64,000 nucleotides of DNA, taken from contig JANQJM010000224.1 in the NCBI GenBank assembly GCA_028281635.1, forward strand, positions 62,001 to 126,000. The letters are read 5' to 3'. Below are positions 1-64,000 of the stretch, one piece after another. Position 1 is the first letter of the stretch, and each line of letters starts with the position of its first letter. The position numbers and the translations under genes are program-made. The stretch is from Pseudomonadales bacterium. Its GTDB lineage: Bacteria > Pseudomonadota > Gammaproteobacteria > Pseudomonadales > Pseudohongiellaceae. The notes under the pieces are model-generated. The model made no database searches. It was not told the origin of the DNA and saw only the letters and a program-made list of their open reading frames with translations.

Positions 1-446
1 AATGTTTGCCTCAGGCACTTCATTGCTGAGCAAGGGTTCTACATTCTTTAATGGCGCTGCACGCATTCAAACTGCCCAACGTTGACCAAAAATTTTGCTA
101 GTCCGGTATAACACAAGCTAGTTTATTTTTTACGACAAACATAGATCCTGCTTATTGCAAGGCTCCTGGGGGTACTTCAAATCCTAGATTGAATGTCGTC
201 AGAATCGAAGCCAACTGAAGAAGTACCGCGGGATTTCCTTCTACTGCACCAATTCCTGTTTGCTTGTAATGAGCCGCTTGCTGAATCCACACAGCTCCCT
301 ACTGATTATATCGAACAGTCTCAATTGACTGAGCCGCTTGCAATCGAGCTGGTGAGATTCACCAATAGTTAAGCTAAGCATACTTATGATTCAGGGGCGG
401 CTCCAGGCGCTTTTCTCTAACCTATTGTAATTATTAGAGTTTTGTC
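1..446. other. Non-coding stretch left of the first ABC operon
   Basis: I see no convincing gene on either strand. The short open frames here have no ribosome-binding site or recognisable sequence. An 11-base word (gagccgcttgc) occurs twice, near 271 and 330, which I consider unremarkable. No copy of the TGTTTC-N5-GAAACA palindrome found elsewhere in the window is visible, although a strong -24/-12 promoter follows at 448. The left edge may hold the end of a neighbouring gene's untranslated region. Confidence 0.5.
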
Positions 447-463
447 TTGGCACGGTTCTCGCA
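447..463 (+). promoter_or_regulatory. Sigma-54 (-24/-12) promoter for ATPase 1 and permease 1
   Basis: The sequence reads TTGGCACGGTTCTCGCA, with GG at 449-450, ten bases, and GC at 461-462. It differs from the consensus TTGGCAC-N5-TTGC at one base of the -12 element. Predicted transcription start is near 474, about 140 bases before the GTG of the ATPase. Unlike the other sigma-54 promoters here, no paired palindromic activator site is seen about 60 bp upstream, so a different activator may be used. Confidence 0.55.
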
Positions 464-614
464 AGTTGATAGCACTGATGACACAGAACGGCGAAGTAAC
501 CAAATAGTCCCGGCGGCGTCTTACTAGCACGGCTCACACAAAAAACAGCCGCCGTTTTCGGCAGGCACACAAGGGGACATTGGGGCTGCCCCATTCTCCA
601 GAGGATTAGTAGAA

Positions 615-1346
615 GTGATTAAGCTAAACAACCTAAGCAAGGTTTATCGAACAGCCTATATGGAGACTACTGCGCTCCATAACATCAATATCAATATTGC
701 CAAGGGTGAGTTTGTCGCTGTCATGGGGCCTTCCGGCTGCGGCAAATCCACACTGTTGAATGTGGTTGGCATGATCGACAGTCCTTCCAGCGGCGAGTAT
801 TTCTTCGACGGCACCGAGGTCGGCCACCGTTCCGAGAACGATCTGGTGGAGCTGCGCAAGCAGAACATTGGCTTTATTTTCCAGAACTTCAATCTGATCG
901 ATGATCTATCAGTTGCGGAAAATGTTGACCTGCCTTTGTTGTATTTGGGTATCGCCAAGAAGGAGCGGCAAGCGCGCGTGCAGGAAGCCTTGGAACTGGT
1001 AGGGCTGGAAGCACGCTCGCGACACAAGCCACAGGAACTGTCTGGTGGTCAGCAACAACGGGTCGCTGTCGCTCGCTCGGTAGTCAGCCAACCTAAGCTC
1101 ATTCTCGCTGACGAGCCGACCGGTAACCTGGATACGAAAAATGGTGACGAAGTGATGGCCATGCTCGATCGACTTAAAGAAAAGGGCGTAACCATTCTTA
1201 TGGTGACCCACTCACCGGAACATGGCGAACGCGCGGACCGCATTATTCAGATGCTCGACGGTGAAGTAGTCAACGGTGACAGTGCAACCAGCTTGTCAGT
1301 CGTCGCCGATAATGGCTCAACAGAACAACAAGAAGTTCACGCTTGA
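615..1346 (+). CDS. ABC transporter ATP-binding protein, MacB/LolD type (ATPase 1)
   Basis: A 243-residue cytoplasmic ATPase that would power the FtsX/MacB-type permease encoded 18 bp downstream. Walker A is GPSGCGKST (about residues 38-46), the signature is LSGGQQQR (about 142-149), Walker B is LILADEP, and the switch histidine lies in MVTHSP. The N-terminal layout (KVYRT...ETTALHNI) is typical of LolD/MacB-type subunits that work with FtsX permeases. Translation starts at GTG 615, with AGAGGA about ten bases upstream. The acidic tail after LDGEVVNGD is slightly longer than in the second ATPase of this window (25712). Substrate is unknown; for this family, exported peptides, antibiotics or lipoproteins are usual. 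Confidence 0.93.
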   Translation: MIKLNNLSKVYRTAYMETTALHNININIAKGEFVAVMGPSGCGKSTLLNVVGMIDSPSSGEYFFDGTEVGHRSENDLVELRKQNIGFIFQNFNLIDDLSVAENVDLPLLYLGIAKKERQARVQEALELVGLEARSRHKPQELSGGQQQRVAVARSVVSQPKLILADEPTGNLDTKNGDEVMAMLDRLKEKGVTILMVTHSPEHGERADRIIQMLDGEVVNGDSATSLSVVADNGSTEQQEVHA

Positions 1347-1364
1347 TCACTCAGGACTCCTAGC

Positions 1365-3863
1365 ATGTTTGCTCACTACACAAAAATGGCGCTGAAAGCG
1401 CTTATGCGATTCAAGCTGCATTCTGCAATTAGTTTAAGCAGTCTGACTATTGGTTTTATGTGTTTTCTGTCCGCAATTTTATTGTCCAACTATGCAGACA
1501 GTTTCGATCGGGGATTCGAAAACTCAGACAAGATATTCAACCTGATGATCAGATCAGTCGGCGATAGCCCGCTACCGGATCGATTTCCTATCGTTAATCA
1601 GCCTGCAGCAAGATACCTTCGCACGGCCTTTCCTGATGTGCCAAATATTGTACGTGGCAGCAGTGGTTTCCCTCAGGCAGTAAGTTACAACGGCCAATCG
1701 ATAACGCTCGATACGAAATACATTGAACCCCGATTCTTTGACATTTTTCCACTGGAAACGGTGTTTGGTATCGAACAAGGTGAAGATCTACCCCCCAACA
1801 CGGCTGCTGTTACTGAAGAAGGTGCCCAGCTAATTTTTGGTCGCACCAATGTGGTAGGTGAACGGATAATTGTCGAGAACGAATACGACGTCACTATTTC
1901 AGCCGTAGTTCGGCAACCGGACTTCCCCTCACACCTATCTTCCGGTGTCGCCTTTTTCAATACAGATCTTTACCTACCGATCGCAATGCCTGACGAATTA
2001 GTTCGCCAGAGTATTCTGGAAAACGGGGGCGATCCTAATGAGGATCGGTGGGGTAACCAATCTGATTTCGTTTATATCGAATTTCCAGAGGACTATGACC
2101 TGGATGTTGAAGATTTCAATGCGCAACTGGATGAATTTGTCAAAAACACATTACCTGAAGAACGTGTAGAGATTCAGACTTATGAGTTACTGCCGGTTAA
2201 CGAGCTTGTGCCAACGCAACTGTCATTTGTGACAGGTGGATTCGACTTGCCGGATATTCTGATTGCTGCGGGAGCTTTGGTACTGCTCATCGGTTGCCTC
2301 AACTATTCCAATCTTGTTATCGCCCAACTGTCACTCAGGAGTCAGGAAGTCGGCGTGCAGAAGATTCTGGGAGCGAAACGGAGCTCCCTGCTGGTGCAGT
2401 ACTGTTATGAAACATTTCTGTTTTTGATGCTTGCCTTACTGGCTACTCTGCTGATTCTGATTTTTATTCTGATTCAACTGCAGGCCGCCGACGTTACCGG
2501 TATTAGCCCTGTATTGCTGCTTTCACCTTCCCTGTGGTCGACATTGATCATTGTGATGGTGATCATCGTGGCAATTGCAGGAGGATACCCAGCACTTCGT
2601 ACCGCCCTCGTGCCCTTAGTGACGATGATGCGTCCAAAAGGATCCAGCGGTTACTCTTCACGCATGCGTAATCTCATGGTTGGGTTACAGTTCTTCATCT
2701 CAGGGACATTGATGATTCTCGCTACTGTCATGTTTATGCAGAACCAGGCCATGACACAGCAGCTGGACGGAGATTTGTTGGATCCAAAAGTCGCTATCAA
2801 CGTTCCTGCTGATACTTTCGAAGTCGAACCAGAACTTCTGGCGACCGAACTCAAGCGAAACCCTGCAGTTATGTCTGTTACTCGAGTGGATATATTGCCC
2901 TGGGAGATTAGCAATTCTTCTTCCAGCTTTAGTAGAGATCGGGATCTCAACAGTTACACCGCTGAGCTATCTCGTCACTCCGTCGGTTATGAATTTACTG
3001 AAACCATGTCCCAACCACTCATTGCCGGGAGAGATTTCTCGCGGGAAAGATCCAGCGATGTACTTCCTAATTCTGGCGAACTGTCTTCTGCCAGCGGTCC
3101 ATTTAACGTCATCATCGATGACCTGGCTGCACAGAGCCTTGGTTGGGAGAACGCAACCGCAGCTATCGGCGAATCTATCTATCGTCGATATGACGCTAAC
3201 AACAATCGCGGCGAGATAGCCGTCGAGCTGGTTGTGGTTGGTGCTATGAGCGATCGTAAGTATGAGTTTCTCGATTTTTCGAGCTTCGGCGCCGAGGGAG
3301 ACATCTATATGCTACAGCCGCAGAATGCTGAGTATCTCATCGTTAAAGTAGATCGTGATCGTCTTAACGAAGGATTACAGCATATCGATTCGACCTGGAG
3401 TCAGCTCATGCCGGAGATCCCACTAAAGCGCACTTTCGTCGATGATCTTTTCTACCAAACCTACGGTATGTTTTTTGGCATCAGCGCCTCTATTGGTATC
3501 TTGTCACTCTTTGGTTTCTTCGTTGCGAGTATTGGTCTGCTTGGCAACGCGACCTTCATCACGAATATTCGGCAGCGAGAAGTAGGCATTCGAAAAGTAA
3601 TGGGAGCGAGCAGTAATCGTTTACTGCGCATGTTGCTGCTGGATTTCGCAAAACCGATATTAGTAGCCAATGCCCTCGCCTGGCCGCTCGGCTTCTTTAT
3701 TGGACAAGCCTACACATCATTTTTTGCGGCACAGGTGAACATCAACTTTATGCCCTTTTTGGTAAGCCTGGGATTATCTGCGGCTATAGCGTTCGCTGCG
3801 GTGTTTTCCCAGAGCTTGAAGAGCGCTCGAGTGCGACCGGCCATGGTACTACGTTACGAATAG
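1365..3863 (+). CDS. FtsX/MacB-like ABC permease 1 (two fused halves)
   Basis: An 832-residue inner-membrane permease, second gene of the ATPase 1 operon. The first half has a membrane helix near 20-42, a periplasmic MacB_PCD-like domain to about 290, and three helices from 295-435. The second half repeats the plan from about 440. Coupling-helix motifs that contact the ATPase are seen in both halves: SQEVGVQKILGA (about 326-337, Gln replacing the usual Arg) and REVGIRKVMGA near 725. The DFAKPI...AWPLG segment follows the second motif. It ends in MVLRYE, like most paralogues. It lies apart from the others and is the only one expected to have a dedicated ATPase partner without an adaptor nearby. 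Substrate unknown. Confidence 0.88.
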   Translation: MFAHYTKMALKALMRFKLHSAISLSSLTIGFMCFLSAILLSNYADSFDRGFENSDKIFNLMIRSVGDSPLPDRFPIVNQPAARYLRTAFPDVPNIVRGSSGFPQAVSYNGQSITLDTKYIEPRFFDIFPLETVFGIEQGEDLPPNTAAVTEEGAQLIFGRTNVVGERIIVENEYDVTISAVVRQPDFPSHLSSGVAFFNTDLYLPIAMPDELVRQSILENGGDPNEDRWGNQSDFVYIEFPEDYDLDVEDFNAQLDEFVKNTLPEERVEIQTYELLPVNELVPTQLSFVTGGFDLPDILIAAGALVLLIGCLNYSNLVIAQLSLRSQEVGVQKILGAKRSSLLVQYCYETFLFLMLALLATLLILIFILIQLQAADVTGISPVLLLSPSLWSTLIIVMVIIVAIAGGYPALRTALVPLVTMMRPKGSSGYSSRMRNLMVGLQFFISGTLMILATVMFMQNQAMTQQLDGDLLDPKVAINVPADTFEVEPELLATELKRNPAVMSVTRVDILPWEISNSSSSFSRDRDLNSYTAELSRHSVGYEFTETMSQPLIAGRDFSRERSSDVLPNSGELSSASGPFNVIIDDLAAQSLGWENATAAIGESIYRRYDANNNRGEIAVELVVVGAMSDRKYEFLDFSSFGAEGDIYMLQPQNAEYLIVKVDRDRLNEGLQHIDSTWSQLMPEIPLKRTFVDDLFYQTYGMFFGISASIGILSLFGFFVASIGLLGNATFITNIRQREVGIRKVMGASSNRLLRMLLLDFAKPILVANALAWPLGFFIGQAYTSFFAAQVNINFMPFLVSLGLSAAIAFAAVFSQSLKSARVRPAMVLRYE

Positions 3864-3876
3864 ATTAGAGTTCTAA

Positions 3877-4161
3877 TTATTGAGGGGCGTAAATTACCGT
3901 ACTCGGACTCGCGGCATCCAGAGTACCGTAGGTGCCGGGAGTCATCTCTCCCAAGGTCTGACAGCGACGCTTACGAACGAAGGATGCTGTGGTTGATTCT
4001 TTTCTACAGACGACCTGATCCCACAATCCCACGCTCTGATTGTAGTTAGTCAATTCAGCAGGCGTCATGCTCTCAAAGCGGGGCTGACTAGAGTTAGAGT
4101 TACAAGCCACAAGCCCTGTGACGCACAGGGAAACCAATAGGATACGGAGTGGATTCATCAT
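3877..4161 (-). CDS. Small lipoprotein, unknown function
   Basis: A 94-residue protein with a short hydrophobic leader and a lipobox LVAC (Cys20), so it should be lipid-anchored in the envelope. Three cysteines remain (Cys20, Cys53, Cys67), the last two possibly disulfide-paired. I do not recognise the mature domain (SMTPAELTNYNQSVGLWDQVVC). It is convergent with permease 1, 13 bp beyond that gene's stop, and a second small exported protein lies upstream at 4221-4385 on the same strand. Functional assignment is not possible from sequence. Confidence 0.7.
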   Translation of the reverse strand: MMNPLRILLVSLCVTGLVACNSNSSQPRFESMTPAELTNYNQSVGLWDQVVCRKESTTASFVRKRRCQTLGEMTPGTYGTLDAASPSTVIYAPQ

Positions 4162-4220
4162 TCTGACAACCGCGAACAGTCAAGAGAATCTCTGATTTTT
4201 ACTTTTTAGGCGGGAAAAAT

Positions 4221-4385
4221 CTACCTGACGGCGACAAACTGCTCGACAGAAGTCAGTAGCTCCTGGCAGAAGCTGGTCCCGGGCATATCGATTCCTGGGG
4301 TATAGCCACCTGCGAATGGTACCGCCATAAAAAGCGTTATGGAAAGAATAGATATAGCGTAGAACACGTAATCTTTAGTTTTCAT
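4221..4385 (-). CDS. Small membrane or secreted protein, unknown (54 aa)
   Basis: A 54-codon frame starts at ATG 4385, with AGGA about nine bases upstream, and ends at TAG 4221. Translation gives a charged start (MKTKDY), a hydrophobic helix of about 16 residues ending in FAGG, and a short tail with one Cys. This is the layout of a small secreted or single-pass protein. It sits just upstream of the lipoprotein gene on the same strand, so they may be co-transcribed. I recognise no homologue. The good ribosome-binding site and signal-like helix are the only support. Confidence 0.45.
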   Translation of the reverse strand: MKTKDYVFYAISILSITLFMAVPFAGGYTPGIDMPGTSFCQELLTSVEQFVAVR

Positions 4386-4760
4386 TGTTATTGTTCCTAA
4401 AGCGTTCTTTTAAGTGACGGTGCTTTCTTAGCGCTGGATTGAGCTAAGCTCGATTGAGCCAAATAGTATCTAGTCTTTATTTCTCCAACTATATGCTGCC
4501 AATTCCGTGCAAATTCTTACAGTAGAGCCTCAGGAATTCGGGCTTCCGTGCATGCCTAATGCCTACTCTTTGCAGGTTATCACATACTACTATCGTGCTT
4601 GGCAAGGCGTTTTTAAGCATTATTCGCAGCTCTTTTTCGCGGTGTCCCAATTGCTCTCAAAAGTGGGAAATTTCTACACACAAATTGCGCTAACCAAAGA
4701 TGTTCCAGGGGATAGAAAGGATACAGGTAAGAGGATCAAGAGCCTGAATGCTGGCTGCAA
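4386..4760. other. Intergenic stretch, nothing recognised
   Basis: About 375 bases between the small exported protein and the end of the molybdo-enzyme operon. The only long open frame (plus strand from a GTG at 4507) overlaps the end of the 4761 gene, has no good ribosome-binding site and resembles no family, so I leave it out. The promoter of the 4385/4161 pair is presumably here, but no clear element stands out. Confidence 0.4.
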
Positions 4761-5018
4761 TCAGATGCCTGAGTGAGCGCCATCGGAGTTTCGAGTCATT
4801 CCTACCATCTTGTTCAGGATGTGCTGAAATTCTTCCGGACTGATATCGATATGCTCAACCACTCGACCATAGAGGGTGATGGTCGGGACGTTACGGTCAC
4901 CAAATTCCTTCTGTGCCTGCTGTAAGCAATAGAGAACTATTCGCTCGCGTTTATTTAAACCATCCCGAACATCAGGCAGCAGCTCATCGAGGGCGGTGGA
5001 CAGAATTTCCCGTTCCAT
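4761..5018 (-). CDS. Hypothetical 85-aa protein of the molybdo-enzyme operon
   Basis: An 85-residue soluble protein encoded four bases after the stop of the molybdopterin oxidoreductase gene, so it is almost certainly translated with it. It is predicted largely helical, with a central segment (RERIVLYCLQQAQKEFGDRNVPTITLYGRVVEHI) that could be a small winged-helix-like fold. No catalytic motif is visible. It may be a chaperone, regulator or accessory subunit for the reductase, but that rests on position only. Confidence 0.65.
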   Translation of the reverse strand: MEREILSTALDELLPDVRDGLNKRERIVLYCLQQAQKEFGDRNVPTITLYGRVVEHIDISPEEFQHILNKMVGMTRNSDGAHSGI

Positions 5019-5022
5019 TCAC

Positions 5023-5799
5023 CTACAACCCTGCATACCAGACTGCTGCATTAACATCCTCCCACCAGCCACCGCGACCCTCATAGATGGACTGCAAACT
5101 ATCCACGACTTCAACACGCTCAACATACTTCGCATGTTTATAGCCGATTTGAGTTTCGATTCTGAGCCGCAGCGGTGCACCATTCTTCTCAGGTACAGGG
5201 CTACCATTTAATCCGTAAGCGAGTATCGTCTGTGGATGATTGGCAGCAAACAGATCGATGCTTTCATAGTAGGGTACGCCATTGGATTGGGTATCCATGC
5301 AATGAAAAACCACGTAACGTGCTTCAGGCTTTACACCTGCCATAGAAAGTAAATGGGATAAACGTACACCCGTCCATTCCCCAATCGCACTCCATCCTTC
5401 ATCACAAGTGTGTAACGTAATCTGGGTCTGTGATGGTTGAGACTGCAGTTCAGGTAAGGTAAACGAAAGTGGTCTGTCGACTAAGCCATCGACAGTAAAC
5501 GTCCACCCTGTGAAATTGGTCGCCAGGTGTCGTTGATAGTTCTCGTCACGAGGGGACGTCACTCCACTAGTTGGAAAGTCCAGAGTGCGGTCAGCAAGGG
5601 AATACTCCCTAACCAGCGGCTGCCCACGCAAGAGTAAATCATGAACGCTGTAATTCAACGCATCCGCTACGTCGTAGAGATTTCTGATCGACGCAGGATG
5701 GCGATAACAAGCCAGCGCGGCTCCACCTACACCTGCACTTACTAACGCTGCATGAAGAATTTCCCGGCGTTTGAACTTTCGCTTTACCATGTTAGTCAC
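5023..5799 (-). CDS. Molybdopterin-dependent oxidoreductase, sulfite oxidase/MsrP (YedY) fold
   Basis: A 258-residue protein with a twin-arginine-like leader (KFKRREILHAALVSAG) followed by an oxidoreductase molybdopterin-binding domain from about residue 95. Cys132 in HTCDEGW is the expected molybdenum ligand. GVPYYESIDL and GAPLRLRIETQIGYKHAKYVERVEV are characteristic of the family. It should be exported folded by Tat and receive or give electrons through the cytochrome b encoded immediately upstream, whose stop overlaps this start by 8 bp. This matches MsrPQ or sulfite-dehydrogenase-like pairs, though the partner here is b561-like rather than MsrQ. Met4 is an alternative start. Substrate (sulfoxide, sulfite or other) is not determined. 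Confidence 0.85.
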   Translation of the reverse strand: MTNMVKRKFKRREILHAALVSAGVGGAALACYRHPASIRNLYDVADALNYSVHDLLLRGQPLVREYSLADRTLDFPTSGVTSPRDENYQRHLATNFTGWTFTVDGLVDRPLSFTLPELQSQPSQTQITLHTCDEGWSAIGEWTGVRLSHLLSMAGVKPEARYVVFHCMDTQSNGVPYYESIDLFAANHPQTILAYGLNGSPVPEKNGAPLRLRIETQIGYKHAKYVERVEVVDSLQSIYEGRGGWWEDVNAAVWYAGL

Positions 5800-6610
5800 T
5801 CTCCAGCTTGTAACGGCCTGTAATCATGCTGCGGAAATGATTGATAAAGCCGGCAACAAACAACTGCACAACGTGAATGATGACGAAAAGCATGAGCAAA
5901 GAGATGAACACGAAGTGCAGGGTTCTTGCTGACTGCCTCCCTCCAAACACATCAAACAGGAAGGGCCATGCTGTGGTAATGCTATTAGACATGGTCAAAC
6001 CGGTTAGAATTATCAGAGGGATCAGGACAAACATAACGCTAAGGTAACTAAGCTTTTGTAAGCTGTTGTAACGTTTTACTTCCTCTCCATGCGCCCGTTT
6101 AAACTTCAGGTGATTAAGTATGTCCTGAGCGAGATTGGCAGGCTTTAACTCATCGAGGTTGGGTAACCAGGTGTTGCGTAATCTTCCACTGCTTAACAAA
6201 TGAGAGATGTAATAAATCCAGGCGATAACAAAGACCCATGCCGCCGTAAAATGTAAGGCGCGATTGCCTCCAAACTGGAAACCTTCCGGATAGTTGGCGA
6301 TTCGCACATAGGGTAGACGGTTTACCCGACCAATGATGCCTGTGACATTGAACGATGCTTCGCCAATCTTGAGCGTCATGGTAGGTGGGTCGGTGGATGT
6401 ATCACCGGCAATTTCAGCAATGGCCGGGGCGCCAAAATAACCCACATCTCCCCAATACAATCGGGGATGGATATTCAATATCCAGATTCCGCTCCACAGC
6501 AGAACAAAGATGGAGGCAGCGGCTAGCCAGTGCAGAATACGCGTGGTGAGCGGATAACGGAGATAAGTATTGGCACCAGCACTCATGGCTTCAATCGACT
6601 CCCGGGTCAC
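5792..6610 (-). CDS. Cytochrome b561-type membrane subunit
   Basis: A 272-residue integral membrane protein and likely quinone-linked electron-transfer partner of the molybdopterin oxidoreductase encoded next in the operon. Four hydrophobic helices carry haem-ligand histidines: TRILHWLAAASIF (His27), ALHFTAAWVFVIAWIYYISHLL, and TLHFVFISLLMLFVIIHVVQLF. The N-terminal arrangement and the long loop between helices 1 and 2 resemble thiosulfate-reductase or formate-dehydrogenase type cytochrome b subunits. The stop overlaps the start of the downstream gene, suggesting translational coupling. Confidence 0.85.
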   Translation of the reverse strand: MTRESIEAMSAGANTYLRYPLTTRILHWLAAASIFVLLWSGIWILNIHPRLYWGDVGYFGAPAIAEIAGDTSTDPPTMTLKIGEASFNVTGIIGRVNRLPYVRIANYPEGFQFGGNRALHFTAAWVFVIAWIYYISHLLSSGRLRNTWLPNLDELKPANLAQDILNHLKFKRAHGEEVKRYNSLQKLSYLSVMFVLIPLIILTGLTMSNSITTAWPFLFDVFGGRQSARTLHFVFISLLMLFVIIHVVQLFVAGFINHFRSMITGRYKLESD

Positions 6611-6626
6611 TATCGACTATCGCTTG

Positions 6627-7079
6627 CTACTTTCGCACCACCAAAAATACGCCAATTGCCATGAAAACGATACCAACGATTCTCTGTAAACTAATGGAGA
6701 CCTGGGGTGATCCCATCAGCCCGAACTGGTCAATCAACATCATCGAAATCAGCTGACCCAGTAATACAAAGGAAACAGCGTTGCCGATACCAAAATTTGG
6801 CGCAACCCAGGTGATGCTAAAGATATAGAACACAACGAAGAATCCACCGAAGTAAAAATACAGTGGCGTGTTATCGGCAACCAAAGCTCGTGGTACGCCT
6901 TCGAATGTCAGCATGTAAGCGATTGATAACAAGGTCGCCACAATAAACAGAATAGTGGCGGCTAATCCGGGACTCTGCAATTTCGTACTCAGTCCAGCAT
7001 TAAGCGCCGCCATGGTGGGGATACCGATACCAGCCATGAGCATAACCGTGGCATAGATGAAAGTGTTCTGTTGCAGCAA
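6627..7079 (-). CDS. DMT-family transporter, DUF606/YdcZ-like
   Basis: A 150-residue inner-membrane protein made of about five hydrophobic helices. It has the GIGIPTMAALNAGLS start and the SFVLLGQLISMMLIDQFGL segment typical of YdcZ/DUF606 proteins, which are half-length members of the drug/metabolite transporter superfamily and are thought to act as dimers. Length matches the family. It lies 16 bp upstream of the cytochrome b gene on the same strand and may share its transcript. Transported substrate is unknown. Confidence 0.85.
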   Translation of the reverse strand: MLQQNTFIYATVMLMAGIGIPTMAALNAGLSTKLQSPGLAATILFIVATLLSIAYMLTFEGVPRALVADNTPLYFYFGGFFVVFYIFSITWVAPNFGIGNAVSFVLLGQLISMMLIDQFGLMGSPQVSISLQRIVGIVFMAIGVFLVVRK

Positions 7080-7112
7080 GTTTGTGCTCCCGGGTGTTGT
7101 TAAGAGCGAAGC

Positions 7113-8609
7113 TTAATTTGCAACGCGGGCGATAAAGGGCTTGTTTTCCAGTGCCGCCACATCGACACCGTGAAAGCTGTGATCTACCCGGCCGTTTTTA
7201 GACATAGTCGTTACTATTATATCGACCTGGTCGGAATCGAGAGTTGCTACGTGCACGGGCATCGCGTTTTGCGCATTGTAACCACTGCCAGTATCCACTA
7301 ATCGAGTGCCCAGAAGCTCGCTGGTCCCTGCTCTGTACACACGCACTTCGGCACCCGCCAATACATAGTTTCCATGCTCATCCAGTACCTGTACCTGGAT
7401 AGATTGGCGAGTGTTGGTAGTCAACTCGTTTCGATACAAGTAATGAGAGGCCGCTGGATCATTGGCAGCCAGTGAGATATCCAAATCACCATCGTTGTCG
7501 AAATCAGCGATCTGAATACCATGATCAGAATCACCGCGGCGGATATTGTCAGGAATCTGATTTTCGAAATGGCTTCCCTTGTTAATGAACAGGTAATCGG
7601 GCATGCCAGGTTGACCGTTTACATAGCCAACAGTATACAGGTCTGGCAAGCCATCATTATTAACGTCTCCCCAGACTCCGGTTACGATATGATCATGGAC
7701 GGCGACACCCATCGCTGCTGCGACATCGGTAAAAGTACCATCTCCGTTATTGCGAAAGAGCGAATCATCTCCATACTCTGCGACATAGAGGTCCAGATCA
7801 CCATCGTTATCGAAATCTGTAATAGCACAGCCGACACCACCATCAATCAGTGGCCGCCGCGACTGATCCATATCTAACTCCATTGCCACGTCTGTGAAGC
7901 GGTCCCCATCGTTGCGGTACAGACCATCCCGATCACCATTTTGATTGGTGGTGAAGGCATCCAGATCCCCATCTTCATCCATGTCGAACCAACAAGTCCC
8001 AACCGTGCGACGAGGCTCGAAAAACCCTCTACTACGCGCCTGGTTACTAAACATGCCATTTTGATTTTCATAAAGAATGTTCGAAGCATTGCGTAGCGCA
8101 ATATGCAGATCGAGATCACGATCGTTGTCGAAATCGATGAAGTTCAATTGCCGTACATTGCCAACAAAATTAACACCACGCTCCGCTGCAACTTCTCTGA
8201 AACCAATCTCTCCGAGATTGAGCTGGTTTTCCAATAGCTTGTTGGCCGTCTCACCGTCGGCGTAACCGATATAGATGTCCTGGTCTCCGTCGCTATCGAA
8301 GTCTCCCCAGGCCACGGAACGGGGATTACCTCCTGCTGGCAAATTTAGATCTGCTGCGATATCGACGAATGTTCCGTCACCAAGATTCTCGTACAGGCGT
8401 ACCGGACGCTCGAGAAACACCACAATCAGATCCAGATCCTGGTCGTTGTCAAAGTCACCCCAGGCATTGGACTGACCGTAAGGGTCGGAGAATAGTTCTG
8501 GTTGTACGGCGGTGAATTGCAATTCGGCTGCGTAGCCCAAACTGCCAGAAAGAACTGCACAAACAAGTACATTGATAGATGCGATAGAAAGAACAGATTT
8601 TCCAGTCAT
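7113..8609 (-). CDS. Exported FG-GAP/VCBS-repeat protein with ASPIC/UnbV-like C-terminus
   Basis: A 498-residue protein with an N-terminal signal peptide ending near YAAE. About seven calcium-binding repeats of the DFDNDGDLDL type follow (for example WGDFDNDQDLDL, FIDFDNDRDLDL, ITDFDNDGDLDLYV), predicted to build an integrin-like beta-propeller. The last 100 residues (TGSGYNAQNAMPVHVA) resemble the ASPIC/UnbV domain seen in CRTAC1-like bacterial proteins. Such proteins are secreted or surface-bound; an adhesion or ligand-binding role is usual but not proven. It ends 33 bp upstream of the DMT transporter gene. Confidence 0.85.
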   Translation of the reverse strand: MTGKSVLSIASINVLVCAVLSGSLGYAAELQFTAVQPELFSDPYGQSNAWGDFDNDQDLDLIVVFLERPVRLYENLGDGTFVDIAADLNLPAGGNPRSVAWGDFDSDGDQDIYIGYADGETANKLLENQLNLGEIGFREVAAERGVNFVGNVRQLNFIDFDNDRDLDLHIALRNASNILYENQNGMFSNQARSRGFFEPRRTVGTCWFDMDEDGDLDAFTTNQNGDRDGLYRNDGDRFTDVAMELDMDQSRRPLIDGGVGCAITDFDNDGDLDLYVAEYGDDSLFRNNGDGTFTDVAAAMGVAVHDHIVTGVWGDVNNDGLPDLYTVGYVNGQPGMPDYLFINKGSHFENQIPDNIRRGDSDHGIQIADFDNDGDLDISLAANDPAASHYLYRNELTTNTRQSIQVQVLDEHGNYVLAGAEVRVYRAGTSELLGTRLVDTGSGYNAQNAMPVHVATLDSDQVDIIVTTMSKNGRVDHSFHGVDVAALENKPFIARVAN

Positions 8610-8633
8610 GTGATTGACCCTGGTTCTGTAAAT

Positions 8634-8710
8634 TGGTCGGGATGAGAGGATTTGAACCTCCGACCCCTGCCTCCCGAAGACAGTGCTCTACCAGGCTGAG
8701 CTACACCCCG
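8634..8710 (-). tRNA. tRNA-Pro (anticodon CGG)
   Basis: A full 77-nt cloverleaf on the minus strand. Acceptor stem is CGGGGTG/CATCCCG, D-arm GCTC/GAGC, anticodon stem CTGTC/GGCAG with loop TTCGGGA (anticodon CGG), T-arm GGAGG/CCTCT with loop TTCAAAT. Discriminator is A, followed by an encoded CCA. A partial second copy lies upstream at 8876-8930, and the sequences 5' of both copies are similar, so a duplication carried flanking DNA. Confidence 0.97.
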
Positions 8711-8763
8711 ACGAATTCTTGATGAGTTTAAAGCTAATTCAATTTTGGTCCTTGCTCAAATCG

Positions 8764-8872
8764 CTCCCCTTGCGGGGAGTGATGAGAGGAATTGATCGCG
8801 CACGTCCTGTGCGCGCCCCTAGCGGGCGCCCTCGCTTTGCGAGTGCGTCCAAATTTGTTCCAGACAAATTTG
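8764..8872. repeat. Hairpin-rich palindromic insertion inside a tRNA-Pro copy
   Basis: Five consecutive perfect short hairpins: 8764-8779 (CTCCCC/GGGGAG), 8798-8814 (GCGCAC/GTGCGC), 8813-8829 (GCGCCC/GGGCGC), 8831-8843 (CTCGC/GCGAG) and 8850-8872 (CAAATTTGT/ACAAATTTG). The last four fill the space between two fragments of the second tRNA-Pro copy, breaking it at the T-loop. The compact run of palindromes is what REP/MITE-like non-autonomous elements look like. From memory, similar hairpin blocks occur near tRNA genes in other gammaproteobacteria, but I cannot check that here. Confidence 0.7.
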
Positions 8873-8875
8873 TGT

Positions 8876-8930
8876 ACCTCCGACCCCTGCCTCCCGAAGA
8901 CAGTGCTCTACCAGGCTGAGCTACACCCCG
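8876..8930 (-). pseudogene. Truncated tRNA-Pro(CGG) copy, split in the T-loop
   Basis: Positions 8930 to 8876 are identical to the first 55 nt of the intact tRNA-Pro: acceptor 5' strand, D-arm, anticodon arm, variable loop, T-stem 5' strand. The T-stem 3' strand and a few following bases reappear at 8781-8795 (gatgagaggaattga), after about 80 bp of hairpin-rich sequence. The matching acceptor 3' strand and CCA are lost. It therefore looks like a dead copy, unless the structure is processed in some unusual way. Confidence 0.75.
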
Positions 8931-9014
8931 ACGAATTCTTAATAGATACAAAGCTAAATGAAATTTAGCTTGTGCTCAATCACCCTCTAAACAAGTTAAA
9001 CGAAAAGCGCAGGC

Positions 9015-9045
9015 AAAAAAATGCAGGGCAATGCCCTGCATTTTT
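9015..9045 (-). terminator. Rho-independent terminator of the TPR gene (bidirectional look)
   Basis: A 9-bp stem ATGCAGGGC/GCCCTGCAT with a 3-nt loop at 9021-9041, flanked by an A-run on one side and T-run on the other. On the minus strand it ends in a U-run, 25-55 bases after the stop of the TPR gene at 9070. It could also stop transcription coming from the other direction. Confidence 0.8.
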
Positions 9046-9069
9046 ATGTTTCGATGAGTCAACTTTCGA

Positions 9070-10734
9070 TTAAATACGTGACCGGGTCAACTCTACATCA
9101 GCATTACGCCACAGCGAATCAAACTGTCGCTTGGTGATGATCGCTTCCTGTTCTTTACCTTGGGCTTCCTGTGCCTGGTACAAACCAAAAGTTGACCAGC
9201 CGTTTTGCTGATTCCACTCCAGGTCTTCCCGATACACTTCTTCCGCTTCAGCAGCGCGGCCAGCATCGAGCAATGCAGCACCCTGATACAAGCGCATAGA
9301 CTGATTCCAATCCGGCGGCTCGGTATAGTTCAGATTGTCTTCATAATCCACAGCGTGGCCATAGTGCATGATTGCGGCGTCCAGATTGCCATTGGCCTCT
9401 TCAATCTCACCCAGCAGCGCGTGCATAGCGAGGTTAAGTACGTGTGATGCAGGTGTTGGACCAACGTTGTACTCGTCCACATCATCGGCCGCAATCTGAT
9501 CACGAATATTTTGCAGCTCAGCTTGAGCTGGACCCATGTGGCCCTTGGCAACGTGAGCAGAACCCATGACGTAGCTCAACATGCCAGACAGGTAGGGATT
9601 GGTTGCTTTTTCCCTGTTGGCAGCATTGTCGGCGTGTATCTTGTCCCACTTGCCGAAGACTTTGTCCATCACCCATTCGTGGGCAATGGTTTTGGCGCCG
9701 CGACGACCATTGGGATCGATAGTCGATGCATTGCGGGACGCTGCCTCGTAAGACGCCTCATAGTTGCCCTGCAACATATTGGCATAGCGCACGAAGTCCA
9801 AAGCATGGGGTTTATGAATCTTATGAGAGAGAGGATAAGTACCAATCATGGGGAAGTTCGTGTCGCCCCAGATTTCGGCGAACTGATCATCCACAATCTG
9901 AGAACGTTCGTTGATATCGATAGCTTTTTCGTACTCTCCCACACGCAGGTAGATGTGGCCTGGCATGTGCACCATATGGCCAGAGATGGGAACTGACGCT
10001 TCCAGCTTCTGGGCAGAAGGCATTGCCAATTCCGGCTGATCCGACATCTCCATCAAGTGAATATACAGATGGTTGGCGCCGGGGTGATCGTGTTCAACCG
10101 CCATGGCCGCTTCAAATGCGGCTTTGGCTTCTGCTGTGCCTGGTTTGGCTGAACCGTCAGCATTCCAGTAATCCCAGCGGGTTGTATTCATATAGGACTC
10201 ACCAAACACCGACGCAATGTCGGCATCATCGGGGTACTTCGCATGCAGCTCGCGCATGGCATCGAGGTAGGCGAAGTCACGCTCTCGATCATCTGGAATC
10301 GCGTCCTTGTTGTAGAGTACAAACATGGCGTTGATTAGATCGCGCTCTTTTTCAGTGCCGTTATTTGCCAGTTCGAGGGCTCTACGGATAGCTGCCAATC
10401 CGGTGCCCTGGGGATCATCTGGCAAGCCCTGATAGCGGCTATTGGGATTGGGACCAATGGCATGGGCCATTCCCCAATAGGGCATAGGATGATCGGGATC
10501 CAGTCTGGAGGCTTCCTGATAGGAAGCAATGGATTCCGGAAAGTAAAAACTCCAGGCCATTCTCAGGCCCTGATCGAAGAAGGCTTGTGCTTCCTCGGAG
10601 TCGGTGGAAATGGGATAGCTGTAAGTACCCCCACCCGGAATAATAATTGCCAGGGGTTCGTCTTGTGCAACGCTGAACATGCTTGAAGTGAACAGAACAG
10701 TCGCTACGGTCCCCAGTGCTAACAACTTGCGCAT
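9070..10734 (-). CDS. Exported tetratricopeptide-repeat protein
   Basis: A 554-residue protein with a cleavable signal peptide (MRKLLALGTVATVLFTSSMFSVA). It has TPR-like helical repeats: the first near 45-85 (FDQGLRMAWSFYFPESIASYQEASRLDPDHP), others around 225-300 and the C-terminal 150 residues. The conserved block GHMVHMPGHIYLRVGEYEKAIDIN is common to a widespread family of periplasmic TPR proteins of unknown role in environmental bacteria. It probably acts as a scaffold in the periplasm. It is monocistronic, with a clear terminator downstream and about 350 bp of non-coding DNA upstream. Confidence 0.8.
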   Translation of the reverse strand: MRKLLALGTVATVLFTSSMFSVAQDEPLAIIIPGGGTYSYPISTDSEEAQAFFDQGLRMAWSFYFPESIASYQEASRLDPDHPMPYWGMAHAIGPNPNSRYQGLPDDPQGTGLAAIRRALELANNGTEKERDLINAMFVLYNKDAIPDDRERDFAYLDAMRELHAKYPDDADIASVFGESYMNTTRWDYWNADGSAKPGTAEAKAAFEAAMAVEHDHPGANHLYIHLMEMSDQPELAMPSAQKLEASVPISGHMVHMPGHIYLRVGEYEKAIDINERSQIVDDQFAEIWGDTNFPMIGTYPLSHKIHKPHALDFVRYANMLQGNYEASYEAASRNASTIDPNGRRGAKTIAHEWVMDKVFGKWDKIHADNAANREKATNPYLSGMLSYVMGSAHVAKGHMGPAQAELQNIRDQIAADDVDEYNVGPTPASHVLNLAMHALLGEIEEANGNLDAAIMHYGHAVDYEDNLNYTEPPDWNQSMRLYQGAALLDAGRAAEAEEVYREDLEWNQQNGWSTFGLYQAQEAQGKEQEAIITKRQFDSLWRNADVELTRSRI

Positions 10735-11090
10735 GGCACTCTCCTGAGTCGTCGTTTTTTATAGATGCTGTGTCGCCGCATGGCTATCTGACACTAGATG
10801 CTCTAAGCCTACAGCGAACCTCCAGTCAGTATACCTCAAGTCACATAAAATCTGACTTGCAGATACGTTTTGCTACAACCAGGAAAAGCACGAGCGCTGA
10901 TTTGATTCCACTGACCAATCGAACTACTCTGGGCCACAAGCTCACCCACAGTTCCAGGAGTGCTCTGTAGCGTAGCTTGCCTATCTTAATTGGTGCTTTA
11001 TGCAGAATCCGTGAGGCGAAACGGCAGTGCCGCATCAATGCAAGTCAGACGCATAGCGAATCGACTGACCCCCCAGAGAGATCAATACTA
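10735..11090. other. Divergent intergenic stretch, no gene recognised
   Basis: It separates the minus-strand TPR gene from the plus-strand DsbA-like gene and must hold both promoters. A frame of about 65 codons on the minus strand (11038-10841) gives a basic, low-quality protein sequence with no ribosome-binding site, so I reject it. I see no convincing -24/-12 element or repeat. Confidence 0.4.
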
Positions 11091-11711
11091 ATGACCGAAC
11101 TACAGCTGGACGTTTTCACCGACTACGTCTGACCCTGGTGTTATCTCAGTACCGTGAGTATTGAAAAACTGAAACAGAACTATCCGGTGTCAATACGTTG
11201 GATACCCTTTCCCTTGCATCCGGAAACTCCAGCCGAAGGCAAATCGCTGGAAGAACTCTTCGCGGGCCGCGACATCGAACCGATGCGCCAGCGCATGAAG
11301 GAGTTGATGGCAGAAGCCGGGCTGCCCTATGGCGATCGTACCCATACCTATAATAGTCGCCTGGCCCAGGAACTTGGCAAATGGGCCGACACCCAGGATG
11401 GCGGGGAAGCGATTCATGACGCACTCTATCGAGCTTACTTCGTTGACAACATTAATCTGTATGACATAGAGCTGTTGGTGGGAATTGCCGAAAAAGCAGG
11501 CCTGGATAGTGCCGTAGCCAGAGAAGTGCTGGAACAGCGAACTTTCAAACAGGCGGTTGATGACGATTGGCAACGAGCCTATCAACACGGTATTACCGGT
11601 GTGCCGACTTTCTATAAGGATGATCTGGTGGTAGTAGGTTGCCAGCCCTATGAAACATTGGAGCGTTTCGTTAAATACTTAATCGAACAGAAAGGGAGCG
11701 ATGAGTCATGA
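11091..11711 (+). CDS. DsbA/FrnE-like thioredoxin-fold oxidoreductase with in-frame TGA (candidate selenoprotein)
   Basis: The full reading frame starts at ATG 11091 (MTELQLDVFTDYV), meets TGA at 11130-11132, then continues PWCYLSTVSIEKL to the stop at 11709-11711 (206 residues if the TGA is read). The TGA falls exactly on the first cysteine of the family's active-site CPWC motif, so the protein would carry UPWC (Sec-Pro-Trp-Cys). Downstream family features are intact: FPLHPETPAEG, the helical insert, and GITGVPTFYKDD with its cis-proline. A frame beginning at GTG 11154 would lack the first strand and the active site. It overlaps the next gene by ATGA. Alternatives are a nonsense mutation or sequencing error. 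Known DsbA-like and thioredoxin-like selenoproteins have the same UxxC logic. Confidence 0.7.
11145..11158 (+). promoter_or_regulatory. Possible bacterial SECIS hairpin
   Basis: A CTCA/TGAG stem closes a six-base loop GTACCG whose first base is G. The loop begins 16 bases after the TGA. Bacterial SECIS elements are described as lying a similar distance after the UGA, with a G near the start of the apical loop. The stem is only four base pairs, so this is weak by itself and matters only together with the UPWC context. Confidence 0.3.
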
Positions 11712-12373
11712 GCCAACGCACAGCATTGATCACTTGCGTAGAACGCTACATGGGCAATTCGATCAAAAACAAATTTGAATCGCTGGGCATTCGTGTTGTT
11801 ACTGGCAGTTACCCGATGCACTCACAAACCGAATGCGAAGAACTTGTTAAGTCTGCTGGTGATGTAGATATACTGGTTGCAAACCTCGCGGAACCACCGA
11901 TGACCGGTCCTGTGCAGAAGATAGAAAACGTCGATTGGAATATTCTGTTTGATTCGCTGGTGCATCCGCTAATGTATCTGGTGCGGGCAGTGACTCCACA
12001 AATGATTGAGCGTCGGTCAGGAAAAATCATCGCAGTGACCAGTGCAGCCCCGTTAAAGGGCATACCAAACAATGCTGCCTATTGCGCAGCTCGTGGCGCA
12101 CAGAACGGATTTATCAAGGCAGTGGGATTGGAGTTAGCGCGCTCGAATGTGCAGGTTAATGCCATTGCGCAAAATTATATCAATAACAACACCTACTATC
12201 CCGACGATATCCTGGACAACGAGAAGTTCCTCGATCATGTAAAACGCAATGTGCCAACTAACAAAGTAGGTGCTGCCGATGAAACCGCTGAGCTGGCCGC
12301 CTATCTCGCCAGTGAAAACTGTAATCACATGATAGGACAGATCGTTCCCTTAGCTGGGGGTTGGGTAACTTAA
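11708..12373 (+). CDS. SDR-fold protein with halohydrin dehalogenase motifs
   Basis: A 221-residue short-chain-dehydrogenase-fold protein in which the catalytic Ser-Tyr-Lys is Ser112-Tyr125-Arg129 (S-X12-Y-X3-R). The NAD-binding glycine motif is replaced by T9-CVER-Y14-M-G16 (T-X4-[F/Y]-X-G). Both changes together are the published signature of halohydrin dehalogenases, which interconvert vicinal haloalcohols and epoxides without a nucleotide cofactor. The IAQNYI segment and the C-terminal LAGGW also fit. It is slightly shorter than the best-known members. Translation is coupled (ATGA) to the DsbA-like gene. A cofactor-independent SDR homologue of another function cannot be excluded. Dehalogenase versus epoxide-opening activity is an inference from motifs. 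Confidence 0.65.
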   Translation: MSQRTALITCVERYMGNSIKNKFESLGIRVVTGSYPMHSQTECEELVKSAGDVDILVANLAEPPMTGPVQKIENVDWNILFDSLVHPLMYLVRAVTPQMIERRSGKIIAVTSAAPLKGIPNNAAYCAARGAQNGFIKAVGLELARSNVQVNAIAQNYINNNTYYPDDILDNEKFLDHVKRNVPTNKVGAADETAELAAYLASENCNHMIGQIVPLAGGWVT

Positions 12374-12381
12374 TCCTGGGC

Positions 12382-13113
12382 CTAGGAATTTTTGAGAATG
12401 TTCCTGGCGATACCCGGGGCAAGCTGATTGATAATACGTAACAGTTTGGCCTTACCTACGTAGATTTTTTCTTTATCGCGAGCGAAGCCACGGAGAAATT
12501 CTTCCACTAACTGTTCTGGACTAATCTTGGCGCCACCCCGACCAGCCGTCATCGCTGTATCTACCAACGGTGGGATGACTTCGAAGAGTTTTATCCTGGT
12601 TGCTTCAAGTTGATAGCGCAAGGCATCACTGTAGTTACTAAGACCTGCCTTGGTTGCGCAATAAACTGGTGCTGATTTCTTGGGGGTAATGGCCAACGCT
12701 GAAGTGACATTTACCACAGCCGCCGGTTCATTGCTCACCAACAAGGGTAGCAAATCCTGAATAAGTTGCAGTGGTGTAACGAAATTGGTCCGAATCTCTG
12801 ATTCCAGCTTTGCCCTGCCTTTCTCTTCAGCGATCTGATACTCCAACTGCATGCCCGCATTATTAATGAGCACATTCAAATCACTAAACTCACTGCGACA
12901 ATAATCGATCAGCAACTCCACGGCGGTAGGATTCGATAGATCGCAACGAAAAGTTTGTATGCCAGAGAACTCTGCCTGCAGTTTTTGCAAACTGGCATCA
13001 CTGCGCGAGGTCACCAGAAGTGTGTTGCCAAGTTCATGTAAGCGCTTCAATAATGCATAACCGATACCGGAAGAGGCGCCGGTCAGTAAGATTGCATTCT
13101 CGCTCGTTCGCAT
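12382..13113 (-). CDS. Short-chain dehydrogenase/reductase
   Basis: A 243-residue classical SDR with the NAD(P)-binding motif TGASSGIG (11-18), NNAG (84-87) and catalytic Ser138, Tyr151, Lys155 (S-X12-Y-X3-K). It resembles DltE-like and acyl-chain-related SDRs, with a C-terminal segment YVGKAKLLRIINQLAPGIARNIL. It is the last gene of a four-gene minus-strand operon with an acyl-CoA dehydrogenase, a hydratase and a CoA transferase (5 bp after the last). It most likely oxidises or reduces a hydroxyacyl or keto intermediate of that pathway. It converges with the halohydrin-dehalogenase-like gene. Confidence 0.85.
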   Translation of the reverse strand: MRTSENAILLTGASSGIGYALLKRLHELGNTLLVTSRSDASLQKLQAEFSGIQTFRCDLSNPTAVELLIDYCRSEFSDLNVLINNAGMQLEYQIAEEKGRAKLESEIRTNFVTPLQLIQDLLPLLVSNEPAAVVNVTSALAITPKKSAPVYCATKAGLSNYSDALRYQLEATRIKLFEVIPPLVDTAMTAGRGGAKISPEQLVEEFLRGFARDKEKIYVGKAKLLRIINQLAPGIARNILKNS

Positions 13114-13118
13114 GAGGT

Positions 13119-14336
13119 CTATCCCGATTCTGGCCCTGCAACTATTCCCTGATCATGCAGCACGCCAATGGCTTCCGAGCTGAGGCCTAACAACTCATGT
13201 AGGATCTCATCCGTGTGCTGTCCCAATAACGGAGCCGGTTTATTCGTTTCTCGGCCGAGGGCAGCAAAGTCTAAAGCCTGACCCGGTACCAGATAACTGC
13301 CAATACCGGGTTGCTCTATTCTCTGAAAGAGCGGGTTTTCCTCAGAGCAGTCCACATCGTTCTCAACAAGCTCCTGAATCGTTTGATAAGGCCCCCAGCA
13401 CACGCCGCCCGCATCCAGGGCACTGCACACTGTGTCGAAATCGCGCCCACGAAACCACTCTGCGAAGAGAAGGCGGATTTCTTCTCTGGCCTGGAAGCGA
13501 TCACTCTCCTTTTTGAAATTGAGTGCTAACTCGTTTTCCAGCCTGGCAATTGCTGCTTCTGATTCAGTCACATCCACCAGCGACTGCCACTGATTGGGGC
13601 TTACTCCTACAACCATCACCCGGCCACCGTCTTTACACTGGAAGTCATGGCCAAAGGTGCCGAATACATGATTTCCCATAGGTGGACGCGATGTTTGATT
13701 CACCTCAGCCTCGGCCACATAGCCAAGATGGCCCATAGTCGCCAAGGCCACATCGGCGAGTGCCAATCGCACAAACTGCCCTTCACCAGTTATTCGGCGG
13801 TGGCGTTCTGCAACGAGAATTCCCAGCGCGATTTGCTGACCGGCGATAACGTCCCAGGCAGGGAATGGATTGTTTACTGGCTCACCGCCGTCGCCACTGA
13901 GAAAGGGCAGACCAACACGACTGTTCACAGTGTAATCCAGGGCTGTGCCACCGTGGCGATCACCTACTAAATTGAGAAAGATCAGGTCCTCACGTCTACT
14001 GCGCAGGGCTTCATCGGCAAGCCAGCCTTTCGCAGGAAAGTTGGTAACAAATATTCCGGCATCCTCTCCGGAAGCAGTGATGAGTTCGGTCAGCAAATCA
14101 CGGCCAGCTTGCTGTCGGAAATCCACAGCAATCGAACGCTTGCCTTTGTTAAGGCTATGCCAATACAGACTCTTGCCTTGTTTGGTTATAGGCCAGCGTC
14201 GATAGTCGATACCACCGCCAATCTGATCGAAGCGAATAACATCAGCACCCAATTGAGCCAAAGTCATTCCACCGGATGGGGCAGCGATAAAAGCACTGCC
14301 TTCAACTATCCTTAAGCCTTTTAGGAGTTCTTGCAC
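13119..14336 (-). CDS. Family III CoA transferase (CaiB/BaiF)
   Basis: A 405-residue cytoplasmic enzyme. It has the N-terminal GLRIVEGSAFIAAPSGGMTLAQLGADVIRFD typical of CaiB/BaiF and alpha-methylacyl-CoA racemase proteins, the GKRSIAVDFR segment, and Asp134 in ALDYTVNSRVG at the position of the catalytic aspartate. It would transfer CoA between an acid and an acyl-CoA, or racemise a 2-methylacyl-CoA; the fold serves both reactions. It lies between the hydratase (19 bp) and SDR (5 bp) genes in an acyl-CoA degradation operon, suggesting it activates the carboxylic substrate. Confidence 0.87.
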   Translation of the reverse strand: MQELLKGLRIVEGSAFIAAPSGGMTLAQLGADVIRFDQIGGGIDYRRWPITKQGKSLYWHSLNKGKRSIAVDFRQQAGRDLLTELITASGEDAGIFVTNFPAKGWLADEALRSRREDLIFLNLVGDRHGGTALDYTVNSRVGLPFLSGDGGEPVNNPFPAWDVIAGQQIALGILVAERHRRITGEGQFVRLALADVALATMGHLGYVAEAEVNQTSRPPMGNHVFGTFGHDFQCKDGGRVMVVGVSPNQWQSLVDVTESEAAIARLENELALNFKKESDRFQAREEIRLLFAEWFRGRDFDTVCSALDAGGVCWGPYQTIQELVENDVDCSEENPLFQRIEQPGIGSYLVPGQALDFAALGRETNKPAPLLGQHTDEILHELLGLSSEAIGVLHDQGIVAGPESG

Positions 14337-14355
14337 GTTCTGTGTGACTTATTGT

Positions 14356-15213
14356 CTAGGCTAATGAAAGATAGCCATTATTGATGACTACCTTATCTTG
14401 TTCCAGTGATTTGCAGCGAAAGGCAATATGTTCTGCTTCTTCCCAAATTTCAGTGCGTATCGTTTCGCCCGGATAGACCGGCGCAGAGAAGCGCAGACGT
14501 AATCGTTTAAATCTTTCAGGTTGGTAGTCACAACAGGACTTTAGTAAGGCATGTGTCATGACTCCCATAGTGCTAAGCCCATGTAGAATGGGCGATTTAA
14601 AGCCAGCATCGCGAGCGATTTGAGGCATAACATGCAAGGGATTGTGATCACCGGAAAGGCGGTAGATCAGTGCTTGTTGTGTTGAAGTCTCCAGGTCGCA
14701 CACTTTATCAGCATCCCGGGATGGGATAATGTCAGTCTTCTTTTTCGATTTTCGTTCACCGCCAAACCCCCCATCGCCACGGGCAAGCACGTCAGTAATG
14801 ATGGTACAAATATCTTCCCCGGAAGCAGAATCCCGCACTACACGCTCGGTGATTAACAAAGCCCCCAGTCGCTCACCTCGGTCGATGATATCAGTGAATC
14901 GAGTCGTCGCTTCAACGGTGCCCGCAGTGGGTAGCGGCTTGTGGAAAATGAGTTCCTGGCCCAGATGGAGAATCTTGACCCAGTCCAAACCAATGTCATT
15001 TTCGCTTGCCCAAAAACCCGGATGAGCCATTACTACAGGCTGACTTGGCATAACCTTGAGCCCGTCTTCATAGACAAAACGCAGTGCTTCCTCGTCTTCA
15101 GGATCCAATCCCATACCCACGCCCAGGGCATAGAGTATGCAATCCTTCTCCGAATAAGATTCGGTTACTTTGGGAAATTCCCGCTGCAACAGGTAGTCGG
15201 GATTGATCTTCAT
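14356..15213 (-). CDS. MaoC-type (R)-enoyl-CoA hydratase 2
   Basis: A 285-residue double hot-dog protein of the hydratase-2 type found in peroxisomal multifunctional enzyme 2 and its bacterial relatives. The hydratase motif YRLSGDHNPLHVMPQIA carries Asp189, Asn191 and His194 as catalytic residues, followed by GFKSPILHGLSTMG. Length and the N-terminal half (ALGVGMG, PGFWASENDIGLDW, LHLGQELIFHKPLP) match full-length members. It should hydrate 2-enoyl-CoA to (R)-3-hydroxyacyl-CoA, downstream of the acyl-CoA dehydrogenase encoded 31 bp upstream. Confidence 0.88.
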   Translation of the reverse strand: MKINPDYLLQREFPKVTESYSEKDCILYALGVGMGLDPEDEEALRFVYEDGLKVMPSQPVVMAHPGFWASENDIGLDWVKILHLGQELIFHKPLPTAGTVEATTRFTDIIDRGERLGALLITERVVRDSASGEDICTIITDVLARGDGGFGGERKSKKKTDIIPSRDADKVCDLETSTQQALIYRLSGDHNPLHVMPQIARDAGFKSPILHGLSTMGVMTHALLKSCCDYQPERFKRLRLRFSAPVYPGETIRTEIWEEAEHIAFRCKSLEQDKVVINNGYLSLA

Positions 15214-15244
15214 AATTCCTTAACTCAATATCCTATTTTGCTTC

Positions 15245-16954
15245 TTATCGCTGTTGATGTTCTGCTGCGAAGTTCTCACTATCGTGTTGTTCCATCAAAC
15301 CTCTGGCGATCACTCTAATTGCAAGAACCTCTTCGGCCCCTTCAAATATCGAGAGCACACGAGCATCGACAAAGTACCGGCTCACTGCAGATTCTTCAGC
15401 GTATCCCATGCCGCCATGAATTTGCATCGCTTCACGAGCAATCCACTCCGCTGCACGGCAAGAGAAAAGTTTTACCAAGCTGGCTTCCATTTGCCCGCCG
15501 CCATCATCCATTAGTCTAGCCACGGCGTAACTGAACTGTCGTGAAGCAGTGACCGTCGCCAACATGCGTGTCAGCTTTGTTTGGGTTAACTGAAACTCGG
15601 CAAGTGCCTTTTCGAAGATTTTTCGATCTGACGCATAGCTCAATGCGGCTTCGAAAGCAGCCTGCATGACTCCGGTAGCACGGGCAGCTGTTTGCAAGCG
15701 GCCACCAGCGAATCCTGACATCGTGTAGTAAAAGCCTTTGCCTTCCCCCTCTTTTTCACCAATCAAACAATCATTGGCTACAAAGTAATCGTCAAAGAAA
15801 AGTTGATACGAATGCATCCCCCGATAACCTAACGTGGAGATTGCCTTTCCACTAAATGATCCGCCGTCTTTCTGTTTATGCTCGAATTCGTGCCCAGAGA
15901 AGACTGGTTTCTCGACCACAAAGAGACTGAGCCCTTTATGGCCCAGCTCCGTATCACTATTGGTTCTGGCTAACACCACCACAAGTTCAGAACGACCAGC
16001 AAATGTGCACCAGGTCTTGCTGCCATTAAGTCGCCAACCACCTTCACAAGGGGAAGCCCTTAAGGCAACGGCCGCCACATCAGAACCGGTATTCGGTTCT
16101 GTAATGGAAATGGCGCACAATTTTTCACCGGTTGCGAGTTGCGGCAACCATTTTTGTTGTTGTGCTTCAGTTCCACCCGCCAACAAGGCACGGGCTGCGA
16201 TTTCAGGTCGGGTAATGAGGCTACCTGCAGCGCCGAGCGAACCGCGGGATAACTCTTCGGTGACGATAATCATGCCCAAACTGTCGGGCTTATCATCGGG
16301 TTGCAGACCTCCAAAACGTTCCGGGATGCAAGTACCAAAGCAACCAAGTTCTGCAGCCGGCCCAATGATCTCCTCGGGAATATCCTTGTCCTGTCGATGA
16401 ATCTCTTCGGCCCGGGGAGCCACCACATCATCGGCAAAGCGCTGAAACGTAGATCGAACCAACTCCTGCTCTTCGCTTAACCCAGACTCTAAACGACTGT
16501 TTCCCGTATTCAGACAATACTCTGCAAGATTCCCATAGCTACTGGCCAGAGTTAACCAGTTGTCCATCTCTTCGTCACCGAGCAAAGCGATGACTGCCTT
16601 TCTATCGAGGCCAAGAGCAATTGCCTCATTGGTAAAACAACTCAAAATGGATTTGATGGATTGCGAACAAAAATAAATCGTGCAGTCTTTCAGCAAGACT
16701 GCGTTGGGATACGCCGCAGCGTGTCGCAACAAAGACTTCGCCGCTTCCAGCTCCGCTTTGGCTACGGCAATGAGATAACAACGATGCTGAAACTGATCGA
16801 ACAGTTGTTCGTCGAGTTTACCGTCCCGGTAAACAGAACTCTTAGTACTATGAATCACAACCTGTATCTGATGTTCAACTCGATCCAGGAGAGCTGGAAC
16901 CCCCGACAATAGGTGATCGACGGAGGGTCCATTCTGAAGTTCGGTATTGCTCAT
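15245..16954 (-). CDS. Acyl-CoA dehydrogenase with N-terminal extension
   Basis: A 569-residue flavoenzyme, the first gene of the acyl-CoA operon. Residues from about 160 form a normal acyl-CoA dehydrogenase: LSEEQELVRSTFQRFADDVVAP, the FAD-binding AISITEPNTGSD, the MQIHGGMGYAEE signature and the probable catalytic base Glu538 in IFEGAEEV. Residues 1-155 are an added helical domain absent from ordinary members (typically about 380 residues). Some longer acyl-CoA dehydrogenases, including (2S)-methylsuccinyl-CoA dehydrogenase, carry an N-terminal extension. I cannot decide the substrate; a branched or methylated acyl-CoA is possible given the CoA transferase neighbour. Confidence 0.87.
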   Translation of the reverse strand: MSNTELQNGPSVDHLLSGVPALLDRVEHQIQVVIHSTKSSVYRDGKLDEQLFDQFQHRCYLIAVAKAELEAAKSLLRHAAAYPNAVLLKDCTIYFCSQSIKSILSCFTNEAIALGLDRKAVIALLGDEEMDNWLTLASSYGNLAEYCLNTGNSRLESGLSEEQELVRSTFQRFADDVVAPRAEEIHRQDKDIPEEIIGPAAELGCFGTCIPERFGGLQPDDKPDSLGMIIVTEELSRGSLGAAGSLITRPEIAARALLAGGTEAQQQKWLPQLATGEKLCAISITEPNTGSDVAAVALRASPCEGGWRLNGSKTWCTFAGRSELVVVLARTNSDTELGHKGLSLFVVEKPVFSGHEFEHKQKDGGSFSGKAISTLGYRGMHSYQLFFDDYFVANDCLIGEKEGEGKGFYYTMSGFAGGRLQTAARATGVMQAAFEAALSYASDRKIFEKALAEFQLTQTKLTRMLATVTASRQFSYAVARLMDDGGGQMEASLVKLFSCRAAEWIAREAMQIHGGMGYAEESAVSRYFVDARVLSIFEGAEEVLAIRVIARGLMEQHDSENFAAEHQQR

Positions 16955-17045
16955 CTGGAGTGAAGTCAGCGAAAGATCGGGGTGGCCTGATTTACAGCAG
17001 CGCAGATTCTAATGGATATGCCATCGGAAAGCGACGCGGGACAGA

Positions 17046-17675
17046 TTGGAGGGGATTGGCTACAGTAGGATTATGAAATCCGCAGATAAATCTATCGACG
17101 GGAACAGTGGCAATACAGCCACCAAAATTCGCTGCTTCCTGGGATTCAAAGTTGACGCAAGGGACTCCTTATCATCACTTCGTGAAGAGCTGAACTCCCT
17201 GGCAAACAAAGCAGAGAGCAAACTTCGCCCTACAACAGATCAGAACCTCCATCTTACATTGCAGTTTTTCGGTTCAGTTAATCAGGAACGCTTGGGATCT
17301 ATTCAATCAATCGCTGAGCAGATTGCTTCCCGGCACCCGGCAATTCGTTTACACATGCAGGGAATTGGGTTTTTTAGGAATGCGATCTGGATTGGCGTTA
17401 AACCTGACCCCGCGCTCCTGGTCATGGCCGAAGAATGTAAACTGGCGTTTAGTGCCATTGGCCTGGGCAGTATAGATAGTCAGTACCTCCCGCACATTAC
17501 CGTCGCTCGATTTGACAGCAATGCCAAACTGCCCTTAAGCCAACTGACCGACAAATATGGGCATCAACAATGGGGATTCTTTTGCGCAGAGGAAATCTCC
17601 TTGTTTCGATCCGATACTCTGCCGGGGGGTGCACGGTACAGCGTGATTTTTACGGCAGCGTTAGCTAAACCTTAA
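17046..17675 (+). CDS. thpR: RNA 2',3'-cyclic phosphodiesterase (ThpR/LigT family)
   Basis: A 209-residue 2H phosphoesterase with both catalytic HxTx motifs, HLTL at 69-72 and HITV at 150-153, in the usual spacing. IRCFLGFKVD and ISLFRSDTLPGGARYSVI are typical of ThpR/LigT. It hydrolyses 2',3'-cyclic phosphate ends of RNA. The first 25 residues are poorly conserved, and Met10 (17073) may be the true start. It stands alone on the plus strand, divergent from the acyl-CoA operon and convergent with the YdeI-like gene. Confidence 0.88.
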   Translation: MEGIGYSRIMKSADKSIDGNSGNTATKIRCFLGFKVDARDSLSSLREELNSLANKAESKLRPTTDQNLHLTLQFFGSVNQERLGSIQSIAEQIASRHPAIRLHMQGIGFFRNAIWIGVKPDPALLVMAEECKLAFSAIGLGSIDSQYLPHITVARFDSNAKLPLSQLTDKYGHQQWGFFCAEEISLFRSDTLPGGARYSVIFTAALAKP

Positions 17676-17680
17676 CAGTT

Positions 17681-18283
17681 TTAGCAATTCTTATACTTGT
17701 CATTCAGTCCAACCCCAGCCTCGATAAGGGGTTTCGCTTTTTCCAGCCGCTTCAGGCGAGTCGCTTCCTGTTTTGCAGAACCTATATGATCTGCGTATTC
17801 ACGCTGACGACCAGGAGTTAATCCGGTAAACGCCTTTTGTAGTTTCTTGCTCTTTTTCATCGCTGCGGCAAGTTCATCAGGAACATTCAGGCGCTGCTTT
17901 TTCGGTTTTATTTCCTTGCCCGATTTCTGATTGGCAATGGTCTCCTTAATAAAGGCCTTGAGTGGTCGCACAGGTAGTTTGTCGCCGGTTTCGAAGCGCC
18001 ATTGCCTTAGCCCTCGGGTTCGCCCTTCCTGAGCATTGACGAGACGCTTGTCCGGATCCTTCAAATAAACTCCATTGTGGAACCATAGCGCGCAATGATT
18101 CTTGAATCCCGCCATGCCAACCAGATTTTTGCCTTCCAGGGTGTAGGCAGGAGCACCCCACTTCACCGTTTCTTCCAATCCCGATTCAAGCAGAGCTTTG
18201 CGTGCGACACTCATTACCTGTTGCCACTGTTCGTGCTTCTTTATATAGGCGTCTACTTTCTTCTTATCTGCTTGTGTTGTCAT
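17681..18283 (-). CDS. YdeI/DUF1801 family protein
   Basis: A 200-residue basic cytoplasmic protein. Residues 10-115 form a DUF1801 domain (VKWGAPAYTLEGKNLVGMAGFKNHCALWFHNG). The C-terminal part (LNVPDELAAAMKKSKKLQKAFTGLTPGRQREYADHI...KQEATRLKRLEKA) is the YdeI-type domain linked in the literature to bacteriocin protection and OmpD-associated proteins. The combination is common and fits the family length. The biochemical role is unknown. It ends 5 bp from the convergent ThpR gene and follows a GNAT gene by 4 bp. Confidence 0.85.
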   Translation of the reverse strand: MTTQADKKKVDAYIKKHEQWQQVMSVARKALLESGLEETVKWGAPAYTLEGKNLVGMAGFKNHCALWFHNGVYLKDPDKRLVNAQEGRTRGLRQWRFETGDKLPVRPLKAFIKETIANQKSGKEIKPKKQRLNVPDELAAAMKKSKKLQKAFTGLTPGRQREYADHIGSAKQEATRLKRLEKAKPLIEAGVGLNDKYKNC

Positions 18284-18287
18284 TGGC

Positions 18288-18830
18288 TCACCTCGAATAG
18301 TGTGGATTGATCAGCGAATTGAGAACATGATCTTCCCATTTCCCGTTAATTAAAATGTATTCCTTGGCATACCCTTCGCGCTCGAAACCCAGCGACTTCA
18401 ATAGCGCCGCTGATCGTTCGTTATCTGGCATATGATTCGCCATAATGCGATGCATTTTCAATTCCTTGAACGCGTACTTTACCACGTGATTCGATATAGC
18501 TTTCATGTAGCCCTGGCCTTGATAACGTTCGGCGATGGAATAGCCCATATGACATGCCTGAAATACGCCGCGAACGATATTACTTAGTGAGCAACTTCCA
18601 ATCACATGGGACTCTGAATTATCGGTGCCTATAAAATGTGCTGACAAGCCATTCTCAAATTCTATCTCCCGCTCCTCCAGGCGACGCCGCCATGACTCTT
18701 CCGAGTGATGGTCCCGTGGTACCAGAGGGCTCCATGGTTTTAAATGTTTCGCATTCACCGCGAAGTAGTTTGCCATGATAGTTTCATGACCAGGTTTCGC
18801 TCTGATTACTTTTAGTCCTTGTTTGCCCAC
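18288..18830 (-). CDS. GNAT N-acetyltransferase, RimJ-like
   Basis: A 180-residue acetyltransferase of the RimJ/RimL group. It has the N-terminal block FAVNAKHLKPWSPLVPRDH, the acetyl-CoA-binding YQGQGYMKAISNHVVKYAF, and the C-terminal HRIMANHMPDNERSAALLKSLGFEREGYAKEY. RimJ acetylates the N-terminal alanine of ribosomal protein S5; relatives act on other protein N-termini or small molecules. It sits between another GNAT gene and the YdeI-like gene with almost no spacing, indicating a three-gene transcript. Confidence 0.83.
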   Translation of the reverse strand: MGKQGLKVIRAKPGHETIMANYFAVNAKHLKPWSPLVPRDHHSEESWRRRLEEREIEFENGLSAHFIGTDNSESHVIGSCSLSNIVRGVFQACHMGYSIAERYQGQGYMKAISNHVVKYAFKELKMHRIMANHMPDNERSAALLKSLGFEREGYAKEYILINGKWEDHVLNSLINPHYSR

Positions 18831-18836
18831 GACTAC

Positions 18837-19316
18837 TCAGGAAACTCCCTCTAAATGTTTGATCATCAGTAAGGTCTGCTCACCATGAACAGTCAATGTC
18901 TGCAATGGCTCCCAACCAAGTTTGGCATAAAGACCACCAGTTGGATTCTGCGTTTGTAGATACAGATGGGGCAGTTTTCGTTCCGATGCCAAATCCACAA
19001 TACATTGCGTTATCTGCGAACCCAGCTTGTGCCCTCGTTGTTCCTCATTAACGAAAACGCTGCCTAACCAATACAGTTTCTCTGGAAACAGATCCTCTAA
19101 CTCATGCAGTTTTAAGGCAGCCACCGCTACCGGTTCACCGTCACTGATCGCCAGCATATGAACCGGGAAATCTTTCTGCGCCAGGGATTGTCTGAGTTGG
19201 TTTTCAAGACTTGGGAAATCAGATCCCATGCGATCATGCCAAACGCTGTGCCACCAACGAATAATCAAGGGGACGAACTCCGGCCTGTGCGCAAGATTTT
19301 GAAACTCAAGTGACAT
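18837..19316 (-). CDS. GNAT-family N-acetyltransferase
   Basis: A 159-residue single-domain GNAT. The acetyl-CoA pyrophosphate loop appears as QRGHKLGSQITQCIVDLA, preceded by the beta strand YWLGSVFVNEE and followed by LYLQTQNPTGGLYAKLGWEPLQ. N-terminally, FVPLIIRWWHSVWHDR is typical of a family of unassigned bacterial acetyltransferases. Substrate unknown. It is the first gene of the minus-strand set 19316-17681. Confidence 0.82.
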   Translation of the reverse strand: MSLEFQNLAHRPEFVPLIIRWWHSVWHDRMGSDFPSLENQLRQSLAQKDFPVHMLAISDGEPVAVAALKLHELEDLFPEKLYWLGSVFVNEEQRGHKLGSQITQCIVDLASERKLPHLYLQTQNPTGGLYAKLGWEPLQTLTVHGEQTLLMIKHLEGVS

Positions 19317-19323
19317 GATGGGT

Positions 19324-19351
19324 AAAACACTCGACGGGGATTGACGAGTGT
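19324..19351 (-). terminator. Likely terminator of the ATPase-permease-adaptor operon
   Basis: A seven-base inverted repeat ACACTCG/CGAGTGT (19327-19333 and 19345-19351) encloses an 11-base loop. On the minus strand it is followed by TTTT. It lies about 50 bases after the stop of the adaptor gene. The loop is large and the U-run short, so this is moderate evidence. Confidence 0.4.
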
Positions 19352-19401
19352 AATGCTAGAACTTCGGAATTAATAGCGGTGTTGCCGCTGCGATCACCGG
19401 G

Positions 19402-20661
19402 TCAGAGAATTAACTGCACGCGCTCTACATCTTCCATTTGACCATAACCAGAAGTGATCACGCGCTCGCCTTCAAACAGACCTTCCTGTACCTCAACGAA
19501 ACGATTATTGCGACGCCCAACCCGGATGTCCCGACGGATAGCGGTCTCACCCGATTCATCTAGCACAAAGACCCAGTTGCCACCGGTATCCTGAATGAAA
19601 CCACCAACTGGCAGCAACAGAGACTCGACCGGATTGCCCAGTGTCAGCTCCATTTGCAGAGTCTGCCCACGGCGAATATTAGTGGGCGTTGCACCTTCGA
19701 AGATTAGATCCACTTCAAACGTACCTGCCGTGATCTCCGGATACACTTTATCCACGCGAGCTTGATACTCCTGGCCAGCGAGAGTGAATGTGGCTGATTG
19801 GAACGGTGCGACCCGCGACACGTAAAACTCATCGATTTGGGCGACTATTTTATATTGGTCTACTACATCGATCTGACCGAGTCGCTGCCCGGTCTGCTTA
19901 CTTTCGCCGATCTCTACTGGAAAGGAAGTAAGCTGGCCCGAGATAGGTGCTTTAACGAGAAGGCTTTCAAAACTCGCTTGAGAAATTTCCAAATTCTCTG
20001 AAAGCATGTCAATCTGATTTGCAATCTGTTCAAGTCTGGCTTCCCGTTCTCTGTCCTCCACTATCTGACGAGCTTTCAGGTTACTCAGCACTTTCTTCTG
20101 ATAATCCAACTCATCAATAATTGCCTCGTACTCCTCCTCAGATATGAGGCTGTCTCCCACCAATTGTTCAAATCGACCTTTTTGTCTTTCAAGAGTAACG
20201 ATTCTGAATTCTGTATCGATAATCTGCCGCGCAGTAGCCAGCCTCTGATATTCGAAGTTATTGGTAATGTTTGTCAGGTTGTTAAGTTGCTCAGTTGTTT
20301 GTGCATCTGCTTGCGCTGCATTGAGTCGCGTGGCCGTATTGGACAGCTGCACCAAAGGCTGACCAAATTCAACGAAAGCCCCTTCTTCCACAAACACTTC
20401 GTCGACTGAACCACCAATCACCGCATCAAGAAACACACTTTCGAACGGCTGGATGGTGCCTCGAATAGGTATGAGGTCTTCGAATGCACCTTGTTGAACG
20501 GTCGATACAATTAGCTGATCCGCAGAGACTCGATAAGTGCGAATGGAAGCATCGGAGAGAAGCTGATAGGCGCCATAAACTATGGCTCCTGCACCCACGA
20601 GCATGGCTCCCACTTGCCAAAGTGGTCGCCTCTTCTTTTCTAAGACTTTATCCATTGCCAT
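19402..20661 (-). CDS. HlyD/MacA-like periplasmic adaptor
   Basis: A 419-residue membrane-fusion protein and last gene of the ATPase-permease-permease-adaptor operon (36 bp after permease 2). It has an N-terminal membrane anchor (about 14-36), a biotinyl-lipoyl half (GTIQPFESVFLDAVIGGSVDEVFVEEGAFVEFGQPLVQL, about 67-105) and a long coiled coil (about 108-235, repeatedly charged and rich in Gln/Glu). The second lipoyl half follows (APISGQLTSFPVEIGESKQTGQRLG), then beta-barrel and membrane-proximal domains. It should join the inner-membrane permease to an outer-membrane TolC-type channel. No TolC homologue is in the window. Met1 or Met3 may be the start. Confidence 0.9.
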   Translation of the reverse strand: MAMDKVLEKKRRPLWQVGAMLVGAGAIVYGAYQLLSDASIRTYRVSADQLIVSTVQQGAFEDLIPIRGTIQPFESVFLDAVIGGSVDEVFVEEGAFVEFGQPLVQLSNTATRLNAAQADAQTTEQLNNLTNITNNFEYQRLATARQIIDTEFRIVTLERQKGRFEQLVGDSLISEEEYEAIIDELDYQKKVLSNLKARQIVEDREREARLEQIANQIDMLSENLEISQASFESLLVKAPISGQLTSFPVEIGESKQTGQRLGQIDVVDQYKIVAQIDEFYVSRVAPFQSATFTLAGQEYQARVDKVYPEITAGTFEVDLIFEGATPTNIRRGQTLQMELTLGNPVESLLLPVGGFIQDTGGNWVFVLDESGETAIRRDIRVGRRNNRFVEVQEGLFEGERVITSGYGQMEDVERVQLIL

Positions 20662-20697
20662 ACCGAAATTATAACTCCACTGTATCTGAGAAGGTAT

Positions 20698-23151
20698 CTA
20701 CTCAGTCTTTAACGCAAGTACCGGATTCACCGATGCGACACTGTAGGTTTTTTGAAACGTTGTAATCATGGCCAGGACGAAGGTTGCCAGGCCCGCCAGT
20801 AAAAAGATGGTCAGATTTATCTCTGTCCGATAGGCGAAATTGGAGAGCCATTGCTGCATGGACCACCAGGCCAGGGGCCAGGCAATTACATTGGCAACAA
20901 CAACTAGCTTCGAGAAATCCCAGGCTAACATACCCGCTATGCTGCGAACGGTAGCGCCTAACACCTTGCGAATACTTATCTCCTTGGTGCGCCTCTCAGT
21001 TACAAATGAAGCCAGTGCATACAGACCCAGGCAGGCAATAGTGATTGCCACAATCGAGAGTCCAATAAAGAGGGCGAAGGCACGGTTTTCCCCGGCGTAA
21101 AACGCAGTGTAACTGTCAGCCAGGAATGAGCGCTGAATCGGGTATTCTGGAATTTGCTCTTGCCAAATTCTATCCAATTGCGCAAGCGTGGCTGCTTGAT
21201 TTCCTTCTGTCAGTTTAACCATCATAATGTTAGTACCAATTTCTAAAGTATATGACAGAGGCACGATGTCCGATCTTACTGACTGGTAGTGAGTATCTGC
21301 GACAACACCGACAATTGTAGATTCATTTCTATAGTTTAGTCCCCGGAATTGTCCTTCTGTGACAAACCGATCACCAATTGCCTCCGCGGGACTTCCCCAG
21401 CCGCCGAGTCTGACCGCTGTTTCATTGAGTACAATGCCGCCTGAGTTTGACGTTACTGTTTGTGACCAGGGTACTGTCCGATCACTTGGAAAATCATCAT
21501 TCAGGGGCCTGCCAGCGACAAACTCCATGCCTAGTGTTTCGAAGTAATCGTCATACACTCTAATCCAACGAGTTGGCAGCCCATTATCAGGGTCCCCTCC
21601 GTCTCTTACCCAGGTTCGACCATCAGATAGATCGCGAGTTGGAATAACCGAGCCCGAAGAGACCGAAACCACGCCAGGTAAACCCGATATTTCATCTCTC
21701 ATCCGGGCATAAGCAATCCGAGATTGGAGGTTAGGCAGTTCTACTGTGACGACGTTTTCCGGATTAAAACCAAGAGATTTGGTCATGGCATATTGAATCT
21801 GTGTATTGACAATCCCGGCGGCGACGATAAGTCCAATCGATATACTGAATTGAGCGACTATCAATCCAGATCGAAACCGACTAACGGCACCGTTGTTAAC
21901 GGTATCGCCATGCAGAACGCTTGAGGGAGAAAGTCGAGCTGCCGTAATTGAAGGGTAGGCTCCTGCAACTAATCCGACAGTCAGCGCTGCTATCAGCAGT
22001 ACTACAACGTTGAAACCTGTGAAGAATGATCCTGCCCCCACCGTACTGGCAACCAAGGAGTCGAAAAGTGGCATAAACAATTCACATAAAATCAATGAGA
22101 TCACAAACGCTGCCAGTGCAATAAACAATGTCTCCATTTGGAACTGTGCAATAAGTTGGACTCTGGAAGAACCAGCAATTCGCTTCACACCGATTTCTCT
22201 GGATCGTCGAGAAAGCTGCACAGCCTGTAGATTCATGAAATTAAATGCCGCGATTACCAGCGTAAGCACTGCAACACCACCGAAGATGAAAATGTCGGAG
22301 CGTTGTCTTTGTCCTTTAACCAGGCCGGTAATGTCGTCTCGTGTTGACATCTCATTTTGCAAGTCTGTGTTGAAATGAATATCGAGCATTGGCTGCAGGA
22401 CGATACGAGCAGTAGACCCAGGCACAATGTTTTCTGAATAGAAAGCTTCTGCATTTCTTTCCACTGCCAAGGGATCGATACCTGGAGCCAATCGCGCATA
22501 GTGGTACATCACGTCCGACCCAGCGTTGTCCCAGAAATTAGGGGAATTCCAGACTGTGGTTAAATTTTCAATGTTGATATAGATATTCGAAACCAGGTGA
22601 CTGTTCCCCGGATTGTTACTCACTATCGCTGCCACTCTGAAGTCATGGGCTTGATCGACGGTAAACACTCTGCCTAGCGGTCGAGATTCTCCAAATAGCT
22701 CCATCGCAGCGGCTTCAGTAACGACCGCACTTCCCATATCCCGGATCGCACTGATGGGGTCTCCGGCCAGTGTCTGATAGTTGAAGAACTCGAAAAAACT
22801 GTCATCGACCATGGAAAGTGTCCGGAATTGATTCTCACCGTCAATGGTAAACAATCTCTGATTGCCGGCGATTCTGGTCACACTCTCAATTTCGGGCAAC
22901 GCGGTTTCCAACACTGGTGATACCGGATTAAAAAACGTCGCAAAATGTGAACCGGCGCTAGAGATCCAGTTAAAGCGATACACGCGATCAGCATCGGGGT
23001 GCATGGTGTCAAACCGACTCTCGTAGCGAATAAACGAGAGAATCAACATACTGACAGTAAGTCCGATGGCGAGACTTACCATGCCGATGAACGAATAGAA
23101 CTTTCGCTGCATGATACTGCGCACTACTGTCTTAAGCTGGAAGGAAAACAT
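20698..23151 (-). CDS. FtsX/MacB-like ABC permease 2
   Basis: An 817-residue two-half permease, third gene of the pump operon (32 bp after permease 3). The half-1 coupling helix is REIGVKRIAGSS, with Lys-Arg swapped relative to the usual Arg-Lys. Half 2 has KEISIRKVLGA followed by DFSKLVVVANVIAWPLAWW. The periplasmic domains span about 45-270 and 445-675. The tail is NPVLALKTE rather than the common ALRYE. It is close in style to permease 3, with which it may pair or alternate at the shared ATPase and adaptor. Confidence 0.88.
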   Translation of the reverse strand: MFSFQLKTVVRSIMQRKFYSFIGMVSLAIGLTVSMLILSFIRYESRFDTMHPDADRVYRFNWISSAGSHFATFFNPVSPVLETALPEIESVTRIAGNQRLFTIDGENQFRTLSMVDDSFFEFFNYQTLAGDPISAIRDMGSAVVTEAAAMELFGESRPLGRVFTVDQAHDFRVAAIVSNNPGNSHLVSNIYINIENLTTVWNSPNFWDNAGSDVMYHYARLAPGIDPLAVERNAEAFYSENIVPGSTARIVLQPMLDIHFNTDLQNEMSTRDDITGLVKGQRQRSDIFIFGGVAVLTLVIAAFNFMNLQAVQLSRRSREIGVKRIAGSSRVQLIAQFQMETLFIALAAFVISLILCELFMPLFDSLVASTVGAGSFFTGFNVVVLLIAALTVGLVAGAYPSITAARLSPSSVLHGDTVNNGAVSRFRSGLIVAQFSISIGLIVAAGIVNTQIQYAMTKSLGFNPENVVTVELPNLQSRIAYARMRDEISGLPGVVSVSSGSVIPTRDLSDGRTWVRDGGDPDNGLPTRWIRVYDDYFETLGMEFVAGRPLNDDFPSDRTVPWSQTVTSNSGGIVLNETAVRLGGWGSPAEAIGDRFVTEGQFRGLNYRNESTIVGVVADTHYQSVRSDIVPLSYTLEIGTNIMMVKLTEGNQAATLAQLDRIWQEQIPEYPIQRSFLADSYTAFYAGENRAFALFIGLSIVAITIACLGLYALASFVTERRTKEISIRKVLGATVRSIAGMLAWDFSKLVVVANVIAWPLAWWSMQQWLSNFAYRTEINLTIFLLAGLATFVLAMITTFQKTYSVASVNPVLALKTE

Positions 23152-23183
23152 AATATGCCGCTCCGACCTTTCGTTCTCCTGAT

Positions 23184-25667
23184 CTACTCATGCCGCAGTG
23201 AACGAGTAGGGTTGATGTTTGCGGTCACTGCTGACAATCCTCCGACAGTAATTGCAGCAATTAACCACGCTAATATGGCAGCAAACAGGAATACACTGAC
23301 TCCCATCTCTATGCGATAGGCGAAGTTCTCCAGCCAGTTGTTCATAAAATACCAGGCAGCAGGCCAGGCTATGAGATTGGCCAGTAATACCAGCTTGCTG
23401 AAGTCCTTGGTTAATAGCGTGACAATACCCAGCACGCTGCTGCCCAGCACCTTACGAATCCCTATTTCCCGTGTTCGCTGTTCAGTCATATAGGAGGCGA
23501 GACCGAACAGGCCCAAGCCGGCAATAAAAATAGCCATGATGGAAAATGCGGTAAATATCTGGCCCTGACGTCGTTCAGATTGATAGAGGGCTTCAAACTT
23601 CTGGTCCATGAATTCCTGCCGATACGGCGTTTCTGGGCGAAACTGGTTCCATGTCGCCTCAATAAATTGCAAAGTTTCCTGCAAATTGTTACCCGTCAGC
23701 CTGATGCCCATCTGGCTGAAGTTGGCAAACTGAGAATTCGGATTGTCGTTTTCCATAACCCGGTAGTACACAGGATTTACAACTTCCCGAATCGATGAAA
23801 AATAAATATTGTCTACGACGCCAATAATGGGTCCGCGCACTGTGAAGCCGCTTTGACTGCCACGCCCAACTTCAAACCATTTGTTTATCGCTTCTTCAGG
23901 TGTGTAGCCGATTAACTCTGCTGCCATAACATTGAGCATGAACGCACCGGTAGTCTGCGGATTGTCAGTGGATGGCTCTACGAAAATATCTGTCCCTCGC
24001 TGTTCAGAAAAAGTGCGGCCAGCAACTACATCGATGTCAAAAGTTTCAAAGAAGTCGTAGTCAACATTGAGGTAAGGCATCCCAATAAACGGATCGGAAC
24101 TGCTGTCATAGCCTTCATACCTGACCCCATCCGCATTGGTGTTTTGATCACCGGGCATCAGATTTGCGGCAGTGGCAGAAACGATTTCTGGGTGAGCAAT
24201 TAGCTCTTGTTTCATAGTCCGATAGTTTGATCCCAATCCGTCCAGATTATTGCCCCGCAACACCACTATCTGATCTCGATTGAATCCCGGATCCATGGTC
24301 ATGGCATAACGAAGTTGCGCGAGCGCTATGCCCGATGCAATTACCAGGGCAATGGAAATAGAAAACTGGGCAAGCACGAGAAGACGACGAAAAGCAGCAC
24401 CGCCTTTGCCCCGATTTAGCTCTCCGCGCAGTATGTCGGAGGCCGCAAACGCAGACAGATAGAATGCCGGATAGCTGCCTGCGATCACCCCAACTATCAG
24501 TCCCAGGACCAGCAAGCCAACGAGTAACTGAGGATCCTGAAATGGATTGAATTGCAGCTGCAGTCCGATCAGAGCGTTAAACCAGCCTGCTGTCAGGGAG
24601 ACAAGTAAGATGGCTAGCAGCACGGCAATCAAAGACAGCAAGACTGACTCACCAATAAACTGCGAGATCACTTGATTGCGATCCGCACCCAGAGTTTTCC
24701 TCAATCCTACTTCACGCGCTCGACTGGCAGATTTCGCGGTAGAAAGGTTCATGAAGTTAAAGCAGGCGATCATCAAGATCACCACAGCAATAGCGCTGAA
24801 GGTGTAAACCGTGACTATGTTGCCATTGGGTTCCAGCTCATTGTCACGTTGTGACCGCAGATGAATCTCAGTAACGGGCAATACGTCGAAACGAGTGAAA
24901 TCGGTGGCATTCTCGTCAATATGTCGGTTCAGAAATGCGGGAATCTGATTGAGAAAAGTTTCGATATTGTAATTCGGTGGAGCCACGACATAGGTGTGAA
25001 AGTTGTTGCTGCCCCAGTTCTCCATGAAGCCCTCACCAAACATCGCCACCAGTGTATCCGCCGATGTGAATCCCTGTGCGGCGAGATGAGTATTCTCAGC
25101 CAGATCTGGCATCACCCCGGTGATTTGAACCGGAGCCTGTCCTGCAACAATAAGCGTGTTGCCGACAGCATTGCCCTCCGGAAAGTATTTGTTGGCCAGA
25201 GTTTCATTGATGACCATACGAAATGGACCTTCCAGCGCGCCCTCCCACCGCCCCTCCAGGAGGGGAATGTCGAATACCTCATAGATATCTGCATCTGCAA
25301 AGTGCAAGCCTGATTCAAAGAATGATCGATTGGTCTCCGGATCAGTAATGATGAGTTGCCCAGCGTTGAGAATACGAACTACGTTTTCAAACTCCGGAAA
25401 GTCCTGTGCGAGCAAAGGCCCGGTTTGGGGCGCGTTGGTGGCAAGTTCCAGATCATCATTGCGGCCCAGACTCATAAATGTGCGCATAACCTTGTAGGTA
25501 CGGTCCGCCTTAGCCCAATGCTTGTCATAGCTGATCTCGTGGCGAACGAAGAGTGCGATAAGAATTACACAGGCAAGGCCCACGGCCAGCCCAACAATAT
25601 TGATCGCAGTAAACAACCGGTTTGCGGCCAGATTACGAAGTGTGAGTAAAATGAAATTTCTTAACAT
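23184..25667 (-). CDS. FtsX/MacB-like ABC permease 3
   Basis: An 827-residue permease directly after the ATPase (44 bp gap) in the pump operon. The start MLRNFILLTLRNLAANRLFTAINIVGL leads into the first membrane helix. Coupling motifs are REVGLRKTLGA in half 1 and REIGIRKVLGS in half 2, the latter followed by DFSKLVLLANLIAWPAAWY. The C-terminus is NPTRSLRHE. Position beside the ATPase and adaptor makes this the best candidate for the core exporter of the set. Confidence 0.88.
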   Translation of the reverse strand: MLRNFILLTLRNLAANRLFTAINIVGLAVGLACVILIALFVRHEISYDKHWAKADRTYKVMRTFMSLGRNDDLELATNAPQTGPLLAQDFPEFENVVRILNAGQLIITDPETNRSFFESGLHFADADIYEVFDIPLLEGRWEGALEGPFRMVINETLANKYFPEGNAVGNTLIVAGQAPVQITGVMPDLAENTHLAAQGFTSADTLVAMFGEGFMENWGSNNFHTYVVAPPNYNIETFLNQIPAFLNRHIDENATDFTRFDVLPVTEIHLRSQRDNELEPNGNIVTVYTFSAIAVVILMIACFNFMNLSTAKSASRAREVGLRKTLGADRNQVISQFIGESVLLSLIAVLLAILLVSLTAGWFNALIGLQLQFNPFQDPQLLVGLLVLGLIVGVIAGSYPAFYLSAFAASDILRGELNRGKGGAAFRRLLVLAQFSISIALVIASGIALAQLRYAMTMDPGFNRDQIVVLRGNNLDGLGSNYRTMKQELIAHPEIVSATAANLMPGDQNTNADGVRYEGYDSSSDPFIGMPYLNVDYDFFETFDIDVVAGRTFSEQRGTDIFVEPSTDNPQTTGAFMLNVMAAELIGYTPEEAINKWFEVGRGSQSGFTVRGPIIGVVDNIYFSSIREVVNPVYYRVMENDNPNSQFANFSQMGIRLTGNNLQETLQFIEATWNQFRPETPYRQEFMDQKFEALYQSERRQGQIFTAFSIMAIFIAGLGLFGLASYMTEQRTREIGIRKVLGSSVLGIVTLLTKDFSKLVLLANLIAWPAAWYFMNNWLENFAYRIEMGVSVFLFAAILAWLIAAITVGGLSAVTANINPTRSLRHE

Positions 25668-25711
25668 GATGACGACGAGTAGCTAGTAACTAGTAAGGGA
25701 CAAGGCCTCAG

Positions 25712-26410
25712 TTATGCGAATGCGGTACGTTCCACATTGTCGGATTCGCTAATGACTTTTCCATCCAGCATGCGCACGATGCGTTTACCTACTGCTGCAT
25801 CTTCAGGCGAGTGAGTCACCATAACGATCGTTGTTCCCTCATCATTAAGCCCGGACAAGATTCTCATCACCTCTTCTCCGTGCTCACTATCCAGATTACC
25901 CGTCGGTTCATCTGCCAGTATAAGATTGGGTTGATTAACGATTGCCCTTGCCACTGCTACCCTTTGTTGCTGCCCCCCTGACAACTGTTGCGGGAAGTGA
26001 TTCTTGCGATGTGCCATATCCATTTTTTCCAACACGCTTTCAACTTTGGATTTGCGTTCCTGGGATGGAGCCTTGGTATAGATCAGCGGTAACTCAACAT
26101 TTTCATACACTGTCAATTCATCTATCAGGTTAAAACTCTGAAATACGAATCCGATATTCTCTTTTCTCAAATTTGCCCGTTGTCGCTCAGAGTAGCCGGC
26201 CACCTCCTCGTCAAGAAACCAGTACTTGCCACCATCAGGATTATCGATAAGACCCAAGATATGCAGCAACGTGGATTTGCCGCAACCAGAGGGACCCATA
26301 ATGGAAGTGAATTCACCTTCTGCAACTGAGATATTTACCTCGTCCAATGCCGTAGTCTCCACCTCCTCTGTGCGAAACAATTTGGTCAGGCCTTCGGTTT
26401 TTATAATCAT
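25712..26410 (-). CDS. ABC transporter ATP-binding protein, MacB/LolD type (ATPase 2)
   Basis: A 232-residue ATPase, first gene of the pump operon. Walker A is GPSGCGKST, the signature LSGGQQQR, Walker B LILADEP, and the switch histidine VTHSPED. An AGGA ribosome-binding site stands before ATG 26410. It is very similar in design to ATPase 1 (TTALDEVNISVAEGEFTSIMGPSGCGKSTLLHILGLID). Besides its own two permeases, it is the only ATPase near the eleven permeases that have none, so it may energise them too; that is inference. It is transcribed from a sigma-54 promoter at 26565-26579 with upstream activator sites shared with the divergent regulator gene. Confidence 0.93.
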   Translation of the reverse strand: MIIKTEGLTKLFRTEEVETTALDEVNISVAEGEFTSIMGPSGCGKSTLLHILGLIDNPDGGKYWFLDEEVAGYSERQRANLRKENIGFVFQSFNLIDELTVYENVELPLIYTKAPSQERKSKVESVLEKMDMAHRKNHFPQQLSGGQQQRVAVARAIVNQPNLILADEPTGNLDSEHGEEVMRILSGLNDEGTTIVMVTHSPEDAAVGKRIVRMLDGKVISESDNVERTAFA

Positions 26411-26564
26411 AGGTTTTTCCTTACTAATCCTTTCTGAGTATGAGTTGAGAAGGCCCGAAGGCCTTCCCCAGCTTCTTTACCAACTCAGAGTCATCATTTG
26501 CACTGCACCACCAGCATAGTTCATGCATCGACAACGCCGCGTTAAAGTAGCTTCTTAAGCATGC

Positions 26565-26580
26565 GCAATACTCGTACCAA
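26565..26580 (-). promoter_or_regulatory. Sigma-54 promoter of the ATPase 2-permease 3-permease 2-adaptor operon
   Basis: On the minus strand it reads TTGGTACGAGTATTGC: GG at 26578-26577, ten bases, GC at 26566-26565. Match to TTGGCAC-N5-TTGC is good apart from T for C within the -24 block. Predicted start is near 26553, leaving a leader of about 140 bases. Activator sites lie at 26638-26654 and 26661-26677. Confidence 0.65.
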
Positions 26581-26637
26581 CAAATTTCCGCCAGAGCCAA
26601 CGAGTTATCACGAGTCAAAACGAACTATTCTTTAAAC

Positions 26638-26677
26638 TGTTTCATTGTGAGCCAGATTCTTGTTTCGATTTGGAACA
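26638..26677. promoter_or_regulatory. Paired activator sites between the pump operon and the regulator gene
   Basis: The distal site 26661-26677 (TGTTTCGATTTGGAACA) is a near-perfect inverted repeat, extended by one T/A on each side. The proximal site 26638-26654 (TGTTTCATTGTGAGCCA) keeps one perfect half. Start-to-start spacing is 23 bp, and the gap to the -24 GG of the pump promoter is 59 bp. The same arrangement occurs at three other promoters in the window. Confidence 0.65.
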
Positions 26678-26789
26678 AAGACACAATGATTTCAAGTTGA
26701 GTACAGTTCTTGTCGTGTGAATTCAGGAAACGAGTTGCTGTTCTCAGTTCATTATATGCGCCTAATCGTTTCTTCTTTTTTTTAAGTGA

Positions 26790-26805
26790 TGGCTCTATTC
26801 TTGCT
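26790..26805 (+). promoter_or_regulatory. Sigma-54 promoter of the regulator-kinase operon
   Basis: The sequence TGGCTCTATTCTTGCT has GG at 26791-26792, ten bases, and GC at 26803-26804, a close match to TGGCAC-N5-TTGC. It lies about 113 bp downstream of the strong palindrome at 26661-26677. Its leader to the ATG at 27063 would be about 245 bases and includes a further perfect palindrome at 26967-26983. Autoregulation of the response regulator is therefore likely. Confidence 0.55.
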
Positions 26806-26964
26806 CTTGAAATTGAAACTGTGATTCAAATCCGATGAATTGCTCGAATAATGCTGGTTTATTGTTTAGACGTTAACGCGCCCGGCTGGTTACCAAAGAA
26901 TATTTCTTTAATTTTCAACATGTTACGCTGCTGCTGAAAATCCAACTGTGCCGAGAATTCCGAT

Positions 26965-26985
26965 ACTGTTTCAATATGGAACAGT
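26965..26985. promoter_or_regulatory. Activator-type palindrome in the regulator gene's leader
   Basis: The core TGTTTCAATATGGAACA (26967-26983) is extended by AC and GT into a 21-base inverted repeat. It is one of the best copies of the motif in the window. It lies downstream of the likely sigma-54 promoter and 80 bp before the regulator's ATG, where binding could repress or fine-tune expression. Confidence 0.55.
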
Positions 26986-27027
26986 GCGGGTAGCAAACCA
27001 AGCTGAGTTAAATGATGGAGTAATCAA

Positions 27028-27043
27028 TACTCTGTACAGAGTA
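27028..27043. promoter_or_regulatory. Perfect 16-base palindrome before the regulator start
   Basis: TACTCTGTACAGAGTA is a perfect inverted repeat, 20 bases upstream of the ATG of the response regulator and just before its ribosome-binding site (GAGGAAAAG). It differs from the TGTTTC-type sites. It could be an operator for another repressor or a short mRNA hairpin. Confidence 0.35.
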
Positions 27044-27062
27044 CTGATCCTTCGAGGAAAAG

Positions 27063-28457
27063 ATGGGAATAGATTCAACAAAAAGCGACTTTTCACCCGC
27101 GACAATTCTGTTGGTTGATGATGACAGAGACGTGTTGCTCACTGCAGAACTGGTCTTGAAAGATGGTCAGAAAAGCATACACGCCTTGACAAATCCAAGC
27201 GATATGCCTGCTCTGCTGGAGCAGCATCACGTTAATGTGGTTTTACTTGATATGAACTTCACACGTGGCTTCACTGCCGGTGACGAAGGATTCTACTGGT
27301 TACATAAAATCAGAGAATTGTCGCCGCAAACACAGATCATCATGGCAACTGCTTATGGAGAGATTGATCTGGCAGTAGAAGCAATAAAGCAAGGCGCAGC
27401 GGATTTCCTGGTAAAGCCTTGGGACAACGAAAAGTTAGTCAGTACAGTTGATGCCTGTCTCAAACTGAGCCTGTCCGGGAGTCCGGATCGAAATTCAAAA
27501 CGTTCGCAGCAGGCAATTGATGAGAAACTTGAATCGCAGTTCAGTGAGATCATTGGCGAATCAGCCGTTATGCAACAGGTTTTTGACCTGGTGGATAAAG
27601 TTGCTGACACAGATGCCAGTATTCTCATTCGTGGTGAAAACGGCACCGGTAAAGACCTGATTGCTCGTGCTATCCACAACAAATCAAATCGACACCAATT
27701 CCCCCTCGTTAGTGTCGACCTCGGAGCCATCTCAGAAAGCCTGTTTGAGTCCGAGATGTTTGGCCACAAGAAAGGTGCCTTTACAGATGCACGTCAAGAC
27801 AGATCCGGTCGCATTGAGGCGGCAAACGGCGGCACACTGTTTCTTGATGAAATTGGAAACCTCTCTCTGACTTTACAAGCCAAATTGCTGGGAGCACTGG
27901 AAAGCCGAACGGTGACTCGAGTTGGATCTGATATCGCAGTACCCGTTGATATCCGGTTAATTTGTGCAACCAATATGGAGCCAGATAAGCTGCAGGATGA
28001 GTCGAAGTTTCGTCGCGACCTTCTGTATCGCATAAACACAGTGGAGATATTTTTGCCACCTTTACGGCAACGAGTAGAAGACATTCCGTTGCTGGCAAGT
28101 CACTACATAAAACTCTACGCCCGAAAATACAACAAACCCGAGATAAACCTAAGCAAAGCAGATATATCAAGGCTACAAGACTACAGCTGGCCGGGGAATG
28201 TTCGCGAGCTGCAGCATGCAATAGAGCGTGGTGTAATCATTGCAGAGAATGCGCAGATTGAGTTTCGGGACATTCTGGTAGGAAGACGTACGAGTACGGA
28301 CAATTCTCCAGAGTTAAACATCGCAAAGTTAGAACAACAAACGATTGAAAAAGCCATCGAACAATACTCCGGCAATCTTACCCAGGTTGCAAAAGCACTA
28401 GGCATGGGACGTACTACCCTCTATCGCAAAATGGAAAAGTATGGAATCTCTGACTAG
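27063..28457 (+). CDS. NtrC-family sigma-54 response regulator
   Basis: A 464-residue transcriptional activator. The receiver domain (about 13-130) has Asp20-Asp21, phospho-acceptor Asp63 in LLDMNF, Thr96 and Lys118. An extra loop after the phospho-site (TRGFTAGDEG) marks a subfamily I associate with FtsX-pump operons. The AAA+ domain (about 162-390) shows Walker A GENGTGKD (191-198), a sigma-54 contact loop GAFTDA (238-243, canonical GAFTGA), and Walker B GGTLFLDEI. A Fis-type helix-turn-helix ends the protein (LTQVAKALGMGRTTLYRKMEKYGI). It probably binds the TGTTTC-N5-GAAACA sites at several permease promoters in this window. It overlaps the kinase gene by 17 bp. Confidence 0.93.
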   Translation: MGIDSTKSDFSPATILLVDDDRDVLLTAELVLKDGQKSIHALTNPSDMPALLEQHHVNVVLLDMNFTRGFTAGDEGFYWLHKIRELSPQTQIIMATAYGEIDLAVEAIKQGAADFLVKPWDNEKLVSTVDACLKLSLSGSPDRNSKRSQQAIDEKLESQFSEIIGESAVMQQVFDLVDKVADTDASILIRGENGTGKDLIARAIHNKSNRHQFPLVSVDLGAISESLFESEMFGHKKGAFTDARQDRSGRIEAANGGTLFLDEIGNLSLTLQAKLLGALESRTVTRVGSDIAVPVDIRLICATNMEPDKLQDESKFRRDLLYRINTVEIFLPPLRQRVEDIPLLASHYIKLYARKYNKPEINLSKADISRLQDYSWPGNVRELQHAIERGVIIAENAQIEFRDILVGRRTSTDNSPELNIAKLEQQTIEKAIEQYSGNLTQVAKALGMGRTTLYRKMEKYGISD

Positions 28458-29808
28458 CCTTTTGAAAAGTCAGCATGGGCGGCTAATGTTCCATGTCGCG
28501 TTACTGATAGGGGCGATATTCGCGTTTTGCTACAGCCTGTTGGAGACTGATTGGATCGGGACTCCCATCATAAGTTTTTTCGTTATCGCAATAATTATCG
28601 CCAACATAGTTCGGCTGGTAGAAAAGAGCAATCGTGATTTTGCTCAGTTTCTAAACAACATTTCACACAATGACTTCGCCAGCTCCAGCGGCTCTTCAAA
28701 TCAGGGATTCAGCACTCGTGATTTTATAGATGCACAGAAGACTCTGCTGGGCAAATATCGCAAGCTCAAAGCGGATCGCAATATTCAAACTGAGTACTTG
28801 CAAATGGTTGTAGAGCACGTGGATGCTGCTCTGATTTGCTTCGATAGTGAAGGCAAGATTGAAATCATCAATAAGGCTGCCGAGCGGCTGCTGAACAAAA
28901 AGTACATTAGCAGTCTCAATATAGTCGCAAAAATAAACAAGGAGCTCGCCGATGCCTTCTGGTCTATACGGGCTGGCGAAACCCGAGTTCTCAAGTTAGT
29001 TATCAATAATGAGATGCACCAGCTCATCCTGACAGCAACGGAATTCATCTTACAGGAGCGAAAGTACAAACTGGTTTCACTGCAGAACATTAAGAGCGCT
29101 CTGGACGAAAGAGAAATCGAAAGCTGGCAGAAGCTAATTCGCGTGCTGACGCATGAAATAATGAACTCCATGACACCTATCGTATCGCTAAGCAGATACA
29201 TCGGTGGTGTAGTTGGAAGTAATGAACTGAGCCAGCGGCTGACAGATCGTAGTTCTGAGCAGTACAGAGACCTTCGTCAAAGCATAGAAGCTATCGCATC
29301 TCGAAGTCAGGGATTAATGGAATTCGTAGATTCTTACCGAAGTTTGAGTAACTTGCCTGAACCGGTATTCGATGAGATCAAGATAGTCACCCTCTTTGAA
29401 CGCATTGAACTGATGTTCAAAGAGCAGATGGAAACGCAGTCCATACACTTTGACTCTGAAGTTATTCCTGATACTGCGGTTCTAGTCGCCGATGTTAAAC
29501 TCTTAGAACAAATCCTGATTAACCTGATTAGCAATGCCATGGATGCAGTAGTCGAACGCACAGAGAAGAGAATACAGATGCGTTGTGAACAGAATATGTA
29601 TGGCAAGACGAAAATCAAGGTAAGTGACAACGGTCATGGAATTGGTAAAGACATAATCGACAACATCTTCACACCATTCTATACGACCAAAGAAAAAGGT
29701 AGCGGAATTGGGCTCAGCCTTTCCAGACAATTAGCCAGGCTTAACAAAGGTACACTTGCGGTGAGCAGCTCAGTGGGCGAAGGCACACAGTTCACCCTGT
29801 CATTCTAG
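28441..29808 (+). CDS. Sensor histidine kinase, intramembrane-sensing layout
   Basis: A 455-residue kinase, cognate to the overlapping response regulator. Two membrane helices at about 15-34 and 40-59 are joined by only a few residues, so there is essentially no periplasmic sensor. A linker, a PAS-like region (about 118-215), an H-box with His238 in LTHEIMNSMTPI, and a catalytic domain with N-box NLISNAMDAV, DNGHGIG and GSGIGLSLS follow. In Bce-type systems a similar lack of sensor means the kinase reads the state of an ABC permease; by analogy, an FtsX permease here could be the sensor. That is inference. Confidence 0.92.
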   Translation: MESLTSLLKSQHGRLMFHVALLIGAIFAFCYSLLETDWIGTPIISFFVIAIIIANIVRLVEKSNRDFAQFLNNISHNDFASSSGSSNQGFSTRDFIDAQKTLLGKYRKLKADRNIQTEYLQMVVEHVDAALICFDSEGKIEIINKAAERLLNKKYISSLNIVAKINKELADAFWSIRAGETRVLKLVINNEMHQLILTATEFILQERKYKLVSLQNIKSALDEREIESWQKLIRVLTHEIMNSMTPIVSLSRYIGGVVGSNELSQRLTDRSSEQYRDLRQSIEAIASRSQGLMEFVDSYRSLSNLPEPVFDEIKIVTLFERIELMFKEQMETQSIHFDSEVIPDTAVLVADVKLLEQILINLISNAMDAVVERTEKRIQMRCEQNMYGKTKIKVSDNGHGIGKDIIDNIFTPFYTTKEKGSGIGLSLSRQLARLNKGTLAVSSSVGEGTQFTLSF

Positions 29809-29854
29809 TCTTTGGGAGAGCATTCTCTTTAGCACTTGGAATCCAAGAGACTAA

Positions 29855-29893
29855 TGTTCAACATCGAAACACTCAGTGTTTCGATATGGAACA
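29855..29893. promoter_or_regulatory. Paired activator sites upstream of permease 4
   Basis: Two 17-bp sites, TGTTCAACATCGAAACA (29855-29871) and TGTTTCGATATGGAACA (29877-29893), start 22 bp apart. Both match TGTTYC-N5-GRAACA closely. The proximal site ends 61 bases before the -24 GG of the promoter at 29954. Confidence 0.7.
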
Positions 29894-29953
29894 TTCTGTT
29901 TTCGATTTACTGGTTGATTGCAGTATTTGGCAGGTGAGTGTGCTCTGATTCGG

Positions 29954-29969
29954 AGGAACAAATCTTGCT
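29954..29969 (+). promoter_or_regulatory. Sigma-54 promoter of permease 4
   Basis: AGGAACAAATCTTGCT has GG at 29955-29956, ten bases, and GC at 29967-29968. The -12 TTGC is perfect and the -24 half is weaker (AGGAAC). Its position relative to the paired sites agrees with the other three promoters, which is the main reason to accept it. Predicted start is near 29980, about 29 bases before the ATG. Confidence 0.55.
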
Positions 29970-30008
29970 TCAATCTGACCATAGTTATTACATCAAAAGC
30001 AGGTTTCG

Positions 30009-32447
30009 ATGTTTAGACTCTACCTTCTGCACACCTATCGCACCCTGATTCAAGAGAAGGTATATGCCTTAATTAACCTGATCGGTCTATCCCTTGCTAT
30101 TGCTTGTTGCTTGATTCTGGTGCTCTACGTACGCAGTGAGCTGACTTATGATCACTATCATGAGAATCATGAGCAAATCTACCGAATTTCTCAGGATCAC
30201 ATTTTCGGTGGGAGCTCGATCCCCTTCGCGATAACCTCAGCAGCTCTTGGGCCCTATTTCTTTCGTGAGTACCCCCATGTTGGAGACTTCGTACGTCTCC
30301 GTGACACCTTTGTAGACAACGAGCTTTTTCGAAGTGAAGACAGGGAGTTCTATTGGGACGATGTCTGGATGGCAGACGACAATGTCTTCGATGTCTTTAC
30401 TCACGAAGTCGTTTATGGAGACCTGGAGGATGCACTGGTTGACCCGTACAGCATGGTAATCAGTGAGTCTTTCTCCAGGGCGTATTTTGGCGATGAAAAT
30501 CCGGTTGGGCAGCGCCTTAGTACTGATGTCACAGACTACACGGTGGTGGCAGTGTTCAAGGACTTTCCCGATAATGTGCATTTGAAATACAGCGCTTTGA
30601 TCTCCTGGAATCTGAACGATACGGTGGGTCGGCCTGATTCATCCCGCGCACAGAGGACCCTGTTTGGACAAGCTCCCAATACCTACTTTCATGTAACAGC
30701 GGATATTTCCCGACAAGAACTGCAAAGCTTACTGGAAGAGTTTTATCAGAACCTGATGGCAGAGATTGGTGAGGAGCTGGGAAGAGAAATTCGCTACCAC
30801 ACTGTGCCGCTGACAGACGTCCACTTTGACAATCGCTTTACCCGGGGACCGCCTACCGGCAACATCTTCTATGTCTACGGATTCATTGCGGTTGCGATTT
30901 TTATCATGCTGGTTGCCTGTATCAACTATGCAAACCTGGCGATCGCGCGAGGAACCAGACGCGCGAAAGAAATCGGAATGCGCAAAATTCTTGGCGCAAG
31001 TCGTGGGCAGTTGGTAAGCCAGTCTATTGTAGAGTCGGTCGGCTACGCCCTGCTCGCCCTGGTAATTGGCATCTTACTTGTCGAGATTGTAGAACAGTAT
31101 ACGCCCATGGCGGACTGGCTTGGCAAAAGTCAGCTTTTAGATATAGGAAGAGAAACTACGCTAATCGGCTGGATCACTGTAGGGACAGTTTTGATCGGCC
31201 TAATTGCGGGGTCCTATCCCGCATTTTATCTATCCTTTATTGAGCCTCTTTCCGCAGTGACCACTAACAAGCAACCAAAGGGTTCCACTATCCAGATTCG
31301 CCAACTGCTAACTTTCATTCAGTTTCTTGTCTCCATAAGCGTTGTTGCTTGCACTCTGCTCATGCTATTGCAAATGAATTACATGGCCAGTAAACCGCTT
31401 GGTTACAGTGTTGAAGACAAAATACGCATGAAACTTCGCGGTATCGAGATGATTGAAAAAGTTCCTCTTATTCGCAGTGAGTTGATGACTGATGCAAGTG
31501 TGCTTGGTGTGGTAGACACTTACTTTGTGCCGGGAACAGATATTGGGAATGGATTTCGCACTTTTGAAGGCAGAGCTGGGGAACCACCAATCTCATTGGT
31601 CGTTTCTTATCTCTACGGCGGGTTCGAATTCGTTGATGTTATGGGTATCGAGCTACAGCAAGGCAGGAACTTTTCCGAAGAAATACCCACCGACTACCAA
31701 CAGTCTATATTAGTCAACCAAAGCCTGGTGGATGCAATGGGCTGGGAAAACCCAATTGGCAAACAAGTAACAACTCCAAGTAATACAAGTTATGTCATCG
31801 GCGTTGTGAGCGATTTCCATTCGGCGTCATTGCATGACCCGATTCGTCCGACAATTATCTCTCCAATCCAGTATGACTACAGTGTTGATTATAGAGCGCT
31901 CGACATCGCGATGAGTGAGCTTGTCATAAGCATTTCCACAGAGAACATAGATCGCACAATCCGACATATTGAGTCCGTTATGCAAGATCTGGATCCTGAC
32001 CACCCTTTCGAATATGAGTTCTTCGATAGCGCTATCGCCGAGCAATATGCGAGCGAAAATCAATTGATGACACTAACCGGCGTGTTCGCTGCGGTTTGCA
32101 TCATCATTTCCTCTCTAGGCTTGTTTGGTCTCACTGCATTTACTACCCAACAGCGCACCAAAGAGATAGGTATCCGCAAGGTTCTGGGGGCAACTACTAC
32201 CCAGATCATAGTGTTTCTGACGCGGTTTCAGATGCTGTTGGTTGGTGCTGCTGCCGTTGTCGCATCAATTCTGTCCTACGTCACAATGGATAACTGGATG
32301 TCTAATTTCGCTTACCGCACAGAGATGCCTCTGTGGGCTTTCCTGGTCTCCGGACTAGGAGTGGCTGCGGTGGCGTTTCTGACAATCGCATTGCAATCCA
32401 GCAAGACAGCGCGATCGAACCCAGTGGATGCTCTGCGATATGAATGA
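30009..32447 (+). CDS. FtsX/MacB-like ABC permease 4
   Basis: An 812-residue permease following the kinase gene by 200 bp, with its own promoter and activator sites. Coupling motifs are KEIGMRKILGA (half 1) and KEIGIRKVLGA (half 2). After the second motif it has TQIIVFLTRFQMLLVGAAAVVAS, lacking the DFxK...AWP segment of permeases 1-3; this marks a second subclass shared with 6, 8, 9 and 11. The C-terminus is NPVDALRYE. Being next to the regulator and kinase, it is the best candidate for a sensory permease or main target. It ends 1 bp from the convergent LuxR-VOC gene. Confidence 0.88.
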   Translation: MFRLYLLHTYRTLIQEKVYALINLIGLSLAIACCLILVLYVRSELTYDHYHENHEQIYRISQDHIFGGSSIPFAITSAALGPYFFREYPHVGDFVRLRDTFVDNELFRSEDREFYWDDVWMADDNVFDVFTHEVVYGDLEDALVDPYSMVISESFSRAYFGDENPVGQRLSTDVTDYTVVAVFKDFPDNVHLKYSALISWNLNDTVGRPDSSRAQRTLFGQAPNTYFHVTADISRQELQSLLEEFYQNLMAEIGEELGREIRYHTVPLTDVHFDNRFTRGPPTGNIFYVYGFIAVAIFIMLVACINYANLAIARGTRRAKEIGMRKILGASRGQLVSQSIVESVGYALLALVIGILLVEIVEQYTPMADWLGKSQLLDIGRETTLIGWITVGTVLIGLIAGSYPAFYLSFIEPLSAVTTNKQPKGSTIQIRQLLTFIQFLVSISVVACTLLMLLQMNYMASKPLGYSVEDKIRMKLRGIEMIEKVPLIRSELMTDASVLGVVDTYFVPGTDIGNGFRTFEGRAGEPPISLVVSYLYGGFEFVDVMGIELQQGRNFSEEIPTDYQQSILVNQSLVDAMGWENPIGKQVTTPSNTSYVIGVVSDFHSASLHDPIRPTIISPIQYDYSVDYRALDIAMSELVISISTENIDRTIRHIESVMQDLDPDHPFEYEFFDSAIAEQYASENQLMTLTGVFAAVCIIISSLGLFGLTAFTTQQRTKEIGIRKVLGATTTQIIVFLTRFQMLLVGAAAVVASILSYVTMDNWMSNFAYRTEMPLWAFLVSGLGVAAVAFLTIALQSSKTARSNPVDALRYE

Positions 32448-32448
32448 T

Positions 32449-33078
32449 TCAATCGCTGCCGGTATTGGACATGATCGCTAGGGGCCGTCCTTCGAGGTCA
32501 TTGAAAAATGCCATCCACTCTTCCACACCATTTTCATGCTTGTGCACCCTATGAGGTGCGCTGACGAACTCGACGCCACAATCAGACAATGACTCGTATG
32601 CCGCGTTCACATTCGGCACCCATAAATAGACAATCGACTCTTTCTCAGCAGCGGCGGCCTCTGTCTCCGACAACATCAACCTCACACCGCCACAGTTGAA
32701 AAATGCCAATTTGTCGAAGGCATACAGTAACTCCAATCCCAGCACCTCTGAATACCAGGACTTGGATCGCTCGACGTCGCTGACCGTCCTGGCAATCTGC
32801 CCCACCCCCTGTATCTGAAAATCGGTACTCATCTCACTTTCACCTCTAGCCAGCTGGCTATCCATTGGCGCACCCTCCCAGAATTTCAACGCTTTCTTAT
32901 TCTTGAGCCCTAACTTGGCAATTGCATTGGCCACATGGTATTTCACTGCGTCTTCACTGATGCCGCGCCGGGCGGCGATCTGTTTATTGGTCAGGCCGTG
33001 CCGGACTGCATCGACAATACGCCATTCCGTTGGAGTAAGAACATCATTGTGTGGTGGGCGACCGCGTTTAGTTGTCAT
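32449..33078 (-). CDS. LuxR-type HTH fused to a VOC (glyoxalase-fold) domain
   Basis: A 209-residue protein. Residues 1-65 form a GerE/LuxR-like helix-turn-helix (LTPTEWRIVDAVRHGLTNKQIAARRGISEDAVKYHVANAIAKLGLKNK). Residues 85-205 form a VOC domain (IQGVGQIARTVSDVERSKSWYSEVLGLELLY ... YLWVPNVNAAYESLSDCGVEF ... FFNDLEGRPLAIM). No signal peptide. The arrangement suggests a one-component regulator sensing a small molecule or drug through the VOC domain. The order (DNA-binding domain first) is the reverse of many sensor-regulators. It lies between permeases 4 and 5 and could regulate either neighbour, without direct evidence. Confidence 0.85.
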   Translation of the reverse strand: MTTKRGRPPHNDVLTPTEWRIVDAVRHGLTNKQIAARRGISEDAVKYHVANAIAKLGLKNKKALKFWEGAPMDSQLARGESEMSTDFQIQGVGQIARTVSDVERSKSWYSEVLGLELLYAFDKLAFFNCGGVRLMLSETEAAAAEKESIVYLWVPNVNAAYESLSDCGVEFVSAPHRVHKHENGVEEWMAFFNDLEGRPLAIMSNTGSD

Positions 33079-33200
33079 CGAGATGATGTTAGCAAGCTAA
33101 AGTGGGGATTTTCCCTACCCTTTTTGCGGCCAAAGTAGATCACGCTAGACAGGAGACACTGCAAATAGATCAACTTCTGAACACAGTGAGTTAAACCTTC

Positions 33201-35669
33201 CTATTCATAACGAAGAGCCTCAACCGGATTGGAACTCGATGTCGCATAGCATTGAATCGACACGGTAGCAAAAGCTAATGCAGCGACTCCTGAAGCAACC
33301 AATAGATACATACCAATTGGGAAGTTTGCCTGGGATGAAAAATCCGCGTAGAAATCACCTATGAAGTAATAGGCAATAGGCCATGAAACAACACAGGCAA
33401 CTAATACAGGCTTCAAGAAATCCCATGCCAGCAGACCAACAACAGAACTGGTACTTGCTCCTAGCACCTTTCGTACGCCAACCTCTTTTGTTCGCCGAAG
33501 ACTCGAATAGGACGCCAACGCGTACAGGCCACAAGCCGCTATAAAAATAGTGATAATGCTTGCGAATAGTGCAGCATTGCTAATGCCATTGGTCCTGGCT
33601 TCTATGAGGCCATCAAATTCCTGGCTTAAAAATACTCTATCTATCGGTGTGTCTGGACGATGCTGAGCCCAAACATTGTCGATGTGCTGCAAGGCTGCTT
33701 CCGTCTGACTAGGGTTCGTTCTTACCAGCACATACCTTTGCGGATTGGGTGATCCAAGCAGTGCACTGACCGATGTTTCATCAGTTTCTATACCGCCTCG
33801 AAGAAGGAACTGCCTTACTACTCCAATGACCTGCATCCTCAACGTTCCTAACAAAAGTATCTCTCCCACCGCGGCTTGCGGTGAATCAAAGCCGAACCGT
33901 CTTGCCATCAGGTCGGTAATAACCACGCCATAGTTATTTTCGAGATCAGGCGGCTCTCCACTGACTGGCAGAAAATCGGAGGGGAATGCATCGGAAAAGC
34001 CTCTTCCTGCAACAAGCTCTAAATCAAGTGCATCCATAAAATGAGAATCGACAAACGCGAAAGCGACTGCAAGGCGATCATTTTCTGCTCTTCCTTCGGT
34101 ACGCCACGATGTGACCCCCGGTTGGGCAGGAGGACTAAAACTGGACATCCCTACAGCTGCAATTGCCTGGTGACGCGCCAATTCATTTCTCAGTGCGGCA
34201 TAGTTAAATGCCTCAGGGTCGCTAGTGTTGTACCGGGAATCCACAACAATCAGATTATCTTTCTCGAAGGCGACATCCTGTGTTCGCATGTGATCAGTTT
34301 GCAGATAAACGGCTATCGCCAAAAGTATCAGCGTGGCAGAAACCACAAACTGAACGGACGTTATCACCGCCTTAATCAACTTTCCGGTCCGGCTCAAAGA
34401 GTAAGATCCACTGAATACCGATGCAGCTTGAAGTTTTGAAACCGACATTGCCGGAAGGATTCCTGCGGTTATGCCCGTTAATATGACTAAGGAAGCCAAT
34501 AATAAAATGATATTCACCTGGTAAATGTCATCATAGACAAAACCCGTAGCGGTCAGGCTAGTGTATGTTGGGATAGCTGCGGAGAGCAGAGGCAGCGCCA
34601 GCATAAATGCTAATGAGGTAAGTAGCAGTGACTCGATCAGAAACTGCCAAATAATATGGCCACGATTAGCCCCGAGCGCCTTTCTCACGCCAATCTCTTT
34701 GGTTCGTTGCGAAATCTGGGCAAGCGAGAGATTAATATAGTTGATGCATGAAGTAACCAGAATCAAGAAGGCAAAAGTAATCAGGCTGTACAAAACCGTC
34801 TTACTCGTTGAACTTTCCACCGAACCAAAGTTACTTAGAGGGTTAAGATAAATATCGTCGATTGATTGCAGCGATAGACCAAACCCCAGTCGTTCGGCAT
34901 CGGCGATATCTCCTCCTGACAAATTGCGCTCAATGAACCCTGGCAGTTCGGCGTTAATCTGGGCAGCAGATGTTTCGGGGCTCAATGTCAAAAAAGTACT
35001 TGAACCCTGAAAAGAAACCCATCCTCGATTGTTCATGAATTCGTCACCAAACATTTGTTGTCCGGTGGACTTCGAGACCAGTATTGAAAACGGATGGGTC
35101 GAGTTTTCAGGGATATCACGGAATACACCCGTAACCTGAATGTCGGCTTGGTTATCCAGAGTAAGAATTTGTCCGACCGGATCCTCTCTGGGAAAATATT
35201 TCTCTGCGGTTGTTTCATTGATGATCATGGAATTTGGGCGCGTCAGAGCATTTACCGCATCGCCATCTAGAAACTCCAGGTCAAATATTTGCACAGCATC
35301 TGGTTCTGCCCATGAAAAACTGTTTTCAGACGGTTCATTGTTACGACTGAAGATTCCGTTTGAAGGACGAATCTTCGCAACATGAATTATCCGTTCAGGG
35401 TAGTCTAGCCGCAGTTGGGCTGCATAAGGTTCTGCTGTATGGGCCGTGCGATAGGGTTCATTCGTACCTTGAACTACCTGGTGAGTGACCAATCTATAGG
35501 TGTTTTGCCAGTTGTCGATGTGTTTGTTCGAATTCTGCACGTAGTCTACATGCATTAAAACTAATGTAGCACCCGCAAGACCGACAGTAAGGCTCAGAAT
35601 CTTTATTAGAGAGAGGACTGGCTGTTTACGAAGACTTACCAATGCGATGAGTAAATAGTTCTTAATCAT
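33201..35669 (-). CDS. FtsX/MacB-like ABC permease 5
   Basis: A permease of about 822 residues, the last in the ten-gene array. Start chosen at ATG 35669 (MIKNYLLIALVSLRKQPVL), aligning with its paralogues; a TTG four codons earlier is possible. Motifs are KEIGVRKALGA in half 1 and KEVGVRKVLGA in half 2, then DFLKPVLVACVVSWPIAYY, so it belongs to the AWP-like subclass. C-terminus is NPVEALRYE. It begins 37 bp after the stop of permease 6. No terminator is obvious in the 120 bases after it. Confidence 0.87.
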   Translation of the reverse strand: MIKNYLLIALVSLRKQPVLSLIKILSLTVGLAGATLVLMHVDYVQNSNKHIDNWQNTYRLVTHQVVQGTNEPYRTAHTAEPYAAQLRLDYPERIIHVAKIRPSNGIFSRNNEPSENSFSWAEPDAVQIFDLEFLDGDAVNALTRPNSMIINETTAEKYFPREDPVGQILTLDNQADIQVTGVFRDIPENSTHPFSILVSKSTGQQMFGDEFMNNRGWVSFQGSSTFLTLSPETSAAQINAELPGFIERNLSGGDIADAERLGFGLSLQSIDDIYLNPLSNFGSVESSTSKTVLYSLITFAFLILVTSCINYINLSLAQISQRTKEIGVRKALGANRGHIIWQFLIESLLLTSLAFMLALPLLSAAIPTYTSLTATGFVYDDIYQVNIILLLASLVILTGITAGILPAMSVSKLQAASVFSGSYSLSRTGKLIKAVITSVQFVVSATLILLAIAVYLQTDHMRTQDVAFEKDNLIVVDSRYNTSDPEAFNYAALRNELARHQAIAAVGMSSFSPPAQPGVTSWRTEGRAENDRLAVAFAFVDSHFMDALDLELVAGRGFSDAFPSDFLPVSGEPPDLENNYGVVITDLMARRFGFDSPQAAVGEILLLGTLRMQVIGVVRQFLLRGGIETDETSVSALLGSPNPQRYVLVRTNPSQTEAALQHIDNVWAQHRPDTPIDRVFLSQEFDGLIEARTNGISNAALFASIITIFIAACGLYALASYSSLRRTKEVGVRKVLGASTSSVVGLLAWDFLKPVLVACVVSWPIAYYFIGDFYADFSSQANFPIGMYLLVASGVAALAFATVSIQCYATSSSNPVEALRYE

Positions 35670-35706
35670 AATTGTGCCCAAAAGACATTAGATTCATCAT
35701 ATGGAC

Positions 35707-38151
35707 TTATTCATAGCGCAGAGCCTCAATGGGATTCGCCTGGGCCGTCCGGTACGATTGGCTGGCTATCGTCATGAAAGCCACTAGCAAGACAATGAGA
35801 GTCGACAACACGAATGCAAGAGGATCAATTGCAGCCTGATAGGCGAAGCTCCTCAACCATTCCACGATAGCAAGATAAGACAGCAGGGAACCTGCCAGGC
35901 CCGCAACCACTATCAGAGAGAAGATATTTCGATATAGAAGAAGGATGATCTGGGTCACAGTGGCGCCCAGTACCTTGCGAATACCAATCTCCTTGGTACG
36001 CTGTTGTGTTGTGAAAGCCGACAGGCCCAACAGGCCGAGACAGGAAATAAAAATACAGATGACGGCAAAGCTGGCGACCAGCTTTAGCTGATTTGTCTGA
36101 GAGCCATAGACTTCGTCTAGAGAATCTTCCAGCAACTCATATTGAAACGGTTGCAGTGGATCAAGGTCTGCAAAAAGTCCGTTTAGAAACTGGATGGTTT
36201 CTTCTAGTTCTCCTTCAACATAGCTGACGAATAACCACCTGAACGCCAGCGGCCGCTCGTTCTGCGGCCAGTTGCTGAAGTCTGGCTCATCATGAGATAT
36301 CAAAAGCGGCTCTAGCCCTACTCGCAGGTCCTGAAAATTAAAATCCTCTATAACTCCTATCACCCGCAGAAAGCGTCCGCCTCGCTCCAAGGTCTTGCCT
36401 ATAGGCTCATTCCATCCTAGTCGCCTGACAGTTTCTTCATTGACCATCACTGGTAAAGCAGCATCAGTAGTGACAGCAGATTCAAATTGCCGCCCTGCGA
36501 CCAGTTGCATACCCATGGTGTTCAGGTAGCCATTTCCCATTCTGAAACCGCGAAACAACTGCGGGCCAAACTCTCCATTTTCCATTTCCACGTTGTACTG
36601 ATAGAGCGAGTCCTCCATCTGTCCGGGAATTTCCAAACCGATGGTGGATCCCAGAATGCTCGGATGCTGGTTGAGCTCGTTCTCAATAACCGGAAGCTGC
36701 TCGATCAGGTCTGCTCCCTGCAATCGGACCACCAATTTGTTCTCTTTCTCAAAGCCCATGGAATAGGACTGGATAAATTGCATCTGGTTCATCATCAATA
36801 GAGTCGCAGCAATCACGCCAAGGGAGATAGTGAGTTGCAACAATATCAACCCCCTCCGTGACAGACCTGTCTCCATTGAAGAACTCCTACTTCCTGACAA
36901 CGCTTGCACCGGCAGTGTTCTGACAACGAATAGCGCTGGGTAAAGCCCAGTGATCGCACCGATCAATAGTGCAGCCACTACTAGAATGCCAACAACTTCA
37001 GGTGTCAGAGACGTCGCTAGAGAAAGAGACCTGTCCAGCAATTCGTTTACCGGACTGACATTAAGCAGGAGTTCGGCGAGCCCGATACCCAGAGCCAGCC
37101 CTACTACCGCGAAAAAGATCGCCTCTGACATGAACATCGCTATGAGTTGTCGTTTGCTTGCGCCGACCAGTTTTCGTATCCCCACTTCCTTCGCTCTGGT
37201 GATGGCACGAGCAGAAGCCAGATTTATATAGTTGATGCAGGCAATCAACAGGATGAAGATGCCTATGACAGCGAAGGTGTAGAAGTAGTATTTATTTGCC
37301 AGGGCGCTACTGCCCAGGGTTCGCGACTCCATGTGGATAGAAGGAAGCGGTTCCAGGAAAAATTCTATGGTGGTTCCAGTTGCACGCCCCTGCTCGGCCA
37401 TATATCGCTGCCAGAACTCAGCAGACATTTCTCGGAACCTATTAGTGTCAACGTTTTGTGGCAGCAGTGCATAGGTGTAGACGCTGGGATCCCATAGGAT
37501 TTCCTGGGCATTGGGATTATCAGCAGTAGCGGGGTTATAGCGTCGATAAGGCAGCAGGATGTCATGACTGAGATGGGAATTCTCAGGCAAATCTGCATAC
37601 ACCAGGCTGATCCTGAAACTTCCGTTAGGGCTATCCAGCATTTCTCCGACAACATCTACTCTGTCGAAATAAGTCCGAGCGACAGATTCGCTAATGGCGA
37701 TAGAATTGGAGTCAAACAAAGCATTATCAGGATCACCAGCCAGCACGTCATAAGAAAACATCTCGAACACATTTTCATCGGCGATCATCGCCTCTTCCCA
37801 GTAGATGGCGGTATCTTGAGAACGCAGCAGCATGGGAAGGGAAAAGGCCGGTCTTAGCCTGGTGAAATCCTGAACTTCCAGATAATCCCTTTCCAGCAAC
37901 GGGCCCAGCATACGCGAGGTGAATGGGCTTATTTCATTGCTGCCTTCGCTACTTATCTGATGTACCACACGGTGTATTCGATCAGAGTTCTCATGATGGC
38001 GATCGAAGGAGAGTTCGCCATAAAGATAAGCACCCAGTATCAGGCAGCAGGCAATGGCGATGGAGAAACCGAGAACGTTGATGACCGCGTAGGTGCGGTC
38101 ACGATAGAGAACGCGCAATGTTGTTTTCAGATAATTCAGCAATACATACAC
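35707..38151 (-). CDS. FtsX/MacB-like ABC permease 6
   Basis: About 814 residues. An upstream ATG at 38229 would overlap permease 7 by 76 bp and add an unrelated basic leader. I prefer GTG 38151, with GGAG about ten bases ahead, two bases after the TAA of permease 7; TTG 38142 is a second option. Coupling motifs are KEVGIRKLVGA and KEIGIRKVLGA, the latter followed by TQIILLLYRNIFSLIVVAG (non-AWP subclass). Its first half contains a long NELLDRSLSLATSLTPEVV loop between helices. C-terminus is NPIEALRYE. Confidence 0.85.
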   Translation of the reverse strand: MYVLLNYLKTTLRVLYRDRTYAVINVLGFSIAIACCLILGAYLYGELSFDRHHENSDRIHRVVHQISSEGSNEISPFTSRMLGPLLERDYLEVQDFTRLRPAFSLPMLLRSQDTAIYWEEAMIADENVFEMFSYDVLAGDPDNALFDSNSIAISESVARTYFDRVDVVGEMLDSPNGSFRISLVYADLPENSHLSHDILLPYRRYNPATADNPNAQEILWDPSVYTYALLPQNVDTNRFREMSAEFWQRYMAEQGRATGTTIEFFLEPLPSIHMESRTLGSSALANKYYFYTFAVIGIFILLIACINYINLASARAITRAKEVGIRKLVGASKRQLIAMFMSEAIFFAVVGLALGIGLAELLLNVSPVNELLDRSLSLATSLTPEVVGILVVAALLIGAITGLYPALFVVRTLPVQALSGSRSSSMETGLSRRGLILLQLTISLGVIAATLLMMNQMQFIQSYSMGFEKENKLVVRLQGADLIEQLPVIENELNQHPSILGSTIGLEIPGQMEDSLYQYNVEMENGEFGPQLFRGFRMGNGYLNTMGMQLVAGRQFESAVTTDAALPVMVNEETVRRLGWNEPIGKTLERGGRFLRVIGVIEDFNFQDLRVGLEPLLISHDEPDFSNWPQNERPLAFRWLFVSYVEGELEETIQFLNGLFADLDPLQPFQYELLEDSLDEVYGSQTNQLKLVASFAVICIFISCLGLLGLSAFTTQQRTKEIGIRKVLGATVTQIILLLYRNIFSLIVVAGLAGSLLSYLAIVEWLRSFAYQAAIDPLAFVLSTLIVLLVAFMTIASQSYRTAQANPIEALRYE

Positions 38152-38153
38152 GT

Positions 38154-40616
38154 TTAAAAATCTCCGCGTAATGCATCGGCCGGATTGCCATTGGCCGCGT
38201 TGACGGCATGAAACACGATGGCCAGCCATGCGACCAGTAACGCGGCCAGACTGGAAACAATAAAGGTCAGCGGCCCCACTTCCACGCGATACTGGAATCC
38301 ATTGAGATATTGTGTGATGGCGTAGAAAGCAACTGGCCAGGCAAGAAAATTGGCAGCTACCACTGGTTTGGAAAACTGGGTCAGAAGAATCTGCACGATA
38401 TCCAAACTCAAAGCGCCATGAATCTTTCTGATGCCGATCTCTCTGGTTTTCTGTAGAACAGAATGAGAAGCCAATGCAAAAAGACCCAGACAGGCAATGG
38501 CTATCGCCAGGCTGGCGAACAGCGTGAACAACAAAAACTGCAGCCTGTCCTGTTGGTACTGCGCCTCAATATTGGTTTCCAGGAATTCTATGGCAATGGG
38601 GAACTCCGGAATCATACGATTCCAAGTCTCGTTGATCGCACTGGATAGTTGCTGCGGATCTGTTCCGTCCATATAAGAGACTGTCAGGGTAATGTGATCC
38701 TCAGGTGCAAAGATGTACATATTTGGCGTTACGGCACTACGCAGTGACTGGAAGTGAAAATCTCCTACCACGCCGATGATCTCAAAGCGCACATTGCCCA
38801 TCTGTATAGTCTTTCCGATAGCCTCTTCTGCGTTCGCAAACCCTGCTGCATCAATCGCTGATGTATTCAAGACAACAGAGGAAACACTGATATCAGCCCC
38901 GTCGACGTTAGAAAACGAATTCCACGTAAACCGATCGACACCGAACTGCTCGGAAAAACTCCTGCCCGTTTGAAGCGGGATGTCATAAACATCAAAGAAA
39001 TTGGTGGCAATACTTTTCGGGTAAAGCGCAAAGCTTTCGTCCCGATAACCAGGAGCCGACACACGACGACTAAACCCAGTTCCTACCAAGTCAGACGGTG
39101 CTGCAACAGAAAAGGTTATGTCATTGACGCTGGGAAGTTGGCGAATCTCTTGCGCCAGTTGTTCTCTGTATTCACGAGCAAACTCTTCATTCACATTGCG
39201 AATGAGCAATTTATTACCTGGAGAAAACCCCAAATCCATGTCATTCACAAAAAGCTGCTGAAAGAAGATCACTGCAGTGGTGATTATCAAGCCTACGGAA
39301 ACCGCAAACTGCAAGGTGACAAGAATGGGTTGGGTCCAACCGAGTTTTCCTGAGCTACCATGACCTGATCTCAGCACTTGAGCCGGTTCATGAGAGGCCA
39401 GCCGAAGCGCTGGATAGAGGCCACTTACTATACCCACTGCAACGATGATAAACGCTAGACTGATCAGGAATGTCAGATCGGAGAAATAGGCAATGACGAT
39501 GTCTTTTCCTAATAAATCGTTATAGGTGGGTAACAACAGTTCAACCAGTCCCATGGACGCGGCTGTTGCCAGTAATGAGACCAGTACTGTTTCACAGAGA
39601 AACTGCAGAGTCAGTTGGCCTCGTTGGGCACCGACAACCTTACGAACCGAGATTTCGCCAGCTCGACCGAGGGACTTAACAGTGGAGAGATTGACGAAAT
39701 TTGCACAGGCTATCCCGAGCACTAACAAAGCAATAAGAGACAAAGTAACCAACATTTGTCGGTTACCAGGAGGTTTGATATTTCCCAGCCCACCAGGGTC
39801 AAGATGAATGTCTCTTACGTTTTTTAATAGCGGGCGTCGAACATCAGCCAGCTCGCGCCCGGTGGGCAATAGTTGAGTGGGATAGTAGTTTTCGAGAAAT
39901 TGAGGCAACTGCGATCTGAGCTGTGCGATATCTACGCCCTCGGCCAGGCGCAAATAGGTGTAGCCTTCAACTGCGTCCCAACTTTCAGAGTACCCAAACC
40001 CGTACAATGTGTCGGTCTCATCATAGGGAATAAGAAAATCGAAATCGAAATGGCTGCGCTGAGGGATGTCCTGAAAGATTCCTGTGATTCTATAGTCCCG
40101 CTGATCGTCAAGTTGCAGGACCTCTCCCAATGGCGACTGATCGCCGAAGTACTTATATGCCGAAGAGGCAGATATGAGCATGGAGCTTTTATTGCTTAAC
40201 GCGGACATCTTATCGCCGGCAACAATCGGAAGATCGAATACCTGGAGAAAACTGTCGTCTACAAACCACGCAGTTTCAAAATACCGTTGCTGCTGATTGC
40301 TCAACACCACATCATGGTCAATCAATCGTGAGGCCGCTTCTATCTCAGGAAAATAATCAAGCAAGTCTCTTCTTGCACGTAGTGCGGCTTTAACGACAGG
40401 GCTTATTGAACCAGCGGGGTTTATGCGCTCAGATTCGAAGCGGTAGATATTATCAGCGTCAGGGATCCACCGATCAAAACTCAGTTCATCCTGCACATAA
40501 AGCATGATGAGAATGCAGCCAGTTAATCCCAAAACCAGGCCAAGTATGTTGATGACCGTATAGACCTTATACTTTATTAGATTCCTGTACGCGCTGATGA
40601 AATAGTTTTTAAACAT
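38154..40616 (-). CDS. FtsX/MacB-like ABC permease 7
   Basis: About 820 residues from ATG 40616 (MFKNYFISAYRNLIKYKVYT); a GTG at 40622, immediately after the stop of permease 8, is an alternative. Coupling motifs are GEISVRKVVGA (Gly replacing the usual Lys/Arg) and REIGIRKIHGA (His for Leu), both unusual. Half 2 has QFSKPVVAANFLAWPVAFY. The C-terminus is NPADALRGDF, without the RYE ending. Of the ten-gene array this is among the most divergent at the ATPase-contact surface, so it may use a different ATPase. Confidence 0.86.
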   Translation of the reverse strand: MFKNYFISAYRNLIKYKVYTVINILGLVLGLTGCILIMLYVQDELSFDRWIPDADNIYRFESERINPAGSISPVVKAALRARRDLLDYFPEIEAASRLIDHDVVLSNQQQRYFETAWFVDDSFLQVFDLPIVAGDKMSALSNKSSMLISASSAYKYFGDQSPLGEVLQLDDQRDYRITGIFQDIPQRSHFDFDFLIPYDETDTLYGFGYSESWDAVEGYTYLRLAEGVDIAQLRSQLPQFLENYYPTQLLPTGRELADVRRPLLKNVRDIHLDPGGLGNIKPPGNRQMLVTLSLIALLVLGIACANFVNLSTVKSLGRAGEISVRKVVGAQRGQLTLQFLCETVLVSLLATAASMGLVELLLPTYNDLLGKDIVIAYFSDLTFLISLAFIIVAVGIVSGLYPALRLASHEPAQVLRSGHGSSGKLGWTQPILVTLQFAVSVGLIITTAVIFFQQLFVNDMDLGFSPGNKLLIRNVNEEFAREYREQLAQEIRQLPSVNDITFSVAAPSDLVGTGFSRRVSAPGYRDESFALYPKSIATNFFDVYDIPLQTGRSFSEQFGVDRFTWNSFSNVDGADISVSSVVLNTSAIDAAGFANAEEAIGKTIQMGNVRFEIIGVVGDFHFQSLRSAVTPNMYIFAPEDHITLTVSYMDGTDPQQLSSAINETWNRMIPEFPIAIEFLETNIEAQYQQDRLQFLLFTLFASLAIAIACLGLFALASHSVLQKTREIGIRKIHGALSLDIVQILLTQFSKPVVAANFLAWPVAFYAITQYLNGFQYRVEVGPLTFIVSSLAALLVAWLAIVFHAVNAANGNPADALRGDF

Positions 40617-40622
40617 GGCCAC

Positions 40623-43061
40623 TTATTCGTAACGTAGCGCCTCAATCGGATTCGCACTTACAGTCTTATAGGACTGTAAAGTCATCGTACCAATCGCAAT
40701 CACCGTAACCACAAATGAAGAGTAGACAAATGCGAGTGGGTCGATGTCCCTACGGTAGTAGAAGTTATCCAGCCAACCTGTGATCCCGATGTAAGAAATT
40801 CCAGCCGCGAGTATCGATGCTACAACTAGCAGCACGAATACATTGCTGAACAACACGAAAAAAATATGACGAATAGATGCACCAAGAGTTTTCCGAATGC
40901 CTATCTCCTTGGTTCTCTGACCGGTTGTAAATGCCGTTAACCCAAGCAGACCCAGGCAAGAGATCAGGAGACTTATTGCCGCGAACAGTCCAATGAGTAG
41001 CATCTGTTGTCTGTCAGACTGGTAAAGCTGCTCAAGGTCTTCCTCTAGAATCGAATACCGAAATGGGAATGATGGTTCGAAAACGGACCATTGTTGTTCA
41101 ATGAATCTGATCGTTTCATTCAGGGAATCCGCTGAAACATCAAGGAATAACTCTCGAGTAACATTTGCCCTGAGGTCAGGAGCCGAGTTTTCATAATCTA
41201 TGACATCAGGAAAGAAAACGAACGGGCCGATTTCCTTGTGCAGAGCCTCAAAATGAAAATCTTCAGCAACTCCGACTACAGTAAACGGAGTAGCCGCAGT
41301 GGTATTGAAAGTTTTTCCGATTGGATCATCCCAACCTATCTCTTCTACCGCTGTACGGCTTAGAATCGCTTCGAACCTTGATTGCTGTGGACCTCCATCG
41401 AACACTCTGCCAGCGATAAGGTTTATGCCCATCAGGTCAAAAAAATTCTCATCGACCTGTGTGCCATGGAAATCCAGGTTGTATGTCGTTCCATCATCCA
41501 GATGTGCGTCCAGCGCGCTATTGGACCAGGTGGTGAAAGGATTGGTTCTTATCAAGGACGCATCATCGATGCGAGGATTTGATTTCAACTGCTCTATAAA
41601 ACTTTGAATTCTTTCTATGGTTTGGACACTCTGAACCTGTAACGCTATTTTGTTGAATTTGTCATAGCCTAGCGGCCTCTCATTGATGTATCGCATCTGT
41701 AGAAGCATCAGCACAGTGGCGCTAATAACTGCCATGGAGATGGTAAATTGGAATAGAACGAGACACTTTCTAACTGTAGTGCCCGCTGATCTACTGACCC
41801 CCTTACTATGTCTATTTTGGGGATCTGTCATTGCGAGGACGAAAGCCGGGTATACACCTGCAGCCACCCCAACGAACAGCCCCAAGGCAACCAAGCTGAC
41901 AAACACTATTGGATCCTGAAAAAATCCAAGGGACAGGTCTTTTCCAAACAAGTTGACTTCGGCGTTTCCAGACAGGAAAAACTCCACTGCAGTCACTGCT
42001 ACTAGCAATGCAATCAATGCAAAGGCAATTGACTCAAACAAGAACTGTGTCACGAGCAGGTTTCGATTCGCACCGAGCAACTTTCGAATGGAAATCTCAC
42101 TGGCCCTTCTAGTTGCTCTGGCCGTCGCCAAATTAATGTAGTTTATACAGGCGATCACCAATACAAAGACAGCTACCAGAGTGAAAGCATAGAGGTAATA
42201 AGGGTTGCCTCGGGGCTGATCATTATTCGTGAAAGAATTCAGATGAATATCAGCGAGGGGCTCAAGATAAAACGATGCACGGTAACCTGCTCTAGTAATG
42301 GGAGCCATAACGCGATCAAATAAGTCGCCGAATGCTTCCTCTCCCAAGCCAGGAGCTTCATACCCCTCACTCACTAATAGATAGTTGAAAGAACTCGGAT
42401 TCCATAAACGTGCCACCATAAATCCCGATTCTTCAGACAAGTCAGGGGGAGCGCCAGTGAGAGTCAGTAGCGCACTGTATTTTAGATGGGAGTTATCGGG
42501 TAAATCTGCGAAAACCAAAGTGACTAGATAGTCCGAATCGCCACTGGAGAGTATTTCCCCAACTGGGTTGCTATTACCAAAGAACCGTTGCGCCACCGTT
42601 TGGTTTATGGCAATCGTATACGGCCGAACTAAGGCTTCTTCGGGATTACCAAAAACGACGTCGTGTGTGAACACTTCAAAAGCACTATTACTTGAAATGT
42701 AGACGTCTGATACGAAGTCAGAATCATCAGCGCTCTCAAATAGAGTTGCACTTTGTGTATACATTGGCTCGAAGCTGACGTAGTTCTCTATTCCCGGATA
42801 GTCCCGCTGAAGCATCGGTGCCAGATACTTCGAGGACTTTGCATCACGATTTCGAACAGTACCAAAATCAGTTTCGTGATTTATTCGGTAAATTCGATCA
42901 TGCAGCTCATGATGCTGGTCATAGGTCAATTCATGTTCGAGATACAATGCCAATACAATGAAGCAGGCGATGCCAAAGACCAAACCAATGACATTCAGTG
43001 CTGAGTAATACTTCTCGCTCAACAGGCGTCTGGTTGTCATTATCAGGAAACTTCTAAACAT
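40623..43061 (-). CDS. FtsX/MacB-like ABC permease 8
   Basis: 812 residues from ATG 43061, with a TAAGGA ribosome-binding site that overlaps the stop codon of permease 9, indicating translational coupling. Coupling motifs are SEISIRKLLGA and KEIGIRKTLGA followed by RHIFFVLFSNVFVLLVVAS (non-AWP subclass). Half 1 includes a segment NAEVNLFGKDLSLGFFQDP between helices 3 and 4. C-terminus is NPIEALRYE. Confidence 0.87.
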   Translation of the reverse strand: MFRSFLIMTTRRLLSEKYYSALNVIGLVFGIACFIVLALYLEHELTYDQHHELHDRIYRINHETDFGTVRNRDAKSSKYLAPMLQRDYPGIENYVSFEPMYTQSATLFESADDSDFVSDVYISSNSAFEVFTHDVVFGNPEEALVRPYTIAINQTVAQRFFGNSNPVGEILSSGDSDYLVTLVFADLPDNSHLKYSALLTLTGAPPDLSEESGFMVARLWNPSSFNYLLVSEGYEAPGLGEEAFGDLFDRVMAPITRAGYRASFYLEPLADIHLNSFTNNDQPRGNPYYLYAFTLVAVFVLVIACINYINLATARATRRASEISIRKLLGANRNLLVTQFLFESIAFALIALLVAVTAVEFFLSGNAEVNLFGKDLSLGFFQDPIVFVSLVALGLFVGVAAGVYPAFVLAMTDPQNRHSKGVSRSAGTTVRKCLVLFQFTISMAVISATVLMLLQMRYINERPLGYDKFNKIALQVQSVQTIERIQSFIEQLKSNPRIDDASLIRTNPFTTWSNSALDAHLDDGTTYNLDFHGTQVDENFFDLMGINLIAGRVFDGGPQQSRFEAILSRTAVEEIGWDDPIGKTFNTTAATPFTVVGVAEDFHFEALHKEIGPFVFFPDVIDYENSAPDLRANVTRELFLDVSADSLNETIRFIEQQWSVFEPSFPFRYSILEEDLEQLYQSDRQQMLLIGLFAAISLLISCLGLLGLTAFTTGQRTKEIGIRKTLGASIRHIFFVLFSNVFVLLVVASILAAGISYIGITGWLDNFYYRRDIDPLAFVYSSFVVTVIAIGTMTLQSYKTVSANPIEALRYE

Positions 43062-43070
43062 ATTTTTTCC

Positions 43071-45509
43071 TTACTCGTACCGTAACGCCTGAATCGGATT
43101 CGATCGTGCGGTCTTGTAAGACAGTCCTGCCATTGTCAAAAATGCTACAAGCAACACTAGAGTTGATGAATACACGAAAACAAGTGGATTTATGGCTACC
43201 TGGTAATAAAAGCTATCCAGCCAGCGATCTACCGCTGAATAGGCAACAATGGAAGCGATCACCGAAGCGATCAGGATCAGGAAGAACGTACTTCTAAACA
43301 ACAGCACCAGAATGTTCTGGATCGTTGCGCCGAGTACCTTTCGAATTCCGATCTCCTTGGTGCGATGTTGTGTCGTGAGAGAAGTCAGGCCAAGCAACCC
43401 CAGGCAAGACAGGAATATGCAGACCATTGAAAAAATAGTGACTAACTGCATCTGCCTGCTTTCGCTGAGATATTGTTCACTAAGATTCACATCGAGAAAC
43501 TGATATTCGAAGGGGTGAGTCCGGTCGATATCGGGCCAGCGGGATTCCAGGTATTCCAGCGCAGGTGCGATTGCGGCAGGTGCAACGCGAATCATCATGG
43601 TGCGTTGAACGCCAGCTTTGTCGATATCGGACAGATTAGTGTAGTCAGAGCTGACCAGAGTGATCAATGTGGGTGCCGTCGCATTCTGGAGGCCCAGTGT
43701 ATGAAAATCCTCAACAACGCCTATGACCGTTCGTGCCGGGTTCCGCGGCCCCCCCAACCATATTGCACTGCCGATGGGATCGATGAGCCCAATTTCCCGT
43801 ACAGCTGTCTCATTGATTATCACAGCGCTCGTGTAGTCCGTCGGAATGTCATCGCTAAAATCCCGACCGGAGACTAAATTTATGTCGAGCAACGAGAGAT
43901 AGTTCGAATCGACGTAGAGGCGATCCAGAATTTCATATTCCTGGTTGTTTCCCACAGCACCGGTAGGCCACCCTTCGCTCATCCGAGACCCCGGGACGCT
44001 ACCGGTATCTATAATGGATCCACTGACAAACCCCGGATTGGATACGACTTCATTGAGCACTCGCTGCGCGTTTTCGGCTGCATCTGCACCCCGAAGCGGA
44101 ATCAGCACCACATTGTCCTTGGAGAAACCCAGCGAATAGCTATTCACAAACTCTAGTTGTGAATACATCAGCTGGGTTACCGCCAGCACAGCAATGGAAA
44201 TGGCAAACTGTACCATCACAAGGAATTGTCGCAGCGTCACACCTGCCACACTTGAGTGCTTGCCGTTTTTTAAACTCTCGACGGGCAGTGAATTCGCCAG
44301 GTAAATTGCTGGGTAAAGTCCCCCAACTATACTTAACAAAAGGAAAGTCGTGATAATTCCCAGCAACCAGATCTGATCACCCTGCACAAGGGATAACAGC
44401 GAAAGATCGTAGCCCACAATCTGTTGCAAGCTAGGCATCGAAAGAGCTAGTTCCGCAATCCCCAAACCTGCAACGAACGCGATACCTGTATATAGGAACG
44501 ACTCACCCAGAAACTGCGTAATCAGCTCTGATCTCTGCGCGCCCAGCACTTTCCTAACACCCACCTCCCTAGCTCGTTTTATGGACCGGGCTGTCGCAAG
44601 GTTGACATAATTGATACCCGCAATAAGGAGCACCAACAAAGCAGTAAAGGTGAAGGCAATTACAACGAAACTGTTCCCCTGCGGCCGCCCACCCTGGGGG
44701 ATGGTGGACTGGAGCCGTATGCTGGTCAGAGGTTCCAGAAAGAGAGACAGGCTATCAGCAAAGCCAAGTCGGTCACCATATTGACTAATCAATTGATCTG
44801 AGATTTCAACGAACTCATTTGGATCGTAACCTTCTTCCATCAAGAGGTAGGTGTAATATTGGTTTCCCCCAATACTTTCCAATTCCCGGGGTTCTATGCT
44901 GTTTCTCGTGGCCACGGAGACCAGAGCGTCATAGTGCAGATGAGTATTTTGTGGTAAATCCTGGAATACCAGGGTCACACGTAGATCAAAAGTATCGGTC
45001 TGCAGAATTTTATTTAGGGCAATTGATTCACCAAAGTAGCGTTGTGCCATGGAACTGCTGATTGCGATTGTTCCCGGTTCCATCAATGCTGTCCTCGGGT
45101 CTCCCTCAAGAACGTTGAAAGTAAAAACATCAAACACTGAGTTACTGGCGTACATAAGTTCGCTCTCATAGTACTCAGAGTCTTCATAGCGAAAGAGAAA
45201 TTCAGATGCATCGTAAGAATACTCGCGAAAGCTGACACTGCTGACCACTTCGCCAAATTCTCTCTCCAGCAATGGCCCCAAGGCTCCACCTGTACTGACG
45301 CTGTCATTGAGCACACTGTTGCTGTAGGTTTCCGCCAAACGATATATACGATCGCGATTCTCGTTATAACGGTCATAAGTCAGCTCCATGTTAAGGTAAA
45401 GGCTGATGACCAAGTAACAGGCGACGCCCAGGGAGAGGCCTATGATATTGATGACTGAGTACAGCTTATCCCGGTAGAAATTTCGCAAACTTATATTTAA
45501 CTGACTCAT
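43071..45509 (-). CDS. FtsX/MacB-like ABC permease 9
   Basis: 812 residues from ATG 45509 (MSQLNISLRNFYRDKLYSVINIIGL), nine bases upstream of permease 8. Coupling motifs are REVGVRKVLGA and KEIGIRKVLGA, then QNILVLLFRSTFFLILIAS (non-AWP subclass). It shares the style LEREFGEV and QDLPQNTHLHYDALVS in the first periplasmic domain with permease 11, suggesting a relatively recent duplication. C-terminus is NPIQALRYE. Confidence 0.87.
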   Translation of the reverse strand: MSQLNISLRNFYRDKLYSVINIIGLSLGVACYLVISLYLNMELTYDRYNENRDRIYRLAETYSNSVLNDSVSTGGALGPLLEREFGEVVSSVSFREYSYDASEFLFRYEDSEYYESELMYASNSVFDVFTFNVLEGDPRTALMEPGTIAISSSMAQRYFGESIALNKILQTDTFDLRVTLVFQDLPQNTHLHYDALVSVATRNSIEPRELESIGGNQYYTYLLMEEGYDPNEFVEISDQLISQYGDRLGFADSLSLFLEPLTSIRLQSTIPQGGRPQGNSFVVIAFTFTALLVLLIAGINYVNLATARSIKRAREVGVRKVLGAQRSELITQFLGESFLYTGIAFVAGLGIAELALSMPSLQQIVGYDLSLLSLVQGDQIWLLGIITTFLLLSIVGGLYPAIYLANSLPVESLKNGKHSSVAGVTLRQFLVMVQFAISIAVLAVTQLMYSQLEFVNSYSLGFSKDNVVLIPLRGADAAENAQRVLNEVVSNPGFVSGSIIDTGSVPGSRMSEGWPTGAVGNNQEYEILDRLYVDSNYLSLLDINLVSGRDFSDDIPTDYTSAVIINETAVREIGLIDPIGSAIWLGGPRNPARTVIGVVEDFHTLGLQNATAPTLITLVSSDYTNLSDIDKAGVQRTMMIRVAPAAIAPALEYLESRWPDIDRTHPFEYQFLDVNLSEQYLSESRQMQLVTIFSMVCIFLSCLGLLGLTSLTTQHRTKEIGIRKVLGATIQNILVLLFRSTFFLILIASVIASIVAYSAVDRWLDSFYYQVAINPLVFVYSSTLVLLVAFLTMAGLSYKTARSNPIQALRYE

Positions 45510-45553
45510 TCAAAATTACCTTAGCTCTAAACTAGCTCTACTAGAGTCCAGAC

Positions 45554-48031
45554 TCACTCATAGCGCAGCGCGTTTATCGGATTTTCAAATGCTGCTCTCA
45601 TTGCAGTGCTGCAAATCGTTGCCCAAGCTATACACAGAGCGATTACTCCACTGCCAAGAAAAATCAGTATCGTCAGGTCGATGTGATAAGCAAAATTCTG
45701 CAGCCACTGACTTGCGATCCAATAAGCAGCAGGCCAGGCGATCACATTTGCGATCAACACAAGCCTGCTGAAGTCATTGGAGAGAAGTAAAAGAATATTC
45801 CATGCACTACTACCTACTACTTTACGAACACCTATTTCCTTGCGGCGGTTTTGCACAGCGAATGACACCAGGCCGTACAATCCCAGACAGGCAACGACTA
45901 TGGTAAGAACCGCAAATAAGGTAAATAGTTGGCCTTGTCGTTCCTCATCCTGATAGAGAGAATCGAACTGGGAATCAAGAAAATGAGAATTGAACGGCAT
46001 CTCCGGAATGAATTGATTCCATCTCTCGCGCACGAACTCCACAGTATTTTCCGTATCGTTTCCGGTAAGACGCAATGAGGCGATATTTAGTCGTGGGGTC
46101 TCGCCCCAGTAAAGGGTTGGCACGAAATAAACCAGAGGCTGTATCTCCTGACGCAACGACTGAATGTAGATATCTTCTACGACACCAATAACCGGCCCGG
46201 ATACTGTTAGAGAAAAACTTGCTGAAAAGTCTACATCCAGCTGTTTGCCCAAGACTTCATCGGGGGTAAATCCCAGTTCCCGTACCGCAGAGGCATTTAA
46301 AACATAGCTCCCCGAAAGTCGATCATCGGCCTCTCCGGTTGGCGGATAGAAAACATCGCTGGCAATAGCTTCATTGAAACTGCGGCCGGCAATCAGATCG
46401 ATCTCATACATTTCCAGAAAGCCAAATCCTACCTCTTTAACCTGAACGTTCATGGAAGACAGTGAACTGCCTTCAACACGAATGCGGCGATTGGCCACTG
46501 AACCGGGATACATATCAGCTTTCGTTACGTGAGTGATCTCAGGATGCTGTAGCAATTCCTGCTTAAGCACATCCCATTGTCTGCCAAGGCCATCATTATG
46601 CGTACCCCATAACACCAGAACCTCTTCCTTGTTGAATCCAAGCTCAGTGTTATTCACATAACGCATTTGCAGATTTATCACAGTCGTAATAATGATTAGC
46701 GAGATAGCTAGTACAAACTGGACAGTCACCAGAAAATTCCTGAGCAAGGTGTTCTCATGAGTTCCACGACTGCCAACTCGGATAGTTTTCGTGGGTTTGA
46801 AATTGGCGAGGTAAACTGCTGGGTAGCTTCCTGCGACCAGAGTTGTAAGTAGCATTATTACCAGAGAAAACGTGAGTAACTCTGGTTGCAGTAACAGACT
46901 AAAAGTCAACGGCCGCTCGATCAACGCACTAAACGCTGGTCGCAGCACTTCGGCAAGGGCCACGGCAATGACCATGGCAACCACAACAGTGGCGAAAGTT
47001 TCTAACATGAAGAGCAGAATCAGATGCGATCTGTTGGCGCCTAAGACCTTTCGCATACCAACCTCTTTACTTCGGCGCATAGCGCTTGCGGTAAAGGAGT
47101 TCATAAAATTAAAACAGGCAATCAATAGCAGGCAGCCAGCAATCGCCGAGAAACCAATGACAAACGTCATATTGCCAGCGCGCTTGAATTCAAGAGCGCG
47201 ACTCGACGACAAATGAATATCTGTGACCTTATATGGCGTCAGGGAGAAGGTCTCGGGTGATATCTCCCAGAAGTCAGGAATGGTTACTTCCGCTGCGCCA
47301 GCGATTGCCTGTTCAATTCGTTGAACGACATCTCCAATATCTACATCAGGTTCTAACAGTACATAACTGTGAAAATTGGTGTAGGCCCAGTTGTTGCCAT
47401 AATCGAAGTCCAGCATCTTCCAGGCCGTTTCCATCGGTACGATCAAGTCGACGAACAAATGGGAGTTGTCTGGGATGTCTTCGAAAACACCTTTTACCGT
47501 GATGGGCCAGGTGTTTTCTAACAGCAGAGTCTGCCCAACAGGGTCTTCAGCTCCAAAGTATCTCTCAGCGGCACTGCGAGAGATGACCACGGAATCTGGT
47601 TGAGATAGTGCAGACGCCGGTTCGCCATAAATCCAGACCAGTTCGAAGATGTCAAAAATTTCTGGATCAGCCCAGCGAAAGCCGTCTTCATAAAAGAATA
47701 TCTCATCTTTTGCTACCAGCGCGTGCATGCCACCGATTCGGGCAGTTTCCTGTATCCCCCCAATACCATTCTGGGCAATAAAAGGTACCAATGGAGCCAC
47801 ATTGCTCGCCGGATGACGTTCACGGCGATTCGATGTTTCGTAGAAGTCGGGAGACAGTCGGTAGATGCGTTCAGCATTGGGAAAGAAGAAGTCGTAGCTG
47901 AATTCGTAACGCACAAACATGCTGATGAGAAGACAACAAGTTAGTCCGATAGACAAACCGAAGAGGTTTATCAACGTATGAACAGGAGATCGACTAAAAT
48001 GCCTTAGTCCGCGTTTAATCTGCTGTTTCAT
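45554..48031 (-). CDS. FtsX/MacB-like ABC permease 10
   Basis: About 825 residues. The longest open frame runs back to 48181, deep inside permease 11, but the ATG at 48031 forms an ATGA overlap with that gene's stop and gives the paralogue-like start MKQQIKRGLRHFSRSPVHTLINLFGL, so I choose it. Coupling motifs are KEVGMRKVLGA and KEIGVRKVVGS, with DFSRLVLIANVIAWPAAYW (AWP subclass, close to permease 3). C-terminus is NPINALRYE. It is the only clear permease-3-like member within the right-hand array apart from 12. Confidence 0.87.
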   Translation of the reverse strand: MKQQIKRGLRHFSRSPVHTLINLFGLSIGLTCCLLISMFVRYEFSYDFFFPNAERIYRLSPDFYETSNRRERHPASNVAPLVPFIAQNGIGGIQETARIGGMHALVAKDEIFFYEDGFRWADPEIFDIFELVWIYGEPASALSQPDSVVISRSAAERYFGAEDPVGQTLLLENTWPITVKGVFEDIPDNSHLFVDLIVPMETAWKMLDFDYGNNWAYTNFHSYVLLEPDVDIGDVVQRIEQAIAGAAEVTIPDFWEISPETFSLTPYKVTDIHLSSSRALEFKRAGNMTFVIGFSAIAGCLLLIACFNFMNSFTASAMRRSKEVGMRKVLGANRSHLILLFMLETFATVVVAMVIAVALAEVLRPAFSALIERPLTFSLLLQPELLTFSLVIMLLTTLVAGSYPAVYLANFKPTKTIRVGSRGTHENTLLRNFLVTVQFVLAISLIIITTVINLQMRYVNNTELGFNKEEVLVLWGTHNDGLGRQWDVLKQELLQHPEITHVTKADMYPGSVANRRIRVEGSSLSSMNVQVKEVGFGFLEMYEIDLIAGRSFNEAIASDVFYPPTGEADDRLSGSYVLNASAVRELGFTPDEVLGKQLDVDFSASFSLTVSGPVIGVVEDIYIQSLRQEIQPLVYFVPTLYWGETPRLNIASLRLTGNDTENTVEFVRERWNQFIPEMPFNSHFLDSQFDSLYQDEERQGQLFTLFAVLTIVVACLGLYGLVSFAVQNRRKEIGVRKVVGSSAWNILLLLSNDFSRLVLIANVIAWPAAYWIASQWLQNFAYHIDLTILIFLGSGVIALCIAWATICSTAMRAAFENPINALRYE

Positions 48032-50448
48032 TCGTAGCGCAATGCCTCCACTGGATTGGTTATTGCAGTTCTGTAGGCCTGGCTGCTCACCGTTACGAAC
48101 GCAATCAATGTGGTTATGCAAGTCGCCAATAAGAACACCGAAGGATCTATTTCGATTTGATAGTAGAAGCGCTGCAGCCATTGCGAGCTTGCCCAGAACG
48201 ATCCAATCGATGCCAGCAAGGCCGCACCGATCAGAAGGAATAACGTGGTTCTAAATAGCTGAAAGATTATGTTGAGGACAGAGGCACCCAGTACTTTTCG
48301 AATTCCTATTTCCTTGGTGCGTCGCTCAGTGCTGTAGGACGATAACCCTAGAAGCCCCAGGCAGGAGACGAAAATACAGATGGCTGAAAACGCGATGAAT
48401 AACTGCAATTGCTTTTGCTCTTCAGCGTACTGCCGATTAAGTTGATCTTCAAGAAACTGATAGTCCAACGGGTGAGCCGGATCAATGGACGGCCAGCTAT
48501 CACTCAGTATTGACAAGAATTCACTAACGGAGACACCTCCCACGTCAATAACCGCGGTGCGTGCCAGGGACTTTCGTTCTTCGTCAGATAACCCTCCGAA
48601 TTCCATATCCAGCAAGCTAACGACCGTTGGTCTTAAACTCTGGTGCAACGCGCGAACATGGAAGTCATCGATAACCCCAACGACAGTGGCTGGATTAAAC
48701 GCAATGCCAATGTTTTGTCCTAATGGTTCGTTCCATCCCATCTCACGCAAGGCCGTTTCATTGATGAGGGCTGCTTCCTCTCTGTCTGTACTAATAGCCG
48801 CATTAAAATTTCGCCCCCGGGTAACTTCGACCCCCATCAATTCGAAGAAGTTCTCGTCAACATATATGCGATTGAATTCCCTCCATTCATTAAACGGTGT
48901 GCCTGGAATGCCCACTGGCCACTCACCACCAGCAAAAATTCCTGACTGCCGACCTCTTGCGGTATAAGCGACCCCGGAGATAGCCCCTTGTGCCAAGAGT
49001 TCGTCAAAGAACAGTTCGCCATTTTCAATCGCGTCTGCTCCCCAGAGGCTGACCAGCACTTTGTCTTCTTTGTCAAAACCCAGCTCTCGATCCTGAATGA
49101 ATCGAATCTGCGAAAACATCAGCAGGGTCATCGCAATCACTGCAATTGAGATCGTGAACTGAAAACCTACAAGGGCATTCTGGGAGTAATTGCCTTTTTC
49201 TACGGATGTGTTTTTGTGTGCGTTCAATACTGTCAAATTGGTTGAGATGTAATAGGCAGGGTACAACCCGACTAGCACACCCAGAAAAGCGACAAGGGCT
49301 ACCGTCCCTAATACAAGCACTAATGGGCTCAGGGCTCTCAGAGATAAGTTTTGTCCTATGGCATTACTTACAAATTCAATGGCCAGAACAAACTCAACCA
49401 CACCCAGAGACAACAATACGGATAGTAAAGAGAGAAACGCTGATTCTCCCAGGAGCTGAATGATCAATTGCCTTTTCTCAGCGCCTAACAACTTTCTAAC
49501 TGCGATTTCCTTAACGCGTTTTATAGATCTGGCTGTAGCCAGATTCATGTAATTTACTGAGGCAACTAACAGTATGAGAATGCCGATTGCCGCAAACGCA
49601 TAAAGCGAAAAGACATTGGCTGTGTTTGTAGACGCTGACACTACGCCAGATTGCAAGTAAATGTCCGACAAGGGCTCAAGAAATAGTTGATCCCCCGTAT
49701 ACCCTCTTCCGCGCAATCCTTCCATGTGGCGCTGTTCAAACTCTGCCCAGATAGCTTGGAAAGATTCAGCCTCGTATCCCTCTACCATCTTCAGATAGGT
49801 GTTAGTCACATTCGCTGTTAGATTCGGCTCGAATTGTTGGAATAGTGATTCGATCGATATCAGTGCGTCATAGCGATAGTGGCTGGTCTGCGGAATATCC
49901 TGGAAAACCAGGGTTACCAGAAAATCGTCTGCTTCGGTGCTGAGTACCTTTCCCAGGGGGTCCTCATCCCCAAAGTAACGGTCGGCAAACGACTGACTGA
50001 TTGCGATGGAAGCAGGATTTAGTAAAGCCGATTCCGGATCACCGCTAATGATGTTGTGGGTAAATACATCGAAGACACTATTATCTGCATAGTGCACATT
50101 GTCCTCGTAAGTGATCTGATCTTCATAACGGAAGAACTCGGTTAAAGATCCGGAAAAGCGGACATATTCCAGTACTTCGGGATAGTCCTGTTTGAGATAA
50201 GGCCCTACGAGGCCACCAACGTTAGCACTGAATTCGAAAAATTCACCGTTGCGATATTGTTCTTCAGCAATTCGAAATATCTGGTCGCGGGATTCGTGGT
50301 GCTTGTCATAACTGAATTCATTATTCAGGTAGAGTGCAATGATGAGGCTACATGAGACACCAAGGGACAGGCCGATAATGTTTATTAGCCCGTAGACTTT
50401 CTCTCGCCAGAGTATTCTTAGTGTGGTTGTTATGTAGTTTTTAAACAT
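48028..50448 (-). CDS. FtsX/MacB-like ABC permease 11
   Basis: 806 residues from ATG 50448 (MFKNYITTTLRILWREKVYGLINIIGL). The stop overlaps the start of permease 10 by four bases. Motifs are KEIAVRKLLGA and KEIGIRKVLGA, then LNIIFQLFRTTLFLLIGAA (non-AWP subclass). C-terminus is NPVEALRYE. The 74 bp separating it from permease 12 contain no sigma-54 element or terminator that I can see, so both are probably on one transcript. Confidence 0.87.
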   Translation of the reverse strand: MFKNYITTTLRILWREKVYGLINIIGLSLGVSCSLIIALYLNNEFSYDKHHESRDQIFRIAEEQYRNGEFFEFSANVGGLVGPYLKQDYPEVLEYVRFSGSLTEFFRYEDQITYEDNVHYADNSVFDVFTHNIISGDPESALLNPASIAISQSFADRYFGDEDPLGKVLSTEADDFLVTLVFQDIPQTSHYRYDALISIESLFQQFEPNLTANVTNTYLKMVEGYEAESFQAIWAEFEQRHMEGLRGRGYTGDQLFLEPLSDIYLQSGVVSASTNTANVFSLYAFAAIGILILLVASVNYMNLATARSIKRVKEIAVRKLLGAEKRQLIIQLLGESAFLSLLSVLLSLGVVEFVLAIEFVSNAIGQNLSLRALSPLVLVLGTVALVAFLGVLVGLYPAYYISTNLTVLNAHKNTSVEKGNYSQNALVGFQFTISIAVIAMTLLMFSQIRFIQDRELGFDKEDKVLVSLWGADAIENGELFFDELLAQGAISGVAYTARGRQSGIFAGGEWPVGIPGTPFNEWREFNRIYVDENFFELMGVEVTRGRNFNAAISTDREEAALINETALREMGWNEPLGQNIGIAFNPATVVGVIDDFHVRALHQSLRPTVVSLLDMEFGGLSDEERKSLARTAVIDVGGVSVSEFLSILSDSWPSIDPAHPLDYQFLEDQLNRQYAEEQKQLQLFIAFSAICIFVSCLGLLGLSSYSTERRTKEIGIRKVLGASVLNIIFQLFRTTLFLLIGAALLASIGSFWASSQWLQRFYYQIEIDPSVFLLATCITTLIAFVTVSSQAYRTAITNPVEALRYE

Positions 50449-50522
50449 ATTGCGCCTTGTGCAGCAATTCCCCTTTCATCAGTTTGCACCAACGGTAGAC
50501 AGAGTATCCGCGGTTAACTTTT

Positions 50523-52928
50523 TTACTCGTAACCAATGCTCTCTACTGGATTAAGCAATGCTGCTTTCATTGACTGAACACTGACCGTCGCCATAGAGAC
50601 AACTACCGCCAATACTGCGGAAAGAAGAAACACGCCAAACCCGACTTGCTGATAGTAGGCGAATGTCTGCAGCCATTGCTGCATCAAATAAAATCCCAGC
50701 GGCAATCCAACAGCGACGGCTATGGCTACAGGTTTCATAAAATCTGCGGACAGTAGTCGCACAATACCGGTAATTGAGGCACCGAGTACTTTGCGAATTC
50801 CCACTTCTTTGGTTCGTTGCTGGATGGCGAATGATGCCAGGCCAAACAATCCCATACAGGCGATGAATATCGCCATGCCGGATGAAACGGTAAACAACAT
50901 CGCTGTTATCCGATCGCTGTTATAGAAAGTGTCGATCCGGGCATCGAGGAAGTTATACTCAAAGGGTGTTTCCGGGTCGTGGCGCTCCACCACAGCTTTC
51001 AGGTAGGCAAGTGTTTCCTCGGTATCATTGCTATTCACCTTGACGCTAAAGTAGTCAAACGGCTGAAATTCAGTATTGCTGCCCAATACCAAGGGCTGGA
51101 TAGTCTGGTGCAGAGATTGAAAGTGGAAGTCCTCAACCACTCCCACGACCGTGGCTTCCATTAGAACTTCCGACGCTCTCTGGACGCCGGCAATCGTAAG
51201 TCGCTGACCAAGTGGAAACTCCCAATTCATCCGGTCAACCAGAGTCTGGTTTACGACGACATTCTCCGCCGGTTCCACAGCCGTCAGATTTCGCCCCTCG
51301 ATTAAGTTAATGGCAAAAGTATCAGCAAAGTTTTCATCAATATTGATGGCGTAGATTTCTTGAGCAAATTCGGCGTCTCGCCCAGGAATGTTGGCGCTGA
51401 AGTTTTGATGCGGCTTCCAGTCACCTGGCAAGCGCGAGCTATTGCTTACCTCAATCACATTAGGATTATTCAGCAGCTCATTACGAATCACTGTCACATT
51501 ATCTCGCACCGGACCGCTGTTAATGTCGATGGCGATAATATCAGTCTGGTCGAATCCCAAAGGTTTGTTTTGCACAAAAGACATCTGCTGTGCGACAACC
51601 AAAGTACAAAACACCAGCACAACGGATTGTGAGAATTGAACGACAACCAGAAACTTTCTTAACAAGCCAGATGACCGCACTGAGGCCTGCCTATTTGACA
51701 ACCCCTTTGCGATCGTTTGTCTGGAAAGGACAAACGCGGGATAAGCGCCTGAGATAACCCCTAGAGCAAGTACCATAAAAACTATCAGAGACAGCAGCAC
51801 TGGTTCTGTAATGGTGCTCAATGTGAGCATCTTGCCAGTGGTGCCATTGATAACAGGCAGCAGCATCTGCACTATTGAGAGAGCCAGAATAAAAGCCAGA
51901 AAACTCAATACGACCGCTTCCACCAGAAACTGAGTGATCAACTGTGGCGTCTTGGCTCCCATCATCTTCCGCAAGCTGATTTCGTTGGCACGGCTGGTTG
52001 ACCGTGCTGTCGCAAGATTGGTGTAGTTAATCGCTGCGATGAGAACCAGGAATAGCGCGATGGTCTCCAAAGTATATATAACGGAAACATTTCCCGGATT
52101 GAAGTTCACTTGCCCGCTGACAATATCATTCGATTGGAAATGAATGTCCGGCAAACCCAACAACGAGAAACTGTACGACTCGGCATCTGGCAGAGGAGAT
52201 TGGTTTCTAATATACGCGCTGATTGCTTCTTCTAACTGCTGGACTTCAACTCCTTCACTAAGGCGCAAATAGGTAGCAAATGCGTTGTTTCCCCAATTAC
52301 TTTGCCAATCAGGTATGAAGCTGTCCAAATAGCTGGGGAATGGGAATATGGCATCCAGTTGTAAGTGAGAATTTGGAGGAGCTTCTTCGATGACTGCAGT
52401 CACCACGGTTTGCCCTCTGCTGCCAGTAAGTACTTTGCCGATAGGGTCTTCATCACCAAAATACTTCGTGGCAGTACTTTGTGTAATGACTATACCATCG
52501 GGATTAGTGAGTGCAGTAGCAGCATCCCCCTGAATAAAATCGTAGTCGAGCATCTGGAAAAATTCTGGGTCAACAGAAACTACAAATTCATAGTAACCAT
52601 TGTTTTCATAAGCCAGATTAGCTCGACCCAGCATTATCATCCGAAAGGATTCTTCGATTTCTGAAAAACCTGCTTCGAGTTCTGCTGCCAATGGCCCCGG
52701 CAAATTCACGAACTTAGTCAACCCTTGGCCTGGAACCTGCCTCTCGGCAACGATTTGGAATATTTGTTCAGCATCTTCATGATGCCGGTCATAACGCAAT
52801 TCATCGACTACATAGAGAAAGATTATCAGAGTAGATGCAATCCCCAGTGTCAGGCCAAGCAGATTGACTAAAGTATTTAACTTGTATTTCTGGAGGCCGC
52901 GAATCGCAAATTTCAGGCTGGTTGGCAT
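50523..52928 (-). CDS. FtsX/MacB-like ABC permease 12, first gene of an eight-permease transcript
   Basis: 801 residues from ATG 52928. It follows the best sigma-54 promoter of the window (53003-53018) and its paired activator sites, and probably opens a transcript running to permease 5 (about 20 kb, eight genes). Coupling motifs are NEISLRKMMGA and KEVGIRKVLGA, then DFMKPVAIAVAVGLPLGFY. The C-terminus is NPVESIGYE, slightly off the common ending. Confidence 0.88.
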   Translation of the reverse strand: MPTSLKFAIRGLQKYKLNTLVNLLGLTLGIASTLIIFLYVVDELRYDRHHEDAEQIFQIVAERQVPGQGLTKFVNLPGPLAAELEAGFSEIEESFRMIMLGRANLAYENNGYYEFVVSVDPEFFQMLDYDFIQGDAATALTNPDGIVITQSTATKYFGDEDPIGKVLTGSRGQTVVTAVIEEAPPNSHLQLDAIFPFPSYLDSFIPDWQSNWGNNAFATYLRLSEGVEVQQLEEAISAYIRNQSPLPDAESYSFSLLGLPDIHFQSNDIVSGQVNFNPGNVSVIYTLETIALFLVLIAAINYTNLATARSTSRANEISLRKMMGAKTPQLITQFLVEAVVLSFLAFILALSIVQMLLPVINGTTGKMLTLSTITEPVLLSLIVFMVLALGVISGAYPAFVLSRQTIAKGLSNRQASVRSSGLLRKFLVVVQFSQSVVLVFCTLVVAQQMSFVQNKPLGFDQTDIIAIDINSGPVRDNVTVIRNELLNNPNVIEVSNSSRLPGDWKPHQNFSANIPGRDAEFAQEIYAINIDENFADTFAINLIEGRNLTAVEPAENVVVNQTLVDRMNWEFPLGQRLTIAGVQRASEVLMEATVVGVVEDFHFQSLHQTIQPLVLGSNTEFQPFDYFSVKVNSNDTEETLAYLKAVVERHDPETPFEYNFLDARIDTFYNSDRITAMLFTVSSGMAIFIACMGLFGLASFAIQQRTKEVGIRKVLGASITGIVRLLSADFMKPVAIAVAVGLPLGFYLMQQWLQTFAYYQQVGFGVFLLSAVLAVVVSMATVSVQSMKAALLNPVESIGYE

Positions 52929-53001
52929 AGTCGCTACACTCTGTTTTTTAGGTCTCAGAAATTAGACGAAAGCCGGAGGCGAACGGCTAACATTAGGATT
53001 G

Positions 53002-53018
53002 TGCAACTGACGTGCCAA
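53002..53018 (-). promoter_or_regulatory. Sigma-54 promoter of the permease 12-5 transcript
   Basis: On the minus strand it reads TTGGCACGTCAGTTGCA, a perfect match to TTGGCAC-N5-TTGCA. GG lies at 53016-53015 and GC at 53004-53003. Predicted start is near 52991, about 63 bases before the permease 12 ATG. Confidence 0.8.
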
Positions 53019-53078
53019 TCGGAATGGTTAAGCTTTTCAGCCAGTTATAGTTGCAGACAGTGAAAATCTGTATCCGCT

Positions 53079-53118
53079 CGTATCAAAATGAAACAAGTCT
53101 TTGTTCCATTTCGTTACT
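53079..53118. promoter_or_regulatory. Paired activator sites upstream of permease 12
   Basis: The proximal site CGTATCAAAATGAAACA (53079-53095) keeps one perfect GAAACA half. The distal site TGTTCCATTTCGTTACT (53102-53118) keeps one TGTTCC half. Their starts are 23 bp apart, and the proximal site is 62 bases from the -24 GG. Each is weaker than the copies at 26661, 26967, 29877 or 58349, but the geometry is the same. Confidence 0.55.
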
Positions 53119-53223
53119 GCTTCCAGGTCTCCTTCATTGCTTCAGCGTTTTTATTCAACTGTGCATGGCGACCTGGCAGTGGAAAACATCTTCCAGCGAA
53201 ACCAGATCGCTAACTATAAATTG

Positions 53224-55656
53224 TCAGGACACACGCAGGCCAGATGTTGGATTGACTATAGCGGCTCGTATCGCCTGCCAGCTCATAGTAAGTAAAGCGA
53301 TAGTTAGTGCCACGATTCCCCCATAGAAGAACACGACCCATTCGATATCAATACGATAATAGAAGCCGTTGAGCCAGTAGTTCATTCCATACCAGGCAGC
53401 GGGCGTTGCAATCAGGAATGCCAGCAATATCAAATTTAAAAAGTCGCGACATAGAACCGCTACGATGCTCACTATAGAGGCACCTAAGGTTTTTCTTACC
53501 GCGATTTCTTTGCTGCGCCGCTCGGCAGCGAATGCAGTTAGCCCAAGTAGTCCGAAACAAGAAATCAGAATCGCTGTCACTGCCGCTGAATAAATCAGAC
53601 TGCCTAATCGTCGCTCTGGCAAATAGTCGTCTTGAATTACGTCATCCAGGAAATAATATTCAAGTGGCGCGCCTGGATTTATTGCTTGCCAGGTGTTCTC
53701 TATAAAAGAAATCAGTGCCGACATATCTTCAGTTGCAAAATCCACAATGAGATAACTACTTGAGATTCCAATGCCGTTGTCCCAAAAGAATGCCTGGCCG
53801 TCTATTTCGTTATGCAAAGAGAACGAGTGAAAATCACTTACAACACCTATTATTTCAAACTCAGTGCGTCCAGAAGGTATGCTGTAGAGTATGCTATTGC
53901 CGACTGCATTGAGAGGATCGTAGCCTATGCCTCGCGCCAGAGTCTCATTGATAACTGTTTTGCCATCTGCATCGCCAGGTCTGTCCAGATCAAAGTTCCT
54001 GCCTGCAATAAAGTTGAAACCCATTACATCCATATAGTCCGTATCAACATATGAGATGTATCCAACTTTAGCTTCTTCTTGAATCCGGCCCGGGGCGTTG
54101 ATCAGACCATTCTCCAGATTTACGGAACTGGGGTATGTTGATGCGCCCCCAACATTGATAACCGCACTGCTTTGCAATAATGCATTTTTAAGTTCATCGA
54201 AATTTTTCTGCGAATCCCGACTGTTGTTAGGGATTACCAGCTTGTTGTTTTTGTCGAAACCCAAGTTCTGATTTTCGATAAACTCCATCTGCTCTGTGAT
54301 AATCAAAATTCCTTGGATCAATGAAATCGAAACAATAAATTGCAATACTACCAATCCTTTGCGTAGAGCTTGGCTGGATGATCTCCTACTAAGGTATCCT
54401 CGCAAAATTTCAACTGGCTTAAAGCTGGCAAGATAGAGCGCTGGATAGGCTCCCACCATAAGAGTAGTAATGACGATGAATGCAGCAAGAAAACCAGAGT
54501 CGGCACCAGAATCAAGTATGTTTGTGGAAAGCGATAGCCCGACTAATCCTGACAAGTATGGCATGGCAGAATCGGCTAATATGTAAGCCATAGTGACGGC
54601 AACTACAGTGTAGACAAAGGCTTCCAGCATAAACTGTCGCACCAGTACAGAACTAGAAGCACCGACAACCTTTCTGACCCCTACTTCACGCGCTCTGAGT
54701 AAAGCCTTTGCCGTAGCCAGATTGGTAAAATTTACACAGGCGATAATCAGTATGAATATGGCGATTATGCTCAGCGTGTAAAAGTAAAAGGAGCTGCCAG
54801 TAGGTCCTATCGTGGTCGAAAGTCCTGAATACAGATATACATCTTCAATAGCCTCAAAATACAGTCGTTTCGAAAACCCCAATTGAGCTAGTCTTTCCGT
54901 GGCAAAAGGTTCGAGCCAACCTGGCAATTGAGATTCAATCTGGTTCTGGTCGATACCATCTTGAAGTCTTACGTATGTATAGAAGATGTTGTTACCGCCC
55001 CATTCCTGCAGCTCATAGAAGCGATCACCCAATGCGCCGCTCATTGCGGAAATGTAATAGTCACCCTCTATATGAGATTTGTAGGTATCTTTGTTGAAGA
55101 CACCAGAGATCGTGTAAAGGTCTGTACCCCAGATAGTACTTTCAATCTCCAGAAGTTTTCCTAATGGATCTTCATCGGGGAAGAGCTTCGTCGCCACATC
55201 CGCCGAAACAACGACAGAAAAAGGCTCATCCAGAGCCGTAACCGGATCTCCAGCGAAAAAGTCATAAGTAAACAAGTTGAAGAAAGTCGGATCAGCAAAC
55301 AGTACTTCTTGTTCCAGATAAGACTCGTCGCCGACTGAGACGAGGAATTTTTCTACAGCTGGCGCCTTGAATACTCGTGTGCTCTCTGTGATCTCTAAAA
55401 AATCGCGCTTCAGCGCCGCGGCTATTGCCGGAGAAGCAGCTGCCGTTCGTTCATCACCGTCGCTGAAGGAGTACTCAGTGGCTACTCGAAAGATACTGCC
55501 TGAGTGATGGCGGTCGTAACCGAATTCTGCACGCAAATATTGCAATATAAGAATGCAGCAAGCTAGTCCGATTGCCAGCCCAATGATGTTTACCAGTGTA
55601 TAGCTGCGCAGCTGGCACAAATTCCTGATGGTCAATTTGAGATAGTGGAAAAGCAT
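53224..55656 (-). CDS. FtsX/MacB-like ABC permease 13
   Basis: 810 residues from ATG 55656, 14 bp after permease 14, so the pair forms a two-gene unit. Coupling motifs are REVGVRKVVGA and KEIAVRKTLGA, then DFLNLILLAFLIATPAAWY (AWP-like). The C-terminus NPTSGLRVS departs from the ALRYE ending. The second periplasmic domain carries an NNSRDSQKNFDELKNALLQ stretch. Confidence 0.87.
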   Translation of the reverse strand: MLFHYLKLTIRNLCQLRSYTLVNIIGLAIGLACCILILQYLRAEFGYDRHHSGSIFRVATEYSFSDGDERTAAASPAIAAALKRDFLEITESTRVFKAPAVEKFLVSVGDESYLEQEVLFADPTFFNLFTYDFFAGDPVTALDEPFSVVVSADVATKLFPDEDPLGKLLEIESTIWGTDLYTISGVFNKDTYKSHIEGDYYISAMSGALGDRFYELQEWGGNNIFYTYVRLQDGIDQNQIESQLPGWLEPFATERLAQLGFSKRLYFEAIEDVYLYSGLSTTIGPTGSSFYFYTLSIIAIFILIIACVNFTNLATAKALLRAREVGVRKVVGASSSVLVRQFMLEAFVYTVVAVTMAYILADSAMPYLSGLVGLSLSTNILDSGADSGFLAAFIVITTLMVGAYPALYLASFKPVEILRGYLSRRSSSQALRKGLVVLQFIVSISLIQGILIITEQMEFIENQNLGFDKNNKLVIPNNSRDSQKNFDELKNALLQSSAVINVGGASTYPSSVNLENGLINAPGRIQEEAKVGYISYVDTDYMDVMGFNFIAGRNFDLDRPGDADGKTVINETLARGIGYDPLNAVGNSILYSIPSGRTEFEIIGVVSDFHSFSLHNEIDGQAFFWDNGIGISSSYLIVDFATEDMSALISFIENTWQAINPGAPLEYYFLDDVIQDDYLPERRLGSLIYSAAVTAILISCFGLLGLTAFAAERRSKEIAVRKTLGASIVSIVAVLCRDFLNLILLAFLIATPAAWYGMNYWLNGFYYRIDIEWVVFFYGGIVALTIALLTMSWQAIRAAIVNPTSGLRVS

Positions 55657-55670
55657 TTTTACCTCTTCAA

Positions 55671-58127
55671 TTACTCGTACTTTAATCTTTTAGCAGGATT
55701 GGCTTGCGCTGTGCGATACGTTTGGGCAATTGACACAGAAATACTGAATACGCCTACTACAAGAACAGCGAAAAGATATGGCACTACGCTGAATTCGACA
55801 CGATAGGCAAATCGCTCTAGCCAAAGAGTGGAAATATAGTATGCCCCTAATATGCCAGGCAGGATCGATATAACCAGTAATTTGCCTACATCTCGCGTAA
55901 GTAGTGCTAAAAGATTTTTAAGGGAAGCTCCAAGTACCTTGCGAATGGCAATTTCTTTCCGACGCTGTTCGGCCCCATAGGCCGCGAGGCCTGTCAAGCC
56001 GAGAAGAGAAATAGCAATGCTTAAGATACTGAAAAACCCAACCAGTTGTATTGCTCGCGTATCGCGCGCGTAAAGCCTCTCCCAAAGGCTTTCAAGAGAT
56101 TCAGCCTCAACCACAAACTGATTTGTAAACTGGCGAACTGTTTCCTCTATATAGGAACGAGTTTCTGCTGAGTTGTTACCGGTAACGCTAATGACGAGAT
56201 CGACCCGTTGTCTAGCTCTGCCTCTGGGTGACATACCGCTGAATCGTTCATCGTTATAAGGTGCAAGATAGGTGGGTTCAATCGATTCGTGCAGCGGCAT
56301 GAAATGAAAGTCCTTGATGACTCCAATGACCTGAGCTCTGCCAATCAATTTTCCGAGGGGCTGATCCCACTCCATCGCATCAACAAAGGTTTCATTAACC
56401 ACAACAGGGTTTTCGCCATCGAGTAGTTGTTCCTGACGAAACATGATGCCATCGACAAGTTCGATCTCCATTACATCCAGAAATTCGTCTCCAACATTGA
56501 AACCGTACATTCTTTGATTGCGCCGTCCACCTTCGTTAGTGTCCACAGGAAAAACGGCCAGATTACTGATGCCCCGACCAAATACACTGCTCATTTCGGT
56601 AGCTCCCAGAATGTCGGGATGCTGAAGGAGTTCATTGGTTAGTGCTTCGCGTGCCGTTATTGCATCGGCACCAACAAGCTGCACAACCAGCTGATTGGAT
56701 TTTTTGAATCCCATTGAGGAAGACTGCAAAAAATCTGACTGTCTCAGCATTGAGAGCACACACGCAACGATAATCAACGAGACAGTAATCTGTGTTAATA
56801 CCAGAAACTGCCTGATTGGCAGACCTTTTCGCTGTGGCTGTGGTTCTGATCTTAGATTGGACAGGGCAGATTGTCTGGTTAAATAGAAGGCTGGATAGAG
56901 CCCAGCTGTTGTTGCCAGTGCGACCATTGATAGCAGGAAAATGGCAATGCCCCAGAAAGAGGTCAATGGAGTAATTAAAGCAGTATTGCCAACGAATGAC
57001 TCTATATAAGCCAACTCCAGCGCTAGTGAGCCCAGGAACAGGCCGAGTCCGACAGCGATTGCGACGAACACAAACGATTCCAAGAGAAATTGTCTTACCA
57101 GTGTTTCCTTTTGTGCGCCCAGCACCTTTCTCATAGCAACCTCTTTGGCTCTGACCGAAGCTCGTGCTGTTGCCAGATTGATATAGTTAATAGTGCCAAT
57201 AATCAGAAGTGTGATAGCAACTGCTGCAAACAGATAGACATTGACAATGTTGCCCCCCGATTCACCAAACCCTCCGGTTCCACCAATATTAAACTTTGGC
57301 CCAAAATGAATGTCGGTCAGATTCTGCAAGGCGAGTCGGTACAAACCAACATCAGCCCCCCCTGTCGCTCTGGCAAATCCTTCTGCGAGATAACTATCGA
57401 ACGTATCCTGAGAAATAGCATCCATGGTTGCTGGATCAAAGTCGTTGGCCACGATGAGATAAGATGCGCCACTCATCGCCATAAAGTTCACAGCAAAGTC
57501 ATTGGCAAAGTTTGTGCGATACACAGGGAGCATCGCCATGGGTATTAGTGCATCGTACTTGAATGACGTGTTACTCGGCAGGTCTTCAAAGACCAGGGTC
57601 ACACGAAACTCAAATTGTTCTGTGCTGACCACTTCCCCAATAGGGTCGCGATCACCGAAATAGTACTGGGCGAAGCTGTCGCTAACCGCTATGGAGTATG
57701 GGTCATTAAATACGCTATCGATGTCTCCGTATTTCACATCGAACGTGAAGTGTTCGAAGGCTGATACATCAGCCAGATAAGTCTCATCCCAGATTTGTTC
57801 GTTGTCGCCGTAGCTAAACTGTCTCTCGTCAGCTTCCATAAAACGAACATGGTCTAAAAACTGAGGATAGTCCCTGACAAGTAGCTCGGTAATTTGATAC
57901 CCGGTAAGAGGAGCAGAGATAAAGGTGCCAAAATAGGTCTCTACCCGATAAATTCGCTCGTGGTTTTCGTGATATCGATCGTAAGTAAGCTCATGATGCA
58001 GATAGAGTCCGATTATCATGGAACCTGCTATCCCCAAAGCAAGGCTCAGAACACAAATAAGAGCATAGAACTTCTCTCGTGTCAGTCGACGCAATGTGAT
58101 GACGAATAGGCCGGACAAGTAATTCAT
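55671..58127 (-). CDS. FtsX/MacB-like ABC permease 14
   Basis: 818 residues from ATG 58127, first of a two-permease unit under a sigma-54 promoter. Coupling motifs are KEVAMRKVLGA and KEIAIRKVLGA, followed by DVGKLLVISILPGILGAYY, which fits neither main subclass exactly. The C-terminus is NPAKRLKYE. A glycine-rich stretch (GGTGGFGESGGN, about residue 280) precedes the second membrane helix. Confidence 0.87.
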   Translation of the reverse strand: MNYLSGLFVITLRRLTREKFYALICVLSLALGIAGSMIIGLYLHHELTYDRYHENHERIYRVETYFGTFISAPLTGYQITELLVRDYPQFLDHVRFMEADERQFSYGDNEQIWDETYLADVSAFEHFTFDVKYGDIDSVFNDPYSIAVSDSFAQYYFGDRDPIGEVVSTEQFEFRVTLVFEDLPSNTSFKYDALIPMAMLPVYRTNFANDFAVNFMAMSGASYLIVANDFDPATMDAISQDTFDSYLAEGFARATGGADVGLYRLALQNLTDIHFGPKFNIGGTGGFGESGGNIVNVYLFAAVAITLLIIGTINYINLATARASVRAKEVAMRKVLGAQKETLVRQFLLESFVFVAIAVGLGLFLGSLALELAYIESFVGNTALITPLTSFWGIAIFLLSMVALATTAGLYPAFYLTRQSALSNLRSEPQPQRKGLPIRQFLVLTQITVSLIIVACVLSMLRQSDFLQSSSMGFKKSNQLVVQLVGADAITAREALTNELLQHPDILGATEMSSVFGRGISNLAVFPVDTNEGGRRNQRMYGFNVGDEFLDVMEIELVDGIMFRQEQLLDGENPVVVNETFVDAMEWDQPLGKLIGRAQVIGVIKDFHFMPLHESIEPTYLAPYNDERFSGMSPRGRARQRVDLVISVTGNNSAETRSYIEETVRQFTNQFVVEAESLESLWERLYARDTRAIQLVGFFSILSIAISLLGLTGLAAYGAEQRRKEIAIRKVLGASLKNLLALLTRDVGKLLVISILPGILGAYYISTLWLERFAYRVEFSVVPYLFAVLVVGVFSISVSIAQTYRTAQANPAKRLKYE

Positions 58128-58249
58128 GATAAGTATCTAGGATTGCGGACTTTTCAGCCCAGCAGCAGGAATTGGGACTTTTTTTAATTGACAGCTATGA
58201 GACTAGACTCAGGGAAAATGATCAATTTGGTCTGTTCCCAGGTTTATTC

Positions 58250-58265
58250 CGCAAAGAACATACCA
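58250..58265 (-). promoter_or_regulatory. Sigma-54 promoter of permeases 14-13
   Basis: On the minus strand it reads TGGTATGTTCTTTGCG: GG at 58264-58263, ten bases, GC at 58252-58251. The -12 half is perfect, and the -24 half is TGGTAT. Predicted start is near 58239, giving a leader of about 112 bases. Confidence 0.65.
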
Positions 58266-58325
58266 ACTTAACATCTCTACCGATGAAGGATTGATCAAGA
58301 CTGCAGGACTTAAACTCTATATTGC

Positions 58326-58365
58326 CGTTCCATCCCGATACAGACTACTGTTTCAAGATGAAACA
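58326..58365. promoter_or_regulatory. Paired activator sites upstream of permease 14
   Basis: The distal site TGTTTCAAGATGAAACA (58349-58365) has perfect inverted arms TGTTTC/GAAACA. The proximal site CGTTCCATCCCGATACA (58326-58342) is a degenerate copy. Starts are 23 bp apart, and the proximal site is 61 bases from the -24 GG. The GDPD gene ends at 58399 just beyond. Confidence 0.7.
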
Positions 58366-58398
58366 TCGTTGGAAAACCCGATGCCAGGGGTGATTTAC

Positions 58399-59262
58399 TC
58401 AGTTGTTGGCCTGGAACAACCGTAAAGCTTTTGCAGGAAAGTCTGTGTAGAGTCGATCTACGCCCATGGCGATGAATTGCTCCATTAAATCGGGATCATT
58501 CACAGTCCAGACTCCGAATTCCAGGTCAGCTGCGTGTGTCTGATCGATTGCCTGCTGAGTAATACTGCCCTGGTTATACACCAGGGATTCAAATCCCTGC
58601 TCTAAAGCTATGGAGATATCATCAGGCACAGAGTCGGTATTGGGTCTATCCCAGAATACAGGAATCTCCGGCGCCAGTTCCTTTACCAGACTCATCTTCT
58701 GCAGATTGCCATCGTTGAAGCCAATCCAGGCTTCCGCACCCATCTCTCGAATGAGAGCAATTGCAGCGGCGGTCGATCCGTCTTTAGGCTGAATAGAAAG
58801 ACGCACACGGTTCTGTTGCATCACTAACTCAATGACATCTCGCAATAGAGGCATACGGTGGGGAGGTAACTGCTCAAGGGTTTGGTTGTTGCGCTTGCGG
58901 AAGTCAACGGCGGTATCAAGACGCAGGATCTGCTGATAGGTCAGCTCGTTAATATTGCCTGCTTCACCTGTGAGTCGCGTGGTGGACAAGTCATGCGTCA
59001 CCATAATCTGATTGTCGGCCGTGAGAAAGATATCGCATTCCAACCAATCGGCATCGGTAGCCAACGCACTTCGGAATGCAGGCATAGTGTTTTCAACATA
59101 GGCACCACTATCACCACGATGAGCAGTTACTCCTGAAAGGGTTAGCGGGCGATCGATTTCTGATGCGAGAACTGTGCCTAAGACTGCAAGAACCAGGTAG
59201 CAACCAAGGCAAACAACTGATCGAAGAAAAAATGCAGGTGTAAATCTCATCAGGAATACCAT
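58399..59262 (-). CDS. Exported glycerophosphodiester phosphodiesterase
   Basis: A 287-residue GDPD-fold enzyme with an N-terminal hydrophobic leader (FFLRSVVCLGCYLVLAVLGTVLAS), so probably periplasmic or anchored. Catalytic residues are visible: His48-Arg49 in AHRG, Glu57-Asn58 in VENT, Glu75/Asp77 in ECDI and His90 in VTHD. GVWTVNDPDLMEQFIAMGVDRLYTDFP is the typical C-terminal block. It hydrolyses glycerophosphodiesters to glycerol-3-phosphate and an alcohol. The start may be Met5. It is unrelated to the permease array and ends about 30 bases past the distal activator site. Confidence 0.9.
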   Translation of the reverse strand: MVFLMRFTPAFFLRSVVCLGCYLVLAVLGTVLASEIDRPLTLSGVTAHRGDSGAYVENTMPAFRSALATDADWLECDIFLTADNQIMVTHDLSTTRLTGEAGNINELTYQQILRLDTAVDFRKRNNQTLEQLPPHRMPLLRDVIELVMQQNRVRLSIQPKDGSTAAAIALIREMGAEAWIGFNDGNLQKMSLVKELAPEIPVFWDRPNTDSVPDDISIALEQGFESLVYNQGSITQQAIDQTHAADLEFGVWTVNDPDLMEQFIAMGVDRLYTDFPAKALRLFQANN

Positions 59263-59290
59263 GCCGATGAAATATGAAACGAAGATGACA

Positions 59291-60307
59291 TTAGCGAGAT
59301 TCGCGCGCTAATGAAACCAGGTCCTTGATTGAGTCGATCACAAGTGCGGGTTGGTCAGCGTGTATACCGTGGCCGCTTTCGGTCGCAATGATGTGGCGAC
59401 TATTCGTAGACAGCTCGGCGAGTTCTATCTGCAGTTCATTCCAGACTTCTCGAATTTCACGTTGCCTTAGCAAGGATTCGCTTGGTTCTTCACCTTCAGG
59501 TGGTTCGATTGGCTCGCCCTGGGTTAACACGATTACAGGTAAATCACCCAAGGAGGAAGGAGGCTCTGCTTGCGTTGTATCAAAATTAAACGCATCCGAT
59601 GCTTCTAATTGAGTTCGAATAGCATGGGAGGTGTTATAGCGGGCGACGACTCGCGCCCGCAGTTCCTCCGACATGTCGGCAGCCTGACCGACGCGCGCTT
59701 CAATCAGGCCAAACATCCGCAGGGCTCCAATTGGTGCCACGTATTGTGCCAGTTGCATTAAGGTGTTGCTTACAGGTTCTGACGGTGGAAAACGCAATTG
59801 TTGCTGTTCATGACTGGAATCCACAAACACCATACCTTGCACTCGTTCTGGAAACTGCTTATAGAATTCCCTTATATAGACCCCACCTGCGGACCAACCG
59901 ACCAGAACCATTTCATTGTATTCGCCGGCGGCAACTAGCAACTCCTGCAAACGGCTGGCGACTTCGGGAGCTTGAGTGCCATGATCCACGGGATCACTGT
60001 ATCCCATTCCGACACGATCGTAATAACAAACTCGGGTAATCGCCGCGATGGGTGCGAAGATTTCCTCCCAGGTTTCGTTTAATGCTCCGAGGCCCTGTTC
60101 AAATACGACAGTGGGGGAACCATCACCGTAGCAATCGATGTGCATATTGGCTCCACGTACGTTGAGCAACCTGCCGGGAGGTGGAAATCTTTCTAGGTCC
60201 TGGTTCTCTGCTATGACTTGATAGGTTCGCCCGATGATCGAAAACATGATCACAAATCCGAGCAAGCCGATGGCCAGAAACTTTAGGAGTCTCTTGATAA
60301 TTGTCAT
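59291..60307 (-). CDS. Alpha/beta-hydrolase with N-terminal membrane anchor
   Basis: A 338-residue hydrolase. A membrane helix at about 8-28 is followed by an alpha/beta-hydrolase domain from about residue 47. The nucleophile elbow GWSAGG has Ser139, the oxyanion region is EQGLGALNETW, and the catalytic His is in ESGHGIHADQP near 315. The cap region (180-250) is variable. Substrate unknown; esterase-like activity is likely. It is 28 bp upstream of the GDPD gene on the same strand, possibly co-transcribed. Confidence 0.85.
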   Translation of the reverse strand: MTIIKRLLKFLAIGLLGFVIMFSIIGRTYQVIAENQDLERFPPPGRLLNVRGANMHIDCYGDGSPTVVFEQGLGALNETWEEIFAPIAAITRVCYYDRVGMGYSDPVDHGTQAPEVASRLQELLVAAGEYNEMVLVGWSAGGVYIREFYKQFPERVQGMVFVDSSHEQQQLRFPPSEPVSNTLMQLAQYVAPIGALRMFGLIEARVGQAADMSEELRARVVARYNTSHAIRTQLEASDAFNFDTTQAEPPSSLGDLPVIVLTQGEPIEPPEGEEPSESLLRQREIREVWNELQIELAELSTNSRHIIATESGHGIHADQPALVIDSIKDLVSLARESR

Positions 60308-60439
60308 GGTAGCTACCCCGAATAATGCTCGTGTGTCAGCTACTGCTTGAAGCTGGAAGTCTAAGGTGGCCTGTTGACAGACAGTTAGCCACCCATTGAT
60401 TAGACATCAAGTAAGTCTGTTGGTTACGGTGGATCCTGA

Positions 60440-61705
60440 CTAACGCCGCTCCACTATGGCGGCATCAACTAATTGCGTGAAATTCTCCCTGAATCCACCT
60501 CCTCTAGAAGGCGAGACCTGTCCCATGATAACGGTGATCGTGTTTTGCTGTGGGTCGATGAAATATCGGGTGCCTGCCGATCCATCCCACCAGATGGTGC
60601 CTTCCGATACTGGCCAACTGTAGGCTTCGGGATCCATGACCAGATTGAAACCACCGAGAGTCCAGCCGGAACCGCGCCAATAGCCATTTTCGCCGATCGG
60701 CATAGCAGCAGCCGGCACGCCGTTTTGATAGATCAATTCTGCGGTTTCAGGCTGTACTACCTGGCGACCGTTGAACTCCCCCATGTTGAGTATCATCTGG
60801 GAAAAATTAACAAAATCCATTGCCGTTGAGAGTAATCCTACTCCGCCCTCAATCAACCTTGGGCGCATAGTCCATGGCACCGCTTCGATCCGATACGGTA
60901 GCAATCGACCATCCGTAGGACGATACAATTCCGCCAAACGCTCTGTGTCCTCACCTTCTGCCCAGAACATGGTGCTGTTCATTTCCAATGGAAGAAACAC
61001 ATTCTCATGCAAGTACTCTTCGAATGGCTGACCTGACCAGACTTCAACCAGCTTGCCTAATATGGTGGCGTGAATACCATAGCGAAATGCAGTCCCAGGA
61101 TCATGAAAAAGTGGGACACGTGCTGCGTTATCCACCATCTGATCCAGTGTGATGTTTTTGTCACGCACTCGTTGTTCCCGATAGAGTCTGGACGACCTGC
61201 TACCGAGTCCGGATGTGTGGGTAAGTAAATGTGCGACCGTTATCTCGCCGTTTCGTAATCTCGTTTGAGTGACGTCTGTGCTGTCTGCATCCAACAGAAC
61301 TTTCTGCGCTTCGAACTGAGGAAGAAATTTGGTTATTGGATCGTCGAGTTGGAATTTGCCTTGCTCGTACAATTGCAGTACGGCGAGACTGGTTACTTCA
61401 CGAGTCATCGAGTAGATACGAAACAACGCGTCCTCACGCATGGGAACTACCTGCTCGATGTCCATTAACCCCAGTGCTTCGAAGTACACTATCTTGCCAT
61501 CTCTTACCACGGCCGCCACAACGCCGGAAATATCACCATCGTCAACATGCTGCTGCAGTCGCTCAGTCACGGCTTCCAGTCCAGCGGACGATAATCCAAC
61601 ACTTTCCGGAGAAGCAAAACCGAGTGACTGTGCGTTGGTCATGGAGCCAAAGCACATTGCTGCAATAAATAGGAGTGAAGTTCTGTACTTATTGAATTTG
61701 TTCAT
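60440..61705 (-). CDS. Beta-lactamase-fold serine hydrolase with SxxR in place of SxxK
   Basis: A 421-residue exported protein (signal peptide ending SMTNA) of the class C beta-lactamase/esterase superfamily. The usual SxxK catalytic motif is here Ser99-Met-Thr-Arg102: the codon is clearly CGT, where family members normally have lysine as general base. Other family blocks remain: LFRIYSM, LLTHTSGLG, FRYGIHATILGKLVEVWSGQPFEEYL, IWWDGSAGTRYFIDP. The protein may have reduced or altered catalysis, or the arginine may substitute. Physiological role is unknown. It is separated by 130 bp from the alpha/beta-hydrolase gene. Confidence 0.87.
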   Translation of the reverse strand: MNKFNKYRTSLLFIAAMCFGSMTNAQSLGFASPESVGLSSAGLEAVTERLQQHVDDGDISGVVAAVVRDGKIVYFEALGLMDIEQVVPMREDALFRIYSMTREVTSLAVLQLYEQGKFQLDDPITKFLPQFEAQKVLLDADSTDVTQTRLRNGEITVAHLLTHTSGLGSRSSRLYREQRVRDKNITLDQMVDNAARVPLFHDPGTAFRYGIHATILGKLVEVWSGQPFEEYLHENVFLPLEMNSTMFWAEGEDTERLAELYRPTDGRLLPYRIEAVPWTMRPRLIEGGVGLLSTAMDFVNFSQMILNMGEFNGRQVVQPETAELIYQNGVPAAAMPIGENGYWRGSGWTLGGFNLVMDPEAYSWPVSEGTIWWDGSAGTRYFIDPQQNTITVIMGQVSPSRGGGFRENFTQLVDAAIVERR

Positions 61706-61845
61706 AGAGATCAGTTCACCCGCTACAAAGAATCAGGAAGGGCAAGGATTAAATCATAGTAAAATCAATGAGGACGCTATCGTGTTTGATTCGGCCTGTC
61801 CAGAGACCTGCTTTTAGCGGTCGCCCATAAGAGACAAATGGGGAA

Positions 61846-62673
61846 TCAGATTAATCCCGGTGCCAGCAAAGACGACCAGTCGAAATTGACATTGGCAACT
61901 GCCAAAAAATGCGGGTTGAGAATATCGTCCTTCTGATTGTAACGAAGTGGCTGAAACTCGGTGGTTAAGACATCACCACCTATAGCACACAGTATGGCGT
62001 GAGCGGCAGCCGTGTCCCATTCGCTGGTAGGCGCCAACCGCGGGTAGAGATCAGCACTACCCTCTGCCAGCAAACACAGCTTTAGTGAACTGCCCATGCT
62101 GACCACAGCAACATCAGAAAAGCGCGTTTCAATCTGCTTGATCAAGCGGTCTAACAATTCCCCGCGATGACGACGACTCGCGACCAGCCTTAGTTTGTCT
62201 GCGTTCGCAAGATGATCATTAGTAGAGAGCCGCACGGGTTCCTCGTCGCCGACTCGTTTCCATGCTGCAGATACGGCGGTGCCGCCGAAGTAGGAAGTCG
62301 ACGAAACCGGGACATGTACAATACCCAATACAGGATCACCTGCATCGATCAGGGCAATATTGACCGTGAATTCGCCATTGCGATTGATAAATTCTTTCGT
62401 GCCATCCAATGGATCAACCAGCCAGTATCGCTGCCAGGTCTCTCGGACAGAAAAGTCGGGACGAACTGACTCTTCACTGAGAATGGGGATAGAATCATCC
62501 AATGCTTGTAGTTGCTCCACAATCACAGCATTGGCGCGGCTATCGGCTAAAGTGAGTGGTGAGTTGTCATCCTTTACTGTGACATCGATCGGTCGATTAT
62601 CATTGTAGACGGATAGGATTTCTTCTCCCGCCGTCCTGCTAATTGCAACAACTGAGTCGAGTAAGCTATGCAT
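61846..62673 (-). CDS. cysQ: 3'(2'),5'-bisphosphate nucleotidase CysQ
   Basis: A 275-residue member of the inositol-monophosphatase superfamily, converting 3'-phosphoadenosine 5'-phosphate to AMP in sulfate assimilation. Metal-binding motifs are SEES (66-69), VDPLDGTKEF (86-95, Asp87 and Asp90) and SEWDTAAAHAI near 217-227. LVASRRHRG and GSSLKLCLLAEGSADLYPR are CysQ-typical. It lies divergently 74 bp from yrfG; these two genes are neighbours in many gammaproteobacteria, often with nudE, which is absent here. Confidence 0.93.
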   Translation of the reverse strand: MHSLLDSVVAISRTAGEEILSVYNDNRPIDVTVKDDNSPLTLADSRANAVIVEQLQALDDSIPILSEESVRPDFSVRETWQRYWLVDPLDGTKEFINRNGEFTVNIALIDAGDPVLGIVHVPVSSTSYFGGTAVSAAWKRVGDEEPVRLSTNDHLANADKLRLVASRRHRGELLDRLIKQIETRFSDVAVVSMGSSLKLCLLAEGSADLYPRLAPTSEWDTAAAHAILCAIGGDVLTTEFQPLRYNQKDDILNPHFLAVANVNFDWSSLLAPGLI

Positions 62674-62747
62674 AGGTTGCTACAATTCAGAGACCTGCAT
62701 TCTGGTACCAAAACTAATCCGGCCATTATATAGAAGGGTCACACTCG

Positions 62748-63419
62748 ATGCTGCCTTGGTCCAATATAGATACCGTCATGTTCGATATGGACGGCACCTT
62801 GCTGGATCTGCACTTCGACAACTATTTCTGGTTGCAACTGGTTCCCAAGCACTACAGTGAGAAACATGGTGTGTCGGAAGCTGAGGCGCTTGATCATGTA
62901 CGGTTAAAGTATTCAGAAGTTCATGGCACATTAGATTGGTATTGTGTTGACTATTGGGTGGATGAGCTCAAACTCGACATCCCTCAATTGAAACACTCCA
63001 TTACAGACAAAATTATCATCAGGCCTAATGTGGAACGCCTGCTGAAAAGCCTGAATGCCATTGGCAAACGAGTTTTATTAATTACCAATGCCCATCCCAT
63101 GAGCCTCGAGCTAAAGATGCAGCATACTGGTATCGGAGGCTACTTCCACCAGCGAATCAGTTCCCATAGCCTGCAGCTTGCCAAAGAAAACCATGGCTTC
63201 TGGGAAAGTCTGAAGGGCAAGGAACCCTACGAGCCGGAACGCACAGTGCTGTTCGACGACAACTTGAACGTATTGCGGCAGGCGAAAAGAGAAGGGATTG
63301 CTCATCTATGGGCAATCAAGCAACCAGACAGTCAACAGCCCGCAGTTGCAGCAGCCGAGTTTCCTCAGGTCGATGACTTCAGCGCCATCATTCCCATGCA
63401 AGCCAATTCCAGCAGCTAA
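62748..63419 (+). CDS. yrfG: GMP/IMP nucleotidase (HAD family, YrfG)
   Basis: A 223-residue HAD phosphatase with catalytic Asp13-Met-Asp15 in MFDMDGTLLDL, motif II LLITNAHP and motif III/IV TVLFDDN. The early segment HFDNYFWLQLVPKHYSEKHG is specific to YrfG, a nucleotidase hydrolysing GMP and IMP. Length matches the family. It is divergent from cysQ. A possible hairpin without a U-run lies about 40 bp downstream. Confidence 0.92.
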   Translation: MLPWSNIDTVMFDMDGTLLDLHFDNYFWLQLVPKHYSEKHGVSEAEALDHVRLKYSEVHGTLDWYCVDYWVDELKLDIPQLKHSITDKIIIRPNVERLLKSLNAIGKRVLLITNAHPMSLELKMQHTGIGGYFHQRISSHSLQLAKENHGFWESLKGKEPYEPERTVLFDDNLNVLRQAKREGIAHLWAIKQPDSQQPAVAAAEFPQVDDFSAIIPMQANSSS

Positions 63420-63532
63420 AGTAGCATTGACATACAGATTCAATACTCCTGTTGGGGATTCCGACTCTACACCACACAGTCGGACCTAAGGAATTCCAGC
63501 AACAGATTTAAGGATTTGCCCGATGTGTTTCG

Positions 63533-63922
63533 ATGAGTCGTTTGCCTAGCATAAAAACAACAAATGAACTCTTGGTAGTATTGCAGGTGAATCTGATCAA
63601 ACAAGGCAAGCAAGGGCAGGTTGGTTCAAAATTAGTCAGGAAGTTGGGCGACAGGTACCCGACGTTCATTGATGGCGTTCGTAACTTCAAACTCGAAGGC
63701 GTTCATAGCTTCAAACTCGAGGACGACTATGTACTCATCGATCTGTTTGTCCTGAAGTCTACTGCTGAGGATCAATTTGGTCGGGAGAAGACTGCACAGT
63801 TAAAAATTCCTTTGGATCAGTTTTGCTATTTCGCAAAAACGATGGCGCGACTGGCTGACCAACTACCTTCGGAAATACAGCAAACCAGGAGAACAGAACT
63901 GACGCTCATACGAACACGATAA
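63533..63922 (+). CDS. Hypothetical 129-aa protein
   Basis: A 129-residue soluble protein, basic at the N-terminus, that I do not recognise. A 24-base imperfect tandem duplication around 63675-63722 gives the repeated residues VRNFKLEG/VHSFKLED. No membrane segment or catalytic motif is visible. The ribosome-binding site is poor, so the start at ATG 63533 is uncertain. Consistent codon use through the frame and a clear stop support a real gene. Confidence 0.55.
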   Translation: MSRLPSIKTTNELLVVLQVNLIKQGKQGQVGSKLVRKLGDRYPTFIDGVRNFKLEGVHSFKLEDDYVLIDLFVLKSTAEDQFGREKTAQLKIPLDQFCYFAKTMARLADQLPSEIQQTRRTELTLIRTR

Positions 63923-64000
63923 TATCCGCACTCTAATCTCACCCAACTCAGGTTGATTGCATAAGCCTTGAAACTGAAAAGCTCAGCCTGCTTAAACAAT

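What the first reader, a model, noticed from the sequence alone, without database searches (positions are those of the whole stretch)
26565..58365. A sigma-54 regulon of ABC permeases with conserved promoter geometry
Four separate transcription units (pump operon at 26410, permease 4, permease 12, permease 14) each have a GG-N10-GC promoter. Each is preceded by two TGTTTC-N5-GAAACA-like sites 22-23 bp apart, with the near one 59-62 bp from the -24 element. Three of the four lie on the minus strand and one on the plus strand, so this is not a copied stretch. Individual sites vary, but the spacing does not. The NtrC-type regulator at 27063 sits in the middle, with perfect palindromes beside its own gene, so it is the natural binder.
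Basis: partly seen in the sequence, partly recalled or inferred. Interest (0 to 1): 0.85.

Follow-up and report, generated by a model that had tools for sequence, protein, structure and literature searches.

The report
Sigma-54 regulon of ABC permease genes
A marine bacterium appears to switch on a pump and a large family of related membrane transporter genes together, through one two-component regulator that reads the same multi-part DNA control element in front of each gene group, and the same element recurs beside related regulators in a second bacterial phylum.

Summary
Four composite promoters (two TGTTTC-N5-GAAACA-like sites, 22-23 bp start to start, plus a -24/-12) lie before the pump operon and three permease units: scores 29-30, next best in the window 22, best of 60 shuffles 26. 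A sequence-only model from 15 relatives' promoters, without own-genome sequence, has as its six best near-full-length hits in the own genome these four plus two unlinked permease promoters. In 84 same-genus genomes all 23 hits at E<=1e-5 precede a pump or permease gene of this clade; they lie in 8 genomes, 7 carrying the regulator. Among 80 related regulators the site pair goes with recognition helix GR[ST]T[LM]YRK (22 of 24 against 2 of 56), in Gammaproteobacteria and Bacteroidota, though mostly as one clade. New here: an IHF-like element between enhancer and promoter (clear in 2 of the window's 4), a conserved sigma-54 promoter and site at the regulator's own gene, and a kinase with almost no periplasmic loop. 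A 2025 paper reports sigma-54 promoters at such permeases; in the passages seen no regulator or enhancer is named. Binding and transcription are untested.

The parts
26564..26579 (-). -24/-12 promoter of the pump operon, TGGTACGAGTATTGCG
   Evidence: core letters conserved in 8 of 8 aligned regulator-pump intergenic regions from 7 genomes
26638..26654 (.). near enhancer site of the pump operon
26661..26677 (.). far enhancer site of the pump operon (23 bp from the near one)
26595..26607 (-). IHF-like element between enhancer and promoter, 7 of 9 consensus positions
26790..26805 (+). second -24/-12 promoter, TGGCTCTATTCTTGCT, reading toward the regulator gene
   Evidence: TGG and TTGC columns invariant in 8 of 8 regions
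26967..26983 (.). single enhancer site upstream of the regulator gene
   Evidence: a like site in 8 of 8 regions
27063..28457 (+). NtrC-type response regulator (receiver, sigma-54 AAA+ domain with GAFTDA, Fis-type HTH with helix GRTTLYRKM)
28441..29808 (+). histidine kinase with two N-terminal hydrophobic helices separated by about 11 residues
   Evidence: hydropathy only
25712..26410 (-). ABC ATPase (MacB/LolD/DarD-like), first gene of the pump operon
23184..25667 (-). duplicated MacB/FtsX permease of the pump operon
20698..23151 (-). second duplicated permease of the pump operon
19402..20661 (-). periplasmic adaptor (HlyD/DarC-like)
29855..29871 (.). far enhancer site of the permease at 30009
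29877..29893 (.). near enhancer site of the permease at 30009
29954..29969 (+). -24/-12 promoter AGGAACAAATCTTGCT
   Evidence: weakest of the four in the relatives' model, E 0.005
53079..53095 (.). near enhancer site of the eight-permease unit
53102..53118 (.). far enhancer site of the eight-permease unit (8 of 12 positions, the weakest site)
53035..53047 (-). IHF-like element, 8 of 9 consensus positions
53002..53017 (-). -24/-12 promoter TGGCACGTCAGTTGCA, matching all 11 specified consensus positions
33201..52928 (-). eight orphan permeases in a row (52928 down to 33201), read as one long unit
   Evidence: unit inferred from overlaps or gaps of at most about 75 bp
58326..58342 (.). near enhancer site of the permease at 58127
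58349..58365 (.). far enhancer site, the only perfect TGTTTC-N5-GAAACA in the window
58250..58265 (-). -24/-12 promoter TGGTATGTTCTTTGCG
53224..58127 (-). two orphan permeases (55671-58127 and 53224-55656), read as one unit

Best explanation
This is a dedicated sigma-54 regulon of an NtrC-type two-component system. The kinase (28441) phosphorylates the regulator (27063). Two regulator dimers bind the paired sites about two helical turns apart; an IHF-like protein bends the roughly 60 bp to the -24/-12 element where such a site is present; the regulator's AAA+ ring then opens sigma-54 polymerase. One signal so induces the tripartite pump (ATPase, two permeases, adaptor), eleven orphan permeases in three units in the window, at least two unlinked permeases on other contigs, and probably the regulator itself. 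The orphan permeases have no ATPase beside them and probably share the pump's ATPase, forming MacB-like complexes with different periplasmic domains for different envelope-active compounds. Shown here: the sites, their geometry, their genome-wide specificity, and their co-occurrence with the regulator and its recognition helix. Inferred: binding, sigma-54 dependence, ATPase sharing, substrates and signal.
For: Composite scores far above shuffles. Model R1, built without own-genome sequence, gives as the six best near-full-length hits of the own genome (model position 6 or earlier to 116; E 1e-10 to 0.005) the pump, C116 permease, 53017, C30 permease, 58265 and 29954 promoters (genes). In 84 same-genus genomes there are 23 hits at E<=1e-5, all full-length; 12 were in the model, and the 11 others all precede a pump ATPase (2) or permease (9) of the clade; the 12 model ones do too. 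Seven of the 8 genomes with such hits carry the regulator at >=63% identity. Spacing peak at 23 bp in the 74 more distant loci, 11 pairs against at most 4 at any other spacing; four distinct permuted palindromes as controls, at most 3. Helix GR[ST]T[LM]YRK against paired sites: 22 of 24 versus 2 of 56. In 18 of these distant loci a relaxed -24/-12 match lies downstream on the permease side, mean 8.06 of 9 against 5.90 +/- 0.18 in shuffles; the other side is at chance, 5.56. IHF-like score in 9 promoters not seen when the position was chosen: mean 7.0 of 9 against 4.99 +/- 0.33, 0 of 2000 shuffles. rpoN is present.
Against: No binding or expression data. The helix/site association rests largely on one clade: only 1 independent pair on well-supported branches. 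Two same-clade permeases in the own genome (C136, C119) and the second C116 permease have no such promoter, so not every permease is in the regulon. The permease 4 promoter is weak in the relatives' model (E 0.005, after four partial hits). The strict GG-N10-GC form was met in only 4 of 17 distant loci on the permease side; most have TTG without the C. The IHF-like element is at its usual place in only 2 of the window's 4 promoters. One of three composite hits in Exilibacterium (L038 2367-, sharing its far site with the 2532+ promoter) has no permease or pump gene downstream. The simple score gives hits of 25-26 at unrelated places (for example L068, L073), which is its noise level. The regulator's sigma-54 contact loop reads GAFTDA, not GAFTGA.
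Confidence: 0.85

Rival explanations
1. The promoters are real sigma-54 promoters but another of the genome's NtrC-type activators binds the paired sites, or several do.
For: The genome has ten further matches that cover the sigma-54 activator region of the regulator, and Fis-type recognition helices are short.
Against: The next closest regulators in the genome are 42% and 39% identical with different helices (SKSAFYRK, SRSALYRR); the composite hits at E<=1e-5 are absent from 76 same-genus genomes without this regulator, and the two of these that were checked (G007, G101) do carry other activators.
Confidence: 0.08
2. The shared promoter geometry is a by-product of gene duplication: permeases were copied with their upstream regions, so it says little about current regulation.
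For: The permeases are paralogues in tandem and the pump promoters of relatives align over the conserved blocks.
Against: The permeases are only 23-43% identical and the spacers of the window's four promoters show no evident likeness outside the elements (by eye), while sites, spacing and -24/-12 persist; the same module recurs in Bacteroidota and at unlinked permeases.
Confidence: 0.04
3. The paired sites are operators of a repressor or silencer, not an enhancer.
For: A single site also sits just upstream of the regulator gene (26967), where repression would be plausible.
Against: A -24/-12-like element at a set distance follows the pairs on the permease side only, and the linked DNA-binding protein has a sigma-54 activator domain.
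Confidence: 0.03

Closest known systems
NtrC-type two-component sigma-54 regulons (NtrBC, ZraSR, AtoSC)
   Same: Receiver, AAA+ sigma-54 domain and Fis-type HTH; paired upstream sites; IHF-like site; -24/-12 promoter (the general NtrC/IHF layout is recalled)
   Different: The targets found are one paralogous family of ABC permeases and their pump; of the 25 NCBIfam matches shown for the regulator (of 86) none reaches its cut-off; GAFTDA loop
Sigma-54 promoters at COG0577/FtsX-like permeases reported in PMC12316311 (passages seen)
   Same: Reports enrichment of sigma-54 promoters at this permease class in Gammaproteobacteria, Opitutia and Bacteroidia
   Different: In the passages I saw no activator, enhancer site or regulon architecture is given for it, and its activator catalogue kept only proteins with GAFTGA, which would drop this GAFTDA regulator (inference)
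Darobactin exporter DarBCD (NCBIfam NF038007, NF038008, NF038010)
   Same: Best-scoring NCBIfam match for ATPase (271 bits) and adaptor (189 bits); the four permeases tested also match DarB
   Different: All below the curated cut-offs (375, 450, 700 bits); many permeases. The adaptor does pass the broad RND_mfp model (TIGR01730, 133 bits, cut-off 94.9)
Bce-type peptide-resistance module (PMC10314905, passages seen)
   Same: ABC permeases of the FtsX class linked to a kinase without a sensing domain
   Different: NtrC-type sigma-54 regulator, many duplicated permeases, an adaptor protein, Gram-negative hosts; flux sensing not shown

Membership tests
Sigma-54 enhancer-binding protein regulon | Regulator with sigma-54 activator AAA+ domain, receiver and HTH | tested here: met
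   PF00158 E 1.8e-64, PF00072 E 3.7e-20, PF02954 E 2.3e-13
Sigma-54 enhancer-binding protein regulon | GAFTGA loop motif | tested here: not met
   GAFTDA here, and in 26 of 28 distinct regulators with the same helix; GAFTDA is also the commonest form in the other relatives, 60 of 83. A one-residue variant in the whole group, so it lowers this feature only
Sigma-54 enhancer-binding protein regulon | -24/-12 promoters with upstream activator sites at set distance | tested here: met
Sigma-54 enhancer-binding protein regulon | rpoN in the genome | tested here: met
   PF04552, G000 C166, E 8e-72
Sigma-54 enhancer-binding protein regulon | Transcription lost in rpoN or regulator mutants | not testable with these tools
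   no expression data
ADOP family (TIGR03434) | Score at or above the curated cut-off of 622.3 bits | tested here: not met
   257 to 298 bits for the 4 of 13 permeases tested
ADOP family (TIGR03434) | About 800 aa with duplicated MacB_PCD/FtsX units | tested here: met
   of 3 permeases scanned with Pfam, 3 have two FtsX stretches and 2 have two MacB_PCD stretches
Darobactin exporter | Components above NCBIfam cut-offs | tested here: not met
Bce-type module | Kinase with two membrane helices and a very short extracytoplasmic loop | tested here: met
   hydropathy only: gap of 11 residues here; 4-15 residues in 20 of 22 related kinases listed, one helix found in the other 2
Bce-type module | Transporter needed for kinase signalling (flux sensing) | not testable with these tools
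   needs mutants
Bce-type module | OmpR-type response regulator (recalled) | tested here: not met
   NtrC-type regulator

The most novel reading that the evidence does not exclude
A Gram-negative, sigma-54-driven counterpart of the Bce module: the kinase has no sensing domain of its own and reads the working state of the permease/ATPase complexes in the membrane, so that use of any of a dozen shared-ATPase permeases turns up the whole array. The regulator, its enhancer pair and the promoter have moved or persisted as one package between Gammaproteobacteria and Bacteroidota.
Probability: 0.25. Interest if true: 0.75.

Novelty: new member of a known kind. Interest (0 to 1): 0.52.

Why it matters
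It assigns a likely activator and an exact DNA address to a large class of orphan ABC permeases whose role is unknown, and shows which unlinked permeases belong together. That makes two open questions testable: what induces these permease arrays, and whether many permeases share one ATPase. The promoter model can be used to find further regulon members in other genomes.

Tried and rejected
Chance: rejected by shuffles of the window and by same-genus genomes without the regulator as a natural control. Limits of these searches: in the own genome 150 of 448 first-look candidates were scored; in the genus search at most 43 per genome, with stricter filters; in the regulator search at most 19 per genome.

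My first scan for -24/-12 sites returned nothing because of an index error; corrected. By eye the permease 4 promoter seemed to have an N11 spacer (TTGGCAGGTGAGTGTGC); the scan showed a proper N10 site at 29954.

The C194 array of the same genome was examined as a possible further part of the regulon; its promoter scores E 0.136 and its regulator has a different helix, so I left it out. Permeases on C136 and C119 and the second one on C116 were tested and lack the element.

Helical phasing of the enhancer-promoter distance (67-71 versus 79-84, one at 90, in the distant set; 67 versus 75-80 in Gammaproteobacteria) fits one turn of DNA.

The pair threshold (summed score 18) was chosen; L033, whose reading frame is cut before the helix, was counted among 'other' and has the pair; it was dropped. 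For one search the 18 loci were those plus L027; L037 (helix present, pair score 17) was left out. The IHF position range was chosen, which held 5 of the 14 'held-out' promoters; the 9 unseen ones were tested alone. The two promoters with the 67 bp distance (C30 and G053 C214) were left out.

Literature: 8 searches, of which I saw the listings. Papers opened, passages only: PMC12316311, PMC3162934 (none of the terms found), PMC10314905. No structure prediction was run.

Full report
WHAT WAS CLAIMED AND WHETHER IT IS THERE. All four are present. A composite score (12 + 12 letters for the sites, 11 for the -24/-12) gives 30, 30, 30 and 29 for the four, 22 for the next best place in 64 kb, and at most 26 in 60 dinucleotide shuffles. 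The pairs are 22-23 bp apart and the near site starts 75-78 bp before the -24 hexamer. The palindromes beside the regulator are not perfect (one or two mismatches).

THE GENES. Two sit in the pump operon with an ATPase and an adaptor; one is on the plus strand at 30009; eight run from 52928 to 33201; two from 58127 to 53224. Of the 18 window proteins scanned with Pfam only the one at 25712 is an ABC ATPase. The regulator at 27063 has a receiver, a sigma-54 AAA+ domain and a Fis-type HTH. The genome has one rpoN match.

GENOME-WIDE TEST. I aligned 15 promoters from relatives and built a sequence-only model with no own-genome letters. In the own genome the hits that run from model position 6 or earlier to 116 are, in order, the pump promoter (E 1.0e-10), a promoter on contig C116 (4.7e-8), 53017 (3.8e-5), a promoter on C30 (6.3e-5), 58265 (1.1e-4) and, after four partial hits, 29954 (0.0049); the next such hit (from position 7) is on C194 at E 0.136 (150 of 448 first-look candidates scored). 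The C116 and C30 promoters stand directly before same-clade orphan permeases. In C30 the enhancer is about 10 bp, one helical turn, closer; a like promoter in relative G053 (C214) has the same distance. Not every permease is included: C136, C119 and the second permease of C116 have no such element.

RELATIVES. In 84 genomes of the genus the model gives 23 hits at E<=1e-5, all full-length, in 8 genomes (at most 43 candidates per genome scored). Twelve were in the model. The 11 others all precede the pump ATPase (2: G032, own) or a permease of the clade (9). The 12 in the model do so too; for G042 the contig ends inside the ATPase gene, whose start lies 221 bp after the promoter, and for one G025 promoter the permease begins about 350 bp on, in the next stretch fetched. 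Seven of the eight genomes encode the regulator at 63% identity or more. The eighth (G032, 73% complete) has no match at that level, but its pump contig ends about 500 bp beyond the promoter, where the regulator would begin. The other 76 genomes have neither at these thresholds; one of them (G101) carries a 49% relative of the regulator.

A SECOND PHYLUM. In 74 of them (L027-L101 without L038) pairs of sites peak at 23 bp (11 pairs; at most 4 at any other spacing; four distinct permuted palindromes give at most 3), mostly just upstream of a permease gene that diverges from the regulator gene. The pair goes with the recognition helix GR[ST]T[LM]YRK: 22 of 24 regulators with it, 2 of 56 without (the threshold was set). 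On a tree built without the HTH this is mainly one clade (4 label changes, 1 independent pair on well-supported branches), so the association is not many independent events; what it shows is that helix and site have been kept together over great divergence and two phyla. In 18 of these loci a relaxed -24/-12 match (TGGYAY-N5-TTG) on the permease side averages 8.06 of 9 (shuffles 5.90 +/- 0.18, largest 6.56), on the other side 5.56. The strict GG-N10-GC form was found in only 4 of 17 on that side.

First, between enhancer and promoter there is an element matching the IHF consensus (recalled: WATCARNNNNTTR) in one orientation, starting 28-32 bp before the -24: 13 of 15 promoters of the model reach 7 of 9 and 10 of 14 others. 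For the 9 promoters not seen when that position was chosen, 8 reach 7 of 9, mean 7.0 against 4.99 +/- 0.33 in shuffles, 0 of 2000. In the window it is clear at 26579 and 53017, displaced at 29954 (29907-29919), and absent there at 58265 (a 7 of 9 match in the other orientation). Second, the regulator has its own -24/-12 (26790) and a single site (26967), both with counterparts in 8 of 8 intergenic regions from 7 genomes, which suggests autoregulation. Third, the kinase has two hydrophobic helices with about 11 residues between them, so almost no periplasmic part; 20 of 22 related kinases listed show gaps of 4-15 residues (hydropathy only).

HOW IT PROBABLY WORKS. Phosphorylated regulator dimers occupy both sites, DNA bending brings them to sigma-54 polymerase at -24/-12, and pump and permeases are induced together. 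That the orphan permeases borrow the pump's ATPase is inferred from the lack of ATPase genes beside them. The likely role is export of, or protection from, envelope-active compounds, as for MacB and Bce relatives; the five solved-structure matches of one permease (53224) are MacB and other ABC permeases. The kinase without a sensing domain makes a Bce-like reading possible, in which the transporters themselves are the sensor (for the Bce module); this is untested.

WHAT IS KNOWN. PMC12316311 (passages) reports sigma-54 promoter enrichment at COG0577 permeases in Gammaproteobacteria, Opitutia and Bacteroidia and calls its result the first evidence for this link. I found no activator or enhancer for it in those passages, nor in the listings of eight searches of an open-licence library. 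The paper's activator list required GAFTGA; this regulator group mostly has GAFTDA. The mechanism is thus of a known kind; the regulon, its activator and its address appear new within what I searched.

Noticed in passing
G000 contig C194, loci L102-L104: A second array of 18 tandem duplicated permeases with its own regulator, kinase, adaptor and two ATPases; its regulator has a different recognition helix and its promoter only a weak match (E 0.136), so it is probably a parallel regulon with its own enhancer.
   Followed up: partly
26448-26469 (-): A GC-rich hairpin in the leader of the pump operon between promoter and ATPase start, with counterparts in most of the 8 aligned regions by eye; in two relatives (G108, G040) a U-run follows, like an intrinsic terminator or attenuator; z-scores -2.2 to -3.4 in the three folded.
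   Followed up: partly
L119, L124, L129, L185-L186 (G025, G053, G040, G108): A sister regulator (47-50% identical, helix TRAALYRR in the three read) with its own ATPase and permeases occurs in these relatives, in G108 about 24 kb from the first system.
   Followed up: no
26891-26987 (-): The region around the single site at 26967 matches model positions 21-106 (E 0.0035) on the minus strand although my scan lists no -24/-12 there, and like partial matches recur in G053 (two) and G108.
   Followed up: no
17681-18283 (-): A YdeI/OmdA-like protein (Pfam: bacteriocin protection) lies on the same strand downstream of the pump operon.
   Followed up: no
32449-33078 (-): A LuxR-type HTH followed by a glyoxalase-like domain in one protein sits between permease units.
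   Followed up: no
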